NCBI GenBank assembly: GCA_035314825.1
Contig: DATFYX010000059.1
Span: forward strand, 1 to 64,000
DNA: 64,000 bases
DNA from: Candidatus Eremiobacteraceae bacterium
Lineage (GTDB): Bacteria; Vulcanimicrobiota; Vulcanimicrobiia; Eremiobacterales; Eremiobacteraceae
Reading direction: 5' to 3'
Shown: positions 1-64,000 of the stretch, one piece after another
How the letters are laid out: every line of letters starts with the position of its first letter
Position numbering within the stretch: the first letter of the stretch is position 1
Position numbers and translations under genes: made by a program
The notes under the pieces: generated by a model
What the model saw: the letters and a program-made list of their open reading frames with translations, nothing else
The model's database searches: none
What the model was told of the DNA's origin: nothing

Positions 1-260
1 CCAGATCCTCAAGGGTGAGCTGTCGAAACCCCTCACTTTCATTTTGAAGGCGACCGTGCAACGATTAACGTTGCCGCTCGGAGCATGTATTTCTGCTTGC
101 GACTAATGTGGCTTAATGTGGCTTATCGGCCAAGAATGCCGGCAAATTCCAGCGAACAGCTAGGGACACAAAACGTCTCAAAGCGTCATGGATCAAAGAC
201 AAGCACGCCCAAGAGCGGATTTTGGTGGACGCGCCTAAAACGTCTGGGGGTCAGGAGATC

Positions 261-285
261 GCTGGTTCGAATCCAGTCGGCCCGA
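261..285 (+). other. tRNA-like 3' end (T arm plus acceptor strand)
   Basis: A T arm is visible: GCTGG, loop TTCGAAT, CCAGT (one G-T pair), followed by CGGCCCG and a discriminator-like A. No matching 5' acceptor strand (CGGGCCG) is seen in the expected 70-90 bases upstream, there is no genomic CCA, and the best anticodon-like hairpin just upstream does not give a 7-base loop with T33. It may be the 3' end of a degraded tRNA, a remnant left by an integrative element using a tRNA attachment site, or the end of a tmRNA-like RNA starting before the window. Bases 1-260 hold no other feature I can support. Confidence 0.4.
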
Positions 286-297
286 AACTGACGTCGT

Positions 298-2544
298 TCA
301 CTGCGAGCCGGAAATGACGCGTAGGCTGAACGCCGTCACCAGGCTGGAATAGTCGTCGGTCCAGACCCGGAATTTGGTGGCCGGGCATTGCTGCCAGCGC
401 GGATCGCTTGCCAATAAGCGGATATTCCCACCCTTAGCGCCGAGCGCGATCCAAGTAGAGATCCGCTTACCCATCAGAAGCTCGATAGGCTTCGAGTTTG
501 CGTCGTGGTTGACATAGCATTGCAACCCGGCATCCGTGGCGAGAGACGTGAGCACCGGCTCGAGGTCGAACCATCTGCTGCTTATGTGAAAAGCGAGCAC
601 CCCATCGTCGGTCAGCTTTCTTATGTAGAGCGACAGGGCTTCTCTCGTCAACAGATGGAGCGGCACGTAATCAGAGCTATACGCGTCCAGTATCAACAGG
701 CTATAGCCGCTGTCCGGTGCTCGGCCGAGCGACAGTCGTGCATCGCCGATCACGGTCGGGGTGGGCCCGGCGCAGTCCGGGAGGTAATCGAAAAGGCGCG
801 GATCGCGAGCGATCAGATCGATTTGCGGGTCGATCTCGTAGATCGTCCAGCGCTGCGTCGGCAGATGATAGCAGAGCGCGGAGCCGGCCCCTTCGCCGAC
901 GACCGCAATCGACGCATTGCGCAGTTCGGGTTGCAGGGCGCTGAATATCTGGCCGAGCGGTCCACTTCGCGTATAGTATGAAAGCGGCCGGTCGCGCTCT
1001 TCCGGCAGCATGTTCTCGATGCCGTGGGTCGTCGAGTTGTGCCAAAGATGGTGATAGTTCCCGGACGCAAAGACCGTCTTGACCCCGAAGAAATCGCGTC
1101 CTAGGTACAGGTTGTGATGGCGCGTCTCGTCGAGGAATAGACCGCACAGGAGCAGCGTCGCCACCGAGACGGCGAAACCTACCCTCTGTCTGAAAGCAAG
1201 AAGCGCGATCAACGCCGCGGCTAGGAACGCCGCAGTCGCATGCACAGCGATTGGGTGGCCGTAGAGCCGGCTCTCGATCCAGATGAACGCGGCAAGGGCC
1301 GCGCCGAGCAGCAGCGGCAGCTCGACATTCCACAATCGAGGGCGGCTGGACTCTGGCTGATCGGGGCCGCGCATGAAGAAGGCTGCAAGCACCAGCACGA
1401 TAGGGTATTCGTAGACATCGCGAAACACGTACGGGGCGATGATCGCGTTGAAAATGCCGCCGAGCGCGCCGCCAACGGCAAGCCACAGATAGAACTCGGT
1501 CAAGCGCGTTCTTGACGGCCGATCCGCAGCCAGCAGCGTGTGGCAGGTCAGGGCGATCAGGAAGAACGCCCCGAGGTGAATGAGGATGCGCAGGAGCGCG
1601 GGCCAGCTCACATCAGCCGCCAGCACCACCACCAAGAGCAGCATTGCGAATGGAGCCGTAAGGTAGAGGCGCTTGAGGCGCGATCCGCTGTCTCCTGAAA
1701 AAGCGATCACCAGGGTCAGCAGATACAGCGCCAGCGGGATGACCCACAGCAGCGGGATAGGGGCGACGTCGGCGGAGATGTAGGAGGTGACGCTGAGCAT
1801 AAGGCTTGCCGGGATGAAGGCAAGCACGACCCAGCGGATCTTGCGGCGCGTGCTCACGACTGCGTCGGGGAGAGCATCGTGCGCGGCATCCGCGCCGCCG
1901 AGTTCCGATGTCGTACGGTATGCGATCAGCCCACACAATCCGAGAGAGCCGGCGAGAAGGAGGTAGCCGACGGACCAGATGAGGCTTTGCGATCGCAAAC
2001 CGAGGAGCGGTTCGAGCGCAAAGGGGTACGCGAGCAGCCCGAGCATGCTGCCCGCATTGCTCGCGGCGTATAGGAAATACGGGTCACTGGCGCGGCGGTT
2101 CGGCGTGCGCGCGAACCAGCTCTGGAGGAGCGGGCTCGTCGCGCTCAGGACCAAGAGCGGTACGCCGAGCGAGACGAGCAGTGTGATCAGCACCCACGGG
2201 ACCGCGGTCACGCTGGTCGGGGGCGCGAGCGGGGAAAGCACGCGCAGCGGCAAGAACACGAGAACTGCGATCACAAGCGCCGCGTGGATCGCGAGCTGGG
2301 CACGAAGCGTGGCGCGTTGCTGCAGCACGTAGGCGTAGTAGTAGCCGGCGAGAAGGATCAGCTCATAGAAGACGACGCAGGTGTTCCAGACCGCCGGCGC
2401 GCCGCCCAGCAGCGGCAGGAGGGCCTTGGCGAACATCGGTTGCACGAGAAACATCAACGTGGCGCTCGTGAACAAAGCGCTTGCGAACGCAGCGGTCGAC
2501 CATCGGTCGAATCGTTCCGGGGCTCCGAGTGACGTCATGCGCAC
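298..2544 (-). CDS. Fused multi-spanning membrane / spermidine synthase-like protein
   Basis: 748 aa. The N-terminal ~480 residues are a run of hydrophobic helices beginning with a segment characteristic of fused MFS/spermidine-synthase proteins (FLVQPMFAKALLPLLGG near residue 33). The C-terminal ~240 residues form a spermidine-synthase-like Rossmann domain: a VVGEGAGSALCYH glycine-rich loop, an acidic YEIDP, and LLILDAYSSDYVP where polyamine synthases place the active-site Asp. The family is widespread and its substrate is generally unproven, so aminopropyl transfer is inference. It is divergent from the efflux operon, sharing a ~100-base intergenic region with it. Confidence 0.75.
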   Translation of the reverse strand: MRMTSLGAPERFDRWSTAAFASALFTSATLMFLVQPMFAKALLPLLGGAPAVWNTCVVFYELILLAGYYYAYVLQQRATLRAQLAIHAALVIAVLVFLPLRVLSPLAPPTSVTAVPWVLITLLVSLGVPLLVLSATSPLLQSWFARTPNRRASDPYFLYAASNAGSMLGLLAYPFALEPLLGLRSQSLIWSVGYLLLAGSLGLCGLIAYRTTSELGGADAAHDALPDAVVSTRRKIRWVVLAFIPASLMLSVTSYISADVAPIPLLWVIPLALYLLTLVIAFSGDSGSRLKRLYLTAPFAMLLLVVVLAADVSWPALLRILIHLGAFFLIALTCHTLLAADRPSRTRLTEFYLWLAVGGALGGIFNAIIAPYVFRDVYEYPIVLVLAAFFMRGPDQPESSRPRLWNVELPLLLGAALAAFIWIESRLYGHPIAVHATAAFLAAALIALLAFRQRVGFAVSVATLLLCGLFLDETRHHNLYLGRDFFGVKTVFASGNYHHLWHNSTTHGIENMLPEERDRPLSYYTRSGPLGQIFSALQPELRNASIAVVGEGAGSALCYHLPTQRWTIYEIDPQIDLIARDPRLFDYLPDCAGPTPTVIGDARLSLGRAPDSGYSLLILDAYSSDYVPLHLLTREALSLYIRKLTDDGVLAFHISSRWFDLEPVLTSLATDAGLQCYVNHDANSKPIELLMGKRISTWIALGAKGGNIRLLASDPRWQQCPATKFRVWTDDYSSLVTAFSLRVISGSQ

Positions 2545-2610
2545 TTTTCATTTCATCGGCAGATGGACACGAGATTAAGAAAAAGGTCGAGAGCGTGGGC
2601 TGAGTTCACA

Positions 2611-2632
2611 GCATCCTCTATATCCGGGATGC
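2611..2632. promoter_or_regulatory. Inverted repeat upstream of the efflux operon
   Basis: GCATCC and GGATGC arms separated by 10 bases lie between the divergent membrane protein and efflux genes, 15 bases before the preferred ATG of the adaptor gene. The position suits an operator for a dimeric repressor or a 5' UTR hairpin. No regulator gene is adjacent, so the role is inference. Confidence 0.3.
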
Positions 2633-2646
2633 AACAATGTTTTGGT

Positions 2647-3900
2647 ATGCGAAACCGAGCGTCCCGCTATACGAAGTCCCTCATCGCTTCGGCGGTCATC
2701 CTCACGGCCGCGGGCTGCGCGCACAACACGACCACGCTGAAGACCCCGGCACCCCTCGTGCCCATCGAGAAGACGGCGGTTCGCACCGTCCAACCGGTCC
2801 TCTCGTTGTCGGGCTTGGTCGCGCCACTGCAAAATGTCGCCATCACTAGCGATCTGACCGAGCCGGCCGCTGCAGTGCTCGTCAACGAGGGCGACGTCGT
2901 GCAGCGCAGCCAGGTGCTCGCGCGTCTCTCCATCGCCGATCTGCAAGCGCAACTCGACGCTGCAGACCGCGCTGCGGCCGAGGCAGACGCAAAGGCCACG
3001 CAGACGAAGTATCAGGCGCAGTACGCGATCGCATCGGGCGGCGATCAAGTGCGCAGCGCGCAGGCACAGCTCGATCTTGCGGAAAGCACACTGCATCGCG
3101 ACCAGATGCTGTTCGGGCAGGGATACATCTCCGCACAAGAAGTGCAGACGCAGCAGACGAATGTCGCCGCCGCACAGGCTGTGCTCGCGACCGCGAAAGA
3201 GAACCAGCTGGCCAACGGCGACCAGCGCCAGGGAATGCAGCAGGCGAACATCCAGGCCGCGATCGCCGCCGCAGCTTCAGCGCACGCGCAGGCAGAGCAG
3301 GTGCAAGCGCAGATCGCCAAGGCGACGATCGTCGCGCCTGTCGACGGCGTCGTCGTGAATCGCAACATCAACCCAGGCGAGTATCCGGGCACGCGCCAGA
3401 TCTTCACACTGCAAGAGATCTCAAGCGTCTATGCGGCGCTGAACGCATTCGGCGGGCAGATCGCGGGCATCCCCAAAGGTGCGACCGTGACGCTCACCTC
3501 GGTCGCCTTGCCCGGCCAGCGTTTCAACGCTACGGTCGTCGCGGTGCTGCCGCCGACATCGCCCACCTCGGCGGGATTCATCGTCAAAGTCGTGATCCCG
3601 AACCCGAAGCGCGCGTTGCTGCCCGGCATGACGGTGGCGGCGAACGTCGCCAAGCAGAGCCTCAGCGGCGTCACGGTGCCGGTGGGCGCATTCATCGACG
3701 ATACGCACCACACGCTCTTCACGGTTGACAACAACGATACGGCGCACATCTCGCAAGTCGTGGAGATCGCCCGCGGCACGCGCTATGCGGTCGTCAAGGG
3801 ACTCCCGAGCGGCGTCAACGTCGTGACCGACGGCACGCTCGCCATCTCGGACGGCCAGCAGGTCCAGATCGCGGGCGGGGAAGCCGCGATGTCGCACTGA
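2647..3900 (+). CDS. RND efflux periplasmic adaptor (membrane fusion protein, lipoprotein)
   Basis: 417 aa from the chosen ATG; an in-frame ATG at 2563 would add 28 residues. The later start puts a basic n-region (MRNRASRYTKS), a hydrophobic stretch and a TAAGC lipobox-like site at the N-terminus, as expected for a lipid-anchored adaptor. A biotinyl/lipoyl-like half (LVNEGDVVQRSQVLARL), a long Ala/Gln-rich coiled coil (about residues 95-220), and the second lipoyl-like half (KATIVAPVDGVVVNRNINPGEY) follow, then beta-barrel and membrane-proximal domains. It would bridge the inner-membrane permease and an outer-membrane channel. One base separates it from the permease gene; no TolC-like gene is in the window. 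Confidence 0.88.
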   Translation: MRNRASRYTKSLIASAVILTAAGCAHNTTTLKTPAPLVPIEKTAVRTVQPVLSLSGLVAPLQNVAITSDLTEPAAAVLVNEGDVVQRSQVLARLSIADLQAQLDAADRAAAEADAKATQTKYQAQYAIASGGDQVRSAQAQLDLAESTLHRDQMLFGQGYISAQEVQTQQTNVAAAQAVLATAKENQLANGDQRQGMQQANIQAAIAAAASAHAQAEQVQAQIAKATIVAPVDGVVVNRNINPGEYPGTRQIFTLQEISSVYAALNAFGGQIAGIPKGATVTLTSVALPGQRFNATVVAVLPPTSPTSAGFIVKVVIPNPKRALLPGMTVAANVAKQSLSGVTVPVGAFIDDTHHTLFTVDNNDTAHISQVVEIARGTRYAVVKGLPSGVNVVTDGTLAISDGQQVQIAGGEAAMSH

Positions 3901-3901
3901 T

Positions 3902-6900
3902 ATGTGGCTGACCCGCCTCTTCGTCCAGCGACCGGCGCTCGTCTTCGTCATGATCGTGTTCATCACGATCGCCGGCGTCATCTCGTATCTGACGATCACG
4001 CAGCAGCAGTTCCCAAACGTCGACCTGCCGACCATCACGGTGCAGGTGAACTATCCGGGCGCATCGCCGACCGAGATGCGCGACAATATCGCACGGCCGA
4101 TCGAAGACCAGATCGCCGGCGCTCCGAACCTCAACGTCATCAACACCACCGTCCTGCAAGGCCGCGCGACTATTTCAGCCGTGTTCAACCTCGGCGCCGA
4201 CGTCAACACGTCGCTGGTCGAAGTGCAACGCCGCGTGCAGGCGGCCCAATCGCAACTGCCCACCGATCTGCGCTCGCCGACGATCTCGACGGTCGACCCC
4301 GGCCAGTCGACGGTCGTCACGCTGGGCATCGCCTCGCGCACGTACTCGATCGCCGGACTTTCGGACCTGGTGAACAACCAGATCATCCCCATCCTCGAGC
4401 AAGTAGACGGCGTGGGCTACGTCAACTCCAACGGCACGGTGACGCCTTCGTTCCAGGTCGTGGTCGACCCGGCGGCGCTCCAGGCAGGCGGCTACTCGAT
4501 CAACGACGTCGTCAACACGCTGGCCACCAACAACCTGCGCCAGCCCGGCGGCATCATATACCAGCCGGGGCGAGAGACGACGGTCGACGTACGTGGCGAC
4601 ATCCAAACGCCAGAAGGAGTGGCGAGCCTTCCGCTGCTGCTCAGCGGCCAGGCCCCCGCATCGACTGGGGCGGGTGCCGTCAATCCCTGGTCGAGCCCAT
4701 CGAGCGTCGTGCGCGTCGGCGACGTCGCATCGGTGACCGACGGCTACGAGGAGCGGCGCGTCTTCGCGTTCGTCAACGGCGCGCTGCGCGTGTTCCTTCA
4801 GGTGCAGAAGACGACTCAGGCCAACGAGGTCTCGACCTCCGACAACGTGCTGAAGACCCTGCCGCGGTTACAGGCGCAGTTCCCCGGGGTCGACTTTTCC
4901 GTGGTGAACGTCCAGGCGACGTATACGCGCCAACAGATCGACGGCGTCGTGCACACGTTGATGGAGGGCATCGCGCTCACCGCGGTGGTGATGCTGTTCT
5001 TCCTCGGGTCGTGGCGCAGCGCGGTCGTCGTCATGGTCGCGATTCCGACCTCGCTGCTCATCACGCTGTGCGTGATGAAGCTGGCCAATTTCACCATCGA
5101 CACGATCTCACTGCTGGCGATGACGCTCGTGGTCGGTATTCTCGTCGACGATTCTATCGTGGTGTTGGAGAATATCGAACGGCATCACAAGGAGGGCGAG
5201 CCGCCGCTGTGGGCGGCCATCAACGGCCGCTCCGAGATCGGCTTCGCGGCCATCGTGATCACGCTCGTCGACGTCGTCGTGTTCCTGCCGATCGCGTTCC
5301 TGCCCGGCGTCGTCGGCAAGTTCTTGACCGAGTTCGCGTTGGTCGTCGTCGTCGCGACGCTCACCTCGTTGTGGACATCGTTCACGGTGACGCCGACGCT
5401 GGCCGGCCGCTGGTCGCTGCTCAGCAACTGGACGCCCTGGCCCGTGATGCGCAAGTTCGAAGAATGGTTCGAGCGCGCGCGAGTATACTATGCGGAACAC
5501 CTGCTGCCCGCCGGGCTGGCGCGGCCCAGGATGGTGGTCGCGATCGCCGTCGCCTCGCTCATCCTCGCGATCTCGCTCGTGCCGCTCGGCGTGCTCGGCT
5601 TCACGTTCATCCCGCCCGTCGATCGCGGCGAGATCTTCGTGCAGATCACCTTCCCGCCGGGCACGCCGCTGACGACGACCGATGCGGCCGTGCGCCAGGT
5701 CAACACGGTCGCGCTCCAGGTGCCCGACGCCAAGGCGATCACCGGCGTGTCGGGCGCGTACTCGTCGCCGTTCGGCGGCTTCCTCAACGAAGGCAATGTC
5801 GGCCAGGTCCATCTGTTCCTCAATGACAACCGCAGCCATTCGACCGACTACTGGGTGAATTACCTCAAAGGCAAACTGCGCTCGATGATACCGGGCGCGA
5901 CGATCGTCGTCATCCCGGCGACCAGCACCGGCGGCGGCAACGCGCAGCCGATCGACTACCTGGTGACCAGCCTTCGTGGCGATCCGTTGCCGTACGCACA
6001 GCAGGTCTACGAGGCGCTGCGCAAGATACCGGGCGTCACCAACGCCACGAGCTCCGGACAGCAGCTCGCGCCGCAGGTCGAGGTCACCTTCGACAAAGCA
6101 TCGGCGAAGGCGCTCGGCATCAGCGTCGGCGCGGCGTCCACCGCCATCAGGGCGGCGCTCGGCGGGGCGGTGGCGACCCAGATCGAGGCGGCGAACGGGC
6201 TCAAAGACGTGCAGGTGATCTATCCGCTCGAAGATCGTACGAACCTCGATGCGATCGGGCAGATCGCGGTGCGCGCCAACGACGGGACGTTGGGGCGGGT
6301 CGGCGACGTCGCGACCCTGCGCTGGGCGCCGACGCAGCTGGTCATCACGCGCGTCAACCGCCAGACCGTCATCCACGTGACGGCGAACGTGGCGAACGGC
6401 TACGCGCTCTCGAACGTGCAGCGCGATTTCAGCAAGCAGCTGCAAGCGATGCATCTGCCCGCGTTCGTCTCCGTGCGCGCGAATCCGAACGGCAATCAGC
6501 AGAACCTCAAAGACACGGTGACCGGCATGGCGGCGGCACTCGCGCTGTCGTTCCTGCTGGTCTACCTGCTCATGGTCGCGCTCTACAACAACTATTCTAC
6601 GCCGTTCATCATCATGTTCTCGGTGCCGGTCGCGTCGGTGGGTGCTATCGGTGCGCTCGCGCTGACCGGCCAGACGCTCAACCTGTTCTCGCTCATCGGC
6701 ACGGTCATGCTGGTGGGGCTCGTGTCCAAGAACGGCATCTTGTTGGTCGACTACGCGAACACGCTGCGCCGGCGCGGTTACGCCAAGTTAGAGGCGCTGC
6801 GCCAGAGCGCGCGCGTCCGGTTCCGGCCGATCGTGATGACGACGGCATCGATGATCGCGGGCATGACGCCGTTGGCGCTGGGGCTCGTGCAAGGGTCGCA

Positions 6901-7153
6901 GGTGCGCCAGAGCCTCGGCATCGTCGTCATCGGCGGCCTCATCAGCTCGCTGCTGCTGACGCTGGTGCTCGTGCCGGTCGCCTACATGCGCTTCGCGCCG
7001 GAGCGGCTCCCGAAAGAAGACGACCTGCCGCCCGAGCATCACGACGGGGCACCGTCCGCCGCGCCTCACGATCTCGACGCCGCACTCGACAGCATCCCGA
7101 CGGGCAATGGCGGGTTCGTGCCGCCGCCTGAAGAGGCTCCTCGCCGCACTTAG
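3902..7153 (+). CDS. RND efflux permease, hydrophobe/amphiphile (AcrB-like) family
   Basis: 1083 aa, slightly longer than typical AcrB-family pumps because of an acidic, Pro-rich C-terminal tail. The architecture is a first helix (LFVQRPALVFVMIVFITIAG), a periplasmic loop with porter-type motifs (QQQFPNVDLPTITVQVNYPGASPTEMRDNIARPIEDQI), a central transmembrane block with VGILVDDSIVVLENIERH (the conserved Asp pair for proton relay), a second porter loop, and a second block containing VGLVSKNGILLVDYAN and RFRPIVMTT. It is a proton-driven exporter acting with the adaptor encoded one base upstream. Substrate cannot be read from sequence. Confidence 0.95.
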   Translation: MWLTRLFVQRPALVFVMIVFITIAGVISYLTITQQQFPNVDLPTITVQVNYPGASPTEMRDNIARPIEDQIAGAPNLNVINTTVLQGRATISAVFNLGADVNTSLVEVQRRVQAAQSQLPTDLRSPTISTVDPGQSTVVTLGIASRTYSIAGLSDLVNNQIIPILEQVDGVGYVNSNGTVTPSFQVVVDPAALQAGGYSINDVVNTLATNNLRQPGGIIYQPGRETTVDVRGDIQTPEGVASLPLLLSGQAPASTGAGAVNPWSSPSSVVRVGDVASVTDGYEERRVFAFVNGALRVFLQVQKTTQANEVSTSDNVLKTLPRLQAQFPGVDFSVVNVQATYTRQQIDGVVHTLMEGIALTAVVMLFFLGSWRSAVVVMVAIPTSLLITLCVMKLANFTIDTISLLAMTLVVGILVDDSIVVLENIERHHKEGEPPLWAAINGRSEIGFAAIVITLVDVVVFLPIAFLPGVVGKFLTEFALVVVVATLTSLWTSFTVTPTLAGRWSLLSNWTPWPVMRKFEEWFERARVYYAEHLLPAGLARPRMVVAIAVASLILAISLVPLGVLGFTFIPPVDRGEIFVQITFPPGTPLTTTDAAVRQVNTVALQVPDAKAITGVSGAYSSPFGGFLNEGNVGQVHLFLNDNRSHSTDYWVNYLKGKLRSMIPGATIVVIPATSTGGGNAQPIDYLVTSLRGDPLPYAQQVYEALRKIPGVTNATSSGQQLAPQVEVTFDKASAKALGISVGAASTAIRAALGGAVATQIEAANGLKDVQVIYPLEDRTNLDAIGQIAVRANDGTLGRVGDVATLRWAPTQLVITRVNRQTVIHVTANVANGYALSNVQRDFSKQLQAMHLPAFVSVRANPNGNQQNLKDTVTGMAAALALSFLLVYLLMVALYNNYSTPFIIMFSVPVASVGAIGALALTGQTLNLFSLIGTVMLVGLVSKNGILLVDYANTLRRRGYAKLEALRQSARVRFRPIVMTTASMIAGMTPLALGLVQGSQVRQSLGIVVIGGLISSLLLTLVLVPVAYMRFAPERLPKEDDLPPEHHDGAPSAAPHDLDAALDSIPTGNGGFVPPPEEAPRRT

Positions 7154-7204
7154 AGGAGCTCCACGCCCTGTTGCAAATTCCCGCACGGCTATGAAGGAGC
7201 GGCG

Positions 7205-8316
<1,112 letters not shown>

Positions 8317-8320
<4 letters not shown>

Positions 8321-8613
8321 TCAGAGTCGTGCTCCCGGCGCACCTGCGGACGATTGCGCACGTGGAGGGTGAGGTCGTGCTCGACGTCGCGGGCGAGCCC
8401 ACGCAGCGCTCGGTGCTCGACGCGCTCGAGGCGTCGTATCCGACGCTGCGCGGCACCATCCGCGATCACGTGACGCAGCAGCGCCGGGCGTTCGTACGCT
8501 TTTTCGCCTGCGAGCAGGACCTGTCGCACGAATCGCCGGACGAGCCGCTGCCGAAAGCGGTCGCGGCCGGCACCGAACCGTTCATGGTCGTGGGCGCGTT
8601 GGCAGGCGGTTAA
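8317..8613 (+). CDS. MoaD/ThiS-family ubiquitin-like protein with C-terminal Gly-Gly
   Basis: 98 aa starting at GTG 8317, inside the stop of the preceding gene. It has the length and fold pattern of small sulfur carriers (beta-grasp: [21 protein letters not shown], then [17 protein letters not shown]) and ends exactly in ALAGG, the diglycine used for adenylation and thiocarboxylation. No E1-like MoeB/ThiF and no molybdopterin or thiamin gene is nearby, so it may be a carrier or conjugation tag tied to the BNR protein rather than a cofactor-pathway protein. The function is inference; the family assignment is firm. Confidence 0.75.
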
Positions 8614-8636
8614 CGGCCCGCAGAAGGAGGACGACG

Positions 8637-8912
8637 ATGCCGAGATTCATGGTGGAGCGCACGTTTCCCAAGGGCTTGCAGATACCGACCAACGACGCCG
8701 GCGCAACGGCGTGCATGACGGTCGTCGGCGCGAACGCGCATGAGGGCGTCACCTGGATCCACTCGTACGTGAACACCGATAAGACCAAGACGTACTGCAT
8801 CTATGACGGGCCTGACGAAGCCGCAGTCCGCAAGGCGGCCCTGGCGAACAGCCTCCCGGTCGATAGCGTCACCGAGGTCCGGGTGCTGGATCCCTACTTC
8901 TACCACTCATAG
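8637..8912 (+). CDS. DUF4242 (SCO4226-like nickel-binding) small protein
   Basis: 91 aa beginning MPRFMVERTFP, preceded by AGAAGGAGG a few bases upstream of the ATG. The pattern of an alpha/beta ferredoxin-like small protein with GVTWIHSYV and TYCIYDGPDEAAVRKAA is typical of DUF4242, whose Streptomyces member binds nickel. It is 23 bases downstream of the MoaD-like gene and likely in the same transcript. Its 3' end overlaps the convergent SRPBCC gene by 6 bases. Physiological role unknown. Confidence 0.75.
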   Translation: MPRFMVERTFPKGLQIPTNDAGATACMTVVGANAHEGVTWIHSYVNTDKTKTYCIYDGPDEAAVRKAALANSLPVDSVTEVRVLDPYFYHS

Positions 8913-10067
8913 GATCATGATCTGACGACCCGTTGCGCCTTCGGCTTTCTCCCCGCTTTCCACGCGGGTCTTGAGATGGCGCAGCTGTGCCGTCTCCATG
9001 AAATGGTGGACGAGACCGGCCATGAACAGCCGCGCCGGATCGCCGAATCGTTCGTGCCCCAGAGCCGCGCGCGCCCTGACGTGTAGGCGCGTCGTCTGCC
9101 CGTCGAGCGGCTCGAGCACGAACGCCCACGTCGTCTGCCAGAAGTGCGCGGGCCGCGCTGCGGTGAAAGCGAGTTGCCGGCCGGTCTCGACGTCGTAGAG
9201 ACCGCCTAAGACGAACGCGCGCGGAGCGTCGAGGATCAGGACTTCGAAACCGGCGTCTCCTTTCGGCATCGCCGGGATGACGTCGCCGACGTGCAGATCT
9301 TGGAGCTTTGCGACGATTCTGCACGCGCTGGTCATGCCGCCGTTGTCCAACGCGTCCCAACTATACCAGCCTGCGCGCTGGCAACCCATCTGGACAAGCC
9401 ACGGCCAGATCGCATCCGGCGAAGCCGCGATCGTCACGCCATCGGTCGCCTCGCCGGCGGCATCGAGAAGCAACGTATCCCCTGCTAAGGGCTGATGGGT
9501 TTCCGCTTCGCGCGGCGTGCCCAATTCGCTGACGATGAGGTCGAGCAGATGCCGGCGGATGAAATGCGAGAACGGGCCGACGACGAGCCAATATCGCTCG
9601 AAGCGCCGCCACGACGCGTCGTCGGTTGCGCTCACGCGTACCTCGACGATGAGCCGCGTCACCTCGTGTCCGCGAGGCTCGAAGCGCAACTCCCACGCGA
9701 CCTTCGCCCAGCCCGGATACTCGAATCCGGCAAAGTCGTCGGGCGGCACGTGCATGAAATCGATTTGCGGTTGCCAGACCCTGCCGATCGCGCCGATCGT
9801 GATCGACGATCCGGGCCGCTCGGCGAGGACCTGAAAACCTTGACCCGGTGCGGCGAGGTCATCGATCCGCAGCGAGACGCTCTCGGGAGCGCGGCCGCGC
9901 AGCCGGTCTGGAATCGTCCGCAGCGAGAAGAGCGCGCGCACGATGGACGATCGCGCCATGTCAAGGTGGCGCACGGCCTGCCACGCGCTGGAGACGGGGA
10001 CGCCGATGTCGACGTGATCGACCTGATCGAGGCGCGGCGTCGGGATGAACCGGTCGAGATCGCTCAT
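8907..10067 (-). CDS. Double-domain SRPBCC (START-like) protein
   Basis: 386 aa from the ATG at 10067 (MSDLDRF); an ATG at 10079 would add MLRS. Two SRPBCC-like halves are visible. The first (about 15-185) begins HVDIGVPVSSAWQAVRHLD. The second (about 205-370) begins DGVTIAASPDAIWPWLVQMG and carries RAGWYSWDALDNGG, a signature of a DUF-type SRPBCC group. Such domains bind hydrophobic ligands; no catalytic residues or ligand can be assigned. It converges on the DUF4242 gene. Confidence 0.65.
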   Translation of the reverse strand: MSDLDRFIPTPRLDQVDHVDIGVPVSSAWQAVRHLDMARSSIVRALFSLRTIPDRLRGRAPESVSLRIDDLAAPGQGFQVLAERPGSSITIGAIGRVWQPQIDFMHVPPDDFAGFEYPGWAKVAWELRFEPRGHEVTRLIVEVRVSATDDASWRRFERYWLVVGPFSHFIRRHLLDLIVSELGTPREAETHQPLAGDTLLLDAAGEATDGVTIAASPDAIWPWLVQMGCQRAGWYSWDALDNGGMTSACRIVAKLQDLHVGDVIPAMPKGDAGFEVLILDAPRAFVLGGLYDVETGRQLAFTAARPAHFWQTTWAFVLEPLDGQTTRLHVRARAALGHERFGDPARLFMAGLVHHFMETAQLRHLKTRVESGEKAEGATGRQIMIL

Positions 10068-10123
10068 GCTTCGTAGCATATCGAATGCATGTGAAGCGGC
10101 GTGCCTGGAGATTGGAAGGAGCC

Positions 10124-10258
10124 GTGAGCGTCTTCGGTAACCAAGGCCGGGCTATGACTCACCCGATCGTCATCGTGGGACAGCTTCAGACGCTGCTCGA
10201 CAACACCCCGTTCAGCAGCTTGGTCCACCACGCAGCAACGGGACCCCCAGGCGGCTAA
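10124..10258 (+). CDS. Possible 44-residue protein upstream of the first FabG
   Basis: An open frame begins at GTG 10124, two bases after an AAGGAG sequence, or alternatively at ATG 10154. It ends 9 bases before the fabG start and encodes a small protein ending GPPGG. It is not similar to anything I recognise. It may be a leader peptide or simply an untranslated leader with a chance open frame. Confidence 0.3.
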   Translation: MSVFGNQGRAMTHPIVIVGQLQTLLDNTPFSSLVHHAATGPPGG

Positions 10259-10267
10259 GCATACCGC

Positions 10268-11008
10268 ATGTTACAAGGACGCGTCGCAGTCGTCACCGGC
10301 GGCACTCGTGGCATCGGCGCCGCGATCGCCGAGATGCTCGCCATGGATGGCGCTCACGTCGCCGCAGGCTACAGCAAGGGCGAAGACACGGCGCGATCGT
10401 TCAAAGGCAGACTTGAAGCCAAGGGACATTCGGTCTCCGTGCATCAGGGCCGCGTCGACGAGCCGGATCATTGCCAGCGCGTCGTGCAAGAAGTGCTCGC
10501 ACAGTTCGGGCGCGTCGACTTTCTGATCAACAATGCCGGCATCACCATCGACAAGACCGTGCGCAGGATGACCGAAGAGGAGTGGCGCCAGGTGATCGCC
10601 GTGAATCTCTTCGGCGCGTTTCACATGACCAAAGCGGTGCTCGAGCACATGATCGAACGGGGCAGCGGTCGCATCGTCAACATCAGTTCGGTGATCGGCG
10701 AGACCGGCAACATCGGCCAGGCGAACTACGCTGCCTCCAAAGCCGGACTGTTCGGTTTCAGCAAGAGCCTTGCGCTCGAGATGGCGCAGCGTGGCATCAC
10801 GGTGAATTGCGTCGCTCCGGGATTCATCGCCACCGAGATGGTGTCCGCGATTCCGAAGGCCGCGCTCGACAAGGTCATCGAACGCATACCGCAGCGCCGC
10901 CTCGGCACGCCGCAAGAAGTCGCGCGCGTCGTGCGCTTCTTGATCGATGACGATTCGTCGTACATCACAGGTGCGGTCTACGACGTCAACGGCGGCCTCG
11001 ACATGTAG
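10268..11008 (+). CDS. SDR reductase, FabG/PhaB-like (copy 1)
   Basis: 246 aa short-chain dehydrogenase. It has the TGGTRGIG nucleotide-binding loop near residue 11, NNAGI near residue 90, catalytic Ser in NISSVIGETGN, YAASK with the Tyr/Lys pair, and the C-terminal ITGAVYDVNGGLDM typical of acetoacetyl-CoA/3-oxoacyl-ACP reductases. NADPH reduction of acetoacetyl-CoA to (R)-3-hydroxybutyryl-CoA for PHA synthesis is the likely role given the PHA synthase 1.6 kb downstream; fatty acid synthesis is the alternative. Its final Met and TAG stop are the ATGTAG of a family A palindromic repeat. Confidence 0.88.
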   Translation: MLQGRVAVVTGGTRGIGAAIAEMLAMDGAHVAAGYSKGEDTARSFKGRLEAKGHSVSVHQGRVDEPDHCQRVVQEVLAQFGRVDFLINNAGITIDKTVRRMTEEEWRQVIAVNLFGAFHMTKAVLEHMIERGSGRIVNISSVIGETGNIGQANYAASKAGLFGFSKSLALEMAQRGITVNCVAPGFIATEMVSAIPKAALDKVIERIPQRRLGTPQEVARVVRFLIDDDSSYITGAVYDVNGGLDM

Positions 11009-11056
11009 TCCCGCGCTCTTGAGCGCGGGCTCGGCCTCAAGAGGCCAGGACTACAT
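11003..11056. repeat. Family A palindromic repeat, inverted pair
   Basis: ATGTAGTC, hairpin CCGCGCTC/TT/GAGCGCGG, a short spacer, hairpin GGCCTC/AA/GAGGCC, then GACTACAT. The two outer octamers are exact reverse complements, so this is two family A units head to head. The left unit supplies the stop of fabG copy 1 and the right unit the stop of the convergent Rieske gene. It could act as a bidirectional terminator, although no T-run follows. Confidence 0.85.
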
Positions 11057-11686
11057 TTCCCGCATCGCGACGATCAGCCGCGCAGGCGAATTGACCTTGT
11101 ATCTGATCCATTCGACTTCGGCGACGCCGCTTCGCTCCCGGAGGGGCAGCGGGTCGAGTCCGCGCGGCGATGGTCCCACGAATGTGCCATCGCTCCGCTG
11201 CATATGGGTGCCGAGTTTGGTGAACTCCGTGCCGTGGCACGGACACCAGAAGTGCCCGAGCGCGTCGATCCACGTGTAGCGGCAACCGAAATGAGGGCAG
11301 ATCGGGCTCAGGATCAAGAATCCTAATGTTCCGACCTCGAACGGGACGCCGCCCTCTTGTGATGGATTGAAAAGCTCTGGGCGTTCTTGCCGCAGCTGGA
11401 GCTGGTCCGTCTTGCTCAAATGGACGGCCCACACGAAATCGGTTTTCTCTTCGACGAGGTCGCGCTCAGTGACGTCTTTGTCGACGAAATAGACCTTGAT
11501 CGGTCTGTCAGCGGTCGCCTGAAGCGCTGCGAAGTCATCTTTGCGCAAGCGCCACCACGTGTCGTCTGCGGTAGATCCCGCGCGCGCGTCACCAAGAGGA
11601 ATGGCCAGGCCGAGCGTCGTCATCGCGCCGATCGCGATGGTCGTCTGCGCGATGAAGCGGCGCCGTTGGATGCCTCTCGCAAACAT
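11051..11686 (-). CDS. Rieske [2Fe-2S] protein with Tat-type signal
   Basis: 211 aa from the ATG at 11686; an upstream in-frame start at 11767 falls inside repeats and is less likely. The N-terminus IQRRRFIAQ followed by a hydrophobic stretch and ARA resembles a Tat signal/anchor. The cluster-binding motifs are CPHFGC (Cys, His) and CPCHGTEF (Cys, His), with a preceding FLILSPI strand, as in QcrA/PetC-type quinol-cytochrome c reductase Rieske subunits. No cytochrome b gene is adjacent, so it is either an isolated complex III subunit or an arsenite oxidase-type small subunit. It sits convergently between two fabG paralogs, and its terminal Met-stop lies within a repeat. Confidence 0.82.
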   Translation of the reverse strand: MFARGIQRRRFIAQTTIAIGAMTTLGLAIPLGDARAGSTADDTWWRLRKDDFAALQATADRPIKVYFVDKDVTERDLVEEKTDFVWAVHLSKTDQLQLRQERPELFNPSQEGGVPFEVGTLGFLILSPICPHFGCRYTWIDALGHFWCPCHGTEFTKLGTHMQRSDGTFVGPSPRGLDPLPLRERSGVAEVEWIRYKVNSPARLIVAMREM

Positions 11687-11733
11687 GGTGACCCCGTTCG
11701 TGGGCACGCGATGTCGACCTGGGTGATCTCGAC

Positions 11734-11760
11734 ATGTAGTCCCGCGCTCTTGAGCGCGGG
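11734..11760. repeat. Family A palindromic repeat
   Basis: Head ATGTAGTC followed by hairpin CCCGCGCTC/TT/GAGCGCGGG, nearly identical to the left unit at 11003. It lies between the Rieske gene and the second fabG. Confidence 0.8.
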
Positions 11761-11767
11761 CGTTCAC

Positions 11768-11810
11768 ATGTAGTAGCGCGTTCTCTTGAACGCGATCCCT
11801 TCGAAGGGGA
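11768..11810. repeat. Family A repeat variant plus adjacent palindrome
   Basis: ATGTAGT, then a 7-bp stem CGCGTTC/GAACGCG around TCTT, then the perfect 12-base palindrome CCCTTCGAAGGG. Relative to other copies both stem arms changed together (CGCTC/GAGCG to CGTTC/GAACG), so pairing is preserved. Confidence 0.65.
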
Positions 11811-11820
11811 ATACAGCGCT

Positions 11821-11838
11821 CGCTAGGTGAACCTAGCG
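11821..11838. repeat. Short perfect hairpin before fabG copy 2
   Basis: CGCTAGGT and ACCTAGCG pair across a two-base loop, ending 3 bases before the ATG of the second fabG. It could occlude initiation or be another insertion-type palindrome; I see no second copy in the window. Confidence 0.5.
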
Positions 11839-11841
11839 GCC

Positions 11842-12597
11842 ATGAGTACTACGACGCTCGAGAACAGGGTTGGAATCGTCACGGGCGGGGCACGCGGGAT
11901 CGGCGCCGCGATCACCCAGCTGCTGGCTGCGGACGGCGCCACGGTGATCGTCATGGGCCTGGCATCGGATCGCGAGCGCACTGAATCGCTGCGCGCATCG
12001 CTCAACGGCGCGGCTCACCGGGTCGCGTTTCGCGAGGGAAACGTCGCCCACTACGACATTTGCAAGGGCGTGGTCGACGAGGTGCGGGCGCATTACGGGC
12101 ACATCGATTTCCTCGTCAACAACGCCGGCATCACGGCGGACCACACGGTGCGCAAGATGACGGTAGAAGAATGGCAAGCGGTCCTGGCGGTGAACCTGTC
12201 GGGGCCGTTTTTCATGATCAAGGCGGTGCTCGACCACATGCTCGAACGCGACTACGGACGGATCGTGAACATCTCATCCGTCGTCGGGCACACCGGCAAC
12301 TTCGGCCAAGCCAACTACGCATCGGCCAAGGCCGGCGTGATGGGCCTTACCAAGACCGTGGCACTCGAAGTCGCGGCGCGCGGCATCACGGTGAACGCAG
12401 TGGCGCCGGGTTTCATCAATACCGACATGGTGGCCGCGATGCCCAAAGCGGCGATCGACGCCGCCATCCAGAAATCTCCTGAGAGGCGCTTGGGCCAGCC
12501 GGACGAGGTCGCGCGCGTCGTGCGCTTCCTCCTTGACGAGAGCTCCGGCTACATCACCGGCGCCGTGTATGACGTCAACGGCGGACTGTACATGTGA
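11842..12597 (+). CDS. SDR reductase, FabG/PhaB-like (copy 2), PHA operon
   Basis: 251 aa from ATG 11842; a GTG at 11827 would start inside a hairpin. It has TGGARGIG, NNAGI, NISSVVGHTGN, YASAK and ITGAVYDVNGGLYM, closely resembling copy 1. The last bases overlap the GTG of the PHA synthase gene by 4 nt, so this copy is the better candidate for the dedicated acetoacetyl-CoA reductase of PHA synthesis. No SD motif is evident, and the hairpin just upstream may limit translation. Two similar reductases within 1 kb suggest duplication with the Rieske gene inserted or trapped between. Confidence 0.88.
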   Translation: MSTTTLENRVGIVTGGARGIGAAITQLLAADGATVIVMGLASDRERTESLRASLNGAAHRVAFREGNVAHYDICKGVVDEVRAHYGHIDFLVNNAGITADHTVRKMTVEEWQAVLAVNLSGPFFMIKAVLDHMLERDYGRIVNISSVVGHTGNFGQANYASAKAGVMGLTKTVALEVAARGITVNAVAPGFINTDMVAAMPKAAIDAAIQKSPERRLGQPDEVARVVRFLLDESSGYITGAVYDVNGGLYM

Positions 12598-14402
12598 GCA
12601 CCTCGACCATCCCGCCAGAAGAGCTCGAGTACGGACTTGACATCGCGGGCATCGACCCCGCCTCGCTGAGCGACGCGCTGCGCGCGGTCGCGGCCGATGC
12701 CATGCTCAACCCGGCGATGCTGGCGACCTGGCTGGGCGGCCTTTCCATCGCCGAGCAGACGGTCGGGCTCAACACCCTGCGCCGCATGCAAGGCGAGGAC
12801 CCGGCCCCGTCAGCCCTCGTGCCGTCCGACGACAAACGGTTTGCCGATCCTGCCTGGAAGACGAATCCGTTCTTGTTCGGCGCGCTCGAAGATTATTTCG
12901 TCCGCTCGACCGCGGCGCTGCAGCTCGTCGATGCGTCGCGCTTGCCCGAAGCGACGCGCCACAAAGCGCGCTTCGCGGTCAAGCTCATGATGGACACGCT
13001 CGCGCCGAGCAACGTGCCGTGGATGAACCCGGCTGTCGTCAAAGAGGCGATGAACAGCGGCGGCGCCAGCTTGGTGCGCGGCTTGCAGAACTATCTCGAC
13101 GACGTCAAGAACAACGGCGGGCAGCCGCGCCAGGTCGACACGTCCGGCTTCAAGCTGGGCGTCAATCTCGCGGCCACGCCCGGGCGCGTCGTCTACCGCA
13201 ACAAGCTCATCGAGCTGATCGCGTACGAGCCGCAGACGCCGAAGGTGCACGCGATACCGCTGTTGTGCAGCCCGCCCTGGATCAACAAGTATTACATCAT
13301 GGATCTGGCGCCGGGGCGTTCGTTCGTCGAATGGGCGCTTAAGCACGGCCACCAGACCTTCATGATCAGCTATCGCAATCCCGATGAGTCGATGGCGGCC
13401 TATACGATGGACGACTACCTGCGCGAAGGCTTGCTGGCCGCGCTCGACGTCGTCGAGTCCATCACGGGTACGAAGAAGACCAACCTCAACGGCCTGTGCC
13501 TGGGCGGCACCCTCGTGGTCATCGCGCTCGCGTATCTGGCGGCCAAAGGGCAGGCGGGACGCATCAGCAGCGCGACAGTGACCAATACGCTGGTAGATTT
13601 TTCGCTGCCGGGCGATCTCGGCGTGTTCACCGACGAAGCGTCGGTGAGCAAACTCGAGGCGCGCATGCAGGAGCGCGGCTACCTCGAAGCCGGCGCGATG
13701 GCGGGCACCTTCAACGCGCTGCGCGCCAACGATCTCATCTGGAGCTACGTCGTCAACAACTGGTTCATGGGCAAGAACCCGCCCGCGTTCGACATCCTCG
13801 CGTGGAACGGCGACAGCACGCGCATGCCCGCGGTCATGCACTCGCAATACCTGCGCGCGTGCTACCTGCGCAATGCGCTGATCGAGCCCGGCGCGTTTGC
13901 CATCGGTGGCGTCAAGATCGATCTGGGGAAGATCCGCACGCCGCTGTACGTGCTCGGCGCAGAGTCCGACCACATCGCGTTGTGGCACGCGAGCTATGCG
14001 ACGACCCAGGTGGTGGGCGGTGAGGCCAAATACACGTTGACCAATTCCGGCCATGTGGCCGGCATCGTCAATCCGCCGGGCAACCCGAAATCGCATTACT
14101 GGACCAAACCGCGCGTGACCAAAGGTCAAACGCCGGAGGCATGGCGTGCCTCTGCGACGCGCCACGACGGCAGCTGGTGGAACGACTGGAGCGCCTGGGT
14201 CGTGCGCCACGCCGGGCCGAGCGGCGCGCCCGCGAAACTGCCGCCGGGCGAACCGGCTCCGGGCGTCTACGTGCGCGATCAGGTCGGAGCAGCGTTCGGC
14301 AGCAACGGCAAACCCCGTGGGCCAGCGCGCGCGAAGGCGCCTGCGCGCAAGACGCGCGCCGCCAAGCCGACAACCAAAGCGCGTCGGGGCCGGCGCACAT
14401 GA
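12594..14402 (+). CDS. phaC: Poly(3-hydroxyalkanoate) synthase
   Basis: 602 aa, the size of a class I synthase acting alone rather than with PhaE/PhaR subunits. The lipase-like box GLCLGG places the catalytic Cys at about residue 302. The Asp of the triad is in GAESDHIALW and the His in SGHVAGIVNPPGNPKSHYW, all in standard order. The N-terminal domain and the Ala/Lys/Arg-rich tail (after about residue 560) are normal for PHA granule proteins. It polymerises (R)-3-hydroxyacyl-CoA. The GTG start overlaps the fabG stop by 4 nt, and its stop overlaps the XRE regulator ATG by 4 nt, indicating one operon. Confidence 0.93.
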   Translation: MSTSTIPPEELEYGLDIAGIDPASLSDALRAVAADAMLNPAMLATWLGGLSIAEQTVGLNTLRRMQGEDPAPSALVPSDDKRFADPAWKTNPFLFGALEDYFVRSTAALQLVDASRLPEATRHKARFAVKLMMDTLAPSNVPWMNPAVVKEAMNSGGASLVRGLQNYLDDVKNNGGQPRQVDTSGFKLGVNLAATPGRVVYRNKLIELIAYEPQTPKVHAIPLLCSPPWINKYYIMDLAPGRSFVEWALKHGHQTFMISYRNPDESMAAYTMDDYLREGLLAALDVVESITGTKKTNLNGLCLGGTLVVIALAYLAAKGQAGRISSATVTNTLVDFSLPGDLGVFTDEASVSKLEARMQERGYLEAGAMAGTFNALRANDLIWSYVVNNWFMGKNPPAFDILAWNGDSTRMPAVMHSQYLRACYLRNALIEPGAFAIGGVKIDLGKIRTPLYVLGAESDHIALWHASYATTQVVGGEAKYTLTNSGHVAGIVNPPGNPKSHYWTKPRVTKGQTPEAWRASATRHDGSWWNDWSAWVVRHAGPSGAPAKLPPGEPAPGVYVRDQVGAAFGSNGKPRGPARAKAPARKTRAAKPTTKARRGRRT

Positions 14403-14752
14403 GCACGCGCGACGACGCGGTCTGGAAGAGCCTCGGCGAGTTCATCAAAGCGCAACGCGAACTTGCGAATCTTTCGCTGCGCCAGCTCGCGGAGTTGGCC
14501 AAGGTGTCAAACCCGTATCTGAGCCAGGTCGAGCGCGGCCTGTACAAGCCCTCGGCAGAGGTGCTCAAGAACCTCGCCAACGCGCTGCACATGTCGGCCG
14601 AGACGATGTACGGCCAGGCCGGCCTGCTCGATGAGGACAGCAAGAACGTCGCTCCTCACGGCGTCGAGTCGGCGATCAAGTTGGACCCGGGCCTCAGCCA
14701 AGACCAAAAAGAGACGCTCATCCGCATCTACCGGGGCTTCACCGAGCGCTAG
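14399..14752 (+). CDS. XRE-family helix-turn-helix regulator of the PHA operon
   Basis: 117 aa. An N-terminal HTH_3 domain is clear: FIKAQRELANLSLRQLAELAKVSNPYLSQVERGLYKPSAEVLKNLANALHMS. A short C-terminal region (about 80-117) is followed by ETLIRIYRGF. The start codon overlaps the phaC stop (ATGA). The phasin promoter just downstream contains a 20-base palindrome over the -10 box, so this protein is the natural candidate phasin repressor, analogous in role but not in family to PhaR. That link is inference from position. Confidence 0.85.
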   Translation: MSTRDDAVWKSLGEFIKAQRELANLSLRQLAELAKVSNPYLSQVERGLYKPSAEVLKNLANALHMSAETMYGQAGLLDEDSKNVAPHGVESAIKLDPGLSQDQKETLIRIYRGFTER

Positions 14753-14805
14753 GGATCCGGCAGCGACGTAGGTCGCTTGCCGCCGACCGTCCCGGCCTGC
14801 AGTAC

Positions 14806-14835
14806 TTGACATACGAAGCGCGTGCTTGGTATACT
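14806..14835 (+). promoter_or_regulatory. Sigma-70-type promoter of the phasin gene
   Basis: A perfect -35 TTGACA (14806-14811) and -10 TATACT (14830-14835) are separated by 18 bases. Transcription would start about 7 bases later and give a ~45-base leader before the phasin ATG. This is one of the two clearest promoters in the window and fits a highly expressed granule protein. Confidence 0.8.
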
Positions 14836-14841
14836 TAGCAC
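14822..14841. promoter_or_regulatory. Palindromic candidate operator overlapping the phasin -10 box
   Basis: GTGCTTGGTATACTTAGCAC is a near-perfect 20-base palindrome (outer GTGCT/AGCAC, central GTATAC; 16 of 20 positions symmetrical) covering the -10 hexamer. A dimeric repressor bound here would block polymerase; the XRE protein encoded 70 bases upstream is the obvious candidate. Confidence 0.6.
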
Positions 14842-14885
14842 ACAGTTTAACACCACCGCACACGCGGACCAAAAAGGAGACCACA

Positions 14886-15209
14886 ATGCCTACATACACC
14901 GAATACCTCGAAAAAGTCCAAGAAGATGTCCTGACGCAGATCAAAGAGGCTCAGGATGCCAGCCTGAAGAGCATGGAATCGCTGCGCGAGATCGCCGCCA
15001 ACTATCCGACGACCGTTCCCGCGATGCCCAAGTTCGAAGGTTTCCCGACGCCCGCGCAAGTCATCGAACAGAGCTTCGAGTTCGCCGAGAAGTTCCTCGA
15101 GATCCGCAAGGCCTATACCCTCAAGGTCGCCGAGCTGATCGAGACCGCGCAGAAGCAGGCCGTCGAGACGTCGCGCACCGTCGCCAAGACCGCCAAGCAC
15201 AACAACTAA
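14886..15209 (+). CDS. Phasin-like PHA granule-associated protein
   Basis: 107 aa, rich in Ala, Glu and Lys, with amphipathic helices (YTEYLEKVQEDVLTQIKEAQ; FEFAEKFLEIRKAYTLKVAELIETAQKQAVETSRTV) separated by a Pro-rich linker (PTTVPAMPKFEGFPTPAQV), as in short phasins coating PHA granules. AAAAAGGAG lies 6-7 bases before the ATG. It has its own strong promoter behind the fabG-phaC-XRE operon and a strong terminator after it. The family assignment rests on composition and context rather than a catalytic motif. Confidence 0.78.
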   Translation: MPTYTEYLEKVQEDVLTQIKEAQDASLKSMESLREIAANYPTTVPAMPKFEGFPTPAQVIEQSFEFAEKFLEIRKAYTLKVAELIETAQKQAVETSRTVAKTAKHNN

Positions 15210-15220
15210 AAAATAAGTGT

Positions 15221-15244
15221 AGCGGTCGAATTTATTCGACCGTT
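15221..15244. repeat. Family B palindromic repeat
   Basis: AGCGGTCGAA, TTTA, TTCGACCGTT: arms CGGTCGAA and TTCGACCG. It sits between the phasin stop and the intrinsic terminator. Confidence 0.8.
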
Positions 15245-15265
15245 CAACGAAGACGAGAAGCGAGA

Positions 15266-15298
15266 CCGCCGTTGGTAATCCAACGGCGGCTTTTTTTT
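15266..15298 (+). terminator. Rho-independent terminator after the phasin gene
   Basis: A perfect 10-bp stem CCGCCGTTGG/CCAACGGCGG with loop TAAT is followed by C and eight T. The T-run overlaps the TAA stop of the convergent membrane protein gene, so readthrough between the two is limited from the plus side. Confidence 0.92.
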
Positions 15299-15695
15299 AT
15301 GAGGTCGGCGCTTGCGGGGCTTGAGGCGGCGGAGGTGAGGCCGGCGGTGGCGGCGGCGCGGCGGATGGAGCACTCGTCGGCGGCACGAGCGAATACGGGG
15401 GGTCCGGCGCCGGCGGTTCGGGCGGCATGCGCCCGCCGGCCAGCGCGAGGCGCAGGCGGCGGTTGGCGAGCTCGATCGGCCAATCGGTGAACGCGAAGAC
15501 GACGAGCAGCACGAGGTTGGCGACGGGCACGAGCATCAGCAGGCTATACGCCCCCGGATAGCCCGCTTTGACCGCGATGCGCCAGTAGATCCAGATCGAA
15601 AACGCCATGATCGCCAGAATGACGAGAAACCAAACGCCGATCGCCGCTGCGGTCAGCGCGGCCCAACCCGCGTCGAGATGGCCAGCGGAGTCCAT
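15297..15695 (-). CDS. Small two-helix membrane protein with Pro-rich tail
   Basis: 132 aa. Two hydrophobic segments (about residues 12-36 and 46-72) are followed by a short basic region and a long Pro/Ala/Ser tail (about 90-132). It resembles small DUF805/DUF5684-type membrane proteins (WYWRIAVKAGYPGAYSLLMLVPVANLVLL pattern) of unknown function. It lies 9 bases downstream of the secreted protein gene on the same strand. Confidence 0.55.
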   Translation of the reverse strand: MDSAGHLDAGWAALTAAAIGVWFLVILAIMAFSIWIYWRIAVKAGYPGAYSLLMLVPVANLVLLVVFAFTDWPIELANRRLRLALAGGRMPPEPPAPDPPYSLVPPTSAPSAAPPPPPASPPPPQAPQAPTS

Positions 15696-15704
15696 TGGTA
15701 GTTC

Positions 15705-16274
15705 CTAGTGCCCTGGCTGGCCGGGGTATCCGCCGCCACCAGGGCCGCCACCGGGCCCGCCCCCAGGAACGCCCGCGCCGCCGGGGCCGGGGCTGGAGGA
15801 GTCGACGGGCGGCGGCACGCGCGAATGCTGTGCGCCCTGGAACGGTTTCTCGACGCCGTTGATGGTGATCGTGCCGAACATATCGGCGATGCCGTCGAGC
15901 GTCGCGTCGATCTTCCCGACGACCGTCGCGTCCGGAGCATTCGACGACTTGATGTCGAGCTTGAGGTGCGCGCCCTCGCGCACGCCGCTGACGATGTAAT
16001 TGTTCTTCTTGTCGGGGCTCCAGGTTCCGGCGATCGAAGTGCCGTCGGCCTTGAGGGTCATCCACGAGTATTGGATGTCCTTTTCCTCGATGATGATCTG
16101 CCACTTGCCGTTGGGGATCAACGCAAGTTCCATGAACGGTGTGGGGACCGGGGTCGGAGTCGCCGACGGCGAGGCCGCCGCGCGGGCGGTCGTCACCGAG
16201 GCCGTCGCCCAGCCGGCGAAGAGCGCCAACCCGACGAGTCCGACAAATGCGATGCCACGAAATCGTTTGACCAT
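15705..16274 (-). CDS. Secreted protein with Gly/Pro-rich C-terminus
   Basis: 189 aa. It starts with a Sec signal peptide (MVKRFRGIAFVGLVGLALFAGWATA...ARA) and a Pro/Thr linker. A compact ~100-residue beta-rich domain follows (GKWQIIIEEKDIQYSWMTLKADGTSIAGTW), then a low-complexity Gly/Pro tail. I do not recognise the domain. It probably forms an operon with the small membrane protein downstream. Confidence 0.6.
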   Translation of the reverse strand: MVKRFRGIAFVGLVGLALFAGWATASVTTARAAASPSATPTPVPTPFMELALIPNGKWQIIIEEKDIQYSWMTLKADGTSIAGTWSPDKKNNYIVSGVREGAHLKLDIKSSNAPDATVVGKIDATLDGIADMFGTITINGVEKPFQGAQHSRVPPPVDSSSPGPGGAGVPGGGPGGGPGGGGYPGQPGH

Positions 16275-16363
16275 GATGGTTTTGCTATACGACTTCGGCG
16301 CTGAGGCGACCTGGCGGGCAAGCGCGGAAGTATTTCAGCGGGCCTGCGATAAATGGCGCTTGC

Positions 16364-16819
16364 ATGAGCGCGGCATCTAGGTCGGGACACGCGTCGCATT
16401 GCATCATCTACACCGATGGCGGGGCTCGCGGCAATCCCGGACCTGCGGCTGCGGGCGCCGTGATCCTTGCGGATGACGGCCAGGTGGTCGCCGAGATCAG
16501 CGAGTATCTCGGCGTCGCCACCAACAACGTCGCTGAATATCGCGCGCTGCTGCTCGCGTTGCGGCGCGCGCTTGACGAGGGCTTTCGGCGGGCCGATGTC
16601 TGCATGGACAGCGAGCTGGTCGTGCGCCAGCTCGGCGGTCAGTATAAGGTCAAAGACGCCAAGATCGTGCCGCTGCACGCCAAAGCGCGCCACATGTTGC
16701 GCGAATTCGAAGAAGCATCGGTCACGCACGTGCGCCGCGAACAGAACAAACACGCCGACAAGCTTGTGAACGCCGCGTTGGACGCAGCCGCCGATCAACG
16801 GCGCCTGGACGAGTCCTAG
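16364..16819 (+). CDS. RNase HI-like protein
   Basis: 151 aa. It carries the full RNase H acidic set: Asp in YTDGGARGNPGPAAAG, Glu in NNVAEYRALL, Asp in CMDSELVVRQLGG and Asp in NKHADKLVNAAL. This is the short bacterial/archaeal type lacking the basic protrusion of E. coli RnhA, and it hydrolyses RNA in RNA-DNA hybrids. It stands alone, divergent from the secreted protein gene and convergent (4-base overlap) with a small secreted protein gene. Confidence 0.88.
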   Translation: MSAASRSGHASHCIIYTDGGARGNPGPAAAGAVILADDGQVVAEISEYLGVATNNVAEYRALLLALRRALDEGFRRADVCMDSELVVRQLGGQYKVKDAKIVPLHAKARHMLREFEEASVTHVRREQNKHADKLVNAALDAAADQRRLDES

Positions 16820-17202
16820 TGGAAGGGCAAGTGACCTATGGCGGGATTCGTCGGCGGAACGGGCGCGACGGGGACGGTCCTGGTACCGGATGTCGTCTTG
16901 ACCGTGACCGTCGAAGGTGAGCCTGCCTCATAGTACGCGGCGATCGTTCCCGTGCCGGCCAAGCAGAATAGGCCCTTGGCAGAGCCCAGCTTGAAATCGT
17001 AGGCGAATGGCGTCGATTCCGGCACGAGCTCGCTGGGCGGGCACGCGCTCGCGCTCGCGATCGTGATGACGCCTTTGCCGACTTGATACGCCACGATCGA
17101 GGACGGATTCGCAAGTTTCCAGGTGTATGTCCACGCACCCGAGGGGCTTGCGTCGAGCGTGACGAGCAAGCCCCCGAGCAGCAGGATCGCGATTCGTTTC
17201 AT
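16816..17202 (-). CDS. Small secreted hypothetical protein
   Basis: 128 aa from the ATG at 17202. A clear Sec signal (MKRIAILLLGGLLVTLDASPSGA) precedes a short beta-rich domain containing two Cys (SACPPSE; LFCLAG) that could form a disulfide, and a Pro/Thr-rich tail. It is 7 bases downstream of the larger secreted gene and probably cotranscribed. No family recognised. Confidence 0.6.
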   Translation of the reverse strand: MKRIAILLLGGLLVTLDASPSGAWTYTWKLANPSSIVAYQVGKGVITIASASACPPSELVPESTPFAYDFKLGSAKGLFCLAGTGTIAAYYEAGSPSTVTVKTTSGTRTVPVAPVPPTNPAIGHLPFH

Positions 17203-17209
17203 GCTCGAC

Positions 17210-18028
17210 TCACGGCCCCGGCGTTGCACCACCGTGTCGCGCGACGCATGCCTGATACTGTTCCGCGTCGTATTTGGCCGCGGCCTGATACGCGCCGGCA
17301 CCCGCCCCGGGCCCTAACTCGCCGGGAGCGGGAGGGGAGATATAGGTGCACGGATTCGGTCCGTAAAACGCGATCGCCAACAAGACCTCGGCGTTCAGCC
17401 CGGCGCTGAGCACCGTGCCCTTAGCGCTCGCGCCTGTCGTCGGTGGAAATATGTTCCAGTAGATGAAATCCAGCGGATTCGCGGCGGTGATAGCGACAGC
17501 GGACGTATTGGTGTACACCACCGTCTGCGGCGTCGCCCAACCATTCGTCGCCGGACTCACGGAAGCGATCGGCGTTCCCGGCAGCCTCTTGTTCGTGTCT
17601 ACCTCAAAGCCAAGTGTTCTGACGTTGGGGTTGCCGCCGTCGCATTTCCCCGGCGTCGTGCATTTCGGCTGATACAAGTACCACGCGGTGGCATCAAATG
17701 CGGGTTCGCTCTTCCACGTTGCAACCGACACCCCTAACGTGGTGTGGAGCTTCCCGCGAACATCCCAGAAAAGAAACGTGTAGGTCCCCTTGGTGACGGA
17801 AAGCGAGCTGTCGGCCACGAGATGCGCTGTCTTGCCGGATTCCAAGCACAGTTGCGATCCGGAACCTGGAGCGAGTTTTCCGGTATCGATGTTGCGGTGG
17901 ACTTCGGTCAGCAAAGTCCCGGGCGGACACTTGGCAGCGGCCGGCTGCGCGCCGATCGCGACCATCGCCGCGCAGAACGCCAGCGCGAGAAAAGAATGAA
18001 CGACCGTGGTCTTCGGGATGGCTGTCAT
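17210..18028 (-). CDS. Secreted hypothetical protein with conserved Cys pairs
   Basis: 272 aa from the ATG at 18028, which has GGGAG at good spacing; a GTG at 18034 is too close to it. A signal peptide (about 1-35, ending PAAA) is followed by a Cys-containing domain (KCPPGTLL, QLCLESG, PKCTTPGKCDGG, NPCTY, QACVARHGG), suggesting disulfide bonding in an oxidising compartment. The small secreted protein gene follows. Function unknown. Confidence 0.6.
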   Translation of the reverse strand: MTAIPKTTVVHSFLALAFCAAMVAIGAQPAAAKCPPGTLLTEVHRNIDTGKLAPGSGSQLCLESGKTAHLVADSSLSVTKGTYTFLFWDVRGKLHTTLGVSVATWKSEPAFDATAWYLYQPKCTTPGKCDGGNPNVRTLGFEVDTNKRLPGTPIASVSPATNGWATPQTVVYTNTSAVAITAANPLDFIYWNIFPPTTGASAKGTVLSAGLNAEVLLAIAFYGPNPCTYISPPAPGELGPGAGAGAYQAAAKYDAEQYQACVARHGGATPGP

Positions 18029-18049
18029 ATGCACTACTCCCTGTCAGCA

Positions 18050-18072
18050 GAAACGGCATGAACTACCGTTTC
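18050..18072 (-). promoter_or_regulatory. Hairpin in the leader of the secreted protein gene
   Basis: GAAACGG and CCGTTTC pair across a 9-base loop, 22 bases before the start codon. No T-run follows; it could be an mRNA-stabilising or regulatory leader structure. The remainder of 18073-18141 holds a short G/C-rich CCCCC/GGGGG inverted repeat without a T-tract. Confidence 0.3.
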
Positions 18073-18141
18073 CAGACTAACGAAAACCGAGGGCGCGTAG
18101 TTTCCCATCGGTAACCGGCTTCCCCCTGGGAGTGGGGGCGA

Positions 18142-20001
18142 TCAGGCGCTCGCCCGGGTGCGCTGCGATCGAGCCAGCACCTCAGCGGCCATCTCGTATC
18201 TATCCTGCGGAATCAGGTATGCGCCCGCGGCGCCGCGTGTGTGTTCGAGCTCCTGCAGCAGATCGCGCGCGATCGCGATGCCCTCGGCGCGCTCGTCCTT
18301 CGCGCCCTTCATGCGGTCGCGAACGGATTGCGGCACCGACATGCCGGGCACTTCGTTGTGCAAGAACTCGGCGTTGCGGTAGCTGCGCAGCAGCAGCACG
18401 CCGACGAGCACGGGGAACTTGAGCGCCGCCATGCGGTCGAGGAACGGCGCGATCGCGGCGACCTCGTAGATCGGCTGCGTCATGGCGAAGTCGGCGCCGG
18501 CCGCGAGCTTCTCGTCGAACTTCTTGAACTCGACGTCGAGATCGCGGGCCAGCGGATTGACCGCCACGCCGACGCGGAAGCGCGTCGGAGGGCCGACATC
18601 CGTGCCGGCGTGATCCTTGCCATGGTTGAGCGCGTTGACGATCTCGGTCAGCCCGACCGACGTCACATCGAACACCGACGTCGCTTTGGGGAAGTCGCCG
18701 ACGTTGCTCGGATCGCCGGTCAGCGCGAGGATCGCGGTGACGCCCAGCGCCGCAGCGCCCAACAATTCGCTCTGCAAGCCGAGCAGGTTGCGATCGCGAC
18801 AGGTGAAGTGCAGGATCGTCGCAAGCTTTGTCTCGCGCATGATGAGGTGGGCGAGCGCCGAGCTGGACATGCGCAGGCGCGCGGTCGGGTTGTCGGAGAT
18901 GTCGACCGCGTCGGCCCCTGCGGCCTCGAGAAGTTTGGCGCCGGCGATGGCCGCGGAGTAATCGACGCCGCGCGGCGGCGACACCTCGACCGTGGTGACG
19001 AATTCCTTGCCGAGCTTGCGCTCGAAACCGGTGAGCGCGCGCTGCGCGGGCAGCACCACGCGCGCCGGCTCAGGGGAAGCGGGCCGCTCCTCGGCCGCGG
19101 CCCGGACGCGCGTCGCTCGCGGTTGGACGTGCTTGCCATGCACTTCCGCGCGCATGGCTGCGATGTGGTCGGGCGTCGTGCCGCAGCAGCCGCCGATGAC
19201 GTTGGCGCCCAGTGCCGCGAAGTCGCGTGCGAAGCGGCGGAAGTACTCGGGCGACGACTGATATACTGCGCGGTCGTCGACGCGATGCGGATAGCCGGCA
19301 TTGGGCATGACGAAGACCGGCGCATCGATGTGTCCGATGACGGGGGCGAGGACGTCGAACACGCCCTGCGGGCCGACCGCACAGTTCACGCCAAGCGCGT
19401 CGGCGCCGGCTTCACGCAGCCGCCGCAGCGCCGGCAGCAGCGGATCGCCGCCCGGGGTCTTGCCGTCTTCGATGACCGACAGGGAGACCACCACCGGCAA
19501 CGCGCCGGCGATGCGCTTGGCCGCGGCCAACGCCAGCAGCGCCTCTTCGACGCTGCCGAACGTCTCGAGCAGAAGAAGATCGGGTTTGCCGGCGATGACC
19601 GCCGCGATATGCTCGGCGAACACCTCGCTTGCCTCGCCGTGCTCGACCAAACCGAGCGGGCGCATCAGCGCGCCGAGCGGTCCGACCGAACCCGCGACGT
19701 ACGCGTGAGTGCCGGCGGCTTCGCGTGCGAGCCGCACGCCGGCGGCGTTGATCTCGGGCAGCTGCTCGCGCAACTCGTGGGCGGCCAGCTTGAGCCGGTT
19801 GGCGGCAAAGGTGTTCGACTCGATGATCTGGGCGCCGGCGGCGATATAGTCGGCGTGCGCGCGCGAGACCAAGCCGGGGTGATCCAGGTTGAGCCGCTCG
19901 ACGCACGTCGTCGCAGCGGGGGCGCGCTCGAGCAGCAGCGTCCCCATCGCGCCGTCGGCGAGCAGCAGATCCGAACTCCAACGCGAGGCTATCGGTTTCA
20001 C
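18142..20001 (-). CDS. Bifunctional homocysteine S-methyltransferase / 5,10-methylenetetrahydrofolate reductase
   Basis: 619 aa from a GTG at 20001 preceded by GGGAGGG at six bases. The N-terminal half (about 5-290) is a homocysteine S-methyltransferase: LLADGAMGTLLLERAP, VNCAVGPQG and the zinc-site GGCCGTTPDHI. The C-terminal half (about 330-610) is a MetF-like TIM barrel starting FVTTVEVSPPRG, with DISDN, HFTCRDRNLLG, LALTGDP and DFAMTQPIYE. The fusion would reduce methylene-THF and methylate homocysteine, as in similar fused proteins of Firmicutes and deep-branching phyla. No cobalamin domain is present. It is divergent from the DppA-like gene with 75 bases between. Confidence 0.88.
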   Translation of the reverse strand: MKPIASRWSSDLLLADGAMGTLLLERAPAATTCVERLNLDHPGLVSRAHADYIAAGAQIIESNTFAANRLKLAAHELREQLPEINAAGVRLAREAAGTHAYVAGSVGPLGALMRPLGLVEHGEASEVFAEHIAAVIAGKPDLLLLETFGSVEEALLALAAAKRIAGALPVVVSLSVIEDGKTPGGDPLLPALRRLREAGADALGVNCAVGPQGVFDVLAPVIGHIDAPVFVMPNAGYPHRVDDRAVYQSSPEYFRRFARDFAALGANVIGGCCGTTPDHIAAMRAEVHGKHVQPRATRVRAAAEERPASPEPARVVLPAQRALTGFERKLGKEFVTTVEVSPPRGVDYSAAIAGAKLLEAAGADAVDISDNPTARLRMSSSALAHLIMRETKLATILHFTCRDRNLLGLQSELLGAAALGVTAILALTGDPSNVGDFPKATSVFDVTSVGLTEIVNALNHGKDHAGTDVGPPTRFRVGVAVNPLARDLDVEFKKFDEKLAAGADFAMTQPIYEVAAIAPFLDRMAALKFPVLVGVLLLRSYRNAEFLHNEVPGMSVPQSVRDRMKGAKDERAEGIAIARDLLQELEHTRGAAGAYLIPQDRYEMAAEVLARSQRTRASA

Positions 20002-20076
20002 GGCGGCCCTCCCTCGACGCGCCCTTTGCGGGGCCGCCGAGGATGCCCTTGTCGCGTGGAAGAAGCGCGCGTTCCG

Positions 20077-20916
20077 ATGCCGCCGCCGTCGAAGGCGCCC
20101 ACGATTTTCGTGTCCATCGACATGGAAGGGTGCGCCACGCTCGTGCACTGGGATGAAGTGCGTCCGTCCGACGGCGCGGCGTATCGGCGCGCGCGCCGGA
20201 TCATGACCGCTGAGGCGAACGCGGTCATCGAGGGGGCGTTCGCGGGCGGCGCCGGCCGCGTGATCGTCAACGACTCGCACTCGACGATGCGCAATCTTCT
20301 CATCGAGGAGCTCGATCCGCGCGCCGAGGTCGTCGCCGGGCGCATCAAGCGAGATTTCATGCTGCAGGGACTGACCCACGAGTGCGCCGCTGCGTTCTTC
20401 ATCGGCTATCATGGCGCCATCGGAGATGCGCGCGCCGTCATGGGTCATACGTACAGCCCTCGCATCATCTACGAATGCCGCTTGAATGGAAAGGCGGTGA
20501 GCGAGCTGCCGATCAACGCCGCGCTGGCCGGCCACCGCGGCGTGCCGGTGGCGCTGGTCTCTGCCGATGCGACGACGCTGGAAGAAGCGGCTCGGGTGCT
20601 CCCTTGGGCGCGCAGGGTGCAGACCAAGACGAGCCTGAGCTACTACGCGGCGGAGTGCCGTTCGCCGCACGAGGTGTGCGCCGAACTGCGGCAGATGTCG
20701 GAGCACGCGCTGTCGGACCTGGGAGCGTTTGAACCGCTGCGCGTCGAACTGCCCTTGGACATGGAGATCGACACGCTGACCAGCGGCCACGCCGGCCGCA
20801 TCGCGCTCGTGCCCGGCTTCGAGCGGCGCGGACCGCGCACGATCGGTTACGTCGCCGTCGATGCGGCCGCGATGTATCGCGCCCTGATGAACGTCATCTA
20901 CGTAGGTGCCGCGTGA
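20077..20916 (+). CDS. M55-family D-aminopeptidase (DppA-like)
   Basis: 279 aa. Zinc ligand motifs of the DppA family are all visible: SIDMEG (Asp, Glu), NDSHSTMRN (His), FFIGYHGAIG (His) and SELPINAAL (Glu). DppA decamers hydrolyse D-amino-acid dipeptides such as D-Ala-D-Ala, suggesting peptidoglycan-peptide salvage. The gene overlaps the next membrane protein gene by 4 bases. Confidence 0.85.
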   Translation: MPPPSKAPTIFVSIDMEGCATLVHWDEVRPSDGAAYRRARRIMTAEANAVIEGAFAGGAGRVIVNDSHSTMRNLLIEELDPRAEVVAGRIKRDFMLQGLTHECAAAFFIGYHGAIGDARAVMGHTYSPRIIYECRLNGKAVSELPINAALAGHRGVPVALVSADATTLEEAARVLPWARRVQTKTSLSYYAAECRSPHEVCAELRQMSEHALSDLGAFEPLRVELPLDMEIDTLTSGHAGRIALVPGFERRGPRTIGYVAVDAAAMYRALMNVIYVGAA

Positions 20917-21602
20917 CCGAACAACAGCGCTCGTGGCTCGTCATCGTCATCTCGGGAATCGTCATCCTCGTCGTGCTGGTCGCCTTCGTCGGGCCGTACC
21001 TCAAGCGCGAGAGCGCCGTCAACCAGGTCCTCACCGCGCGCAGCACGTGGACGGTGACGATGCAGCAATACCTGCATCGCGGGCCGCTCTCCGAACAGAC
21101 CTATCGCATCAGCAACGATGACGGCAAGGTCTCGATGTTCTTCTCGGCCACCAACCGCGACAGCACGATCACCAAACAATTCGAGGTGCCGCTGTTCGGC
21201 CCTGAGGCGACGTTCCTGTTCGAGCAGTTGCGCGCCGAGGGCATCTGGAGTCTGCTCGACAAGCCGGTGCGCCCTCACCCGGAAGACGAATATGTCTTCC
21301 TGGTCGCGCAGACGCTGGGCGACGAAGGCGGCCAGCGCGTGTTCGGCTTCTCGGATCCGGAGTATTGGGCGACGACGAAGGGCCAGGAGTATCCCGTCAA
21401 CATCAAAGATCCCAAGAATCCGATCGGCGTCGCGGGCGGCCGGCCGCTGCGCGATCCGCAGTATCTGAAGCTGGTGCAGCTCGTCGAGTCGTTCGGTCCG
21501 GCAAGCGTGCAGCAGGCTGAGGCGAAGATCCGCGCCGAGCTCGCAGCATCGAACGGCGCCGCGCCGCATCCCAAGGTCGGCGCCGCCGTCGGAGCGCATT
21601 GA
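20913..21602 (+). CDS. Membrane-anchored hypothetical protein
   Basis: 229 aa. One N-terminal transmembrane helix (SWLVIVISGIVILVVLVAFVGPYL) is followed by a soluble domain that I do not recognise (FEVPLFGPEATFLFEQLRAEG, YVFLVAQTLGDEGG). Start GTG overlaps the dppA-like stop and the stop overlaps the TTG start of the deacetylase, so the three are coupled. Context suggests an envelope role. Confidence 0.6.
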   Translation: MTEQQRSWLVIVISGIVILVVLVAFVGPYLKRESAVNQVLTARSTWTVTMQQYLHRGPLSEQTYRISNDDGKVSMFFSATNRDSTITKQFEVPLFGPEATFLFEQLRAEGIWSLLDKPVRPHPEDEYVFLVAQTLGDEGGQRVFGFSDPEYWATTKGQEYPVNIKDPKNPIGVAGGRPLRDPQYLKLVQLVESFGPASVQQAEAKIRAELAASNGAAPHPKVGAAVGAH

Positions 21603-22399
21603 GCTCTTCACGACAAGGGTGGTGGGGCAAGCACTGGCGCGAGGTGGGCATCGCCGCCGCGATCGTGCTCGTCGCGATCGGCGCGATCTGGTATCTGCTC
21701 GAGAATCCGTACAACCAGACGTTCGGGCCGACGGTCACGCAGGTGCCGCTGCACGCGAGATACGTCGCGCTGACCTACGACGACGGGCCGAATCCGCCGT
21801 ACACGGACGAGATCGTCGAGTGGCTGCACCAGCAGCACGTCCCAGCGACGTTCTTCGTGGTCGGCATGGCCGTGTCGAAATATCCCGAGTCGGTCAAGCG
21901 CGAGGCGCGCTACGGCGACGCCATCGGGAATCACTCGTGGGATCACGCGCATCTGGTGCTCGAGACGCGCCGCCACATCGCCCGGGAGCTCGCCACCACC
22001 GACGACGCCATCTTCAATGCGACCGGCGAACACACGAAGCTGTTCCGCCCGCCCTTCGGCGCCCGGGACTACGCGGTCATCCAAGTCGCGCGCTCGATGG
22101 GCTATGAGGTGATCATGTGGTCCGTGCCGCTTGCGCGCGACTGGGAAGATCCGCCGCCGCAGGTGATCGCGAACCGGATCTTGCGTTACGTCGGCGGAGG
22201 CTCCATCATCGTTCTTCACGACGGGAACAAAGGCAAGAGCGGAGATCGAGCGCCGACGGTCGAGGCGACCAAGCTGATCGTCACGCAGCTGCGGGCGCAG
22301 GGCTATCAGTTCGTGACCGTGCCGCAGCTCATCGCGCTCGGCGTGTCGGCGGAGCGCACGCCGCCGCCGGGCAGCGACGACATGGGCGGCGAACCCTAG
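21599..22399 (+). CDS. Membrane-anchored polysaccharide deacetylase (NodB domain)
   Basis: 266 aa from TTG 21599. An N-terminal transmembrane helix (about 15-36) anchors a CE4/NodB domain: motif 1 ALTYDDGPN (catalytic Asp and metal Asp), motif 2 GNHSWDHAHL (H-x3-x-H metal site), motif 3 RPPFGAR, and LHDGN near the C-terminus. It deacetylates N-acetylated glycans, probably peptidoglycan or a surface polysaccharide, outside the membrane. It converges on the nuclease gene (4-base overlap). Confidence 0.88.
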   Translation: MSSSRQGWWGKHWREVGIAAAIVLVAIGAIWYLLENPYNQTFGPTVTQVPLHARYVALTYDDGPNPPYTDEIVEWLHQQHVPATFFVVGMAVSKYPESVKREARYGDAIGNHSWDHAHLVLETRRHIARELATTDDAIFNATGEHTKLFRPPFGARDYAVIQVARSMGYEVIMWSVPLARDWEDPPPQVIANRILRYVGGGSIIVLHDGNKGKSGDRAPTVEATKLIVTQLRAQGYQFVTVPQLIALGVSAERTPPPGSDDMGGEP

Positions 22400-23370
22400 C
22401 TCGCGACCGCTTCCTCGTCCGGCGCGAGCGGCGGATCGCCGGCGCGTCCGCACAGCTCGCGGAAATTGCACGAGCGGCACTTCCATAGATCGGTCGTCAT
22501 GGGGAACGCGTCGATGTCGCCCGCGACGTTGGCGTCCACGTCGGTGAGCCGTTCGCGGACGTCGCTGACGAAGGTCGAGATGTTGCGCCGCGCCTCGTCC
22601 ACGCCGGCGGCGAGGTTGTTGTACGGCTCGTGGACACCGGCGCGCACGTAGACCAGATGCGCGGTCATGCGTTCGAGCGGCGCGCCGTGCTTTTCGGAGA
22701 TGACCAACCCGTAGATCGAAAGCTGCGCGAGGCTGGTCTTATGCGGTGAACCGGTCTTCCAGTCGACGATGTGCAGATCGCCGTTCTCGTCGGCGGCGAT
22801 GAGGTCCGGCGGCGCATAGACCATCAATCCGTCGAGGACCGCGCGCTTTTCGTCAAAGCCCTTCGGATCGATCACACGCAGGCGCGATTTTTCCACCCCG
22901 AAGGCGCGCCGTCCGAAACCGCTGCGCGCGAAGCCTTCGACGCACTGGCGCAGCGTGTCCAAGGCGCGCCGCTCGTCGTGCTCGCCCAGCCCTTCGCCGT
23001 AATAGTCCTCGAACAGGATCGCGTAGTCTTTGACGCTGCCGAAGCGCTCCCAATCGCGGTCGCGTGATTCGCGCACGTGTTTGAGGAGGCGACGCTCCAT
23101 CGTCTCGCGCAGCTGGTCGACCGGCACACCGCACGGGCGGTCTGGCCGGCGCCGCAACACTTCGCTCACCTCCGCATGAAACGTGTCGCCGATCAGCATG
23201 GCGACGCTTTGCAGATGCTTGAGGCGGTACGCGAGGCGCGCCTCGCGCGGCGCTTCGTCGAGCCAGCCTTGCCACGAGCCGTAATGCTGCCAGTAGAAAC
23301 GCCGCGGACAGGTGTAGAACGCCTGATGGCGCGACCACGAGAATGCGAATTCGTTCTTGATGTCCGCCAT
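22396..23370 (-). CDS. PD-(D/E)XK nuclease, RecB-like with Fe-S Cys cluster
   Basis: 324 aa. It has the FSWSRHQAFYTCPRRFYWQHYG N-terminal Cys motif, GDTFHAEV, the nuclease core VLDGLMVYAPPDLIAADENGDLHIVDWKTG (Asp...D-W-K), QLSIYGL, and a C-terminal CRSCNFRELCGR. Together these give the four-Cys pattern of AddB/Cas4-like iron-sulfur nucleases. Unlike AddB there is no helicase domain. No cas genes or CRISPR repeats are nearby. One base separates it from the DUF2007 gene upstream. Confidence 0.78.
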   Translation of the reverse strand: MADIKNEFAFSWSRHQAFYTCPRRFYWQHYGSWQGWLDEAPREARLAYRLKHLQSVAMLIGDTFHAEVSEVLRRRPDRPCGVPVDQLRETMERRLLKHVRESRDRDWERFGSVKDYAILFEDYYGEGLGEHDERRALDTLRQCVEGFARSGFGRRAFGVEKSRLRVIDPKGFDEKRAVLDGLMVYAPPDLIAADENGDLHIVDWKTGSPHKTSLAQLSIYGLVISEKHGAPLERMTAHLVYVRAGVHEPYNNLAAGVDEARRNISTFVSDVRERLTDVDANVAGDIDAFPMTTDLWKCRSCNFRELCGRAGDPPLAPDEEAVAS

Positions 23371-23371
23371 G

Positions 23372-23677
23372 CTACGCGCCGTCGTCCTCGTCGACATCGT
23401 CGTCGACCAGGCCCGAGTCGAACTCGAGCAGATCGAGCGCCTGGTCGGCTTCGGCCACGGGCACGCACAGCAGCGCCTCGCCGCCGTACAGATCGGCGCC
23501 GCCGCCGAACGCGCCGCCCAACGCCATGCCGAGATCGCCCATCTGCGGCAGCGCCACCGGATGCAATCCGTTGCTCTTGAGGAACTCGATGGCGAGCGCA
23601 TCGGCCATATCGGTCTGTGCGAACACCGCGACATAGTCGCCTTCGACGCGCTGCGGAGGGTCGATCAGATATCCCAC
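23372..23677 (-). CDS. DUF2007-like putative signal-transducing protein
   Basis: 101 aa with the DUF2007 pattern: an N-terminal VAVFAQTDMADALAIEFLKSNGL, a Gly-rich middle (GMALGGAFGGGADLYGG), and the strand LLCVPVAEADQALDLL, ending in an acidic tail. Members are small ferredoxin-like proteins of unknown function. Its ATG lies next to the stop of the NUDIX gene and it is cotranscribed with the nuclease. Confidence 0.65.
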   Translation of the reverse strand: MGYLIDPPQRVEGDYVAVFAQTDMADALAIEFLKSNGLHPVALPQMGDLGMALGGAFGGGADLYGGEALLCVPVAEADQALDLLEFDSGLVDDDVDEDDGA

Positions 23678-24169
23678 TTATGTGGTCCCAGGCTCTTGAG
23701 CCCGGGCCCGGAAGAACGGCTCGACGGCATCCTCGGCGCGGAACGAGAAATACCGGCCGTTCAACCGTCCTGTCAGCGCCGCCTCGACCGGGATCCGCAG
23801 CACGTCGGCGCGCAGCAGGGCCGGCGCCTCCTCGAAGGGCACAAAGCGCACCTCGACGACGTTGGGATCCTGCGAGCGAGGCTGCGCCCGCTCATCGATT
23901 TCTTCGACGTGAAAGGTGGCGTTCATGACGTGCAGGCCGCGAGCGGCGTCGATGGACTCGCTCGCGTAGGCGAGCTCACCCACGCGCACGCGCAGCGCCG
24001 CCTCTTCCCAGAACTCGCGCGCGACGGTCTGTGGCTTCGTCTCGCCTTCCTCTTGTCGTCCGCCGGGCAGCGTCCACAGCGGCTCGGGCTCGCCCGCATA
24101 GACGCACCGCGTGAGCAGCAACGCATCGCCTCGGGTGAGCAGGCCGCTGCACAGCTGGACGATCGTCAC
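23678..24169 (-). CDS. NUDIX hydrolase
   Basis: 163 aa from GTG 24169. The NUDIX box is complete: GGRQEEGETKPQTVAREFWEEAALRV, i.e. G-x5-E-x7-R-E-x2-E-E-x-A. It hydrolyses a nucleoside diphosphate linked to another moiety; substrate unknown. The last ~10 residues (RARAQEPGTT) and the TAA stop are encoded by a family A repeat, so the natural C-terminus has been replaced or extended. Confidence 0.83.
   Translation of the reverse strand: MTIVQLCSGLLTRGDALLLTRCVYAGEPEPLWTLPGGRQEEGETKPQTVAREFWEEAALRVRVGELAYASESIDAARGLHVMNATFHVEEIDERAQPRSQDPNVVEVRFVPFEEAPALLRADVLRIPVEAALTGRLNGRYFSFRAEDAVEPFFRARAQEPGTT
23680..23706. repeat. Family A palindromic repeat at the 3' end of the NUDIX gene
   Basis: Head ATGTGGTCCC followed by the hairpin GGCTC/TT/GAGCC(C), with G replacing A in the head as in the copies at 28364 and 53050. 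It is coding on the minus strand and supplies the stop of the NUDIX gene. Confidence 0.75.
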
Positions 24170-24648
24170 GCGTGGAACGCCGGCAGCGCCGGCTTGGCGA
24201 TCATGATGATCGCCGCGGCGGCCGGGGCCAGCAGCGCGATCGTGCCCCAGAAATTCCAGATCTTCGAGATCTGCTCGTACAGCGCCCAGCCCATCGAGCC
24301 CGAGTCCACGCCTTCGTGCGCCACCGCCGAAAGCAGCCGCTGCGCACGCGCCGCGGGCGCGAAGGCAAGCCCGGAGATCGTGAAGAGCGCGAGCGGCCAG
24401 AGGATCCAACCGGTGCTCAGGATCGGGATGTGAGCGGCAAGCGCCGCGCCGACGCCGCCGACAAGCACCAAGATGACGCCTGGAATAGTGAAGATACGAT
24501 CGGCGACGATGATGCCGTCGATCGTGTAGGCGATGACGCGCGCATCTTTGGTACGGTCGGCCCAGGCCTTCCAGAACAGACCGACGGTGATATTGCCGAG
24601 GAACGCGATCACGCCGATCACGTGAAGCACTTTGAACGCGATGAACAT
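24166..24648 (-). CDS. DUF2269-like integral membrane protein
   Basis: 160 aa, four hydrophobic helices. The N-terminus FIAFKVLHVIGVIAFLGNITVGLFWKAWAD has the His in the first helix seen in DUF2269/CopD-like small membrane proteins, and DRIFTIPGVILVLVGG follows. GGAGGG lies 9 bases upstream of the ATG. It is coupled to the NUDIX gene by a 4-base overlap and is close to the DUF885 gene upstream. Confidence 0.65.
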   Translation of the reverse strand: MFIAFKVLHVIGVIAFLGNITVGLFWKAWADRTKDARVIAYTIDGIIVADRIFTIPGVILVLVGGVGAALAAHIPILSTGWILWPLALFTISGLAFAPAARAQRLLSAVAHEGVDSGSMGWALYEQISKIWNFWGTIALLAPAAAAIIMIAKPALPAFHA

Positions 24649-24652
24649 CGGC

Positions 24653-26296
24653 TTATCCCTCCGATTCGTTTGCCAGCGTGGGCGCGATGAGGGCGACCGG
24701 GATGGTGCCCTGCGCAAGCAGCCGGTCGTGGAACGAGCGCAGTTCGAACGCGCCCCCCAGACGCGCGCGCTCTCGCTCGCGCAGGTCCATGATCTGCTGC
24801 TTGCCGACCAGGTAGGACATCGGCTGCGTCGGCGATTGCGTGTAGCGCCGCACTTCACCCACCGCATTGACGCGCTCGAGCTTGGCGACGTTCACGAGCA
24901 TATCGACCGCCTGGTCGAAGGTCATAGCTCCGGTATGCAGTTTCACGTCGATGACCACTCTGCATGCGCGCCACAACTGATCCTTCAATTGGAACAGCCG
25001 CATGCGCGGATCGGGATCCATGCCCTCGTCGAGCACGAGCTGCTCGCAATACAGCGCCCAGCCTTCCGCGAACACGGTGCTGTCATGCAGCCTGCGCACG
25101 AGCGACGGCGCTCGATTGGCGATGACGAGCTGCAGATGATGGCCGGGGTAGCCCTCATGCACGTTCGTCAGCTGCATGGCCAGAAGGTTGTGCCCGAGCA
25201 ATTGCTCGCGCTGGGCTTGCGGGGACGCATGGGCGTCGATCGGCGTGACGTAGTACAATCCTAGTTGGCGCGCGTCGAACGCGCCCGGAGCCATGTACGC
25301 CGCATACGGCGTGGTCGGGCGCTGGAACAGTGGCGTCGCGACGACTTCAAGGATCTCGCCCTCGGGCATGCTGACCAGCCCCGCCTTGACGACGAAGTCG
25401 CGCGCGCGGCCAAGGCTGTTGCGATAGAGCGAGACCAGGTCCTCGCTGTCCGGCAGAGCCTCGCTGCGCAGGCGCTCCAACAGCACGGGCCAATCCGTCT
25501 GCCGTTCGATGACATGTGCCACTTCTTGCAAGCGGAACTCGGTCAGCCGCACCGCCTCCTCGCCGAACTCCAACAGCGATTGAGCGGTATAGGGCAAGAA
25601 ATGCTCGTGCGTAAGTTTGTAGTCGAAGAGCTCGCGCCCGATGGCGAACTGCATGCCGTCGCGTTGTGCGTGGGTTCGCTCGAGGAAGTTCCGGTAATCC
25701 GTGAGGGCGGCGAGCGTGTCGCGCATCGCGTCGCGCGCCTGCGTCCCGAGCACGGCGCTCGAGCGAAGCTCGTGGAACAACGGCGCCACGGAGTCGTTGA
25801 AGAACTCGATGGCCGCTTCGGTCTCCTCGACCGCGATGTCGGTCCAGACCCGCGGCGAGCGCGTGAGGGTGCGCTTGGCGGTCTCGAGCATCGCCGGGAT
25901 CTTCTCCATGCGCGCGACGACGGACGGCAGCCGGTCTCGCAGCGGCGCGAACTCGCGCGCCAAGACGGAATAGACGGCGTCCGCGGCGAGCGACGGATAA
26001 AGCGACGGATCGTGCTGGTACGGCTGCAGTTCGTTCAGCTCGCGCAGTTCGACCTCGAGTTCGGACATGAGCAGACTGCGGTCGGTGCGTTCGTCGCGGC
26101 TCAGATCGCCGAGCGAGAACGCTTCGAGCGTGGCGATGTTGGACGCAAGCGCCGTCTTGAGGTGCTCGATGCCGTCGGCCGTGACGTCGGGCATTTCGGT
26201 GTCGTAGTCGTGCAGGCCGGTCCAGGTGGCGCGGACGGGATCATCGCGCAGGCGCGCGCGTAGAATAGCCTCGGCGGCAGCGGCGAAATCACTCAT
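24653..26296 (-). CDS. DUF885 family putative zinc carboxypeptidase
   Basis: 547 aa from the ATG at 26296. The family-defining motif HEGYPGHHLQ lies about three-quarters along, with FAEGWALYCEQL (Glu) downstream. This is the H-E-x-x-x-H-like zinc site characteristic of DUF885 proteins, which are distantly related to M2/M32 peptidases. No signal peptide, so probably cytoplasmic. It is divergent from the SOS mutagenesis operon with ~90 bases between. Confidence 0.82.
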   Translation of the reverse strand: MSDFAAAAEAILRARLRDDPVRATWTGLHDYDTEMPDVTADGIEHLKTALASNIATLEAFSLGDLSRDERTDRSLLMSELEVELRELNELQPYQHDPSLYPSLAADAVYSVLAREFAPLRDRLPSVVARMEKIPAMLETAKRTLTRSPRVWTDIAVEETEAAIEFFNDSVAPLFHELRSSAVLGTQARDAMRDTLAALTDYRNFLERTHAQRDGMQFAIGRELFDYKLTHEHFLPYTAQSLLEFGEEAVRLTEFRLQEVAHVIERQTDWPVLLERLRSEALPDSEDLVSLYRNSLGRARDFVVKAGLVSMPEGEILEVVATPLFQRPTTPYAAYMAPGAFDARQLGLYYVTPIDAHASPQAQREQLLGHNLLAMQLTNVHEGYPGHHLQLVIANRAPSLVRRLHDSTVFAEGWALYCEQLVLDEGMDPDPRMRLFQLKDQLWRACRVVIDVKLHTGAMTFDQAVDMLVNVAKLERVNAVGEVRRYTQSPTQPMSYLVGKQQIMDLRERERARLGGAFELRSFHDRLLAQGTIPVALIAPTLANESEG

Positions 26297-26351
26297 GTCC
26301 GGGCCTTCGGTTCGGGTCTGGGCCAACCATATCACACATCGGGAGAAGGCC

Positions 26352-26380
26352 TTGCCATCGAACATATGTTCGATTATACT
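26352..26380 (+). promoter_or_regulatory. Promoter of the imuA-imuB-dnaE2 operon
   Basis: -35 TTGCCA (26352-26357) and -10 TATACT (26375-26380) are spaced by 17 bases, with the LexA box occupying the spacer. The ATG of imuA is only 9 bases after the -10 and no SD precedes it, so the transcript is probably leaderless or nearly so. Confidence 0.78.
26358..26373. promoter_or_regulatory. LexA/SOS box
   Basis: TCGAACATATGTTCGA is a perfect 16-base palindrome matching the Gram-positive/actinobacterial LexA consensus CGAAC-N4-GTTCG, placed between -35 and -10 where LexA would exclude polymerase. The genes downstream are a classic LexA regulon member. Confidence 0.9.
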
Positions 26381-26388
26381 AATCTCCC

Positions 26389-27099
26389 ATGTCTACCTCC
26401 GTGGCTGAGCTGCGAAGCGCGTTAGAGCGTCGCTGGCAAGGGGTCATCCCCCACGCCGCAGCTCCCGTGCGGCCTGGGATGGCCAGCGGCATCGCCGATC
26501 TGGACGCGCTGCTCGGACCGGCGGGGGTGCCTCGCGGCCAGCTCACCGAGCTGTTCGGATCGCGCTCGTCCGGCAAGACGATGGTGGCGTTCGCGCTGCT
26601 CGCGTCGGCCACGCGCGAGGGGGCGCTGGGCGCGTACGTCGATCCGTGGGGCGGTTTTTTCGCGCCGGCCGCCGTCGCGGCGGGCATCGACGTCCGCCGG
26701 CTCATCGTGGCGCGCCCGCGCGATGCCGCTGCGGCGCGGCGCGCGACGGATGCGCTCGTGCGCGGCGGCGCGTGCGCGATCGTGGTCGTGGATTGCGCCG
26801 AGCTGTCCGGCACGCTGCAGACCCATCATTGCGCGCGCCTGGTGGCGCAAGCCGAGAAGACCGGCACGACGCTGGTCGTCATCACCAACGGCGATGCGCA
26901 AGCGGTAGCCTCGTTCGCATCGTTGCGCGTGCGCGCGCATGGTCTGACGCCGGTCTGGCAGGAGGGCAGCGAGGGCAGCGGCCGTTTGATGGGCTGCATC
27001 GCATCGGTCGACATCGCCAAATCGCGCGCGATCGCTCCCGGTCGCAGCGCGCGTTTTGCGGCCTCGCTGCCCGAGGTCGCCGGCACGTGGCCCTGCTGA
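26389..27099 (+). CDS. imuA: ImuA-type RecA-like accessory protein
   Basis: 236 aa. It is a shortened RecA-fold protein with Walker A GSRSSGKT near residue 63, SGIADLDALLGPAGVPRGQLTELFG leading into it, and CAIVVVDCAEL as a Walker B-like strand. It resembles ImuA/ImuA' proteins that work with ImuB and DnaE2 in translesion synthesis. Its stop overlaps the imuB start by one base. Probably leaderless and LexA-controlled. Confidence 0.82.
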   Translation: MSTSVAELRSALERRWQGVIPHAAAPVRPGMASGIADLDALLGPAGVPRGQLTELFGSRSSGKTMVAFALLASATREGALGAYVDPWGGFFAPAAVAAGIDVRRLIVARPRDAAAARRATDALVRGGACAIVVVDCAELSGTLQTHHCARLVAQAEKTGTTLVVITNGDAQAVASFASLRVRAHGLTPVWQEGSEGSGRLMGCIASVDIAKSRAIAPGRSARFAASLPEVAGTWPC

Positions 27100-28664
27100 T
27101 GCAGCGCCGGATCGCGTGTCTGGTCCTGCCGCAGTTCTCGGTCGAGGTCTGCCTGCGCGCCAAACCGTCCTTGAAAGGACGTCCGCTCGCGATCGCGCAT
27201 GGCGAGTCGCGCCGGGAGATCGTCAGCGCCAACCGCACGAGCATCGGCGTGGTCGCCGGCATGACGCCCAAACAGGCGCGCGCCGCCTGTCCGGGATTGG
27301 TGGTCATCGCACGCGACGAGAGCGCGGAGCTTGCGGCGACGAGCGAGCTGCTCGATGCGTTGGAGACGTGCGGTCCGCTCGTCGAAGGCAGCGCGCCCGG
27401 CATCTGCTACTTCGATGCGGCCGCACTGCCGGGCGGCGAGGCGGGTGCGCTCGGCGCCGCCCTCTCGCTGGCCACCGAGCTCGGCTTCTCGTGCGCCGCC
27501 GCGATCGCCGATGACAAGTTCAGCGCGCGCTGCGCGGCGCGCGTGGCCGGTGCCGGCGTGAGCATCGTGCCGCCCGGCGGCAGCGCGGTCTTCCTCGCAC
27601 CGCTGTCCATCGGATTGCTGGCGCTCGCGCCGGGGGATGCGGATCGTTTCGACCTGCTCGGCTTGCGCACGCTCGGCCAGCTGGCGGCGCTGCCCGTCGG
27701 GCCGTTGGCGCTGCGTTTCGGCGAACGCGCGCGGCGCTATCAGCAGCTCGCGCGCGGCGCCGACGATGAATCGTTGCAGCCGCGCAACGCGGCCGCGGTC
27801 TACGAGGACCGCTTTGGCTTCGACGGCGCGGTCGACCGGCTCGAGCCGGTGCTGTTCGCATTGCGCGGCTGTCTCGGCACGGTCGCCGCGCGGCTGGCCG
27901 GCTGTGCGCAGACGTGCGATCGCTTCGACGTCGTACTGGAGCATTCGGCGGAATCGGCGATCGTGCCCGTGCTGCTCGCGGAGCCGAGCGCGTCGGCGGA
28001 GACGATGTTCCATCTCGCGCGCATCGCGCTGGAATCGCGCGAGATGCTCGAGTCGATCGCGGCGGTCGGCGTGCGCGTGACGCCGTGCGGCCAGGCGCCG
28101 CCGCAGCTCTCGTTGTTCGACGGGACTGCGGCATCGCGGCGCGCGGCGGTGGCGGCGACCATCGCGCGTCTGCAGGCGGCGCTGCGCCGCGACGAGGTGG
28201 TGACGATGATGCCGATGCCGGCGCGTTCGCGCTTGCCCGAACGCATGCAACAGGCGACGCCGATCGACTCTCCGCAGGACCTCGTGGGCGTCGTACGCGA
28301 GCGCAGTTCGAGGCACGGAGCGCTCGGGCGCGGCGCGAGGAACGTGACCCCCGCACGCAGCTCTCATGTGGCCGCGCGTTCTTTGAACGCGCCCGCTCCC
28401 GTGACACAGAGGTCCGCGAGCAACGCGCCGGCGGCGAACGGCGGCGCCTGGGCGCCGGCGCTGCGCTTGGTGGATCCCCCCAAGCCCATCGCCGCACCGC
28501 CGCAGGACAGCGCGCGAGCCGGGCCGTTCCGCTTGAGCGAGAGCTGGTGGGAGCAGCCGGTCGAGCGCGATTACTATCAGCTCGTCGACAATGCGGGTGC
28601 GCTGTTGCTGGTCTTTCGCGACCTGCGCGACGGCTGCTGGTATCTGCAGGGCGTGTTCGACTAG
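27099..28664 (+). CDS. imuB: ImuB-like Y-family polymerase homolog (probably inactive)
   Basis: 521 aa from ATG 27099. Y-family features include IACLVLPQFSVEVCLRAKPSLKGRPLAI, a palm/thumb-like region and LGLRTLGQLAALPVGPLALRFGERARR (helix-hairpin-helix). The catalytic acidic motifs are absent: the first is LPQFS rather than an Asp motif, and the second is YFDAAAL rather than S-x-D-E. This fits ImuB as a beta-clamp-binding scaffold for DnaE2. QLSLFD near residue 345 is a good clamp-binding motif. A family A repeat is translated in frame in the poorly conserved tail (SSHVAARSLNAPAP). Confidence 0.82.
   Translation: MQRRIACLVLPQFSVEVCLRAKPSLKGRPLAIAHGESRREIVSANRTSIGVVAGMTPKQARAACPGLVVIARDESAELAATSELLDALETCGPLVEGSAPGICYFDAAALPGGEAGALGAALSLATELGFSCAAAIADDKFSARCAARVAGAGVSIVPPGGSAVFLAPLSIGLLALAPGDADRFDLLGLRTLGQLAALPVGPLALRFGERARRYQQLARGADDESLQPRNAAAVYEDRFGFDGAVDRLEPVLFALRGCLGTVAARLAGCAQTCDRFDVVLEHSAESAIVPVLLAEPSASAETMFHLARIALESREMLESIAAVGVRVTPCGQAPPQLSLFDGTAASRRAAVAATIARLQAALRRDEVVTMMPMPARSRLPERMQQATPIDSPQDLVGVVRERSSRHGALGRGARNVTPARSSHVAARSLNAPAPVTQRSASNAPAANGGAWAPALRLVDPPKPIAAPPQDSARAGPFRLSESWWEQPVERDYYQLVDNAGALLLVFRDLRDGCWYLQGVFD
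28364..28390. repeat. Family A palindromic repeat inside imuB
   Basis: ATGTGGCC followed by an 8-bp stem GCGCGTTC/GAACGCGC around TTT. It is read in frame and adds about 9 residues to a low-complexity linker. Confidence 0.7.
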
Positions 28665-28672
28665 CGCACCGC

Positions 28673-31600
28673 ATGCTGCCGTACGCCGAGCTCCATTGCC
28701 ATTCCAATTTCTCGCTGCTCGAAGGCGGCTCACATCCCGAGGAGCTGGTCGAGCGCGCCCGCGAGCTGGGCTTGGCCGGCATCGCAATCACCGACCGCAA
28801 CGGCGTCTACGGCGCCGTGCGCTTCGCCCAAGCCGCGCGCGAAGCGGGCATCCCGGCGATCATCGGCGCGGAGCTGACGCTCGAGGACGAGAGCCACCTC
28901 GTGCTGCTCGCGCAGAGCAAAGAGGGGTATGGCAATCTCTCGCGCCTGATCAGCCGGGCGCATCTCGACAACGAGCGCGGCCAGCCGCGCACGTCGTATC
29001 ACAACCTCGCACGCTACGCGGCCGGCATCATCGCGCTCTCCGGCTGCGAGCACGGCGCCATTCCGCGCGCCCTGGAGCACGGCGATTTTCGCGGGGCGTG
29101 CGAACAGGCCGGCGCACTGCGCGACATCTTCGGTTGGGGGAACTTGTGGATCGAGCTGCAGCGCCATCTGCTGCCTGACGACGGACCGCGCATCCGCTCG
29201 CTATGCGCGCTCGCCGGCGCGCTCGAGCTTGGGGTGGTCGCCACCGGCGGCGTCCACTACGCGGTGCCGGAACATCGCGCGCTGGCAGACGTCCTCACCT
29301 GCGTGCGCCTTAAGACGACGCTCGACGACGCGGGCACGCGCCTGCGCCCTAACGGCGAGTACTATCTGCGCCCGCCGGAGATGATGGCGCGCCTGTTCGC
29401 CGAGCACCCGCGCGCGGTGCACGCCAGCGCGGCGATCGCCCAGCGCTGCGAGTTCCGGCTCGACCGGTTGCGCAACGAGTTCCCCGATTTTCCGCTGCCG
29501 CCGGGCGAGACCGCGTTTTCCTATCTTTATTCTTTGGTGCATGAAGGCGTGCGCCGCCGCTATCGGCCCGTGACCCCCGAGGTGAGCAAGCAGATCGCGC
29601 ACGAGCTGGGCGTCATCGAGCGGATGGATCTGGCCGGCTACTTCCTCATCGTGTGGGACATCGTGCGCTTTGCGATGGAGCGCGGCATCTTCGTCCAGGG
29701 GCGCGGCTCGGCCGCCAACTCGGCGGTGTGCTACGCGCTTCACATCACCAACGTCGATCCAGTGGGCTTGAAGATGCTCTTCGAGCGCTTCTTGTCCGAA
29801 GAGCGCGCCGAGCTGCCCGACATCGATATCGACTGTCCGTCGGGCGACCAGCGCGAGCAGATCATCCAGTACGTCTATCAGCGCTACGGGCGCGAGCACA
29901 GCGGTATGGTGGCTGAAGTGATCAGCTACCGGGCGCGCTCGGCGGTGCGCGACATCGGCAAAGCGCTCGGCCTGTCGCTCGATCAAGTGGACGCCCTCGC
30001 CAAGTCGCTCGACAGCTATTCATCCGTGCGCGTCGGCGAAGAGGCGGCGCAGATCGCGCAAGCGACGGAGGGCGTACCCAAACACGAGGCGATGCAGGTG
30101 ACGCAGCACGGGGAACCGCTTGCGCTGTCGGCCGCGGACGTCGAGGGCGCGATCGCCGCGCTGCCCTCGGCGCTGGCGGTCGAGGGCGGCAGCGGCGTCG
30201 CCCAGCGGCTGTACGAGTTATGCGCGCGCATCGACAGCTTTCCGCGCCATCTGAGCCAGCACGTCGGCGGCATGGTGATCACGCGCTCGCCGCTCATCGA
30301 GGTGGCGCCGCTCGAAAAGGCCGCCATGCCGGACCGCACGATCGTGTGCTGGGATAAGGACGACTGCGCCACGCTCGGGCTCATCAAGATCGACATCCTC
30401 GGCCTGGGCATGCTCGACGCCATCGAGATCGCGCTCGAAGAGATCAAACGCGTGCGCGGCGAGACGGTCGATCTGGTGGACCTGCGCGCCTGCGACGATC
30501 CCGGCGTCTACGACATGCTGTGCGCCGCCGATACGGTGGGGCTGTTCCAGGTCGAATCGCGCGCGCAGATGGCCACCCTGCCGCGCCTCAAGCCGCGCAA
30601 CTTCTACGACATCGTGGTCGAAGTGGCGATCATCCGGCCGGGTCCGATCCAGGGCGACATGGTGCATCCGTACATCCGCCGGCGCAAAGGCCTCGAGCCG
30701 GTCACGTATCCCCATCCGTCGCTCGTGCCGGTGCTGGAGCGCACGCTCGGCGTGCCGCTGTTCCAAGAGCAGGGCATGCGCATGGCGGTCGAGACCGCCG
30801 GCTTCACGGCCGGGCAAGCCGACGAATTGCGCCGCGCCATGGGGCACAAGCGCTCGTATGAGAAGATGGAGCGCCTCAAAGGACGCTTGATCGAAGGCTG
30901 GGCCAAAAACGGCATCACCCACGACGTCGCCAAGCGCCTGTTCCAGATGCTCAGCGCGTTCGCCGATTTCGGCTTTCCCGAATCGCACGCGGCGTCGTTC
31001 GCGCTCATCGTCTACGTCTCGGGCTATCTCAAGCGCTACTACGCGCCGGAGTTCTTCGCGGCGCTGCTCAACGCGCAGCCGATGGGTTTCTATTCGCCCG
31101 AATCGCTGATCGCCGACGCGCGCCGCCACAACGTGGCGATCCTGCCGCCGGACGTGAACGCGTCGCACTACCCCTGCACCGTCGAACCCATCCGCTCGCG
31201 CGAACCGATGGAGCAGCCGGATGTATCCGACCGGCCGTCCGAATGGCGCCACCCGGTCGCCATGCGCATCGGGCTGAGCCAAGTGCGAGGCATCGGCGCC
31301 AAACACGAAGAGATGCTCGAGGCGCAGCGCGTCGCCGGCCCCTACCGGGATCTGCGCGATTTCGTGCTGCGCACCGGGCTGCCCAAGGACGTGCTCGAGT
31401 CGCTGGCCGCCGTCGACGCGTTCGCCTGTTTCGACCTGTCGCGCCGCCAGGCGTTATGGGAGGTGCAGCGCATGGCGGAGCTGCCGCGCGTGGGTGGACT
31501 CGAACGCGACATGACGATTGACGAGCCGGCGGTCGTGCTGCCGCACATGCATCAAGTGGAAGAAGCGGCCGCCGATCTATGGGGCCTCGGCCTATCCACC

Positions 31601-31969
31601 AAATATCACGCCATGCAGTTCTATCGGGAACAGCTCAAAGCAGCGCGCATCTATTGCGCCGCTGATCTCGAGCGGCTGCCCAACCGGCTCGTGGCCAAGG
31701 TCGCCGGCATCGTGACCACGCGCCAGCGGCCGGGCACCGCCAAAGGCTTCGTCTTCACGACGATGGAGGACGAGACCGGGCTCATGAACGTGATCATCCG
31801 GCCGGACATCTATCAGAAGTACCGCCCGATCGCACGCGACGAACCGGCGGTCATCGTGGAAGGCGTGCTGCAAAAAGACGACGGCCGCGTCAACATCCTC
31901 GCGCGGCGTTTCTGGAAGCTCGATCTCGAACGCCTCGCACGCGGCCTGACATCGCGCGACTTTCGCTAG
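28673..31969 (+). CDS. dnaE2: Error-prone DNA polymerase III alpha-type subunit
   Basis: 1098 aa, the length of DnaE2 rather than replicative DnaE. It has a PHP domain at the N-terminus (PYAELHCHSNFSLLEGGSHPEELVERA), palm motifs with GRGSAANSAVCYALHIT and the catalytic ELPDIDIDCPSGDQRE, finger/thumb regions (GLFQVESRAQM, RPGPIQGDMVHPYIRRR, FADFGFPESHAASFALIVY), a helix-hairpin-helix and a C-terminal OB domain (AKVAGIVTTRQRPGTAKGFVFTTMEDE). It carries out mutagenic lesion bypass during the SOS response with ImuA and ImuB. Confidence 0.95.
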   Translation: MLPYAELHCHSNFSLLEGGSHPEELVERARELGLAGIAITDRNGVYGAVRFAQAAREAGIPAIIGAELTLEDESHLVLLAQSKEGYGNLSRLISRAHLDNERGQPRTSYHNLARYAAGIIALSGCEHGAIPRALEHGDFRGACEQAGALRDIFGWGNLWIELQRHLLPDDGPRIRSLCALAGALELGVVATGGVHYAVPEHRALADVLTCVRLKTTLDDAGTRLRPNGEYYLRPPEMMARLFAEHPRAVHASAAIAQRCEFRLDRLRNEFPDFPLPPGETAFSYLYSLVHEGVRRRYRPVTPEVSKQIAHELGVIERMDLAGYFLIVWDIVRFAMERGIFVQGRGSAANSAVCYALHITNVDPVGLKMLFERFLSEERAELPDIDIDCPSGDQREQIIQYVYQRYGREHSGMVAEVISYRARSAVRDIGKALGLSLDQVDALAKSLDSYSSVRVGEEAAQIAQATEGVPKHEAMQVTQHGEPLALSAADVEGAIAALPSALAVEGGSGVAQRLYELCARIDSFPRHLSQHVGGMVITRSPLIEVAPLEKAAMPDRTIVCWDKDDCATLGLIKIDILGLGMLDAIEIALEEIKRVRGETVDLVDLRACDDPGVYDMLCAADTVGLFQVESRAQMATLPRLKPRNFYDIVVEVAIIRPGPIQGDMVHPYIRRRKGLEPVTYPHPSLVPVLERTLGVPLFQEQGMRMAVETAGFTAGQADELRRAMGHKRSYEKMERLKGRLIEGWAKNGITHDVAKRLFQMLSAFADFGFPESHAASFALIVYVSGYLKRYYAPEFFAALLNAQPMGFYSPESLIADARRHNVAILPPDVNASHYPCTVEPIRSREPMEQPDVSDRPSEWRHPVAMRIGLSQVRGIGAKHEEMLEAQRVAGPYRDLRDFVLRTGLPKDVLESLAAVDAFACFDLSRRQALWEVQRMAELPRVGGLERDMTIDEPAVVLPHMHQVEEAAADLWGLGLSTKYHAMQFYREQLKAARIYCAADLERLPNRLVAKVAGIVTTRQRPGTAKGFVFTTMEDETGLMNVIIRPDIYQKYRPIARDEPAVIVEGVLQKDDGRVNILARRFWKLDLERLARGLTSRDFR

Positions 31970-31988
31970 AACGCCGCGCTCGACGACG

Positions 31989-32522
31989 CTACGGCAGCGA
32001 GATTCCGCCGGTGAATAGATTCAGGTCGACCTTCGCCGCGCGGGCTTCGTCGCTTGCAGGAGTGAGGACGAGCTCGATCGTCTGATGCTGGTCGGCCCAC
32101 GTGCCGGCGCTCACGTACTGCACGCTGCCGTTGCTCGCGAACAGCAGTGGCGTGGTCGCGTCGATCGGTCCGCCCGTCAAGTCGACGTCATCGAAGCTGC
32201 GATGGACGATGACCGGCCCGAGCGTCGAGTTGGAATCTATGGCATTGGGCCGCCCGTAGTAGCAGTCGTACGATAATGGAGCTGTCGAGTCGATCTGCAG
32301 CGTCGCGCCGTCGTTGGCTCCGCCGTTTTGCGCGACGCGCTCGAGCAGCGCAAGGTCCTGCGCGACGGTCGACGCCGCGTCCCCGGCCGCACGCTCGCGC
32401 TGATAGGCCCGAAACGGCGTCAGCAAGACAAGCGCGGCGGCGATCGCGAGCATCGACACGACGACCAGCATTTCCATCAACGTCATGCCGCGCGACCGGT
32501 ACCGATGACCGAGGCGACTCAT
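31989..32522 (-). CDS. Type IV pseudopilin (GspH/FimT-like)
   Basis: 177 aa from ATG 32522. The prepilin leader is clear: a basic segment, cleavage Gly then MTLMEMLVVVSMLAIAAALVLL, with Glu at +5. The C-terminal part is beta-rich, as in minor pseudopilins (FASNGSVQYVSAGTWADQHQTIELVL). It would be cleaved by a prepilin peptidase (none in the window) and join a type IV pilus, secretion or uptake system. The start overlaps the next upstream gene's stop by 4 bases. Confidence 0.78.
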   Translation of the reverse strand: MSRLGHRYRSRGMTLMEMLVVVSMLAIAAALVLLTPFRAYQRERAAGDAASTVAQDLALLERVAQNGGANDGATLQIDSTAPLSYDCYYGRPNAIDSNSTLGPVIVHRSFDDVDLTGGPIDATTPLLFASNGSVQYVSAGTWADQHQTIELVLTPASDEARAAKVDLNLFTGGISLP

Positions 32523-33202
32523 GGAAGGGCGCCCGACGGTACCGCGTTGCCGTCCCACCATTGCTGATTCCCAAAAGAGTCGTTCGGCACCGGCTCGCCG
32601 GTCGGGCCCGTCGTGAAGACGTGGATGCGCAGGTCGGTGACGGAGGAGGTCGCGACTTGGCCCGCCGGGTCGCCTGGGCTGTCGATGCCCACTGGTCCTG
32701 AATTGTCGATGACCCCGACGACCTCCGAATACGGGTAGAACTGGCCGAACGTGCGCACCAACGCGGTCGTGCTCCGTGTCGCCACCGGCGTGCCGTCGAC
32801 CACAACGGTAGCGGTGACGCTGACCTGCAGCGGCGTCTCATTCACGAACGGGTTCTGCTGGAGGTTGACGTCCAGATGGTCGTTGGTCGCGCCGGCCGTG
32901 TCCAGGCGCACCGCCACGCGCGCATCGACGTGCGTGCGCTCATCGATGACCAGCGTGTAGGTGCTCTGCGCGGCTGCGACGTCGCCCAACGCCGCCACGA
33001 CGTCGCCTTGCCGCTCGCTGACGAGCGCGCGCAGCCAGCCGACGGCGGCGTCCGCGCCCGCCTGCGCTTGCCGATTCCATTGCTCTTCGGTGACGCGCCG
33101 CAAGCCCGAGGTCCCGATGTGGACCAGAAATGCGAGCAGCGCCAACAGCAACGTCGTGGCGAGCAACACGGAGACGAGCGCGATGCCGCGCCGAGCCCGC
33201 AT
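32519..33202 (-). CDS. PilX/GspK-like minor pilin-type membrane protein
   Basis: 227 aa. The N-terminus MRARRGIALVSVLLATTLLLALLAFLVHIGTSGLRRV resembles the R-G-I/A-L-V-x-V-L-L leader of PilX/GspK-type proteins that lack Glu5. The remainder is an extracytoplasmic beta-rich domain. It lies between the two pseudopilin-type genes in an overlapping operon. Confidence 0.65.
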   Translation of the reverse strand: MRARRGIALVSVLLATTLLLALLAFLVHIGTSGLRRVTEEQWNRQAQAGADAAVGWLRALVSERQGDVVAALGDVAAAQSTYTLVIDERTHVDARVAVRLDTAGATNDHLDVNLQQNPFVNETPLQVSVTATVVVDGTPVATRSTTALVRTFGQFYPYSEVVGVIDNSGPVGIDSPGDPAGQVATSSVTDLRIHVFTTGPTGEPVPNDSFGNQQWWDGNAVPSGALP

Positions 33203-33203
33203 C

Positions 33204-34760
33204 TCAGCGCCCTCCAAGAGCTGACCACGCAGGGGTCGGCGTCGGCGTGGGCGTCGGGATGCCCGAGCCGCCCGTGGGAGGAGCCGGCGGCGCGGGGCCC
33301 GCCGGCGGTGTCGTCGAGCTGCCTGGCGGCGGCACCGGCGGTCCGACCGTTGTCGCCAACTTCGCCAGCACGCGCCCCGACGAGTCGCTGGCTGAGACCG
33401 CAACGTCGCGGGCGTCCGCCAACGCATTCGCGCTGACCACGACGGTGATCGTCAGATCACCTGCGCTGCTCGACGTGGTGCCGGTCGGCAACACGGTGCC
33501 GTACGCGCAGGCCGTCTCCTCATCGGTGAGCGCGTTCGAGACGGCAAGCAGCGCAGCGCGCTTCTGCGCGGCGACGTAATCGGCGCGCGCGACCGCTGTC
33601 AGCGCCGGATAGACCGCGGCGACGATCACCGTGGTGAAGAAGGCCATCGACACCAGCGTCTCGATAAGGCTCAAGCCTGCCGTCGCCCGCCGCGCGCGTT
33701 CGGGTCGCGCAGCGATCCGCGGCAAGCGGCGTGGCAACACCATCGCCCTCGACACCCCTGGCGCGCTCACGCGCACGAACAGAGCGGAATGCTGCACCTC
33801 GACGGCTCGCGCAAAGAACTCCGGCCCGACGCGATAGTGGTTGCCCTCGAGCGTGAGCACGCCGTCCGGGCCGACGTACGCGGCGCTGGCGATTGCTTTC
33901 CAACCGCGCGGATCGCGCGTCGCCCGATCGCACAGCCGCATCGAGAATGCGTCGCGACGCAGCCATGCGACGATCGCCACGGCCAGAGCCATCAACCCGA
34001 ACGCGCCGAGCACGCGGCTCCACGGAAAAGGCGCCGAGACGGCACCGGATGCGCCCGCGGGCACCACCGGCGCGGAAACGTCGCCCGCCGATCGCACAGG
34101 CGATGAGACCGTGGTGTCGCGCGCTGCGGGTGCGCTCTCGAGGGCGATGTCGAGACGGTCGATCTGGAACGTCGCGTCCTGTATCCCCGAGCGCAGGCGC
34201 ACGATGCGCGTCGGCACCGGCACGCCCGAGACCTCGCTCCATCCGGCAAAGACATACGCGAGCCGCGCGTCGTGCGCGGGCGCGATGCCGGTGATCGCAT
34301 CGCCGACGCGATCGACATAAACCACGACGTCGCGAGGCGCCTCCCACGACAGCGCGCTGCGCTCGCGCAGGCCGCCCGCGCTCAGACGAGCCAGAGCGAC
34401 AAGCCACGGGTTCACCAGTACGTCTGAAGCGAGCGGATCGCTCGCCCACGCGCGGACGGATCCCGCTTGGATCTCCACACCGTTGCGGTCGGCATGGACC
34501 GCATAGCGCGCCGAGTGCTCGTCCACGGAAAAGCCGTCCGCGCCGATCTGCGCGCTGCCTTGGATCTCCGGTGCATGAGGCACGTCGGATCGATGTCCGG
34601 CGTACTCGATGTGGCCGTGAAAGCCGCGCAAGCGTGCGAGCACGGGTGGGACGGCCGGCGAAAAGGCGGCGGAGGAGGCGCTCGCGCCGAAGGCGGGAGC
34701 GCACAGTGCCAGGATGATGAGCGGTGCGACGCGCAGCCCGCATAAGGATGGATGCGGCAT
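33204..34760 (-). CDS. Fusion: secreted domain plus internal type IV prepilin module
   Basis: 518 aa from ATG 34760, which begins a signal peptide (MPHPSLCGLRVAPLIILALCAPAFGASA). A periplasmic domain (about 30-230), a membrane helix (VLGAFGLMALAVAIVAWL) and a basic region follow. Then, about 150 residues from the end, comes a complete prepilin signature: RRATAG followed by LSLIETLVSMAFFTTVIVAAVYPAL with Glu at +5. A start at ATG 33743 would give a free 179-residue GspI-like pilin. The C-terminus is Pro/Thr-rich with PTPTPT repeats. Either the gene is a true fusion or an internal start is used. Confidence 0.6.
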   Translation of the reverse strand: MPHPSLCGLRVAPLIILALCAPAFGASASSAAFSPAVPPVLARLRGFHGHIEYAGHRSDVPHAPEIQGSAQIGADGFSVDEHSARYAVHADRNGVEIQAGSVRAWASDPLASDVLVNPWLVALARLSAGGLRERSALSWEAPRDVVVYVDRVGDAITGIAPAHDARLAYVFAGWSEVSGVPVPTRIVRLRSGIQDATFQIDRLDIALESAPAARDTTVSSPVRSAGDVSAPVVPAGASGAVSAPFPWSRVLGAFGLMALAVAIVAWLRRDAFSMRLCDRATRDPRGWKAIASAAYVGPDGVLTLEGNHYRVGPEFFARAVEVQHSALFVRVSAPGVSRAMVLPRRLPRIAARPERARRATAGLSLIETLVSMAFFTTVIVAAVYPALTAVARADYVAAQKRAALLAVSNALTDEETACAYGTVLPTGTTSSSAGDLTITVVVSANALADARDVAVSASDSSGRVLAKLATTVGPPVPPPGSSTTPPAGPAPPAPPTGGSGIPTPTPTPTPAWSALGGR

Positions 34761-34934
34761 GCGGACCAGGCTCCTCGAAACGGCGTGTGTGGCGATTGTA
34801 ACGGAAGACCGCAAGTAGCGCAATGCGAATCACGCGTTCGGGTGCTCGCGTAAAGGGTCCCCGACTTCGCTGCGCGGAAACAAACCCGCCCGGCCCTTGT
34901 CAGTACTGTGGATGGAAGTACGAAGAGGCGTTCG

Positions 34935-37594
<2,660 letters not shown>

Positions 37595-37598
<4 letters not shown>

Positions 37599-38761
37599 GC
37601 GAGGCGCGCCTGCGGCCTCGCCGCCCCGAGCGCGCGCGCCATCCATGGATCTTCGCGGGCGAGATCGCGCAGCTGCCGGATGCGCCCGACGGCGCGTGCG
37701 TGCGCGTGCTCGACCATCGCGGGCGCTTCTTCGCGGTGGCGTATCTCAACCGGCGCTCGAAGATCTCGTTGCGCGTGCTTTCGTGGCGCGACGAGGGGGT
37801 CGACGCGCAGTTCTGGCACCGGCGGCTGCAAGCGGCGGTAGGTCTGCGCGCGCCGGTGCCGGCCGACGGCGGCCGGCGCATCGTCAACGCCGAGGGCGAC
37901 GGCGTGCCGGGCTTGATCGTCGACTGGTACGCGGGTTTCGTGGTGATCCAGATCTCGACGCTGGGCATCGACACGGCGCGCGCCGACATCGTCGCCGCCC
38001 TCGAGGACCTGCTTGCGCCGCGCGGCATCTACGAACGCAGCGACGTGCCCGAGCGCTCGCTCGAAGGTCTCGCACCGCAGATCGGCGTGCTCGCGGGCGC
38101 GCCGCCGCCTGAGCTCGTGGAGATCGTCGAGGAACCGGCGCGCCTGCTCGTCGACGTCGCGCACGGGCAGAAGACCGGCCTGTTCCTCGACCAGCGGCTC
38201 AACCGGGCGGCCGCGGCGCGTTACGCTGCCGGCAGGCGCGTGTTGAATTGTTTCGCATACTCGGGCGGCTTCGGCGTGCACGCATGCCTCGCGGGCGCAA
38301 ACGAGGTCGTCAACGTCGACATCTCGCCGGAAGCGTGCGAGCTGGCACAGCGCAACTTCGAGCACAACGGGTGCACGAATGCGTCGTTCGTCGAGGCCAA
38401 CGCGTTCGATTGGCTGCGCCAGGCCAGCGACGGCGACGAGATCTTCGGCATGGTCATCTTGGACCCGCCTTCGTTCGCGCGCGGCAGGGGCGCGCTCGAA
38501 GGCGCGCTGCGCGGCTACAAAGAGATCAATCTGCGCGCGCTCAAGCTGCTGCGCCCGGGCGGCATCCTCGTCACGTGTTCGTGCTCGCGTCCGGTCACGC
38601 GCCGGCTTTTCGGCGAGGTCATCGCGGATGCGGCCGCCGACGCGCGGGTCGAGCTGCAGCTGCTCGAAGACCGGGCGTTGCCGCCGGATCACCCGATCCT
38701 GATGTCAGCGGCCGAAACGGCTTATCTGAAATGTCTGATCGTGCAGGTGGCGGTCGAATAA
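37595..38761 (+). CDS. Class I SAM-dependent rRNA large-subunit methyltransferase (RlmI-type)
   Basis: 388 aa from TTG 37595, overlapping the clpB stop. A PUA domain at the N-terminus ([38 protein letters not shown]) is followed by a methyltransferase fold: [20 protein letters not shown] for SAM binding, [36 protein letters not shown], and the Cys in [11 protein letters not shown] expected for m5C chemistry. The target is probably 23S rRNA cytosine, as for RlmI. Its stop codon lies inside a family B repeat. Confidence 0.87.
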
Positions 38762-38773
38762 ATTCGACCGCTC
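38750..38773. repeat. Family B palindromic repeat at the end of the rlmI-type gene
   Basis: CGGTCGAA, TAAA, TTCGACCG, then CTC. The TAA in the centre is the stop codon of the methyltransferase gene, so the repeat defines its C-terminus. Confidence 0.8.
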
Positions 38774-38779
38774 CAGAGA

Positions 38780-39262
38780 CTACTGGTTGGTGCCGACCAT
38801 CATCGTGATCTTCACGGTTCCGCCTGATTGTGCGATGATGATCCCCTTGTGAACCTTGTCGGCGGGTTTGCCGATGGCGAACTGGGCCGTTGCGGCGCTG
38901 CCCGAGCCCGTCAGCGCGCTCTGCGTACCCGCAGGCATCTTATCCTTATAGAACGCGACGACTTTGTCGAACGGGTCTTTGGTCTCGATGGTCAAGATCT
39001 GTTCGCTGCCCTGCGGCGCGGTCATGGAATATGAACCGGCCTCGCTCGGCGTCGCGCCCGGATACACCGGCAGGCCGAGGCTGTTGGGATCCACGGCGCC
39101 CTGGCCCATGGTCACTTTGCCCTGGGTGGTGACCACGGTGGCGCGCTGCACCGAGGTTTGCGGCGCCATAGCGCCCGGCGCGGTCGTGGTCTGGCTCTTC
39201 TTCGCGCAGGCCGGGAAAACGGCGAGCAGCGCAGCGAGCATGAGAACCGGAACAAGACGCAT
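38780..39262 (-). CDS. Putative lipoprotein
   Basis: 160 aa from ATG 39262, preceded by AAGGAG at 7 bases. A lipoprotein signal (MRLVPVLMLAALLAVFPAC) is followed by a Thr/Ala-rich linker and a domain with LPVYPGATPSEAGSYSM and DPFDKVVAFYKDKMPAG, a pattern seen in small secreted proteins of unknown function. The gene follows lpd on the same strand by 14 bases. Confidence 0.65.
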   Translation of the reverse strand: MRLVPVLMLAALLAVFPACAKKSQTTTAPGAMAPQTSVQRATVVTTQGKVTMGQGAVDPNSLGLPVYPGATPSEAGSYSMTAPQGSEQILTIETKDPFDKVVAFYKDKMPAGTQSALTGSGSAATAQFAIGKPADKVHKGIIIAQSGGTVKITMMVGTNQ

Positions 39263-39275
39263 CAGAGGACTCCTT

Positions 39276-40642
<1,367 letters not shown>

Positions 40643-40646
<4 letters not shown>

Positions 40647-43600
40647 TGAGCTTCCTTATAGACCGGTTGCGACAGCGCTTCGCGCACGATGCGCTCTTGC
40701 TCGACCGCGTGCGCTCCAGGATAACCCTCGCTCGGGCTGGCCCGGTCCGGCCGTCCGACATAGCCGAAGGCGATGTTCTGCGGCGTGAGCCGTTCGCGCA
40801 GCCGGCGCGAGACGAACGCGCGCGCGCCCATGTTCTTTGGCTCCTCTTGGACCCACGCGACGGTGGTCAGCGACGGATACGACTTGACCAGCGCGAGCAC
40901 GTCGTCGAGCGGGAACGGCTCGAGCAGTTCGACGCGCGCGAGCGCGAGGTCGGTGGCCGCCTGGCGCAGCGGATCGAGGCTCAAGTCGTAATAGATCTTG
41001 CCGCTGCACAGGATGAGGCGTTGGATCTTGGAGCGGTCGCGCACGTTGGGATCGTCGATGACGGCCCGGAAGCCGCGATCGGTGAAATCGGTCAGCGTCG
41101 AGCTGGCGGCCTTGAGACGCAGCAGACTCTTGGGCGTCATGACGACGAGCGGGCGCGCTTTGGCATTGAGCGCCTGATCGCGCAAGAGGTGGAAGTACTG
41201 CGCCGGCGTCGTCGGATCGGCGATGCGCAAGTTGTTGTCGCCTGCCAGTTGCAAGAATCGTTCCAAGCGCGCGCTCGAGTGCTCGGGTCCCGCGCCTTCG
41301 TAGCCGTGGGGCAGCAGAAGGGTGAGCCGCGGCGATTCGCCCCACTTGGCCTGCCCTGCCGAGATGAACTGGTCCATGATGATCTGCGCGCCATTGAAGA
41401 AATCGCCGAACTGGGCCTCCCACAGCACCAGCGCATCGGGTGCCGCGGCGCTATAGCCGTATTCGAAACCGACGCACGCGTACTCGGACAGCGGGCTGTT
41501 GTGCACCTCGAACGACGCGCGCGCTCCGCCAAGGTGCTGCAACGGGGCATAGCTCTCGCCGGTCTTGGGGTCGTGCAGCACGATGTGGCGGTGGCTGAAC
41601 GTGCCGCGCTCGGTGTCTTGGCCGGTGAGGCGCACCGGTGTGCCGCTTTGCAGCAAGGAGCCGAACGCGAACGCCTCGCCCAGCGCCCAGTCGATGTCCC
41701 CGCCGGGCGCGAGCGCGCTGCGCCGCCGTTCGAGCTGTCGCGCCAATTTTGGATGGACCGTGAATCCGTCGGGCACCGCCAGCAGCTGGTCGTTGAGCTT
41801 GCGCAGCGCCTCGGCTGGCACGCGGGTGTCCATCGGTGCAGCATCGGATGCGCCGTTCTTGCCCGGCTCGACGGCCGGTTGGCGCTGCTGCGCGCCCTTG
41901 ACGGCCGCATGCGCGCCCTCGATGCGCCGCTGCGCATCCTCGACCAGTCTTGTGGCGTCGTCCTCGGAGATGATCCCGCGCTCGATCAGCCTGCGCGCGA
42001 AGATCTCGCGCACCGTCGGATGGTTCTTGATGCGTTCGTACATGATCGGCTGCGTGTACGCCGGTTCATCGGTCTCGTTGTGCCCGAAGCGGCGATAGCC
42101 GACCAAGTCGATCAGGATGTCGCGCTTGAACTGTTTGCGGAAGGAGACGCACAGACGCACCGCGGCGATGCAGGCCTCGACGTCGTCTGCGTTGACGTGG
42201 ATGATGGGGATGTCGAAGCCTTTGGCGAGATCGCTCGCGTAGCGCGTCGAGCGGCCTTCGCCCGGCGTCGTCGTGAATCCGATCTGGTTGTTCGCGATGA
42301 TGTGGATCGTGCCGCCGGTCGTATAGCCGGGCAGCGACTGCATGTTGAGCACCTCGGCGACGACGCCTTGCGCAGGAAATGCCGCATCGCCGTGGATGAG
42401 CAGCGCGGCGGCCTTTTGCGCGTCGACGACCGCGATGTTGTGCGTGCGATCGGTCTGCGCGGCGCGCGTGCGCCCCTCGACGACCGGATCGACGGCCTCG
42501 AGGTGGCTCGGGTTCGATGCCAGGACGACGCGCACGTTCTTGCCTGCCGGGGACTGGCGCACGCCCTGCGCTCCCTGGTGATACTTGACGTCGCCGGTCA
42601 CGTCGCCCGGCAGATCGCTGTCGCCGCGCTTCTCCGCGACCTCGAACTCGCGCAGCGCCTCCTCGAACGGCTTGCCGACGACGTGCGTGATCACCGCCAG
42701 CCGCCCGCGGTGCGCCATGCCGAGGTCGACTTCGCTGACGCCGTCCGCAGCCAGTTCGTCGGCAGCCTCTTCCAACATCGGGATCATCACGTCGAGGCCC
42801 TCGATGGAGAACGTCTTTTGGCCGAGGAACGACTTGCGCAGATAGCGCTCGAAGGTCTCGACGCTGCTGAGCGCGCCGAGCAGGCGCAGCGCCAGCTCGC
42901 GCGTGAGCGGTTGCCGGTGCGCACCGGATTCGATCTGCTCGCGCAGCCAGCCGCGCTCCTCGTGGCGCGAGATATGCTCCATCTGATAGGCGATGGTGCC
43001 GCAATAGGTCTCGCGCAGGCGCGGCAGCAGCTCGGCGAGATTGTTCCCCGGCAGGTGGATGCGCAGCACCGAGGCGGGGACCGACTCCATCAGCGGCAGC
43101 GTGAGGCCCAGACTCGCGGGGTCGAGCGCCGGATCGCCCTCGGGCGGCTCGCCCAACGGATCGAGCATGGCGGCGGTGTGGCCGAACGTGCGGTAGCGTG
43201 CGACTAACGACGCGCCCGCGGTCGCGGCGCGCAGCAGGTCTAACGGCGCTGCGGGCGCGGCCTGCACGCCGGGGGCGCGCGTCTCGATCTTGGAAACCGT
43301 GGCGGGCCTGGGAAGCCCCAAGCTCGTGAAGAGCGCGTCGTAGAATCCATCCGCGCCATTGAGCAGTTCTTCGATGCGTCGCAGGAACTCGCCGGATTGC
43401 GCGCCTTGGATGATGCGATGATCGTACGTGCTGGTGAGCGTCATGACTTTGGCGACGCCCATCGCGCGCAGCGAAGACTCGGGCACGGATGCAAGACCCG
43501 GCGGATAACCGATCGCGCCCGTGGCGATGATCGCGCCCTGGCCAGCCGTGAGGCGTGGAACCGATGCGATTGTGCCGATGCCGCCCGGGTTGGTGAGCGT

Positions 43601-44617
43601 GATGCTCGTGCCCGCCAGATCGCCGGGCATGAGCTGGCCGGAGCGCGCCTTTGCGACGAGCGCTTCGTACGTCTTGTGGAACGCCGCGAAATCAAGTTTG
43701 TCGGCATCGCGGATGACGGGCACGACCAAGAAGCGGCTGCCGTCTTTACGCGTCATATCGACGGCCAGGCCGAGGTTGCACGCTTGGTCGACGCGCGCCG
43801 GCTGGTCGCCCTCACGCCGGAACGCAGCGGTCATCACCGGCACCTGATGGGTCGCGAGCGCGATCGCGAAACCGATGACGTGCGTGAACGAGACTTTTTC
43901 GTCGCGGCCCGCGGTGCGCAGCGCAGCGTTGAGATCGCGCCGGCGCACCTCGAGCGTATCGACCGCGATGGTGCGGAAGCTCGTCGCCGTCGGGATGCGC
44001 AGGCTCTCTTCCATATAGCCCACGAGCGCCGCGGCCGGTCCTTTGAGCGGCACGATGTTTGGAGCGGTCGAATTCACTGGACTCTCGGGAGGGGATGGAG
44101 CGTTCGAATTCATTCGACCGTCCGCCACGTCGCCCGCTGCGGATGGAGCGGTCGAATTCATTCGACCGTCCACGGCTTGACCGTCCACGTCCGCGCGCCG
44201 CACGATGCCGCCTGGTCCGCTGCCCGCAAGCGCGTGGAGCTCTATGCCGCGCAGCGCTGCCGCGCGCTTCGCGAGCGGCGATGCGGCGACGCCGGCAGAT
44301 GATTGCGCGCGCGGTAGCGTAGGAGTCGCGACGGCGGTACGGACCTGTTCGACGGCCGGAGCGCTCTTGCCGGAAGAATCGATCTCAGCGAGCGGACCGC
44401 CGACTTTGACGGTCGCCCCTTCGTCGGCGACGATCTTGACGATCACGCCGGCGGCAGGCGCCGGCACTTCGACGTCGACTTTGTCGGTCGTGACGTCCAC
44501 GAGAGGTTCGCCGCTCTTCACGCTATCGCCGACGTGCTTGCGCCAGCTGGTGACGGTGCCTTCAGCTACCGATTCGCCCAGCTCCGGCAGGGTCACGATC
44601 ACGCGATTATCAGGCAC
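40643..44617 (-). CDS. kgd: Fused 2-oxoglutarate dehydrogenase E2-E1 (Kgd-type), with lipoyl domain
   Basis: 1324 aa from GTG 44617. Domains in order: lipoyl (1-80, lipoylation site TTDKVDVE, Lys46), peripheral subunit-binding (about 112-146, SPLAKRAAALRGIELHALAGSGPGGIVRRADV), E2 acyltransferase (about 190-420, ending in the HRIIQG motif), then thiamine-dependent E1 (about 470-1324, with EVDLGMAHRGRLAVI, RRFGHNETDEPAYTQP and RLILCSGKIYYDL). Mycobacterial Kgd lacks the lipoyl domain; here the full set is present, so the enzyme may carry out complete oxidative decarboxylation with Lpd. Residues about 149-187, between PSBD and E2, contain three in-frame family B repeat copies. Confidence 0.92.
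44062..44078. repeat. Family B half-repeat inside kgd
   Basis: GAGCGGTCGAATTCACT keeps one arm and centre only; the other arm has diverged (CTGGACTC). It is read on the minus strand as VNSTAP. Confidence 0.6.
44098..44122. repeat. Family B palindromic repeat inside kgd (copy 2)
   Basis: GAGCGTTCGAATT, CATTCGACCGTC; one arm base changed. Read on the minus strand as DGRMNSNAPS. It begins 48 bases (16 codons) before the next copy, so the tandem is frame-preserving. Confidence 0.75.
44146..44171. repeat. Family B palindromic repeat inside kgd (copy 3)
   Basis: GAGCGGTCGAATTCA followed by TTCGACCGTC, arms perfect. Read on the minus strand as DGRMNSTAPS in the flexible linker after the PSBD. Confidence 0.8.
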
Positions 44618-44677
44618 AGCGTACGGGTTCGCCCCTGCCCAAGCCGACCCTGGCGCGGCCTGCGACCAAAGGCGGAC

Positions 44678-45496
44678 CTAGGCGTTGAGGTGACCGCGCA
44701 TAACGCGCATCCATGACGCCATCCTGGCATCGGCGTGCGCGCTATCATGTGTTCCGCGTCGCGTGTACAGCACGATGACAAAGCGGCGCCCATCCGCCGT
44801 CTGTAAGATCCCCGCGTCGTGGTTCACTGCGCTCGTCACGCCGGTCTTATGCATGAATCGATCGCCGCGCGCCACGCCGGCCGCAAGCTTCGCGCCGTCG
44901 GTACAGCGCACCAGCAACGCACGTTGCTCGACCGCGCCCGGAACCGCATCGTCTGCGATCAGCCGCAGCAGCTGCGCGGTCTCGGACGGCCGCATCGAAT
45001 TGCGCTCGCCGACGTCCAGACCCTCGACCAGCGGCTCCGAGCCCGACAACTTGCGACCCAGGCGGAACCGTGCGAGACCGAGCGCGCGCATCGCCGAGGT
45101 GACCCGTTCGCGGTCGAGCACGTCGATGAGCTGATTGGTCGCGATGTTATCGGAGCGCTCGATCATGAGCGCGACCAGCTCGCTCACGCTCGCCTGCGCG
45201 CCTTCGACCAGCGGGCTCGGCTCGGGGTTGGCCGTGATATTGGATCGCGCGACGATGATCGGATCGTCAGGAGACAGCGACCCCGAAGCAAATCGGTTAG
45301 AGGCCTCGGCCATGAGCGCGAGCTTGACGATGCTCGCGGGATAGATGTCCTCGTCCGCGCGCCAATGAGCGCTGCTGCCGCGATCCACATCGATGACAAC
45401 CGCGGCTGCGTCGTCGCGCAGCTCCGACGCCTCCAACGCGTCGGCCACGGCGCGCGAAAGCGTGTCCTCATCCGGCGCGCGCGGCGCGACGCTCAA
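44678..45496 (-). CDS. Serine hydrolase with class A beta-lactamase fold
   Basis: 272 aa from TTG 45496, overlapping the upstream stop by 4 bases. All three active-site elements are present: YPASIVKLALMAEA (S-x-x-K), IERSDNIATNQLID (S-D-N) and HKTGVTSAVNHDAGIL (K-T-G). No signal peptide is visible from this start. No obvious E-x-x-L-N omega loop is seen, so activity could be beta-lactamase or another penicillin-recognising hydrolase. Confidence 0.75.
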   Translation of the reverse strand: MSVAPRAPDEDTLSRAVADALEASELRDDAAAVVIDVDRGSSAHWRADEDIYPASIVKLALMAEASNRFASGSLSPDDPIIVARSNITANPEPSPLVEGAQASVSELVALMIERSDNIATNQLIDVLDRERVTSAMRALGLARFRLGRKLSGSEPLVEGLDVGERNSMRPSETAQLLRLIADDAVPGAVEQRALLVRCTDGAKLAAGVARGDRFMHKTGVTSAVNHDAGILQTADGRRFVIVLYTRRGTHDSAHADARMASWMRVMRGHLNA

Positions 45497-46305
45497 CTTT
45501 GCGGTTTCGGTGTGACCGGAGTGCCGTCGTAGGTGTCGGAGAAGATCACACCGATGTGAAGGAACATCACCGTCGTCGACCAGCGCACCTTGCCCGTGTA
45601 GTGCTGGACGCCGGGCAGCCCTGCGGTCGTATCGAACTCGGCCGTGCCGGCCAAATCCATGGTCGAGACTTTGAAGCCATGATCGAGCATGTCTTTGTTC
45701 GGCGTCATCGGGCCCGTGCCGGTCACATCGATGATGGCGATGCGATGCCCCGCGCGGTCCTCGAAGTGATCGACCTTGTCGACGTACGTCATCGGCCCGT
45801 CGGCGAAATCGCGTTCGACCTTGATGTGGCGCGAGAACGTCCACTGCTGGCCGGGCGCGAGCGGGATATCAGGCAGTTGGTCGAGCGCGCCGTCGCCTGC
45901 GTCCTCGAGCATGGCCTGCGGCGGCGTGGTCACGCCGTCCGTCGCAATGGTGCCGTCATAGGTCGACGTGCGCACCTTGCTGTCAGTCTCCTTAGGGTGG
46001 TCGCCGCCGAAACGGCGCGTGTTCGTCTCCGCGATGTCGATCGCCCCGGCGTCTTTGACGACGATGACCTGGTCGCGGTCTTCGAGGATCGTCTGGTCAT
46101 CGGCCCGGCCGCCGGCCATGGCCTTATAGGTCTTGGGGATGTCGAATGTGATGAGGTGCACGAGTTTCTGCGAGCGCACGTAGCGCCCGGGCGTCAGATG
46201 CAGCGCGAACGCCACGGCGTCGTCGGCGCGGGCCGGCAAGGAGAGGACCAGCAGCCCGCCGAGGAGGCAGAGCGCGCGCAGGGACCGCCCGGAACGCCGC
46301 CGCAC
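45493..46305 (-). CDS. Secreted hypothetical protein (paralog-like to the 50423-51265 gene)
   Basis: 270 aa from GTG 46305, chosen because it starts a signal peptide (RRRSGRSLRALCLLGGLLVLSLPARA) and avoids overlap with the divergent gene; ATG 46344 is the alternative. The mature part has repeated beta-strand patterns (TPGQQWTFSRHIKVERDF, HRIAIIDVTGTGPM, GTAEFDTTAGLPGVQHYTGKV). Similar layout to the secreted protein at 50423: signal peptide, charged early domain, DVTGxG, then a Trp/Phe-containing hydrophobic strand set. Function unknown. Confidence 0.55.
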   Translation of the reverse strand: MRRRSGRSLRALCLLGGLLVLSLPARADDAVAFALHLTPGRYVRSQKLVHLITFDIPKTYKAMAGGRADDQTILEDRDQVIVVKDAGAIDIAETNTRRFGGDHPKETDSKVRTSTYDGTIATDGVTTPPQAMLEDAGDGALDQLPDIPLAPGQQWTFSRHIKVERDFADGPMTYVDKVDHFEDRAGHRIAIIDVTGTGPMTPNKDMLDHGFKVSTMDLAGTAEFDTTAGLPGVQHYTGKVRWSTTVMFLHIGVIFSDTYDGTPVTPKPQS

Positions 46306-46329
46306 ATCAGGTTCGTGTCTCAGATCAAG

Positions 46330-48609
46330 ATGATGTCGTCCCATCGTACGCGCGTGTTCAGCGCCCGCCTCTGGTTTACCGCCTGCGCGTGCGCGCTGGC
46401 GATCGGCGCGGTCCGCGCGGATGAGCCGCCTGCCATCAGCATCGACAACGATGGCACCTTCGCGTTCCGCGCCGCGACGTTCGTGCAGCCGGCGGGCTGG
46501 CCGCTCATCACTGGCGCGCAGCGCGCAAGCGAGCATATCGGCCCGGGCGTGGAGTTCGAGCGCTGGCGGCTGTCGAGCGCGGCGGGGCCGCTCACGCTGT
46601 CCATCGCGCGCGTCGACTTGCGCGACCCGCGCGTCGCGCTTGCCGTGGGCACGCGTTATGACCGCATCGTCGGGCCCGGCGAACCGCTCTCGACGATGGC
46701 GGACCGGCGCGCCGCCGAGATCGGCATCAATGCGGACTACTTCGACATCAGCGGTGGCGGCGAGCCGACGAATCTCGTGCTGGCGAACGGCATCGTGCAG
46801 CACGCGCCCAACGGCCGCGCCGTGCTGCTGGTCGGTGACGGCAACCTTATCGCGATGGGCCCGGTGACGTGGAAGATGCAGCTCATCGCAGCGAACGGCA
46901 CGAGCATGAACGTCGACGCCATCAACGATTGGACCCACGGCTCGCGTTTGATGCTGTTCACGCAATCCTTCGGCATGCCCGGGCAGGCCGATGCCGCGGC
47001 GGAGCTCTCGCTCGCGCCGACCGCCGACGGCCGCTATCAAGTGCTGCGCAGCGAGAGCGACGCGCTGACATTCCTACCGCTGCGCCCGAGCGATCTCGGC
47101 GTTGCCGCGCGCGGCGACGCGGCGGTGACGCTGCTGCAGCAGTTCCACGAGGGCGACGTCGTGACGCTGACGCAGACGCTTGCGCCGCAGCTTCCCGGAA
47201 TGCGCGAGGGCGTCGGGGGCGGCCCGCTGTTGCTGCGCGACGGAGCGCTCTACGACGATCCGGATTCGCCGTCGCCCGAGGAGCGCGACGTGCGTTACCC
47301 GTTGACCGGCGCCGGAACGTCGGCGGACGGCGCGACGCTGTGGCTGGTCACGGTTGACGGGCGCGCGCCGGCGCGGTCGGTGGGGATCACGCGTCCGATG
47401 TTCGCGTCGTTGTTCAGCGCATTAGGCGCGGCGACCGCGATGGCGTTCGACAGCGGGGGTTCCACGGAGATGGTCGCGCGCCGGCTGGGCGATCCCCACG
47501 TGAGCGTCGCCAACGTGCCGTCGGACGGCCGCGAACGATCGGTCGCGGACGGCCTGTTCGTGCTCAACTCGGCGACGCCGGGGCCGCCGCAGACGCTGGT
47601 GCTGCGCGCACCTGCGCCGGCGGTGCTGGCCGGCAGCCACATCGCGGTCGCAGCGCAAAGCGTCGACGCGAACGATCAACCGGTGCCCACCGATGGCGCG
47701 GTCGCATACTCCGTCTCGCCGGCGTCGGCGGCCGTTATCAGCCCGCAGGGCATGTTCACGGCGCGTGCCGCTGGCGGTGTCACGGTGACCGCTCGCAGCG
47801 CTCAGGCGAGCGGCGAGCTGCACCTCGATGTCGTCTCGCGCGTCGACGAGCTGCGCATCGCCGGCGTGCAGCGCGTATATCCCCCAGGAGCGACCTTTGC
47901 GCTCTCGGTGCAGGCCGCACGCGCGGACGGCTCTGCGATCGCGATCGATCCAGATGCCATCGCGTGGTCGAGTTCCGGCGACGGCGGCAGCGTTGACGCC
48001 CAGGGGGCGTTCAAGAGCTCCGGCGTGCCCTCGCGCGCAGACGTCGTCGCGCGCGCGGGCGGAGCACGCGCAACGGCGACATTGCTGATCGGTGCCCACG
48101 AGGTGGGTCTCGGCGGTGCGATGCTGCCGGGCGACGGTGCTGGGCGCTGGCACTTGACGACCGTGCCCAAAGATCTCGCCGCGGCGTTGGATGCGGCCAA
48201 GGCGCCTGACGGTTCCCCGGCTCTTCACTTGAGTTTCGATTTCGGAGATCAGCGCGCGACACGCGCGGCCTTCATCGAAAACGACGTGCCGCTGCCCGGT
48301 GAGCCGCTTGTCGTGAGCGTGGATGCGTACGGCGACGGCAGCGGCGCGTGGCTGCGCATCGGATATCGCAACGGCGACGGCGTCAGCGACAGCATGACGC
48401 TGGCGCGCCACATCACGTGGAAGGGTTGGCGCAACGTGCGCGCCGAGGTGCCGCCCCAAGCGCGCTGGCCGATCGCGCTGACCAAGATCTATCTAGTGGC
48501 GCCCCCCTCGGAGCACTACGCCGGCGACCTGTGGCTGCGCGACCTGGGTGTCTGGTACGCCGGGCCGCGTCCGCCCGGAAGCGTCGCGCTCACGCGCGCG
48601 CGCGATTGA
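46330..48609 (+). CDS. Secreted phosphodiester glycosidase-like (NAGPA) protein with Ig-like domains
   Basis: 759 aa from ATG 46330; a second ATG follows at 46333. Signal peptide (FSARLWFTACACALAIGAVRA), then a NAGPA/exopolysaccharide-type domain (about 80-420) with GINADYFDISGGGEPTNLVL, REGVGGGPLLLRDG and AMAFDSGGSTEMVARR. Two Big2-like Ig domains follow (about 440-600), and a C-terminal beta-sandwich resembling a carbohydrate-binding module (FDFGDQRATRAAF...WKGWRNVRAEVP). It probably uncaps or modifies extracellular sugar phosphodiesters. It overlaps the convergent dehydrogenase gene by 20 bases. Confidence 0.8.
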   Translation: MMSSHRTRVFSARLWFTACACALAIGAVRADEPPAISIDNDGTFAFRAATFVQPAGWPLITGAQRASEHIGPGVEFERWRLSSAAGPLTLSIARVDLRDPRVALAVGTRYDRIVGPGEPLSTMADRRAAEIGINADYFDISGGGEPTNLVLANGIVQHAPNGRAVLLVGDGNLIAMGPVTWKMQLIAANGTSMNVDAINDWTHGSRLMLFTQSFGMPGQADAAAELSLAPTADGRYQVLRSESDALTFLPLRPSDLGVAARGDAAVTLLQQFHEGDVVTLTQTLAPQLPGMREGVGGGPLLLRDGALYDDPDSPSPEERDVRYPLTGAGTSADGATLWLVTVDGRAPARSVGITRPMFASLFSALGAATAMAFDSGGSTEMVARRLGDPHVSVANVPSDGRERSVADGLFVLNSATPGPPQTLVLRAPAPAVLAGSHIAVAAQSVDANDQPVPTDGAVAYSVSPASAAVISPQGMFTARAAGGVTVTARSAQASGELHLDVVSRVDELRIAGVQRVYPPGATFALSVQAARADGSAIAIDPDAIAWSSSGDGGSVDAQGAFKSSGVPSRADVVARAGGARATATLLIGAHEVGLGGAMLPGDGAGRWHLTTVPKDLAAALDAAKAPDGSPALHLSFDFGDQRATRAAFIENDVPLPGEPLVVSVDAYGDGSGAWLRIGYRNGDGVSDSMTLARHITWKGWRNVRAEVPPQARWPIALTKIYLVAPPSEHYAGDLWLRDLGVWYAGPRPPGSVALTRARD

Positions 48610-49558
48610 ACGCCGGCGCGTTGGCCGCGTAGCGCGGCGCCTCGCCGCGCGCGTAGCGCCGCACGTTCTCGGCGACCTCGCGCGCGATGCCCTCATACGA
48701 AAGATCGGTCACGCCTGCGACGTGCGGCGTCGCGATGACGTTGAGCGCGAGCACAGGATGCGAAGGGCCGATCGGCTCGCCCTCGATCACGTCCAGGCCC
48801 GCGCCGGCCACCCGTCCGGCGCGCAATGCGTCGGCAAGCGCGGCATGATCGACGAATCCGCCGCGCGCCACGTTGATGAAGAACGCGCCCGGTTTCATCG
48901 CGTCGAAGACGGTCCGGTCGAACATGTGGTGGGCGTCCGGCTCATAGCGCGCGGTGATGACGACGAAATCTGCACAGGCCACCGCATCCTTCAGCTCTGC
49001 GAGGCCGTAGACGTGTTCGAACGCGGCTCCGGCGGGCGCTTGGCCGCCGATATTCTTGCGGACGGCGATCGCGCGCATGCCGAGCGCTTGCAGACGAAGC
49101 GCTAACGCGCCGCCGGCGGACCCGATGCCGACGATGCAGGCGGTCTTGCCCGCGAGCGCTGTTCCGGCAGGTTCGCCGAGCTGCCCGTTGCGCAGCGTCT
49201 GCTCGGCCTGCGGCAGCCTGCGCGCCAGCGCCAGCATCAGCAGCAGCGCGTGTTCGGCCACCGACTCGGCATTGCCGGTGCCGCCGCTCGGTATGCGCGC
49301 GACCCAAACGCCGGCACGCGTGGCAGCCTCGACGTCAACCGTCTCCAGGCCGACGCCGAACTGCTGGATCAGGCCGAACGTGCCCGCGTCGATGACGCGC
49401 GCGTCGATCTGCGCCATGTAGGGTACGACGACGTCGACGCCGGGCAGGCGCTCGACGACGCGCGAGGGCGCCGTCGCCTCGATCGCATGCTCGGGCAGCA
49501 GGCGCGATAGCCGACGCCGTGCTTCCGAGTAGCCTTCATCGCAGAAGAGGATCTTCAA
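48590..49558 (-). CDS. D-isomer-specific 2-hydroxyacid dehydrogenase
   Basis: 322 aa. NAD-binding VGIGSAGGALALRLQALG, and catalytic Arg in FINVARGGFVD, Glu in DVIEGEP and His in ATPHVAGVTD, the standard triad order. Candidate substrates include glyoxylate, hydroxypyruvate or 3-phosphoglycerate; not SerA-length. The gene overlaps panB by 4 bases, so they may be cotranscribed, which raises 2-oxopantoate/ketoacid metabolism as an alternative. Confidence 0.86.
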   Translation of the reverse strand: MKILFCDEGYSEARRRLSRLLPEHAIEATAPSRVVERLPGVDVVVPYMAQIDARVIDAGTFGLIQQFGVGLETVDVEAATRAGVWVARIPSGGTGNAESVAEHALLLMLALARRLPQAEQTLRNGQLGEPAGTALAGKTACIVGIGSAGGALALRLQALGMRAIAVRKNIGGQAPAGAAFEHVYGLAELKDAVACADFVVITARYEPDAHHMFDRTVFDAMKPGAFFINVARGGFVDHAALADALRAGRVAGAGLDVIEGEPIGPSHPVLALNVIATPHVAGVTDLSYEGIAREVAENVRRYARGEAPRYAANAPAFNRARA

Positions 49559-50400
49559 ACGCGCCGGCCGGCGAGGAACTCCCTGGCGTCAGTCTCCGGC
49601 ATGTGATACGTCTCGGCGTCGGATGGAAACGCGCCGGAGCGGATGTCGTCGAAGAAATGTTCGACCGCCGCGGTCGCTTCATCGCCTAGATCTGCATAAC
49701 GCCGCACGAATTTCGGCGGTGTGCCGGCGCTCAAGCCGAGCACGTCGTGGAAGACGAGCACTTGACCGTCGCAGCTCGGGCCCGCGCCGATGCCGATCGT
49801 CGGTATCGGGATCGCGCGGGTCACTTCGGCGGCGACGACGTCCGGGATGCCCTCGAGCACGATCGCGAACGCGCCTGCCTCGGCGAGCAGGCGCGCGTCT
49901 TCCACAAGCTCGGCCGCGGCCTGTGCGAGCTTGGCCTGCACCTTGAAACCGCCCATCGCGTGGACGGATTGCGGTGTCAGGCCGAGGTGGCCCATGACCG
50001 GGATCTCGGCCGCGAGGATCGCCTCGACCATCGGCAGCCGTTTGCGCCCGCCCTCCAGCTTGACCGCGCCCGCGCCTCCTTCGACGATGAAACGCGCCGC
50101 GTTGCGCACGCTGTCCGCCGTCGACAGATGATAGCTCAGCCAGGGCATGTCGCCGACGACGAGCGCGTTCGGTTTGACGCGAGCGACGGCTGCGGTGTGG
50201 CGCACCATGATGTCGACGGTGACAGAGAGCGTGTCGTCGTAGCCGAGCACGGCGTTGCCGAGCGAGTCGCCGACGAGGATGATGTCGGCGCCGGCGCGAT
50301 CGGCGATGCGCGCCGAGGGCGCGTCGTAGGCGGTGATGACGGCGAGCTTCTTGCCGCCCTTGCGGGCGCGGATCGCCGGCGCGGTGATCTTGTCTGGCAT
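49555..50400 (-). CDS. panB: 3-methyl-2-oxobutanoate hydroxymethyltransferase
   Basis: 281 aa, standard PanB length. It has VITAYDAPSARIADRAGADIILVGDSLGNAVLGYDDTLSVT (metal-binding Asp), VVGDMPWLSY, GGAGAVKLEGG, GHLGLTPQSVHAMGGFKVQ and IPTIGIGAGPSCDGQVLVFHDVLGL. It makes ketopantoate from 2-ketoisovalerate and methylene-THF in pantothenate synthesis. No panC or panD gene is in the window. Confidence 0.95.
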   Translation of the reverse strand: MPDKITAPAIRARKGGKKLAVITAYDAPSARIADRAGADIILVGDSLGNAVLGYDDTLSVTVDIMVRHTAAVARVKPNALVVGDMPWLSYHLSTADSVRNAARFIVEGGAGAVKLEGGRKRLPMVEAILAAEIPVMGHLGLTPQSVHAMGGFKVQAKLAQAAAELVEDARLLAEAGAFAIVLEGIPDVVAAEVTRAIPIPTIGIGAGPSCDGQVLVFHDVLGLSAGTPPKFVRRYADLGDEATAAVEHFFDDIRSGAFPSDAETYHMPETDAREFLAGRRV

Positions 50401-50422
50401 GGCGTCCCCGATGTGTCCGGAC

Positions 50423-51265
50423 CTATGGAGCGGTCAAGTTTACTCGACCGTTTAGAGCGGTCGATTTTATTCGACCGCTTACGACGCGTCCTTCTTTATG
50501 CAGGTCAGAATCCGCTTCGAGATGCTCCACAAAGCCGATCGGCGCCCCCCCTTTGGCTTTCACGAGGGTGTTGTCGATGGCATAACTTTCCTGGACGATG
50601 AGGCCGCTGGCGCGATCGAACCAGGCCGAGCCGTGCAGCGCGATCGCTCCTGGCAGAAGACCCGGCAGGTTGTACTCCTTGCCTGTGATCCGGCCGCGGC
50701 CGGTCACGTCGATGCGCACCCGATCGCCGTCGGCCGTCGCCACCACATGCTCGAAGACGGCGTTGCCCGAACCGAGGGAGGTCAGCACATGTTGCTGCGT
50801 CATCCATCTGCTGCCGACAACGACCGGCTCAGCCGGCAGATCGATCATCGGCGCGTCTTCGAGCGCGTAGAGCTTCGCGCCGACCTGCACGTTGCGCGGC
50901 GTGACGAGCGCGGTACCGCTGTCATGGCTGACGGCTATTTTGTTGCGCGGCACGTCATGGACAGTGGTGGTGACGTCGCCACGGACGCGCGCAGCCGTCG
51001 CGTTCGCTGATAGAACCGTGCCGTTCGCAAGGATCGTCGTGCGCACTTCTTCGTCGATGACCATGCCTTGCGAGCGGAACGCTTCCAAGCGCGCTGCCGG
51101 CAGTTTCCAGTCGATGCGGTCGACCAGATCGGAATGCTGGACGAGGCGTTCGCCTGCGGACAGGCTCAGCCGCAATACATACGAGCCGGGCTGCTGCGCG
51201 GCGGCGCTACCCGTGATGGCCAGGCCCGCGGCACATGCGAGCGCGAGGACTCGTCGTACGTTCAT
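50423..51265 (-). CDS. Secreted hypothetical protein with repeat-encoded C-terminus
   Basis: 280 aa. Signal peptide [24 protein letters not shown] precedes a beta-rich mature domain ([70 protein letters not shown]). The last ~18 residues ([18 protein letters not shown]) are the translation of two tandem family B repeats. It looks like a distant paralog of the protein at 45493-46305. Function unknown. Confidence 0.55.
50428..50452. repeat. Family B palindromic repeat (tandem copy 1)
   Basis: GAGCGGTCAAG, TTTA, CTCGACCGTTT; both arms have shifted slightly (CGGTCAAG / CTCGACCG). Read on the minus strand as NGRVNLTAP just before the stop. Confidence 0.7.
50455..50480. repeat. Family B palindromic repeat (tandem copy 2)
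   Basis: GAGCGGTCGATTTTATTCGA then CCGCTT. Read on the minus strand as SGRIKSTAL, 27 bases (9 codons) from the neighbouring copy. Confidence 0.75.
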
Positions 51266-51282
51266 GTAACTCGGTTATCGGC

Positions 51283-52029
51283 ATGAACAAGCCCGGACGC
51301 AACGACCTGTGCCCATGCGGCAGCGGCCGCAAGTACAAACGGTGCTGCCTCGGGCGCGAGGCGGAACACGATGCGTTCGCGCAAGCGCTCGAAACCCGCG
51401 TGCTGCCGTCGCTCTCGCAGCTGGCGAGGTTCGCGGAGTCTTCAAGCGGCCTGACGCTCGACCTGGTCGCACGGACCGAATTCCCGTTTTGGCGGGTGCC
51501 CCTCGATGACGTCGCGGCCACGCGGGTCGTCGATCACCTGATCTTCGACGTACGGCTGGAGCGCTACGGCCGCACCGCAATCGATCAATTCTTGCTCGAA
51601 CGCGGAGCGTTGCTCGGCGCCGGCGAGCGGACGATGCTCGGCGCCTGGGCGGCGACGCCGCGGCGTTTGTATCGAGTGGACGGCTGGTCTGCAGGCTTTC
51701 TGCAGGTCAGCGATGTGCTCAGCGAGGCACCGCAGCAGCTCTCGGTTTGGCCGCTGGGTCGTGGCGCAGGTTTGATCGCCGACGGCGCGCCCGTGGCGTT
51801 GCGCGCGCTGCCGGCGCTCGACGCGTTCGTCTGCCTTGGCCGGCCGACGGTGTTCGGTGACCGCGACGTCGAGCGGATCGCCGGCGCCATCCGCCAACGT
51901 CATCTCGATTTCGTGCGCAGCCAGCGCATCGTCGGCATGGACGATTTCTTGCGCCTAGCGCCGACCGCGTTGGACGAAGAGGCGGCATCCTCGACGCGCG
52001 ACTCAGGCATCATCCTGCCGGGCGCCTGA
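51283..52029 (+). CDS. SEC-C zinc-motif protein
   Basis: 248 aa from ATG 51283. It opens with [18 protein letters not shown], the SEC-C zinc-binding motif (C-x-C-x8-C-C) otherwise found at the C-terminus of SecA. The remaining ~220 residues are an unrecognised domain ([30 protein letters not shown]-type strands). Such stand-alone SEC-C proteins may interact with SecB or ribosomes. Its stop overlaps the ATG of the gamma-glutamyltransferase gene. Confidence 0.7.
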
Positions 52030-53672
52030 TGAGTGCGCCGCTGACGCCGGACGGTTCGCGGCCCAGCGCGCGAAGCGTACGGGGCATGGTGACGGCTCCG
52101 CACGCGCTGGCCGCGCAGGCAGGCGTGTTGACGCTGAGCGCCGGCGGCTCGGCCGCCGATGCCGGTGTCGCGATCGCCGCCGCCTTGAGCGTGCTCTATC
52201 CGCACATGACCGGGATCGGCGGCGACGCGTTCTTCCTTTATTATGACGCAGGCACGCGCACCGTTCACGCCTATAACGGCTCCGGACGGTCGGCGGCGCT
52301 GGCCGATCGCGCCTACTATGAACGCCTCCGTATGCGCTCCATTCCGCGCCACGGCGGCCCGTCGGCGTTGACGGTGCCTGGCGCGGTCGACGCGTGGCTG
52401 GCGCTGCATGAGCGCTTCGGGCGCATGTCGCTCCAGGCGGTGCTCGCGCCCGCCGTCGAGCACGCGCGCGGTGGCGCGCCGATCGCGCGCAGTCTGGCGC
52501 GCGGACTGCACGAAGAACACGCACTGCTCGCCGCCGATGAAGGCGCGCGCACGTTGTACGCTGCGCGACCGAGCTATCCGATCGGCACGCGTTTGGCACA
52601 GCCGGCGCTCGCACGCAGTCTCGAGAGCATCGCATCGCACGGCCGATCGTTCTGGTATGAGGGCGAGGCGGCCGAGCATATCGAACGCGCATGCGTGCGC
52701 GCCGGCAGCCCGCTGCGGGCTGCGGACCTGTCGGAACATCGCGGTTTTTACGCCGATCCGTTGCGCGCGCGCTTCGGCGCCTATGAATCGCTGGTCACGC
52801 CGCCCAATTCGCAGGGCCTCGCTTTGCTGCTCGCTCAGGGCATTCACGACGCCGGCGCAGATCGCGGCGGGGATGCGTTGGGCAGCGCTGGTCTCGCCCA
52901 TCTCGACATCGAGGCGATCGTGCTCGCGTTCGCGGACCGCGACGCGTGGGTCGGCGACCCGGACGCGGTCAAACCCTCGTTTGAGCGCTTGCTGTCAGCC
53001 GACTACGCGAAGTCCCAAGCGGCAAAGATCGATTCATATCGGGCGTGCGATGTGGTCCCAAGAAAAGTGGTCCCGCGCTCTCGAGCGCGGGCCGCCGGCG
53101 GCGACACCACGTACTTCGCGTGCGTGGACGCCGACGGCAACGCGCTGTCCATGATCCAATCGCTCTATTTCCACTTCGGTTCGTGCGTGGGCGTGCCCGA
53201 GCTGGGCATCGTGCTGCAGAACCGCGGCCACGCGTTCACGCTCGATGAAGGCCGCCCGACCTCGCTGCACCCTGAGCAGTTGCCGTTTCACACGCTCATG
53301 GCCGCGATGTTGCTGGAAGACGGCGAGCCGCGCTTGGTGTACGGCACGATGGGCGGTGAGGGCCAGCCGCAGACGACGCTGCAGATCTCCGTCGCGATCG
53401 CGGAGCGCGGCGTCGACCCACAGACCGCCTTGGACATGCCGCGCTGGCGCTATGGCAAGACCTGGGGTGACGAAGTGCCCGGCGTCGCCATCGAGCGCCG
53501 CGCCGGCGAGGCGTGCATCGCGGGCCTGCGCGCGCGCGGCCACGACATGATCGTCACCGACGATTGGGAGGAATCGATGGGCCACGCCGGCGCGATCAGC
53601 ATCGAGCGCGCTGAGGGGATGCTCGTGGGCGCCTCGGACTTGCGCAGCGACGGCGCCGCCCTCGGCCTGTAG
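52029..53672 (+). CDS. ggt: Gamma-glutamyltransferase family hydrolase (autoprocessing)
   Basis: 547 aa. It has GMVTAPHALAAQAGVLTLSAGGSAADAGVAIAAAL at the start, a Gly-Asp-Ala-F motif (MTGIGGDAFFLYYD), and the small subunit beginning at Thr360 in GGDTTYFACVDADGNALSMIQSLY, with the oxyanion/Gly motif MGGEGQPQTTLQI. No signal peptide, so it may be cytoplasmic and a YwrD-like member. A family A repeat is inserted in frame immediately before Thr360, at the end of the large subunit. Its final TAG stop is also within a family A repeat. Confidence 0.86.
   Translation: MSAPLTPDGSRPSARSVRGMVTAPHALAAQAGVLTLSAGGSAADAGVAIAAALSVLYPHMTGIGGDAFFLYYDAGTRTVHAYNGSGRSAALADRAYYERLRMRSIPRHGGPSALTVPGAVDAWLALHERFGRMSLQAVLAPAVEHARGGAPIARSLARGLHEEHALLAADEGARTLYAARPSYPIGTRLAQPALARSLESIASHGRSFWYEGEAAEHIERACVRAGSPLRAADLSEHRGFYADPLRARFGAYESLVTPPNSQGLALLLAQGIHDAGADRGGDALGSAGLAHLDIEAIVLAFADRDAWVGDPDAVKPSFERLLSADYAKSQAAKIDSYRACDVVPRKVVPRSRARAAGGDTTYFACVDADGNALSMIQSLYFHFGSCVGVPELGIVLQNRGHAFTLDEGRPTSLHPEQLPFHTLMAAMLLEDGEPRLVYGTMGGEGQPQTTLQISVAIAERGVDPQTALDMPRWRYGKTWGDEVPGVAIERRAGEACIAGLRARGHDMIVTDDWEESMGHAGAISIERAEGMLVGASDLRSDGAALGL
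53050..53091. repeat. Family A palindromic repeat inside ggt, with duplicated head
   Basis: ATGTGGTCCC, then AAGAAAA, then GTGGTCC and a perfect 9-bp stem CCCGCGCTC/TC/GAGCGCGGG. Read in frame as VVPRKVVPRSRARAG-like residues ending five codons before the nucleophilic Thr codon. Confidence 0.75.
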
Positions 53673-53693
53673 TCCCGGCCTCTTGAGGCCGGG
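53667..53693. repeat. Family A palindromic repeat between ggt and TMEM175 genes
   Basis: CTGTAGTCC with a perfect 9-bp stem CCCGGCCTC/TT/GAGGCCGGG. The TAG of the head is the ggt stop. The stem differs from the CGCGCTC copies in both arms together, preserving pairing. Confidence 0.8.
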
Positions 53694-53696
53694 CCG

Positions 53697-54326
53697 CTAG
53701 ATCCGATACAAGGCTCGGATGCGCGGAGCGAACACGTAGTTCAACTGCACCAAGACGATGAACCCGATGCTGACGTACGTGTTGATGAAGCACAGCGCGG
53801 CGCCGATCGCGTAGAGCGCCTGCGCGACGAGGACCCGCCGCTCCATGGCCTCGTGCAGGTCAGGCGTCGTGTCCTCCTTGAGCAGGCCGGCGCGCGTCGC
53901 GTAGCGCCAGCTCACGAAGATGAACACGCCGAGCAACAGGATGTTGAACCAGTACACGAGCAGCGCCACGCGATACGTGATGAACTCGGCCAGCAGCGAG
54001 GTCGAGAACGGCATCAGCGTGACCACGAGCAAGAACCCGATCTGGATCCACGTCAGGTCGCGGTCGCTGCGCACGAAGCGGTTGAACTGGGTCTGCTGGC
54101 CGACCCAGAAAATGCCCAAGGTCATGAACGTCATGAAATAGGGTAGCAAGCGCGGGGCAAGCGCGAGCAGCGCCTGCCACAGCTCGCGCTCGCTGTGGAT
54201 CAGGCTGCTCACCGGTGCCCGCAGATCGAGCACGAGCAAGGTCATGGCGACGGCGAACACGCCGTCGCTTAAGGCGGCAAGACGTTCCAGGCTCTGACCC
54301 GCGATCAGATTGTACGCCGCGCGCAT
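53697..54326 (-). CDS. TMEM175-family (DUF1211) potassium channel-like protein
   Basis: 209 aa, six hydrophobic helices. The signature RLAALSDGVFAVAMTLLVLDL in the first helix matches the bacterial TMEM175 consensus (F-S-D-G-V-F-A-I-A) that lines the pore. Bacterial members form tetrameric K+ channels. The gene is convergent with ggt across a repeat. Confidence 0.82.
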   Translation of the reverse strand: MRAAYNLIAGQSLERLAALSDGVFAVAMTLLVLDLRAPVSSLIHSERELWQALLALAPRLLPYFMTFMTLGIFWVGQQTQFNRFVRSDRDLTWIQIGFLLVVTLMPFSTSLLAEFITYRVALLVYWFNILLLGVFIFVSWRYATRAGLLKEDTTPDLHEAMERRVLVAQALYAIGAALCFINTYVSIGFIVLVQLNYVFAPRIRALYRI

Positions 54327-54377
54327 CCGGGCGGACGTTCCCCGCGCGGCGCATGCTTCCTCGGGCGCCGGAAGGTG

Positions 54378-55280
54378 CTAGTGGGCGAACTTGGTGCCGG
54401 GGCGCAGTTTGCTGACCGTATGATGGTCCGGCGTGATCTGCGCCTCGTTGCCGGCCAAGACGTTGAAGGTCTCGCCGGGCAGGAAGATCGCGACGCTGCC
54501 CTCTCCGACGGCGACGTGCGTCGACCCGGTCTGCGCGGTGACGGTGAAGATCGTGCCGGTCGGCACGACGGTCGCCTGATCGGTCGCGACGTGGATGGCC
54601 CCGCTGTTCTTCTGAAGGTTCTCGCGCACGCCGACCGTGCCGTGATCGATGCGCACCGCGATGACGTCGGGATCGCCGGTCTGCGGATCCACGCGCACGG
54701 TGCCGACCTTGATCTGCGTGCCGTTGGCGATCGTGACGGCCAGATGCGGGCCGATCGCGATGGTCGAGGGCTGGTCGGAGCTGTTCGAAAGCGTCTCACC
54801 CGGCTGGATCATGACCGAGCCGGATGCCGGCGATGACGAACCGTTGGCGGCAGCGACGTCGAGCGAACCGTTGATCGCCGCGGAGATCGAGGTCGGCACC
54901 TGGCTGCGGTTGATCGCGCTTTGCTGGATCACGCCCCGGCTGATGAGGATGAGCGCGAAGACCGCCGCCGCGGTGCCCAGCGCCAGTCCGAAGCTGCGCC
55001 AATTGGTGACTGAATCGACCAGGCTGCGCCATGTCTCGCCGCGTTTGGTGGTGACGTGGTTGGCGGCGAAGACGTGCTCGATGATGCGATCTTCCAGGCC
55101 GCGCGGCACGGCGAGCTGCGGCACTTGGAGCAGCAGCGCCTGGAACCGCTCGGCGCGCGTCAGGGTGTTGGCACAGGCGAAGCACGTGCGGCGGTGGGCG
55201 TCGAGCAGCATCTGCTGCGTCGGCGTCAGCTGTGCGTCGAAGGACTGGTAGAGGAAGTCGAGCGCTTCAGAGCACTCCAT
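54378..55280 (-). CDS. Anti-sigma factor with zinc finger and FecR-like domain
   Basis: 300 aa. The N-terminal zinc finger has the H-x3-C-x2-C pattern (AHRRTCFACANTL). A membrane helix near residue 95 (FGLALGTAAAVFALILI) is followed by a periplasmic FecR-like beta domain (PSTIAIGPHLAVTIANGTQI; TVVPTGTIFTVTAQTGSTHVAVGEGSVAIF). It would hold the ECF sigma factor encoded 16 bases upstream until an envelope signal releases it. Confidence 0.83.
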   Translation of the reverse strand: MECSEALDFLYQSFDAQLTPTQQMLLDAHRRTCFACANTLTRAERFQALLLQVPQLAVPRGLEDRIIEHVFAANHVTTKRGETWRSLVDSVTNWRSFGLALGTAAAVFALILISRGVIQQSAINRSQVPTSISAAINGSLDVAAANGSSSPASGSVMIQPGETLSNSSDQPSTIAIGPHLAVTIANGTQIKVGTVRVDPQTGDPDVIAVRIDHGTVGVRENLQKNSGAIHVATDQATVVPTGTIFTVTAQTGSTHVAVGEGSVAIFLPGETFNVLAGNEAQITPDHHTVSKLRPGTKFAH

Positions 55281-55296
55281 CCTTACATGCGTCCTT

Positions 55297-55884
55297 TCAC
55301 GACGTCAGCAGCGGGCTCAGCCACGTCTGGAGCCTGCGCTTGGCACGGTGCAGATTGGTGCGGGCCGCCTGTTCGGTCATGCCCAGCACGTCGGAGATCT
55401 CGGAATACGCAAGCCCCTGCAGCTCGCGCAAGATGAAGACCATGCGCTCCTGGGCCGGCAGCAGCGCCAAGCCCTCTTCGAGCGCCTTGTACGTCTCGCG
55501 CCCCTCGGCGCGCGTTTCGGGTCGATCGTTGACCGAAGCGGTCAGCTCTGATTCGGGGACGTCTTCGATGTCGGTCGTCTGCAGGCTCGCACGGCCCATG
55601 GACGTGAGGCAGACGTTGACGCAGATGCGATACAGCCAGCTCGAGACTTTGCTGCGGCCCGAAAACGTGTTGGCATGCTGAAACGCGCGCAGAAATGCCT
55701 CTTGGACGAGGTCCTCCGCGGACGCCGCATTATACCGATAGGCAACGTTGTACAGCATTCTCGTGTATCGCCGCACCAGATCGGCGAACGCATCCCCGTC
55801 TCCCTTGGCGATGCGTTGCATCAGGGCAAAATCGGGCCCTGACGACACTGGTTCCAATTTCTTGGACCGTATCGGATGCAACAT
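55297..55884 (-). CDS. ECF-type sigma-70 family factor
   Basis: 195 aa. Region 2 (DGDAFADLVRRYTRMLYNVAYRYNAASAEDLVQEAFLRAFQHANTF...WLYRICVNVCL) and region 4 (ALLPAQERMVFILRELQGLAYSEISDVLGMTEQAARTNLHRAKRRLQ) are both complete. It is paired with the anti-sigma factor downstream. I do not see a typical ECF -35 GGAAC box upstream, so autoregulation is not demonstrated. Confidence 0.9.
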   Translation of the reverse strand: MLHPIRSKKLEPVSSGPDFALMQRIAKGDGDAFADLVRRYTRMLYNVAYRYNAASAEDLVQEAFLRAFQHANTFSGRSKVSSWLYRICVNVCLTSMGRASLQTTDIEDVPESELTASVNDRPETRAEGRETYKALEEGLALLPAQERMVFILRELQGLAYSEISDVLGMTEQAARTNLHRAKRRLQTWLSPLLTS

Positions 55885-56019
55885 TGTTACAGGGACTCGG
55901 TCCTGTGCGAGGACCTGATCGACATCCGGCTCCGCCTTTTCGTGCTGTATGACGGGACGGCGTGGGGCCGCGCGTGAAAATGGTCCCCCCGCATTACACG
56001 AGATACAGGTTCTCTGATT

Positions 56020-57327
56020 GTGCGAGATTACCCAGGCAGCGTCGAGTGCGCCCGGTCACCTTTGCGCGCGCCGCGACCAGGCATCGCGGGACGGCCGAGC
56101 GAATCGCCCCGAGCCATCGTGCGGAACTTCTTATTAGAGGAGCTGGCGGACGCGCTTGATGACCGGAGCGGCCAGTTCCGTTATTTTTTCGTGAGCGCTT
56201 CAGGCCGGGTCCAGCCGTACGCCACGGACGACCCGGCTGCGCTGCGCATCGCAGCTCGCGCCGACGCCATCGCCGTCCATCCCATGTCCCACAGCGAAGC
56301 GCACGCATTGATGGTCGACTTCATCGAGACCCTGCTCGACGGCGAGCTGGCCGACCGCCTTCGCAGCGCCGCGAGCGGATCGACCAGCCCCGCCCGCTTC
56401 CTGCAGGTGCTCAGCGCCTATCCCCGCGCGCGCCGTTCGTGGTTATCCTATCGTCAGCGCCGGCTGGAGTCGCTCGCGCTCGACTGGCTGCGCGAGCATG
56501 GCGTCGACACGGCGGCGTTTGGCCTGGACGAGCCCGCTCGATCGGAAGAAGAAGCGACGGGCTTGCGTTTTGCGCCCGAGCTCGAAGAACGCTTGCGTGG
56601 ACTGCGCGAGCAGCTGCGCGCGTTCGGCGCCCAGGGCGAAGCGGCCGCGATCGCCCGGGCCGCACTGCGCCACGAATGGCGCATCGACGAGATCTACCAC
56701 TCCAACGCGCTGCGCGGCAACCGGCTCGACAGGACGCAGACCGAAGATCTGGTGATGCGCGGCGAGACCGTCGGCGGCCTGACCTTGCGCGAACACCTCG
56801 AGGCAGTCAACCTGTTCAAGGCTTTGGATCGCGCCGCCGTGCTGGCGCGCAGCGACGCGCCGCTGACCGAGCATGCGATCCGCGAGCTGCACGCCCAGCT
56901 CTTCGCCTCGATCGACGACGAGCAGGCGGGCGAGTATCGCCGCACCGACGCGCGCATCGTCGGCCGCGACTACCTGCCGCCGGAAAGCGTACTCGTGCCG
57001 GCGCTGCTGCGCGAGTTCACCGAGTGGCTGGAGGAATCGTCCGCCGATCCGGTCGCAAAGGCCGCGGCGGCGCAGGCCAAGATCCTCAACATCGCGCCGT
57101 TCCTGGACGGCAACGGCCGCGTCGGCCGCCTGCTGTCCAATCTGATCCTCGAAGCCAACGCGTATCCGCCTGCCATCGTGCACGTGCAGGACCGTGAACG
57201 CTACTACGACGGCCTGCGCCAGGCCGATAGCGGCGACATGAGCGGCCTGCTCGCGTTGCTCATCGACTGCATCGAAGCGGCTCTCGCGCGCCTGTCGGGC
57301 GCAGTACGCAGCGCCGGCAACGTCTAA
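56020..57327 (+). CDS. Fic-domain protein with degenerate active-site and inhibitory motifs
   Basis: 435 aa from GTG 56020; GTG 56119 is a possible later start. An N-terminal region (about 35-165) resembles UPF0158 proteins and ends RSWLSYRQRRLESLALDWLREHGVD. The Fic core includes SNALRGNRLDRTQTEDLVMRGETVGGLTLREHLEAVNLFKAL and IAPFLDGNGRVGRLLSNLILEANAYPP. In the active-site motif the normal His is Ala359 (A-P-F-L-D-G-N-G-R), and in the inhibitory helix the normal Glu of S-x-x-x-E-G-N is Arg232. Classic AMP transfer is therefore doubtful. Its stop is 10 bases before the nuclease gene. Confidence 0.8.
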   Translation: MRDYPGSVECARSPLRAPRPGIAGRPSESPRAIVRNFLLEELADALDDRSGQFRYFFVSASGRVQPYATDDPAALRIAARADAIAVHPMSHSEAHALMVDFIETLLDGELADRLRSAASGSTSPARFLQVLSAYPRARRSWLSYRQRRLESLALDWLREHGVDTAAFGLDEPARSEEEATGLRFAPELEERLRGLREQLRAFGAQGEAAAIARAALRHEWRIDEIYHSNALRGNRLDRTQTEDLVMRGETVGGLTLREHLEAVNLFKALDRAAVLARSDAPLTEHAIRELHAQLFASIDDEQAGEYRRTDARIVGRDYLPPESVLVPALLREFTEWLEESSADPVAKAAAAQAKILNIAPFLDGNGRVGRLLSNLILEANAYPPAIVHVQDRERYYDGLRQADSGDMSGLLALLIDCIEAALARLSGAVRSAGNV

Positions 57328-57337
57328 GCACGCACGC

Positions 57338-58927
57338 ATGGATTCCGACGACGCCGGGGCGCCTTTCGCGGGCGCGCCTGCCGGTGGGCTGCGCGAAGCC
57401 ATCGCCGCCGCGCTCGCGGCCGGCGATTGGCCGTGGCCGGCATCGGTGCGCAGCGACGATTCGTTCATCGACGGCTTATGCGAGTTGGCTTCGGCATTCG
57501 AGCGCGCGGGTGTCGGCGAGCTGGCGCTGGCAGCCGCCGTCGCGGACGAACATGCAGAGCGCAGTGCGATCGCGCGCGTGCTTCTCCACGCGCGGCGCGT
57601 CGCTCGCGGAAGCTCGCCGCACGGTCCTCCCGATGCGCGAGCACGTGCGGCGCGGCCGCTGGAGGCGCGGACCCTCGCCGAGGCCTTCGAGCTGCTGGCC
57701 GGCGAGGGGATCGAGGATATCGTGATGCACCGCCGCATCGTCGCGGCGATCGCGGCGCCGCCGCCGGGCGTGCGGCTGCATTCTCATCGAAGAACGGCGG
57801 CGCACGATGTGCGCCTCGCCTCGATCCGGTTTTCCGATGACGCGGCGCCGGCAGACAAGTTCGGCGCTTGGTCGGCCGCGCTGGGAGCAGACGTGGGCGC
57901 GCACGATGCGGGTGCGGGCGTACACGTGCGCGTCGCACAGCCCGCGTCGTCGGCGTTGGCTGCTTGGTTCGACACCCTCGACGCCGGTCCGGATGTCTGG
58001 TCGTGGCCGCCGCCGGAGGAACCGCGCCCCCTAGTCGCGCCCGCCATGACGTTTTCAGCATCGCGCCTCAACGGTTTTGTGAAATGCCCGCGGCGCTGGT
58101 TCTTCGAGTACTTGTGCGATGCGCTCGACGATGAAGGCTCGGCGGCGGCCACCTACGGCAAGGTGTTCCACGAAGCGCTCGAGGCGCTGCATCGCGCGAT
58201 CCGCCTGCCGGCAGAATTCTCCGGCAACGCGATCCTCGAGCGCCTTCATCTGGAGCTCGATCTCGCGTTCCAGCGCAACGAAGCGCAGTTCGCATCACGG
58301 CTGGAGCTTGAGGTCAGCCGCCTGCGCGCCCGCGCGGTCGCGGCGCATTATGCGCGTTGGCTGCGCGCCGAAGCGCAGGATCATCCGATGCACGTCGAGG
58401 CGGTCGAATCGCTGCAGCGTTGGACGATGGGTAGACACGAATTTGTCGGCTTCGTTGACCGCATCGACCGCCCGGCCGGCGGCGGCCCGATCACCATCTA
58501 CGATTATAAGACGGGGCGCATCGAGGAGGACCCGCGCGAATATGTCGCGGCGATGCGCCGCGGCGAAGAAGCCCAGCTGGCGCTGTACTACACCGTGCGC
58601 CGCATGCGCGGGGACCAGGTAGGCAGGCTCGCGCTGATCTCGCTGCGCGATCCGCGCGATCCCGTCTGGGTGCTCGCGCTCGACATGACCGATGACGCCG
58701 GGGTCGCCGTCGTGGAACGCAGCGAGCGCAGCGGCGTCGTGCGCGGATCGTGCACGCCCCAGGATATCGAAACGGCCGTCGAAACGCTCCTCGCCCGGGC
58801 GGACCTGCTGACCGGCGGCGGTCTCGAGCATTTCGAGGTCGGTGAGGATCCGCCGTGTTCGTACTGCGCGTACGCCCGCGCGTGCCGCGAGCGGCCGGAC
58901 GAAGGCGAGCGCGTCTTTGCCCGCTGA
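57338..58927 (+). CDS. AddB/RecB-like PD-(D/E)XK nuclease with Fe-S cluster
   Basis: 529 aa. The N-terminal ~230 residues are Ala-rich and not recognised. The C-terminal nuclease begins SASRLNGFVKCPRRWFFEYL, has YGKVFHEALEALH, the core FVGFVDRIDR...ITIYDYKTG (Asp, D-x-K), QLALYYT, and CSYCAYARACRERP for the remaining three Cys of the 4Fe-4S site. This is the nuclease half of AddB without a complete helicase. It overlaps the helicase gene downstream by 11 bases, so the two act together. Confidence 0.82.
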   Translation: MDSDDAGAPFAGAPAGGLREAIAAALAAGDWPWPASVRSDDSFIDGLCELASAFERAGVGELALAAAVADEHAERSAIARVLLHARRVARGSSPHGPPDARARAARPLEARTLAEAFELLAGEGIEDIVMHRRIVAAIAAPPPGVRLHSHRRTAAHDVRLASIRFSDDAAPADKFGAWSAALGADVGAHDAGAGVHVRVAQPASSALAAWFDTLDAGPDVWSWPPPEEPRPLVAPAMTFSASRLNGFVKCPRRWFFEYLCDALDDEGSAAATYGKVFHEALEALHRAIRLPAEFSGNAILERLHLELDLAFQRNEAQFASRLELEVSRLRARAVAAHYARWLRAEAQDHPMHVEAVESLQRWTMGRHEFVGFVDRIDRPAGGGPITIYDYKTGRIEEDPREYVAAMRRGEEAQLALYYTVRRMRGDQVGRLALISLRDPRDPVWVLALDMTDDAGVAVVERSERSGVVRGSCTPQDIETAVETLLARADLLTGGGLEHFEVGEDPPCSYCAYARACRERPDEGERVFAR

Positions 58928-61061
58928 CACGGGGATCGCGCTCGCGCCGGCAGTAGGCAAAGCCGTCGAGGCGCCGGACGGCGTCACCCTGGTGACCGGT
59001 CCGCCGGGTTCGGGCAAGACGACGGCGCTCGCAGCTCGCGCCATGCGTCAAGCGCGCGCCGCACCGGTGCTCGTCATCTGCGCCAATCCTTCCGGCGTCC
59101 GTGCTTTTCGCGCGGCGCTGGAACAACCGGATCAGGCACACCCTGTCCACGTCGGCACCGCGCCCGACCATTGCCTGCGCTGGCTGCGCTCGCATCACGC
59201 GCTGGCAGGCGTCCATCCGGACGTGCGCGCCGGCGGCGATGGCGCCGCGTACGCCATCGTGCGCGAGGCCGCGGCCGGCCTGCTCGACATGAGCTGGCCC
59301 GAATTACAGGTCGCCGATCTCGATCTCAATGTGCCGTTCCTGAGCCGCCCGGATAAGTTCCTCGAGGAATCGGCGAATCTGTTCCGCCAGCTGCGCGGCG
59401 CGCGCGTCGCGCCGGACGACTTCGAGCGCGGGTGCGCGGCCGGGTTGACGGCCTTTTACGGCGACGAGGTGGAAGCGGCGCTGGCCAAGTGCGCCGATCC
59501 GGCGCTCAACAGCCGCCTCAGCAGGCGCGGTCGCGAGGCGTCGCGCGCCAATGCGGCGGTGCTGCAACAGCAAAAGCGCGCCGAGCGCGGATTGGCCGTG
59601 CTGCTCGGGCGCCTTTACCGCGAATACCTGCGCGCCGCGCGCAGCGCGCAGGCGCTCTCCGATGAGGATATCCTCGACGAATGCATCCGCTGGCTGAGCG
59701 CCGACGCGCCGTCGGCGCGTGCGCTCGCAGCTTCGTATGCAGCTGTGCTGGTGGACGACGCGCAAGACGCGCACGCTTCCGTAAGCGATCTGCTGATCGC
59801 GTTGGCGGCCGCCGGTCTGGCAGATGTCACGCTCGCAGGCTGGCCTGACGGTGCGATCGATGGGCTCGAAGGCCGCCGCTCAGCGCTGGCAGCGCTACAG
59901 CCGACCGAGCACATCGCGCTGCCGCCGCTCGTGCCCCCACCGCAGCCTGTGTCGCAGCGCTTCAAGCATGAAGAAGAAGAGGTGCGCCACGTCGCGCGCT
60001 CGATCGCGGACCTGGTCGCGCAAGGAGCCCACGTCGCCGACATCGCGGTGCTCACCCGCAGCGCCGATGCGGCGGCGATCTATGCGCAGCGATTGGCGGA
60101 CGCCGGCTTGCCGGTGGATGCGCCGCTCGAACGGTTCGCGCGGCCGCGCGAGATCGGAGACTGGTTGGCGCTGGCGGCCGTCGTCGATGATCCCCACGAC
60201 CACGAACATCTCTTGCGCGTGCTTGCCTCGCCGTTGCTCGGTCTCGGCGACGCGAGCATCTACGCGTTGTGCGAAGACCCCGAGGCGGTGACCCAGCTCG
60301 CCCTCGACGTCGGCGTGGGCGACGGGCGGGTGCGCCCGGGCGGCGGCCGTCAACGCACCGCGCTCGCGCGCAACATGTCGGAGGGAACCGTCGACGATCG
60401 CCTGCCCGAGGATGTGCGCGAACGCGTCGTCCGTTTCCGCGCGAGGCTGGTGCAATGGCGCGAGCGCTATGCCGGCTTGTCGCCCGCCGGCACGCTCGCG
60501 CGTTTGGCCAAATCGGCCGGCTTCGAGCAGCATTGGCGTTCGGCGCCCCCCTACCAGCGCGCGCGCCTCGCGCAGGACACGCTGCGCGTCATCGAAGCAT
60601 TCGCCGGCGCGCATGCGAGCGGCGTCGACGCGCTCGGTGATCTCGTGCGCGGGTTTGACGACGGCGATGTGCCCGTTCGGCCAGCGCAGCGCAGCGCAGA
60701 CGCGATCGCCTGCGACACGATCTCGGGCGCAAAAGGGGAGCGCTGGCCGCATGTCTTCGTCACCGGCCTGGCGCACGAGCGCTTTCCTCGCATCTACGTG
60801 TCGCGCGCGATGGCGTTTTCGCGCACCTACGGCCTCGTGGTGCGCGAAAATGTCGCGCCCGGCGCCGCGCAGACGGCGAAGTTCGCCTGGTACTACGCGC
60901 GATTCGACGCCAAAGCGATGTACTTGGCGCAAGAACGCCGCGCGCTGGCATACGGTTTGTCGCGCGGCTGGCGCAGCGCGTCGGCGACCGGCTTCGGCAC
61001 GCCGCCCCGTTGGGCCAAGGACTATGACCTGTTCGCCGCGCAAGCGAGCGACGCATCGTGA
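58917..61061 (+). CDS. UvrD/AddB-like helicase partner of the nuclease
   Basis: 714 aa from TTG 58917; an earlier in-frame start at 58842 would overlap the nuclease gene by 86 bases. Walker A TLVTGPPGSGKTTALAAR near residue 25, Walker B VLVDDAQDAHASVSD (Asp-Asp rather than Asp-Glu), VAVLTRSADAAAIYAQRL (motif IV-like) and a C-terminal region with IACDTISGAKGERWPHVFVTGLAHERFP (motif V-like). With the preceding nuclease it forms a two-gene resection-type helicase-nuclease, shorter than AddAB or AdnAB. Confidence 0.78.
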   Translation: MPADTGIALAPAVGKAVEAPDGVTLVTGPPGSGKTTALAARAMRQARAAPVLVICANPSGVRAFRAALEQPDQAHPVHVGTAPDHCLRWLRSHHALAGVHPDVRAGGDGAAYAIVREAAAGLLDMSWPELQVADLDLNVPFLSRPDKFLEESANLFRQLRGARVAPDDFERGCAAGLTAFYGDEVEAALAKCADPALNSRLSRRGREASRANAAVLQQQKRAERGLAVLLGRLYREYLRAARSAQALSDEDILDECIRWLSADAPSARALAASYAAVLVDDAQDAHASVSDLLIALAAAGLADVTLAGWPDGAIDGLEGRRSALAALQPTEHIALPPLVPPPQPVSQRFKHEEEEVRHVARSIADLVAQGAHVADIAVLTRSADAAAIYAQRLADAGLPVDAPLERFARPREIGDWLALAAVVDDPHDHEHLLRVLASPLLGLGDASIYALCEDPEAVTQLALDVGVGDGRVRPGGGRQRTALARNMSEGTVDDRLPEDVRERVVRFRARLVQWRERYAGLSPAGTLARLAKSAGFEQHWRSAPPYQRARLAQDTLRVIEAFAGAHASGVDALGDLVRGFDDGDVPVRPAQRSADAIACDTISGAKGERWPHVFVTGLAHERFPRIYVSRAMAFSRTYGLVVRENVAPGAAQTAKFAWYYARFDAKAMYLAQERRALAYGLSRGWRSASATGFGTPPRWAKDYDLFAAQASDAS

Positions 61062-61837
61062 TGCACCGCGGACTCCTCGTCGCCGCGCTGGCGTGTTTGA
61101 CCCTCCCCGTCTTCGCGGCGGCTGACAGCCCTCCGCCGCCGCTGCTGATCGACAGTTTCGCTAGCCGTCCGCCCGGCCTGATCACCAACGAGTATGCATT
61201 CGAGCATCCGGGTGACCCGGCCGCGCGCCAGGACACGATCTGGGAGCTCACGTCGGGCTCGTTCTTCGCAGACCGCGGCAGCGGCTTCAGCGGCGTGCCG
61301 GATCACATCAAACCAAACGCGCTGTCCACGAATGGGAACAACTCAGCGGTGTTCCGCGCACGCACCAAGCGCATGGATTTCGGCGACGTCACGGTCGCCT
61401 TCGATCTGCAGACCGTCGCTTTTTTCGATCGCACAGGCGTTCCGGCGCACGCTTATGACGGCGTGCACGTCTGGCTGCGCTATCAGTCCGAATACGAGCT
61501 GTACGCCGTGACCGTCAATCGGCGCGACAACGTCGCCGTGGTCAAGAAGAAGAGGCCCGGCGGCCCATCCAACGGCGGCACGTACTACGAGCTGATCTCG
61601 GCGCCATATCGCGTGCGTCTCAACGCGCCCGTACACGTGGAGGCGTCGGCGCAGACGCAACGCGATGGATCAGTGATCATCATCCTTGCGATCGATGGCA
61701 CGCGCATCCTGCGCGTGCGCGACGACGGGCGCGTCGGCGGCGCGCCGATCCTGGGGCCCGGGCGCGTCGGGCTGCGCGGGGACAACTGCGAGTTCTACGT
61801 CCGACGGTTTGCGGTCACCGCTTTCCCCGCTCCCTGA
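61058..61837 (+). CDS. Secreted LamG/concanavalin-like hypothetical protein
   Basis: 259 aa from GTG 61058, overlapping the helicase stop. Signal peptide MMHRGLLVAALACLTLPVFAAAD, then a beta-sandwich-like domain (VTVAFDLQTVAFFDRTG; VHVWLRYQSEYELYAVTVNRRDNVAVVKKK; VIIILAIDGTRILRVRDDG; GRVGLRGDNCEFYVRRF) resembling LamG/DUF1080 domains in sugar-binding or glycosidase accessory proteins. No catalytic residues evident. It overlaps the convergent permease gene by 168 bases. Confidence 0.6.
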   Translation: MMHRGLLVAALACLTLPVFAAADSPPPPLLIDSFASRPPGLITNEYAFEHPGDPAARQDTIWELTSGSFFADRGSGFSGVPDHIKPNALSTNGNNSAVFRARTKRMDFGDVTVAFDLQTVAFFDRTGVPAHAYDGVHVWLRYQSEYELYAVTVNRRDNVAVVKKKRPGGPSNGGTYYELISAPYRVRLNAPVHVEASAQTQRDGSVIIILAIDGTRILRVRDDGRVGGAPILGPGRVGLRGDNCEFYVRRFAVTAFPAP

Positions 61838-62932
61838 CCCGGCCTGCGGCAGCGCGCTGCTATCGAACGGCACGAACGTCACGATGACGACGCGGATCAG
61901 CCCGGCGACCGGCACCGCGATGAGCAGTCCGCGCAGGCCCATCAGCTCGCCGCCGATCAGCAATGCGAAAAGCACGAAGATCGGCCGCAGACCCACTCTG
62001 TCGCCGACGATCACCGGCGACAGCACGTGGCCGCTCAGCTGATTGATGGCGATGAAACCGAGCGCCACGAACAGCGCGTTCTGCCAGCCGTTGGTGAGCA
62101 GCGCGATGCCCACGCCGGGAATGGCGCCTGCGATGGCGCCCAGGTACGGCACCAGTTCGAAGATGCCCGCGATCAGGCCGATCACGATCGCATACCGGAC
62201 GTGCAGCGCGAACAGGAGCGCTGTGACCAGCAGGGCGACCGCAGCCGCGACAAGCAGCTGGCCGCGGATGTAACCTGCCAGCACCGCGTTGGATCGGCTC
62301 AAGAGCGTTTCGAACTTGGGGCGCGCGGGCACGGGGATGAATCCGCGCAAGGCGCCGAGCAGCCAGTCGGCGTCCATCAGGGCATAGGCCGACACGATAG
62401 GGACGAGCACCAACAGCGCGAGTCCCGATGCGGTCGTCAAGAGGACACCAAAGGCGCCCGTGCCGATCGCCAGGCCGTTCTTGCCGACCATATCGGCGAT
62501 CTGCGCCGGCAGCGCGCTCAGGTACGCCTTGGCGGGATCAGGAAGATGCGCGGCGAGCGGCCCGTTGACGCTGAGAAACGCTTGGATCTGGCTTGTCAGC
62601 ACCGGCACGTCCGCCGCGTACTGGCGCAGCTCGGCCACCATCAGCGGAAACGCGATCCATACCAGCGCGGCGATCACGATCGCGATGCCGAGATAGACGA
62701 TGAGCAATGCGGTCCACGCCGGCAAACGTTGCCGCAACCTCCTGATCAGCGGCGCGACCAGATACGAGAAGAACACCGCTCCGACGATGATGGCCGCGAC
62801 CGTGTGGATGCGCTCGAAGAAATGAAGCAGCGCCCACGCTGCCAACGCGAGCGCGAGCACTAAAGCGGTGACGATCAGCGCGTAGGTGGCGCGAGCGCCT
62901 CGGTTTTCGGCGGCGTGGGCCTCGTCGCTCAT
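61670..62932 (-). CDS. AI-2E family membrane transporter
   Basis: 420 aa from ATG 62932. Eight or so helices with family motifs: FFSYLVAPLIRRLRQRLPAWTALLIVYL, GYIRGQLLVAAAVALLVTALLF, YAIVIGLIAGIFELVPYLGAIAGAIPG and GHVLSPVIVGDRVGLRPIFVLFALLIGGELMG. The family includes small-molecule/Na+-coupled exporters; substrate unknown. The last ~70 residues are hydrophilic and lie antisense to the secreted protein gene. The start overlaps the upstream gene's stop by 4 bases. Confidence 0.85.
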   Translation of the reverse strand: MSDEAHAAENRGARATYALIVTALVLALALAAWALLHFFERIHTVAAIIVGAVFFSYLVAPLIRRLRQRLPAWTALLIVYLGIAIVIAALVWIAFPLMVAELRQYAADVPVLTSQIQAFLSVNGPLAAHLPDPAKAYLSALPAQIADMVGKNGLAIGTGAFGVLLTTASGLALLVLVPIVSAYALMDADWLLGALRGFIPVPARPKFETLLSRSNAVLAGYIRGQLLVAAAVALLVTALLFALHVRYAIVIGLIAGIFELVPYLGAIAGAIPGVGIALLTNGWQNALFVALGFIAINQLSGHVLSPVIVGDRVGLRPIFVLFALLIGGELMGLRGLLIAVPVAGLIRVVIVTFVPFDSSALPQAGSGSGESGDRKPSDVELAVVPAQPDAPGPQDRRAADAPVVAHAQDARAIDRKDDDH

Positions 62933-64000
62933 TCCTGCCGTGCAGCGCGCCAGACCCGCTCGGGCGTCATCGGCGTCTCGTGCGGTGCCGCGCCGACGGC
63001 CGCGCGGATGGCACACGCGATGGCAGCCGGCGGCGTGGTGATCGGCGGTTCGCCCACGCCTTTGAGGCCGTACGGGCCCACGCCCGGCGACGACTCGATC
63101 AAAATCGTCTCGATCTCCGGCGCGTCGACCGCGGTGGGCATGAGGTAGTCTTTGAGATCTGGCTTGACGTGACCGCGCTCGTCGAATGCGAGCGCCTCGG
63201 TGAGCGCCCAGCCGACGCCCATCACCGCGCCGCCCTCGATCTGGCCGATCGCGCCTACCGGGTTGACCGCGTATCCCACGTCCTGCGCGGTCGCGAGTTT
63301 GCGCACGATCACGGCGCCGGTCGCGCGATCGACGTCGACGTGCGCCGCCGACGCCGTGTACGAAGGAGCGAGCCAACTGGCGAAGCCGTGCGTCTCCGTC
63401 AAGCTCTCGTCGAACTCCGGATCGTCCTGCTCGGCGCTTTCGCCCAGACCCGTCACCGAGCCGCCGGCCTTGCGGGCCAGATCCGCCAGGGGCACGCTGT
63501 GGTCGGGCGACCCGCGCACCAGCGCGCGCCCATCGCGCAGCTCGATGTCCTCGGTCCGCGCCTCAAGCGCATCTTCGGCAAGCGCCAGCAGCTTGGTCCG
63601 CGCATCGCCGGCCGCCGCCGCGACGGCCATGCCGGCGCCGAACGTGGACGAACTGCCGCCGACGCCGGAATCGTAGGTGTCCGTCGCCGTGTCGGACAGC
63701 ACCACCGTGATCCGCGCGGGATCGACGCCGAGGACTTCGGCGGCCATCATCGGCAGGGCGGTCGACGAAGCTCCGGTGCCGACCTCCGGGTTGCCCGACG
63801 CCAGCAGGATCGTTCCATCAGCGCGGACTTCGACCCGCGCTTTGGATTCGCCGCACGAGGAGAACCACCAGGTGCAGGCGATTCCGCGCCCGGAGCCGGG
63901 GCGCGCCGGCGTCCCCCAGCCGACCGCATCGGCGGCCTTACGCAGCGCCTCTTTGACGCGCACGCCGGACAATTTCTGGCCGCCGGGGCCGCGGTCGCCG
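62929..64000 (-). CDS. Xanthine dehydrogenase family molybdopterin-binding subunit (3' part, runs off window)
   Basis: The reading frame is open to the window end; ~357 residues are visible. MoCo-binding features of the large subunit C-terminus are present: GNPEVGTGASSTALPMMAAEVLG, DSGVGGSSSTFGAGMAV, QDVGYAVNPVGAIGQIEGGAVMG and GVGEPPITTPPAAIACAI with the catalytic Glu. It is the molybdenum hydroxylase large subunit of an XDH/CO-dehydrogenase-like enzyme; the substrate cannot be told without the N-terminal part. The partner FAD and Fe-S subunits would lie beyond the window. Confidence 0.88.
   Translation of the reverse strand, partial: GDRGPGGQKLSGVRVKEALRKAADAVGWGTPARPGSGRGIACTWWFSSCGESKARVEVRADGTILLASGNPEVGTGASSTALPMMAAEVLGVDPARITVVLSDTATDTYDSGVGGSSSTFGAGMAVAAAAGDARTKLLALAEDALEARTEDIELRDGRALVRGSPDHSVPLADLARKAGGSVTGLGESAEQDDPEFDESLTETHGFASWLAPSYTASAAHVDVDRATGAVIVRKLATAQDVGYAVNPVGAIGQIEGGAVMGVGWALTEALAFDERGHVKPDLKDYLMPTAVDAPEIETILIESSPGVGPYGLKGVGEPPITTPPAAIACAIRAAVGAAPHETPMTPERVWRAARQE

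What the first reader, a model, noticed from the sequence alone, without database searches (positions are those of the whole stretch)
15221..50480. Family B: palindromic repeats translated in one fixed frame
Seven copies (15221, 38750, 44062, 44098, 44146, 50428, 50455) have arms CGGTCGAA/TTCGACCG. When a copy is internal to or at the end of a minus-strand protein, it is read in the same frame, giving G-R-(M/I/V)-(N/K)-(S/L)-(T/N)-A-(P/L): in Kgd three times and in the secreted protein twice. In another frame it contains a stop, and that frame ends the rlmI-type gene. A repeat that can enter a gene and be read through in a non-stop frame recalls the Rickettsia palindromic elements, which insert in frame into proteins, but I know of no such family with this sequence.
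Basis: partly seen in the sequence, partly recalled or inferred. Interest (0 to 1): 0.9.

Follow-up and report, generated by a model that had tools for sequence, protein, structure and literature searches.

The report
Orphan REP repeats read inside proteins
The repeat is a young, genome-wide family of about 200 small hairpin sequences of the known bacterial REP type, which has entered many genes, including essential ones, and is translated there as a short flexible linker; the kind is known, but the missing transposase, the altered tag and signs that some copies replaced gene sequence instead of being inserted are unusual.

Summary
In detail: the seven window copies exist, and the genome has 198 copies (at most 3 mismatches) against 0 for a control pattern. 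They are REPs (repetitive extragenic palindromes): 5'-G(G/T)AG-CGGTCGAA-TTYA-TTCGACCG-3', a tagged hairpin with compensatory stem changes. Two same-family genomes (Eremiobacterota, inferred) carry over 200 copies each (per strand) of a near-identical REP, plus REP-associated tyrosine transposases (RAYTs); in G005 the RAYT is flanked by it in inverted orientation. No RAYT was found in this genome or its two same-genus relatives, yet the copies differ by only about 3% from their consensus, so they spread recently. In an 800 kb sample 28 of 91 copies lie wholly inside called genes (Kgd, FabH, NuoC, CarB and others), and 8 more supply a gene's stop codon. The 'fixed frame' is a preference, not a rule: GRMNSTAP 15 copies, RSNEFDRS 3, other-strand frames 10. 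Translated REPs and REP-supplied stops were reported before (Di Nocera 2013, PMC3733652). Least expected: in a YyaL-like gene the REP sits where 20 relatives have the same length, so it seems to have replaced sequence rather than been inserted. Verdict: new variant of a known kind.

The parts
15219..15242 (+). REP copy GTAG-CGGTCGAATTTATTCGACCG, intergenic, about 10 nt after a stop codon
38751..38774 (-). REP copy (tag GGAG on the minus strand); supplies the TAA stop (38759-38761) of the rlmI-type gene
37595..38761 (+). rlmI-type methyltransferase gene (PUA_3 and Methyltrans_SAM) that ends inside the REP
44061..44084 (+). degenerate REP copy in kgd (right arm damaged), read on the minus strand as PVNSTAP
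44097..44120 (+). REP copy in kgd, read on the minus strand as GRMNSNAP
44145..44168 (+). perfect REP copy in kgd, read on the minus strand as GRMNSTAP
40643..44617 (-). kgd-type 2-oxoglutarate dehydrogenase; the three REPs fill the linker between the E3-binding domain (residues 110-144) and the acyltransferase domain (from residue 187)
50427..50450 (+). REP copy at the C-terminus of the secreted-type protein, read on the minus strand as GRVNLTAP before the stop
50454..50477 (+). REP copy with altered tag (AGAG), read on the minus strand as GRIKSTAL
50423..51265 (-). secreted-type protein of no Pfam family whose C-terminal tail is REP-encoded; the G001 homolog aligns only to residues 1-254 of 280
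31210..31233 (+). candidate degenerate GGAG-tagged copy (4 mismatches) inside a dnaE-like gene, in a stretch that also differs in G001

Best explanation
Family B is a REP family of the REP-RAYT kind: a 24-nt hairpin element, 5'-G(G/T)AG + 8-bp stem + TTYA loop. Such elements are thought to be spread by REP-associated tyrosine transposases (TnpA-REP), which recognise tag and hairpin in single-stranded DNA. The family expanded in this lineage after its split from the same-genus relative G001. The transposase was then lost, or lies in the unassembled 3%. Most copies sit between genes or at gene ends; copies in genes survive where they keep the frame and fall in interdomain linkers, loops or protein tails, so they are read as a flexible peptide (mostly GRMNSTAP). 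Shown: tag and hairpin, copy number, near-absence in same-genus genomes, a sister REP flanking a RAYT in the same family, positions in genes, REP-supplied stops. Inferred: that a RAYT spread these copies, that it was lost, and that the peptides are neutral.
For: 198 copies vs 0 control; 184 vs 6 in G001, 0 in G002 and 0-3 in other same-family genomes at <=2 mismatches. Tags GGAG 55, GTAG 20; among 618 perfect hairpins these are the commonest tetranucleotides directly 5' of the stem. Loop TTTA 41, TTCA 34. Stem pair 8 is A-T, G-C or C-G: 88 of 91 paired, best of 2000 shuffles 80. Folds as ssDNA hairpin, z -5.7. G005: RAYT flanked by GTAG-CGGTCGAGCTTTAGCTCGACCG in inverted orientation; 282 and 319 copies on the two strands in G005, 211 and 202 in G012; a Candidatus Eremiobacteria MAG has an 81% identical RAYT in the same REP array. 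All 11 aligned proteins match NF047646, best PDB match E. coli TnpA-REP 4er8. Copies diverge about 3% per arm site. 28 of 91 inside genes vs 92% coding DNA, p = 8e-49. All 8 copies across gene 3' ends are in the stop frame.
Against: No RAYT in G000, G001 or G002 with PF01797, profile A1 or NF047646, so the mover of these copies is not shown. The majority tag GGAG departs from the published GT(A/G)G. About 31% inside called genes is far above the 14 gene-overlapping 16-mers among 1067 in P. fluorescens SBW25 (PMC3116915). At least one copy (YyaL-like gene) was not acquired by plain insertion.
Confidence: 0.86

Rival explanations
1. The copies spread, or are kept uniform, largely by in-place conversion: a single-stranded REP or another copy pairs with a partly similar sequence (an old decayed REP or a chance match) and overwrites it without changing length. 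Insertion is then only one of two routes.
For: YyaL-like gene: a perfect REP at a site where 20 relatives from several families have the same length; the same-family relatives average 12.3 of 26 matches to the REP there against 6.4 for in-frame windows of the same genes. Loop lengths in FabH (42 vs 40 and 39), TilS (26 vs 26 and 27), Kgd with three REPs (52 vs 51), CarB (30 vs 29) and the substrate-binding lipoprotein (17 vs 16) match at least one same-genus relative without REP, although the copies look much younger than the split.
Against: Clear gains exist: DAG kinase +10 aa, alanine racemase +11 aa. Most such loops vary in length anyway (Kgd 77 in G002, CarB 17 in G001), and picking the nearest relative favours a match. 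Only YyaL is clean. High similarity of relatives at a site chosen because this genome has a REP there is biased by shared ancestry; windows with GR.....P in G001 already average 10.8 of 26.
Confidence: 0.3
2. The palindrome is a host regulatory or nucleoid-protein binding site kept by selection at each place, not a mobile element.
For: Near-perfect dyad symmetry, mostly intergenic, uniform sequence.
Against: It is asymmetric (5' tag), the stem covaries as a hairpin, the sister sequence flanks a transposase, it is nearly absent in same-genus genomes, and it lies in random frames inside unrelated enzymes.
Confidence: 0.05
3. The in-gene copies are conserved protein motifs (GRMNSTAP-like) that only look like a DNA repeat.
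For: In the substrate-binding lipoprotein the relatives have GKINASAP and PQINSSTP with other codons.
Against: The same DNA is read in several frames and on both strands in unrelated proteins and lies between genes in most cases.
Confidence: 0.02

Closest known systems
GTAG-tagged REPs of REP-RAYT systems (Nunvar 2010 PMC2817692; Di Nocera 2013 PMC3733652; TnpA-REP study PMC8266576)
   Same: Size, 5' tag plus hairpin, perfect stem with short loop (TTTA, as in the Marinomonas REP of PMC8266576), high copy number, mostly extragenic, a sister REP flanks a RAYT in inverted orientation; in-gene copies and REP-supplied stop codons were already described for other species.
   Different: Most copies carry GGAG rather than GT(A/G)G; no RAYT found in the genome; larger share inside genes than in P. 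fluorescens SBW25; at least one copy acquired without length change.
REPINs (inverted REP doublets, Bertels and Rainey 2011, PMC3116915)
   Same: Hairpin REP units, RAYT-linked type.
   Different: Here copies are mainly single; close neighbours are mostly in direct orientation (14 of 18 close pairs).
Rickettsia palindromic elements (as described in PMC3733652)
   Same: Palindromic repeats read in frame inside many proteins, mostly tolerated.
   Different: RPE-4 and RPE-6 are placed there in the CGTC superfamily and RPE-1 is longer; here the tag is GGAG/GTAG and a RAYT-linked sister exists.

Membership tests
REP (GTAG superfamily) | short palindrome (20-40 nt) able to form a hairpin, many copies per genome | tested here: met
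   198 copies; ssDNA hairpin z -5.7; stem covariation
REP (GTAG superfamily) | GT(A/G)G tetranucleotide 5' of the hairpin | tested here: inconclusive
   GTAG in 20 copies, GGAG in 55; a tag is always at this place but the majority form differs from the published one
REP (GTAG superfamily) | mainly outside genes | tested here: met
   52 of 91 between genes where 92% of DNA is coding; weaker than in other genomes
REP-RAYT system (REPtron) | RAYT gene flanked by the cognate REP in inverted orientation | tested here: inconclusive
   Not found in G000, G001, G002, so the genome itself is not shown to hold a REPtron; present with a near-identical REP in same-family G005 and in L160
REP-RAYT system (REPtron) | cleavage of tagged single-stranded REP by TnpA-REP | not testable with these tools
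   needs purified enzyme
REPIN | inverted REP doublet as the repeating unit | tested here: not met
   mostly singles; 14 of 18 close pairs in direct orientation
Rickettsia palindromic elements | CGTC tag (RPE-4, RPE-6) or the longer RPE-1 unit | tested here: not met
   tag is GGAG or GTAG; unit about 24 nt

The most novel reading that the evidence does not exclude
REPs in this lineage colonise partly by overwriting: single-stranded REP DNA pairs with partly similar sequence, perhaps at the replication fork, and rewrites it in place without length change, so genes gain a translated REP with no insertion. This would account for the YyaL case, the equal loop lengths and the preference for the GR.....P frame.
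Probability: 0.28. Interest if true: 0.78.

Novelty: new variant of a known kind. Interest (0 to 1): 0.52.

Why it matters
How REPs spread is an open question. This genome offers a young, nearly uniform family of about 200 copies, a nearly empty same-genus relative, and same-family genomes that still hold the transposase, so insertion, overwriting and loss of the mover can be told apart by comparing strains. It also shows a small DNA hairpin supplying linkers, tails and stop codons to core proteins.

Tried and rejected
Rfam scan of the window: nothing. A weak NF047646 match in G001 (E 0.196) was read and looks like chance: it has a stop and no RAYT motif that I could see. Half copies: about five tag-plus-left-arm fragments stand just before full copies, with no convincing right halves; too few to interpret. 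A 3' tail pairing with GGA: no clear link between tag and tail. The whole genome was not available as a file, so stretches were used. The frame preference is 15:3 by copies (p 0.008) but only about 11:3 by independent genes (p 0.057). A promising second site of replacement, FabH, turned out to be a loop that is long in the whole genus and short outside it, so it does not separate replacement from an older insertion.

Full report
Observation. The seven copies are real. The whole genome (2.55 Mb, 89 contigs, 97% complete) has 198 places within 3 mismatches of CGGTCGAATNNATTCGACCG and none for the control pattern. Among 100 relatives only this genome is rich in it: 184 at <=2 mismatches against 6 in G001 and 0 in G002 (both same genus) and at most 3 in any other relative searched.

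Anatomy. Copies are oriented: most have GGAG (55) or GTAG (20) directly 5' of the stem. In a scan of all perfect hairpins with stems of 8-14 bp in 800 kb of this genome, made without using the repeat's sequence, these are the two commonest tetranucleotides directly before the stem. The loop is mostly TTTA or TTCA. The loop-closing pair is A-T, G-C or C-G and is paired in 88 of 91 copies, where 2000 shuffles never exceed 80. The conserved thing is a tagged hairpin, the anatomy of REPs.

Relatives. Most same-family genomes carry RAYTs; all 11 aligned sequences match NCBIfam NF047646 and the nearest solved structure is E. coli TnpA-REP. Those inspected are mostly flanked by palindromic REPs, and in G005 the flanking REP is GTAG-CGGTCGAGCTTTAGCTCGACCG, in inverted orientation on the two sides. 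G005 and G012 have hundreds of copies of it. A Candidatus Eremiobacteria MAG has an 81% identical RAYT inside the same kind of array; from this I infer that the window is from Eremiobacterota. No RAYT was found in G000, G001 or G002 with three models. RAYT loss with REPs left behind is known in pseudomonads and stenotrophomonads (PMC3686654).

Age. Arms differ from the consensus at 3% of sites, while the flanks that could be aligned with G001 are mostly 70-90% identical. Most copies therefore arose, or were made uniform, after the split. Of 33 copies with both flanks aligned I could recognise a counterpart in G001 in only about three (my reading).

In genes. My own codon-usage gene caller places 52 of 91 copies between genes, 28 wholly inside called genes and 11 across gene ends; a few N-terminal cases may be start-site errors. 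Genes hit, named by my reading of their sequences except where a tool is cited, include kgd (Pfam), fabH (PDB match), nuoC, nuoI, carB, mutS2, tilS, alanine racemase, a UvrD-like helicase, DAG kinase, a YyaL-like protein, an amidase and an ABC substrate-binding lipoprotein. On the strand where the tag comes last, frame GRMNSTAP occurs 15 times, RSNEFDRS 3 times, and the third frame (a stop in 79 of 91 copies) only at gene ends, 8 times. On the other strand the three frames occur 5, 4 and 1 times. In Kgd the copies fill the linker between the E3-binding and acyltransferase domains. In FabH the copy lies in a region where solved homologs have far fewer residues, though the loop is also long in G001 and G002.

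Insertion or replacement. DAG kinase shows a gap of 30 nt (+10 aa) and alanine racemase +11 aa against G001. The YyaL-like gene does not: 12 same-family and 8 more distant orthologs have the same length across the site, with the conserved R and P kept. Several other loops with REPs match the length of at least one same-genus relative without REP. Either sequence was overwritten in place, or some loops grew from older REPs in the genus and were refreshed in this genome. Gene conversion of REPs was raised in 1988 (title of a review by Higgins and others in the reference list of PMC3116915); colonising a non-REP site in a gene in place is not described in the parts of the papers I read.

Known or new. 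REPs inside ORFs, REP-encoded amino acids and REP-supplied stops are in Di Nocera 2013. New here, as far as I could check: the family itself, the GGAG tag (no occurrence of that string in four REP papers searched), the missing RAYT beside young copies, and the length-neutral case. A search for Eremiobacterota together with REPs found no paper.

Noticed in passing
window 11005, 11030 (-), 11736, 23682, 53067, 53669: A second REP-like family, GTAG-T-CCCGCGCTC-TT-GAGCGCGGG with a CCCGGCCTC variant: 6 matches against 0 expected.
   Followed up: partly
L221 (G002), nuoC loop: A different palindrome (GTAGTAGCG.GTTCTT ... AAGAACGCGCTACTAC) occupies the same nuoC loop that holds the family-B copy in this genome; related GTAG-tagged GCGCGTTC hairpins occur in this genome.
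   Followed up: partly
L127 and L086 (G001), aligned with G000 C34:63875 and C23:1437: At some intergenic places where this genome has family B, G001 seems to have another palindrome (for example GCCGGGCTTTTGAGCCCGGC), as if REP families replace each other in place.
   Followed up: no
L234 (G001) and L236 (G002), substrate-binding lipoprotein: GKINASAP and PQINSSTP stand where this genome has the REP-encoded GRMNSTAP, with other codons: possible remains of an older REP.
   Followed up: partly
G000 stretches: C34 near 55091, C7 near 46330, C9 near 6480, C6 near 17789, window 44060: About five truncated copies (tag plus left arm only) stand 20-40 nt before a full copy in the same orientation; no convincing right halves were seen.
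   Followed up: partly
window 10268-12597: Two neighbouring related genes (repeat pairs D1, D4, D11, 71-76% identical, about 1.59 kb apart) with second-family palindromes nearby.
   Followed up: no

Follow-up and report, generated by a model that had tools for sequence, protein, structure and literature searches.

The kgd fusion gene and its linker

The window, a stretch of 64,000 nt, comes from contig 59 of a Candidatus Eremiobacterota MAG (G000; 2.55 Mb, 97% complete, 89 contigs). On its minus strand lies an uninterrupted ORF for a Kgd-like fusion protein, whose linker between the E3-binding and E2 catalytic domains holds three copies of a short palindromic repeat, here called family B. The features of this region are as follows.

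40643–44617, minus strand: kgd-like fusion gene, 1324 aa, assigned by Pfam and NCBIfam
44045–44188 (ends approximate), minus strand: linker between E3-binding and E2 catalytic domains, 48 residues, holding the REP array; placed by Pfam bounds, linker alignment and AlphaFold2
44143–44168, plus strand: REP copy 3, head ATGGAG (44143–44148) and exact palindrome CGGTCGAATTCATTCGACCG (44149–44168)
44095–44120, plus strand: REP copy 2, head ATGGAG, a single mismatch in the palindrome (CGTTCG...); read as DGRMNSNAPS, residues 166–175
44059–44084, plus strand: REP copy 1, decayed, head TTGGAG, with the head-side half CGGTCGAATTCA preserved and the distal arm gone; read as PVNSTAPN, residues 180–187

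Pfam places a lipoyl domain at residues 8–79, E3_binding at 110–144, 2-oxoacid_dh (the E2 catalytic domain) at 187–420, the E1 parts at 671–913 and 975–1167, and OxoGdeHyase_C at 1173–1315. The protein scores 1458 bits with NCBIfam NF008907 (cut-off 878), and its E2 catalytic and E1 parts share a single chain, as in the Kgd/OdhA type of multifunctional 2-oxoglutarate dehydrogenase. Actinobacterial OdhA/Kgd (PMC10415282; PDB 8p5r, 8p5t, 2xt6) has the same arrangement, and residues 169–1315 score 930–940 bits against these structures. Unlike them, the present Kgd carries its own N-terminal lipoyl and E3-binding domains. The fusion of lipoyl, E3-binding, E2 and E1 domains is found across the class (window 40643–44617 and loci L017–L045). 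It was matched in 41 of 41 genomes searched, mostly in one open frame; in several homologues there seems to be a further lipoyl-like match close to the N-terminus.

AlphaFold2 prediction of Kgd residues 1–433 gives pLDDT below 50 at residues 150–181, flanked by the folded E3-binding helix and E2 domain. Of the 48 linker residues, about 28 come from the REP array. Across the class, 30 Kgds, the present one included, have linkers of 20 to 73 residues: 48 here, 47 and 73 in the two same-genus genomes (G001 and G002, both without the element), and 20–39 (median 31) in the 27 others. The preliminary description regarded the linker as a permissive site, and this disorder and variability agree with it. 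Its proposal that the repeats add residues is borne out relative to other genera, but not within the genus.

Three repeat copies in one linker

The preliminary description reported two full copies and one half copy between the subunit-binding and E2 catalytic domains, and we confirm this. The three REP units lie head to tail, span 44059–44168 and fall inside the codons for residues 150–187. In register, the corresponding 31-mers occupy 44057–44087 (74%), 44093–44123 and 44141–44171, the last two being 97% identical to each other. Start-to-start spacings are 36 and 48 nt, both multiples of three as claimed; the 48 bases described as lying between the full copies are a start-to-start distance, and 17 nt separate the full 31-mers. 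All three copies have the head on the plus strand, antisense to kgd, and share one common reading frame.

Copy 3 is read on the minus strand within DGRMNSTAPS (residues 150–159), and its DNA hairpin is significant (−10.1 kcal/mol, z −4.1). The hairpin of copy 2 (−5.3 kcal/mol) is not significant, and that of copy 1 is lost. Copy 1 still matches the consensus at 21 of 26 positions (codon shuffles reach 17 at the 99th percentile), which upholds its description as a half copy with a decayed distal arm. A role as an RNA hairpin in kgd mRNA is not supported, the fold z-score being only −1.8.

We looked in the relatives for the same linker repeat in lineages lacking family B, the finding that would have undone the idea of insertion, and did not find it. 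The repeat peptide is absent from all other Kgds in the class alignment. At the DNA level, the linkers of five other genomes (G001, G002, G005, G006, G012) show no trace of the element that exceeds the 95th percentile of codon shuffles, and the best same-genus match to the REP consensus (15/26) equals that percentile. The G001 linker peptide TDGHIEAAAAP resembles the repeat peptide in protein, but its DNA-level likeness is no better than codon shuffles. Shared linker ancestry is ruled out by the lack of remnants in the G001 and G002 linkers. A precise kgd empty site cannot be drawn, since the same-genus linkers are unalignable.

Anatomy and distribution of family B

The family B unit is about 26 nt long and consists of an ATGGAG-type head followed by a 20-nt palindrome with 9-nt arms and a 2-nt centre. 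The consensus is directional: an ATG[G/T]AG head stands on one side, followed by CGGTCGAA-TTYA-TTCGACCG, and the other side is unconserved. With up to 3 mismatches, the palindrome occurs 198 times in the 2.55-Mb genome and the reversed control pattern not once, which rules out chance repeats. Among 117 genomes of the class, the exact form is found in G000 only and in none of the 116 others. An Rfam identity was dismissed, the match being sub-threshold only.

We read G000 directly over 835 kb (a 33% sample) and G001 over 1.1 Mb, and genes in the G000 sample were called with a simple home-made codon-usage model. The sample contains 90 palindrome sites at up to 4 mismatches, 48 of them perfect; 87 were kept after weak headless matches had been discarded. 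Their heads include 52 GGAG and 21 GTAG. Clustering within 120 nt involves 38 of the 87 copies (44%), with a head-to-tail order in 16 of 20 neighbouring pairs. The sample is 93% coding, yet 51 copies are intergenic and 9 lie at gene edges, leaving 27 inside predicted ORFs. Because intragenic copies are so few in such a gene-dense sample, most insertions into coding sequence appear to have been lost or purged.

Outside kgd, the window holds the following family B copies.

15217–15242, plus strand: head GTGTAG, perfect palindrome, outside predicted genes
38751–38776, minus strand: head CTGGAG, at the 3' end of a methyltransferase ORF (37595–38761, plus strand)
50425–50477, plus strand: head-to-tail pair (50425–50450, 50452–50477), overlapping the 3' end of a predicted ORF
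31208–31233, plus strand: possible decayed copy, head ATGGAG, 4 mismatches, in an error-prone DNA polymerase (DnaE2-type) ORF

The DnaE2-type ORF spans 28673–31969 (NCBIfam NF004225), and its same-genus orthologue has other residues and no copy at the position of 31208–31233.

A second hairpin family is also present, GTAG/GTGG-headed and of the form GTAG-TCCCG..CTCTTGAG..CGGGC. It counts about 10 copies in the 835 kb, five of which lie in the window (10997–11030, 11728–11761, 23674–23707, 53059–53092, 53661–53694), and it resembles the RAYT-flanking REP of G006 (GTAGTGCCGGGGCTTTAGCCCCGG). Separately, two neighbouring ORFs at 10268–12597 are about 71–76% identical in DNA over several stretches (10283–11006, 11869–12595), an apparent tandem gene duplication.

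Relation to REP elements and their transposases

A head of four bases and a hairpin, present at high copy number, define REP elements of the GTAG class, which are associated with RAYTs (PMC2817692, PMC3733652). The preliminary description saw family B correctly as a dispersed repeat but did not recognise it as a REP element. Like GTAG-class REPs and RAYT REPtrons, family B has a head tetranucleotide on one side only and an adjacent short palindrome able to form a hairpin. It is likewise present in hundreds of copies, mostly intergenic and often clustered, is species-specific, and has RAYT-flanking relatives in sister genera. Its perfect stem and TTTA/TTCA loop recall the Marinomonas REPMb, a perfect palindrome with a TTTA loop which was studied biochemically and is cleaved by its RAYT (PMC8266576). 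Family B differs from GTAG-class REPs in that its head is mostly GGAG, most of its intragenic copies share one frame, and a cognate RAYT with inverted flanking copies was not found in the amplified genome.

Neither Pfam nor protein search detected a Y1_Tnp/RAYT in G000, G001 or G002. A transposase resident in G000 was therefore rejected as a candidate, and no present-day transposase can be shown. REPtrons can be missing by deletion in REP-bearing species (PMC3733652), and the assembly is fragmented, so the missing RAYT lowers the claim to a resident or active system but not the identity of the element.

Y1-type transposases do occur in sister genera of the same family. Two that we tested score above the curated threshold of NCBIfam NF047646 (REP-associated tyrosine transposase). 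The RAYT genes of sister genus g4 (G005 and G012) lie between inverted GTAG/GGAG-CGGTCGAG[C/A]TTYA[G/T]CTCGACCG repeats, which share head, CGGTCGA arm and TTYA loop with family B; both GGAG and GTAG heads stand beside these genes. Related palindromes number 606 in G005 and 379 in G012. Most other RAYT loci of the bacterial family have GTAG-headed hairpins of their own, many with a TTTA or TTCA tip, and each sister genus has a different palindrome beside its own RAYT. We also noticed that several sister-genus RAYT genes (L209 1319–2060, L214, L219, L227, L231) carry 2–6 head-to-tail REPs on each side, pointing inwards. We accordingly describe family B as a REP-like element with RAYT-linked relatives and do not claim an active REPtron system.

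Most copies inside genes share one frame

The kgd linker is not the only protein site occupied, and the preliminary idea of a colonised permissive site, apt for kgd, is not unique to it. Family B also lies in or beside domains of at least five other proteins: alanine racemase, a FabH-like synthase, NuoC, a diacylglycerol-kinase-like protein and a UvrD-like helicase-nuclease. Further hosts are an AMIN/Amidase_3 protein and a family-5 solute-binding lipoprotein, the latter with its copy just past a lipobox-like LGGC. Some gap-rich nucleotide alignments of REP loci against orthologues proved unreliable, and only the clean sites C34:11341 and C1:152164/152189 (protein level) were used. Clean in-frame differences from the same-genus orthologue amount to 10 codons in the diacylglycerol-kinase-like protein and 11 in alanine racemase. 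At its REP, the FabH-like protein has about 43 residues against 10 in a PDB homologue.

One site is of another kind. The perfect copy at C11:40809 of G000 (L141:809) encodes KDGRMNSTAPYVD (DGRMNSTAPYVD) in a DUF255/thioredoxin-domain protein, and the G001 orthologue has KDGRANAEAPYVD (DGRANAEAPYVD) at this site, at equal length. It is either an old shared insertion or a convergence.

Among the 27 intragenic copies, 16 share one frame, which runs antisense to the head and yields GR[I/M]NSTAP. Stops close one of the reading frames of family B and leave five open, so that chance would place about 1/5 of the copies in any one of them. The bias is significant for copies (p = 9e-6) and for independent loci by our own count (12 of 19, p = 5e-5). 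For three intragenic copies outside the favoured frame, translation is uncertain: each is no more than 12 nt from a predicted start.

Intragenic GTAG REPs are known, including in UvrD-type and DnaE2 genes, and flexible linkers have been suggested as neutral sites for them (PMC3733652). Those of Opitutus terrae and other species are likewise in frame and often paired, and their hosts are housekeeping genes, among them genes for UvrD-type helicases and error-prone polymerases (PMC3733652); three head-to-tail copies and the linker of a 2-oxoglutarate dehydrogenase fusion set the present case apart from them. Rickettsia palindromic elements (RPE) are also palindromic repeats in frame within the ORFs of functional proteins. 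RPE-4 and RPE-6 are CGTC-headed, RPE-1 is longer, and CGTC repeats have no association with transposase genes (PMC3733652). With a GGAG/GTAG head and a unit of about 26 nt, family B was rejected as an RPE. In the literature searched, we found no description of an Eremiobacterota version of REP or of its strong one-frame preference, and Eremiobacterota are not among the phyla listed for GTAG REPs in PMC3733652. The element is of a known kind with known intragenic cases; it is new by its phylum and by the strength of its frame bias.

Origin of the kgd array

We propose, with a probability of roughly 85%, that family B is a GTAG/GGAG-headed REP of the RAYT-associated kind, copied in the past by a RAYT and purged from most genes, whose linker copies were tolerated and whose kgd array is neutral filler. 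A REP-associated tyrosine transposase (HUH, IS200/IS605-like), now lost or unassembled in G000, would have recognised the head and hairpin and copied the element as single-stranded DNA. Copies landing in genes would mostly have been purged. Those in linkers may have been tolerated, especially in the antisense frame G-R-[I/M]-N-S-T-A-P, which is small, polar and free of stops. The three copies in kgd would then have no function, in a swinging-arm linker that varies freely in length and sequence in the class. Counting against this proposal are the negative RAYT searches in G000, G001 and G002 and also the majority head, GGAG in place of the canonical GTAG, though GGAG also heads REPs beside the G005 and G012 RAYTs.

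How the array grew is a separate matter. The preliminary description called it repeated colonisation, which is not established: growth of a local REP array is about as likely as three independent hits. We give close to even odds to a single insertion in kgd followed by local duplication, by slippage or as a RAYT-made array. The clustering and head-to-tail order of the sampled copies fit such growth, and in the two full kgd copies the likeness runs on for a few bases past the consensus at either end. On the other hand, the spacers of the 48-nt and 36-nt units are unrelated, and the copies, with 0, 1 and about 4 mismatches, have decayed to very different degrees, which points to different ages.

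Other readings give the repeat a use. It is doubtful, though worth consideration, that family B evolved for read-through; its stop-free, polar, linker-like peptide in one frame and its colonisation of many housekeeping genes would then make it a genome-wide source of linkers, with kgd a threefold example. Domestication of the kgd array, as a linker of useful length or flexibility for the swinging lipoyl domain or for E2 core assembly, seems unlikely to us. Without the three copies the linker would have about 20 residues, at the low end of the range, and the long linkers of both same-genus genomes may mean that the genus favours length; but other genera function with 20–39 residues, the same-genus linker sequences are entirely different, and the decay of copy 1 looks neutral. 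The least credible reading makes the repeat a selected palindrome of the host, bound by a protein or organising the chromosome (HIP1-like or a regulator site), and not mobile DNA. The strongly conserved, symmetrical arms around a variable 2-nt centre would suit it, yet the head is asymmetric, the exact form is confined to one species while each sister genus keeps another palindrome beside its own RAYT, and unrelated proteins hold in-frame copies where an orthologue has clean empty sites.

Our preferred reading, a REP element with tolerated linker copies, extends REP/RAYT elements to an uncultured phylum, in a genome where genes, including several housekeeping ones, hold a substantial share of the REP copies. 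Comparison with same-genus genomes that lack the copies makes it possible to tally, for each in-frame insertion, which frame it uses, whether it sits in a domain or a linker, and how far it has decayed. A long-standing question, whether palindromes within genes serve as useful protein material or as neutral filler, can thereby be put to a direct test.

Follow-up and report, generated by a model that had tools for sequence, protein, structure and literature searches.

A conserved FICD-type Fic domain with replaced catalytic histidine and inhibitory glutamate, encoded ahead of a nuclease and UvrD-like gene pair in Candidatus Eremiobacterota

The closest described counterparts of the protein considered here are the class II AMP transferases/deAMPylases FICD/HYPE and C. 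elegans Fic-1. Mutation of His363 or Asp367 cuts the activity of FICD E234G to about 4-6% (PMC4342408), and the H363A and E234G-H363A forms of FICD are both inactive (PMC6826200). ADP is bound about tenfold more tightly by FICD E234G (160 nM) than by the wild type (1.5 µM), and FICD Asn407 directly coordinates the bound nucleotide (PMC4342408). Fic/Doc groups with altered motifs, some of them without the His, have already been published; the Bartonella BepFIC domains and the His-to-Gln Doc clade D2 are conserved groups of this kind (PMC8401265, PMC4454073). BepFIC domains belong to class I-derived Beps and clade D2 consists of Doc proteins, whereas the protein described here, pseudo-Fic, is of the FICD type, with both His and Glu replaced in an otherwise canonical loop. 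With FICD and Fic-1 it shares the common Fic fold, the layout with an N-terminal inhibitory helix, the DGNGRxxR motif, and the dimer-interface residue L258 of FICD (retained as L256), but it differs from them in lacking the catalytic His and the inhibitory Glu, in carrying a UPF0158-like domain in place of TPR, and in being a bacterial protein encoded in an operon with a nuclease.

Pseudo-Fic is encoded in a 64,000-nucleotide stretch of a Candidatus Eremiobacteraceae contig, hereafter the window (Table 1). A frame of 435 residues runs from 56020 to 57327 on the forward strand, as the original prediction had it, and its end stands. The start probably does not: translation is more likely to begin at the GTG codon of V34 (56119), because this codon is shared by 10/10 orthologs in the alignment and the orthologous ORFs at three loci (L040, L045, and L046) begin there. 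Residue numbers in this text follow the longer frame and count from 56020 as residue 1. The stretch GGGACGGCCG, located 5' of the GTG start at 56088-56097, resembles stretches in several orthologs; it was dropped as a meaningful upstream motif because the window holds 10 matches against 16.5 expected with one mismatch allowed, and hence no enrichment.

Table 1. Positions in the window of the pseudo-Fic gene, its domains and key residues, and the neighbouring genes
Feature	Position	Strand	Basis or remark
Pseudo-Fic coding sequence	56119..57327	+	~402 aa, GTG start; earlier ORF from 56020
N-terminal UPF0158-like domain, residues 34-170	56119..56529	+	Pfam PF03682
Linker and FICD-type (class II architecture) Fic domain, residues 171-430	56530..57309	+	Pfam PF02661, phmmer, VIA-align
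R232 codon, replacing inhibitory Glu (FICD E234)	56713..56715	+	Ortholog alignment
A359 codon, replacing catalytic His (FICD H363)	57094..57096	+	Ortholog alignment
Retained phosphate/Mg loop PFLDGNGRVGR	57097..57129	+	Invariance in orthologs
Operon gene 2: PD-(D/E)XK nuclease, AddB-type Fe-S cysteines	57338..58927	+	Pfam PDDEXK_1 2.4e-32
Operon gene 3: UvrD-like protein	58842..61061	+	Pfam UvrD; exact start uncertain
Divergent neighbour: ECF sigma factor	55297..55884	-	Pfam
Divergent neighbour: anti-sigma-like/FecR-domain protein	54378..55280	-	Pfam FecR; synteny

The N-terminal part of the protein matches UPF0158 (PF03682) at 4.5e-6, with 27.2 bits against a cut-off of 21.1, which bears out the proposed fusion, and it contains a conserved basic helix, PRARRSWxxxRQRRLE. 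Modelled alone by AF2, this domain reached a pLDDT of 86. It found no PDB match by Foldseek at E <= 0.001, a best VIA Z of 3.8, and no sequence match to PDB better than E 0.57, which does not amount to a new fold. Stand-alone UPF0158-like paralogs, 31-37% identical, occur in the examined loci of the same GTDB family, and one of them (L047:7545-8453) adjoins a homocitrate/citramalate-synthase-like ORF. A single scan with patterns derived from the N-domain found no viral relatives. The C-terminal part matches Fic (PF02661) with an E value of 1.4e-17 and 64.7 bits against a curated cut-off of 24, and phmmer matched the protein to FICD and Fic-1. The same two proteins rank at the top for the AF2 model of pseudo-Fic in Foldseek and VIA-align (Z 25-26), which supports a predicted FICD-like fold as in class II Fic proteins; the model, built from six rows, has a pLDDT of 75.7, and its flap region is modelled poorly.

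The active-site loop of pseudo-Fic, IAPFLDGNGRVGR, reads I358-A359-P-F-L-D363-G-N365-G-R367-V-G-R370 in translation, and the inhibitory-helix motif SNALRGN reads S228-N-A-L-R232-G-N. In the alignment to human FICD, A359 and R232 take the places of the catalytic H363 and the inhibitory E234, and D363, N365, R367, and R370 correspond to the retained D367, N369, R371, and R374. Both replacements and the intact G-N-G-R had been read from the DNA in the original prediction, and translation and alignment agree with it. The catalytic position holds Ala (GCG) in 4/10 orthologs and Ser (TCG/TCA) in 6/10, and R232 is Arg in 10/10 with silent change among the codons CGC, CGT, and CGG. Compared with the Fic AMP transferase motif HPFx(D/E)GNGRxxR, the orthologs have A/S for the His in all ten cases and keep the remaining motif residues: the loop P, F, D, G, N, G, R, and second R are invariant in 10/10, with synonymous codon variation. 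The class II inhibitory motif (S/T)xxxE(G/N) has changed in a similar manner, its position and the S, G, and N being kept and Glu replaced by Arg throughout. The question posed at the outset, whether the two changes co-occur in orthologs, is thus answered by A/S and Arg standing together in all ten, and the possibility that the orthologs would all carry His was not borne out, none having it at the catalytic position. Since these orthologs come from separate genomes, the substitutions are neither local nor due to chance.

Ten of the 14 genomes in the GTDB family concerned, a family of Ca. Eremiobacterota, have full-length orthologs, 66-80% identical in the alignment, and represent eight genera; a profile search of 149 genomes in the phylum found none outside the family. 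The ten sequences form a single clade (support 100/100) whose stem is long, at 1.23 changes per column, and the homologs L012 and L013 are nearest to it with weaker support (84/87). Pairwise dN/dS values in the Fic domain are 0.07-0.12. In one genome pair, blastp identity was higher for pseudo-Fic (67%) than for the nuclease (53%) and the UvrD-like protein (47%). A sequencing error, local mutation, or decaying pseudogene is refuted by the agreement of ten genomes from eight genera and by a dN/dS of about 0.1, and retains practically no probability.

The tree and the residue columns rest on a comparison set of 15 His-containing homologs and FICD (16 rows). Because 12 of the 15 homologs were hand-picked from loci known to have HPF and the alignment accepted HPF.DGNGR rows only, the His in these rows is a result of selection and is uninformative on how often it is kept; the residues of the other three, from plasmid loci L171-L173, were not known when they were chosen, and His is present in 3/3. 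Glu played no part in choosing the rows. By motif scan the inhibitory Glu was found in 13/15 homologs, with Val in L173 and no such motif in L076; in the alignment the column holds Glu in 15/16 rows, FICD included, and Val in one (14 and one of the 15 homologs alone), and L076 is probably a Glu row whose following residues are unlike GN. Glu is usual, not universal, among the His-containing relatives compared, and Arg occurs at this column in none of the 16 rows. The Val-bearing L173, from a Methylobacter plasmid (NZ_CP091425.1), is encoded between type I restriction S and R genes. A looser scan of the phylum also brought up His-less Fic-like proteins with Gln in LQPF..(A/G)NGR (L017 at G014:C1:2410776, L079, and L081) and one with Arg for His in IRPFVEGNGR (L023 at G037:C3:1498424).

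The possibility of an alternative His supplied by another loop had been raised in the original prediction. Comparison of the clade with the 16 rows revealed clade-specific invariant residues that include R232, R235, R308, R312, D317, Q352, R400, and D403, and no newly gained invariant His among them. The candidates H227, H259, and H291 are invariant in the Fic domain and were rejected, none being clade-specific; each of the 16 comparison rows has His at the H291 column, and L171 and L173, which keep the catalytic His, share YHSNA. The column of FICD H356 is His in all 16 rows and Gln352 in pseudo-Fic. By analogy with the FICD mutants, loss of canonical AMPylation and deAMPylation in pseudo-Fic is near certain.

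Loss of that reaction leaves room for an active transferase of other chemistry, in which the altered pocket (A/S359, R232, and D403) would accept a co-substrate such as a nucleotide-sugar and use no His base. The precedent is the Fido-fold protein AvrB, which transfers rhamnose, has a divergent catalytic motif, and works without a divalent cation (PMC10866546), and the pocket of pseudo-Fic is strictly conserved, with R308, R312, D317, Q352, R400, and D403 newly invariant. However, the Mg-ligand Asp and both phosphate Arg residues are still canonical, and the predicted model matches AvrB much more weakly (VIA Z 9.3) than FICD (Z 25-26). We therefore regard this main rival as rather unlikely. 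The net charge of the Fic domains in the clade (-9 to -2) lies within the range of the comparison rows (-12 to +2), so that a general DNA-binding surface on this domain is unsupported.

Pseudo-Fic, the nuclease, and the UvrD-like protein are encoded in this order on one strand at 10/10 loci, and in the window 10 bp separate the end of pseudo-Fic from the nuclease ATG. The nuclease conserves H, D, DYKTG, QLxxYY, and the four Fe-S cysteines, and its active site is intact by motif comparison. In the UvrD-like protein, motifs II and III are degenerate throughout, with DExQ mostly DDAE/DDAQ and motif III degraded, and Walker A is kept in most genomes; the protein has Met for the Walker A Lys at L144 and L145, in genomes without Fic. 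The two partners resemble AddB/TIGR03623 in pairing an Fe-S PD-(D/E)XK nuclease with a UvrD-like protein of degenerate helicase motifs, but they are two separate genes and reach 56 bits against the TIGR03623 cut-off of 300; the genome has a longer nuclease/helicase-like pair at another place. The divergent ECF sigma factor accompanies 7/10 Fic loci, and the contigs of two of the other three end close by.

In three sister genomes of genus g3 the locus lacks Fic, and its sigma factor, nuclease, and UvrD-like genes are ordered as in the Fic loci; g3 is nested with weak support (82/86) in the helicase tree and has an open position in the nuclease tree. The nuclease/UvrD-like pair is present in 40/41 relatives searched, and G002 (72% complete) has weak matches elsewhere only. 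The Fic-less g3 loci and the breadth of the pair argue that the pair predates its link with Fic, and that Fic is at most accessory to it. A defence system was rejected as an explanation, given the occurrence of the pair in 40/41 relatives and PADLOC matches that are generic (Fic and UvrD models) and include none for the nuclease. The locus contains no small adjacent antitoxin of the FicTA (class I) kind, the neighbours being the ECF sigma factor and the nuclease.

The constant gene order in 10/10 loci would also suit a pure protein-protein scaffold, in which the Fic fold binds no ligand and does no more than dock the nuclease pair or some other protein, much as the Fic domain of BepC acts by binding GEF-H1, no catalytic activity having been found for it (PMC8401265). 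A scaffold of this kind, whose phosphate loop and Mg-ligand Asp need not stay invariant over such divergence, seems to us unlikely. Pseudo-Fic could instead read or trap AMPylated proteins, binding a target and leaving its AMP on, in the manner of FICD H363A, which holds BiP-AMP tightly and dissociates from it slowly (PMC6826200). Yet pseudo-Fic is the only PF02661 match in 8/10 carrier genomes, that of the window included, so that the search for Fic (PF02661) proteins finds in these genomes no second Fic AMPylase whose mark it could read or whose activity it could neutralise. A role as antitoxin or AMP-reader for another Fic is disfavoured on the same ground, and the reader or trap is a very improbable explanation.

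The pseudo-Fic of this soil bacterium is most likely a former enzyme that now acts as a nucleotide-sensing or docking partner, because both residues are lost, the loop is unchanged across species, and the same nuclease gene pair always follows downstream. About half of our confidence goes to a Fic-fold pseudoenzyme kept as a nucleotide- or polyphosphate-binding regulatory or scaffold partner of the nuclease/UvrD-like pair. A FICD-like (class II) Fic domain joined to a UPF0158-like domain had its general-base His replaced by Ala/Ser and its inhibitory Glu by Arg on one long stem branch, and strong purifying selection has held the protein thereafter. By analogy with FICD, no AMP transfer is expected of pseudo-Fic, whose open pocket may bind a nucleotide, diphosphate or polyphosphate by way of Asp363, Arg367, Arg370, and the GNG anion hole, which is intact; the invariant DGNGRxxR fits the re-purposed nucleotide-binding protein of the original prediction. 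Arg232 would add positive charge and would no longer block the γ-phosphate site as Glu does, although, lying beside R370, it could harm the geometry of the ligand site as well as aid binding. The ligand may not be ATP, since D403 replaces the nucleotide-coordinating Asn407 of FICD, and a non-nucleotide ligand is possible because FICD binds farnesyl diphosphate without catalysis (PMC12974487).

We infer from gene order that the ligand state would be relayed by protein contacts to the Fe-S PD-(D/E)XK nuclease and its UvrD-like partner; operon linkage alone is no proof that pseudo-Fic interacts with the pair. A more specific proposal, made tentatively, is that the FICD-type Fic domain serves a DNA nuclease complex solely as its nucleotide sensor, a subunit without catalysis of its own; Fic and the UvrD-like protein would then both be degenerate members of the complex, and only the nuclease would have an intact active site.

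Degenerate Fic domains are known; what appears new, as far as the open-access literature shows, is the double substitution in a FICD-type protein and its operon, searches of that literature having found neither a FICD-type clade that carries the two changes together nor the operon. Predictions of Fic activity lean mostly on two residues, and both are replaced in a strongly selected lineage, which makes pseudo-Fic a natural counterpart of the laboratory FICD E234/H363 double mutants, and annotation by Fic profile only would wrongly call it an AMP transferase. The protein also gives UPF0158, a family without known function, a context in which it can be tested. If pseudo-Fic does sense nucleotides on behalf of the nuclease, regulation of DNA processing would be added to the roles of Fic domains.
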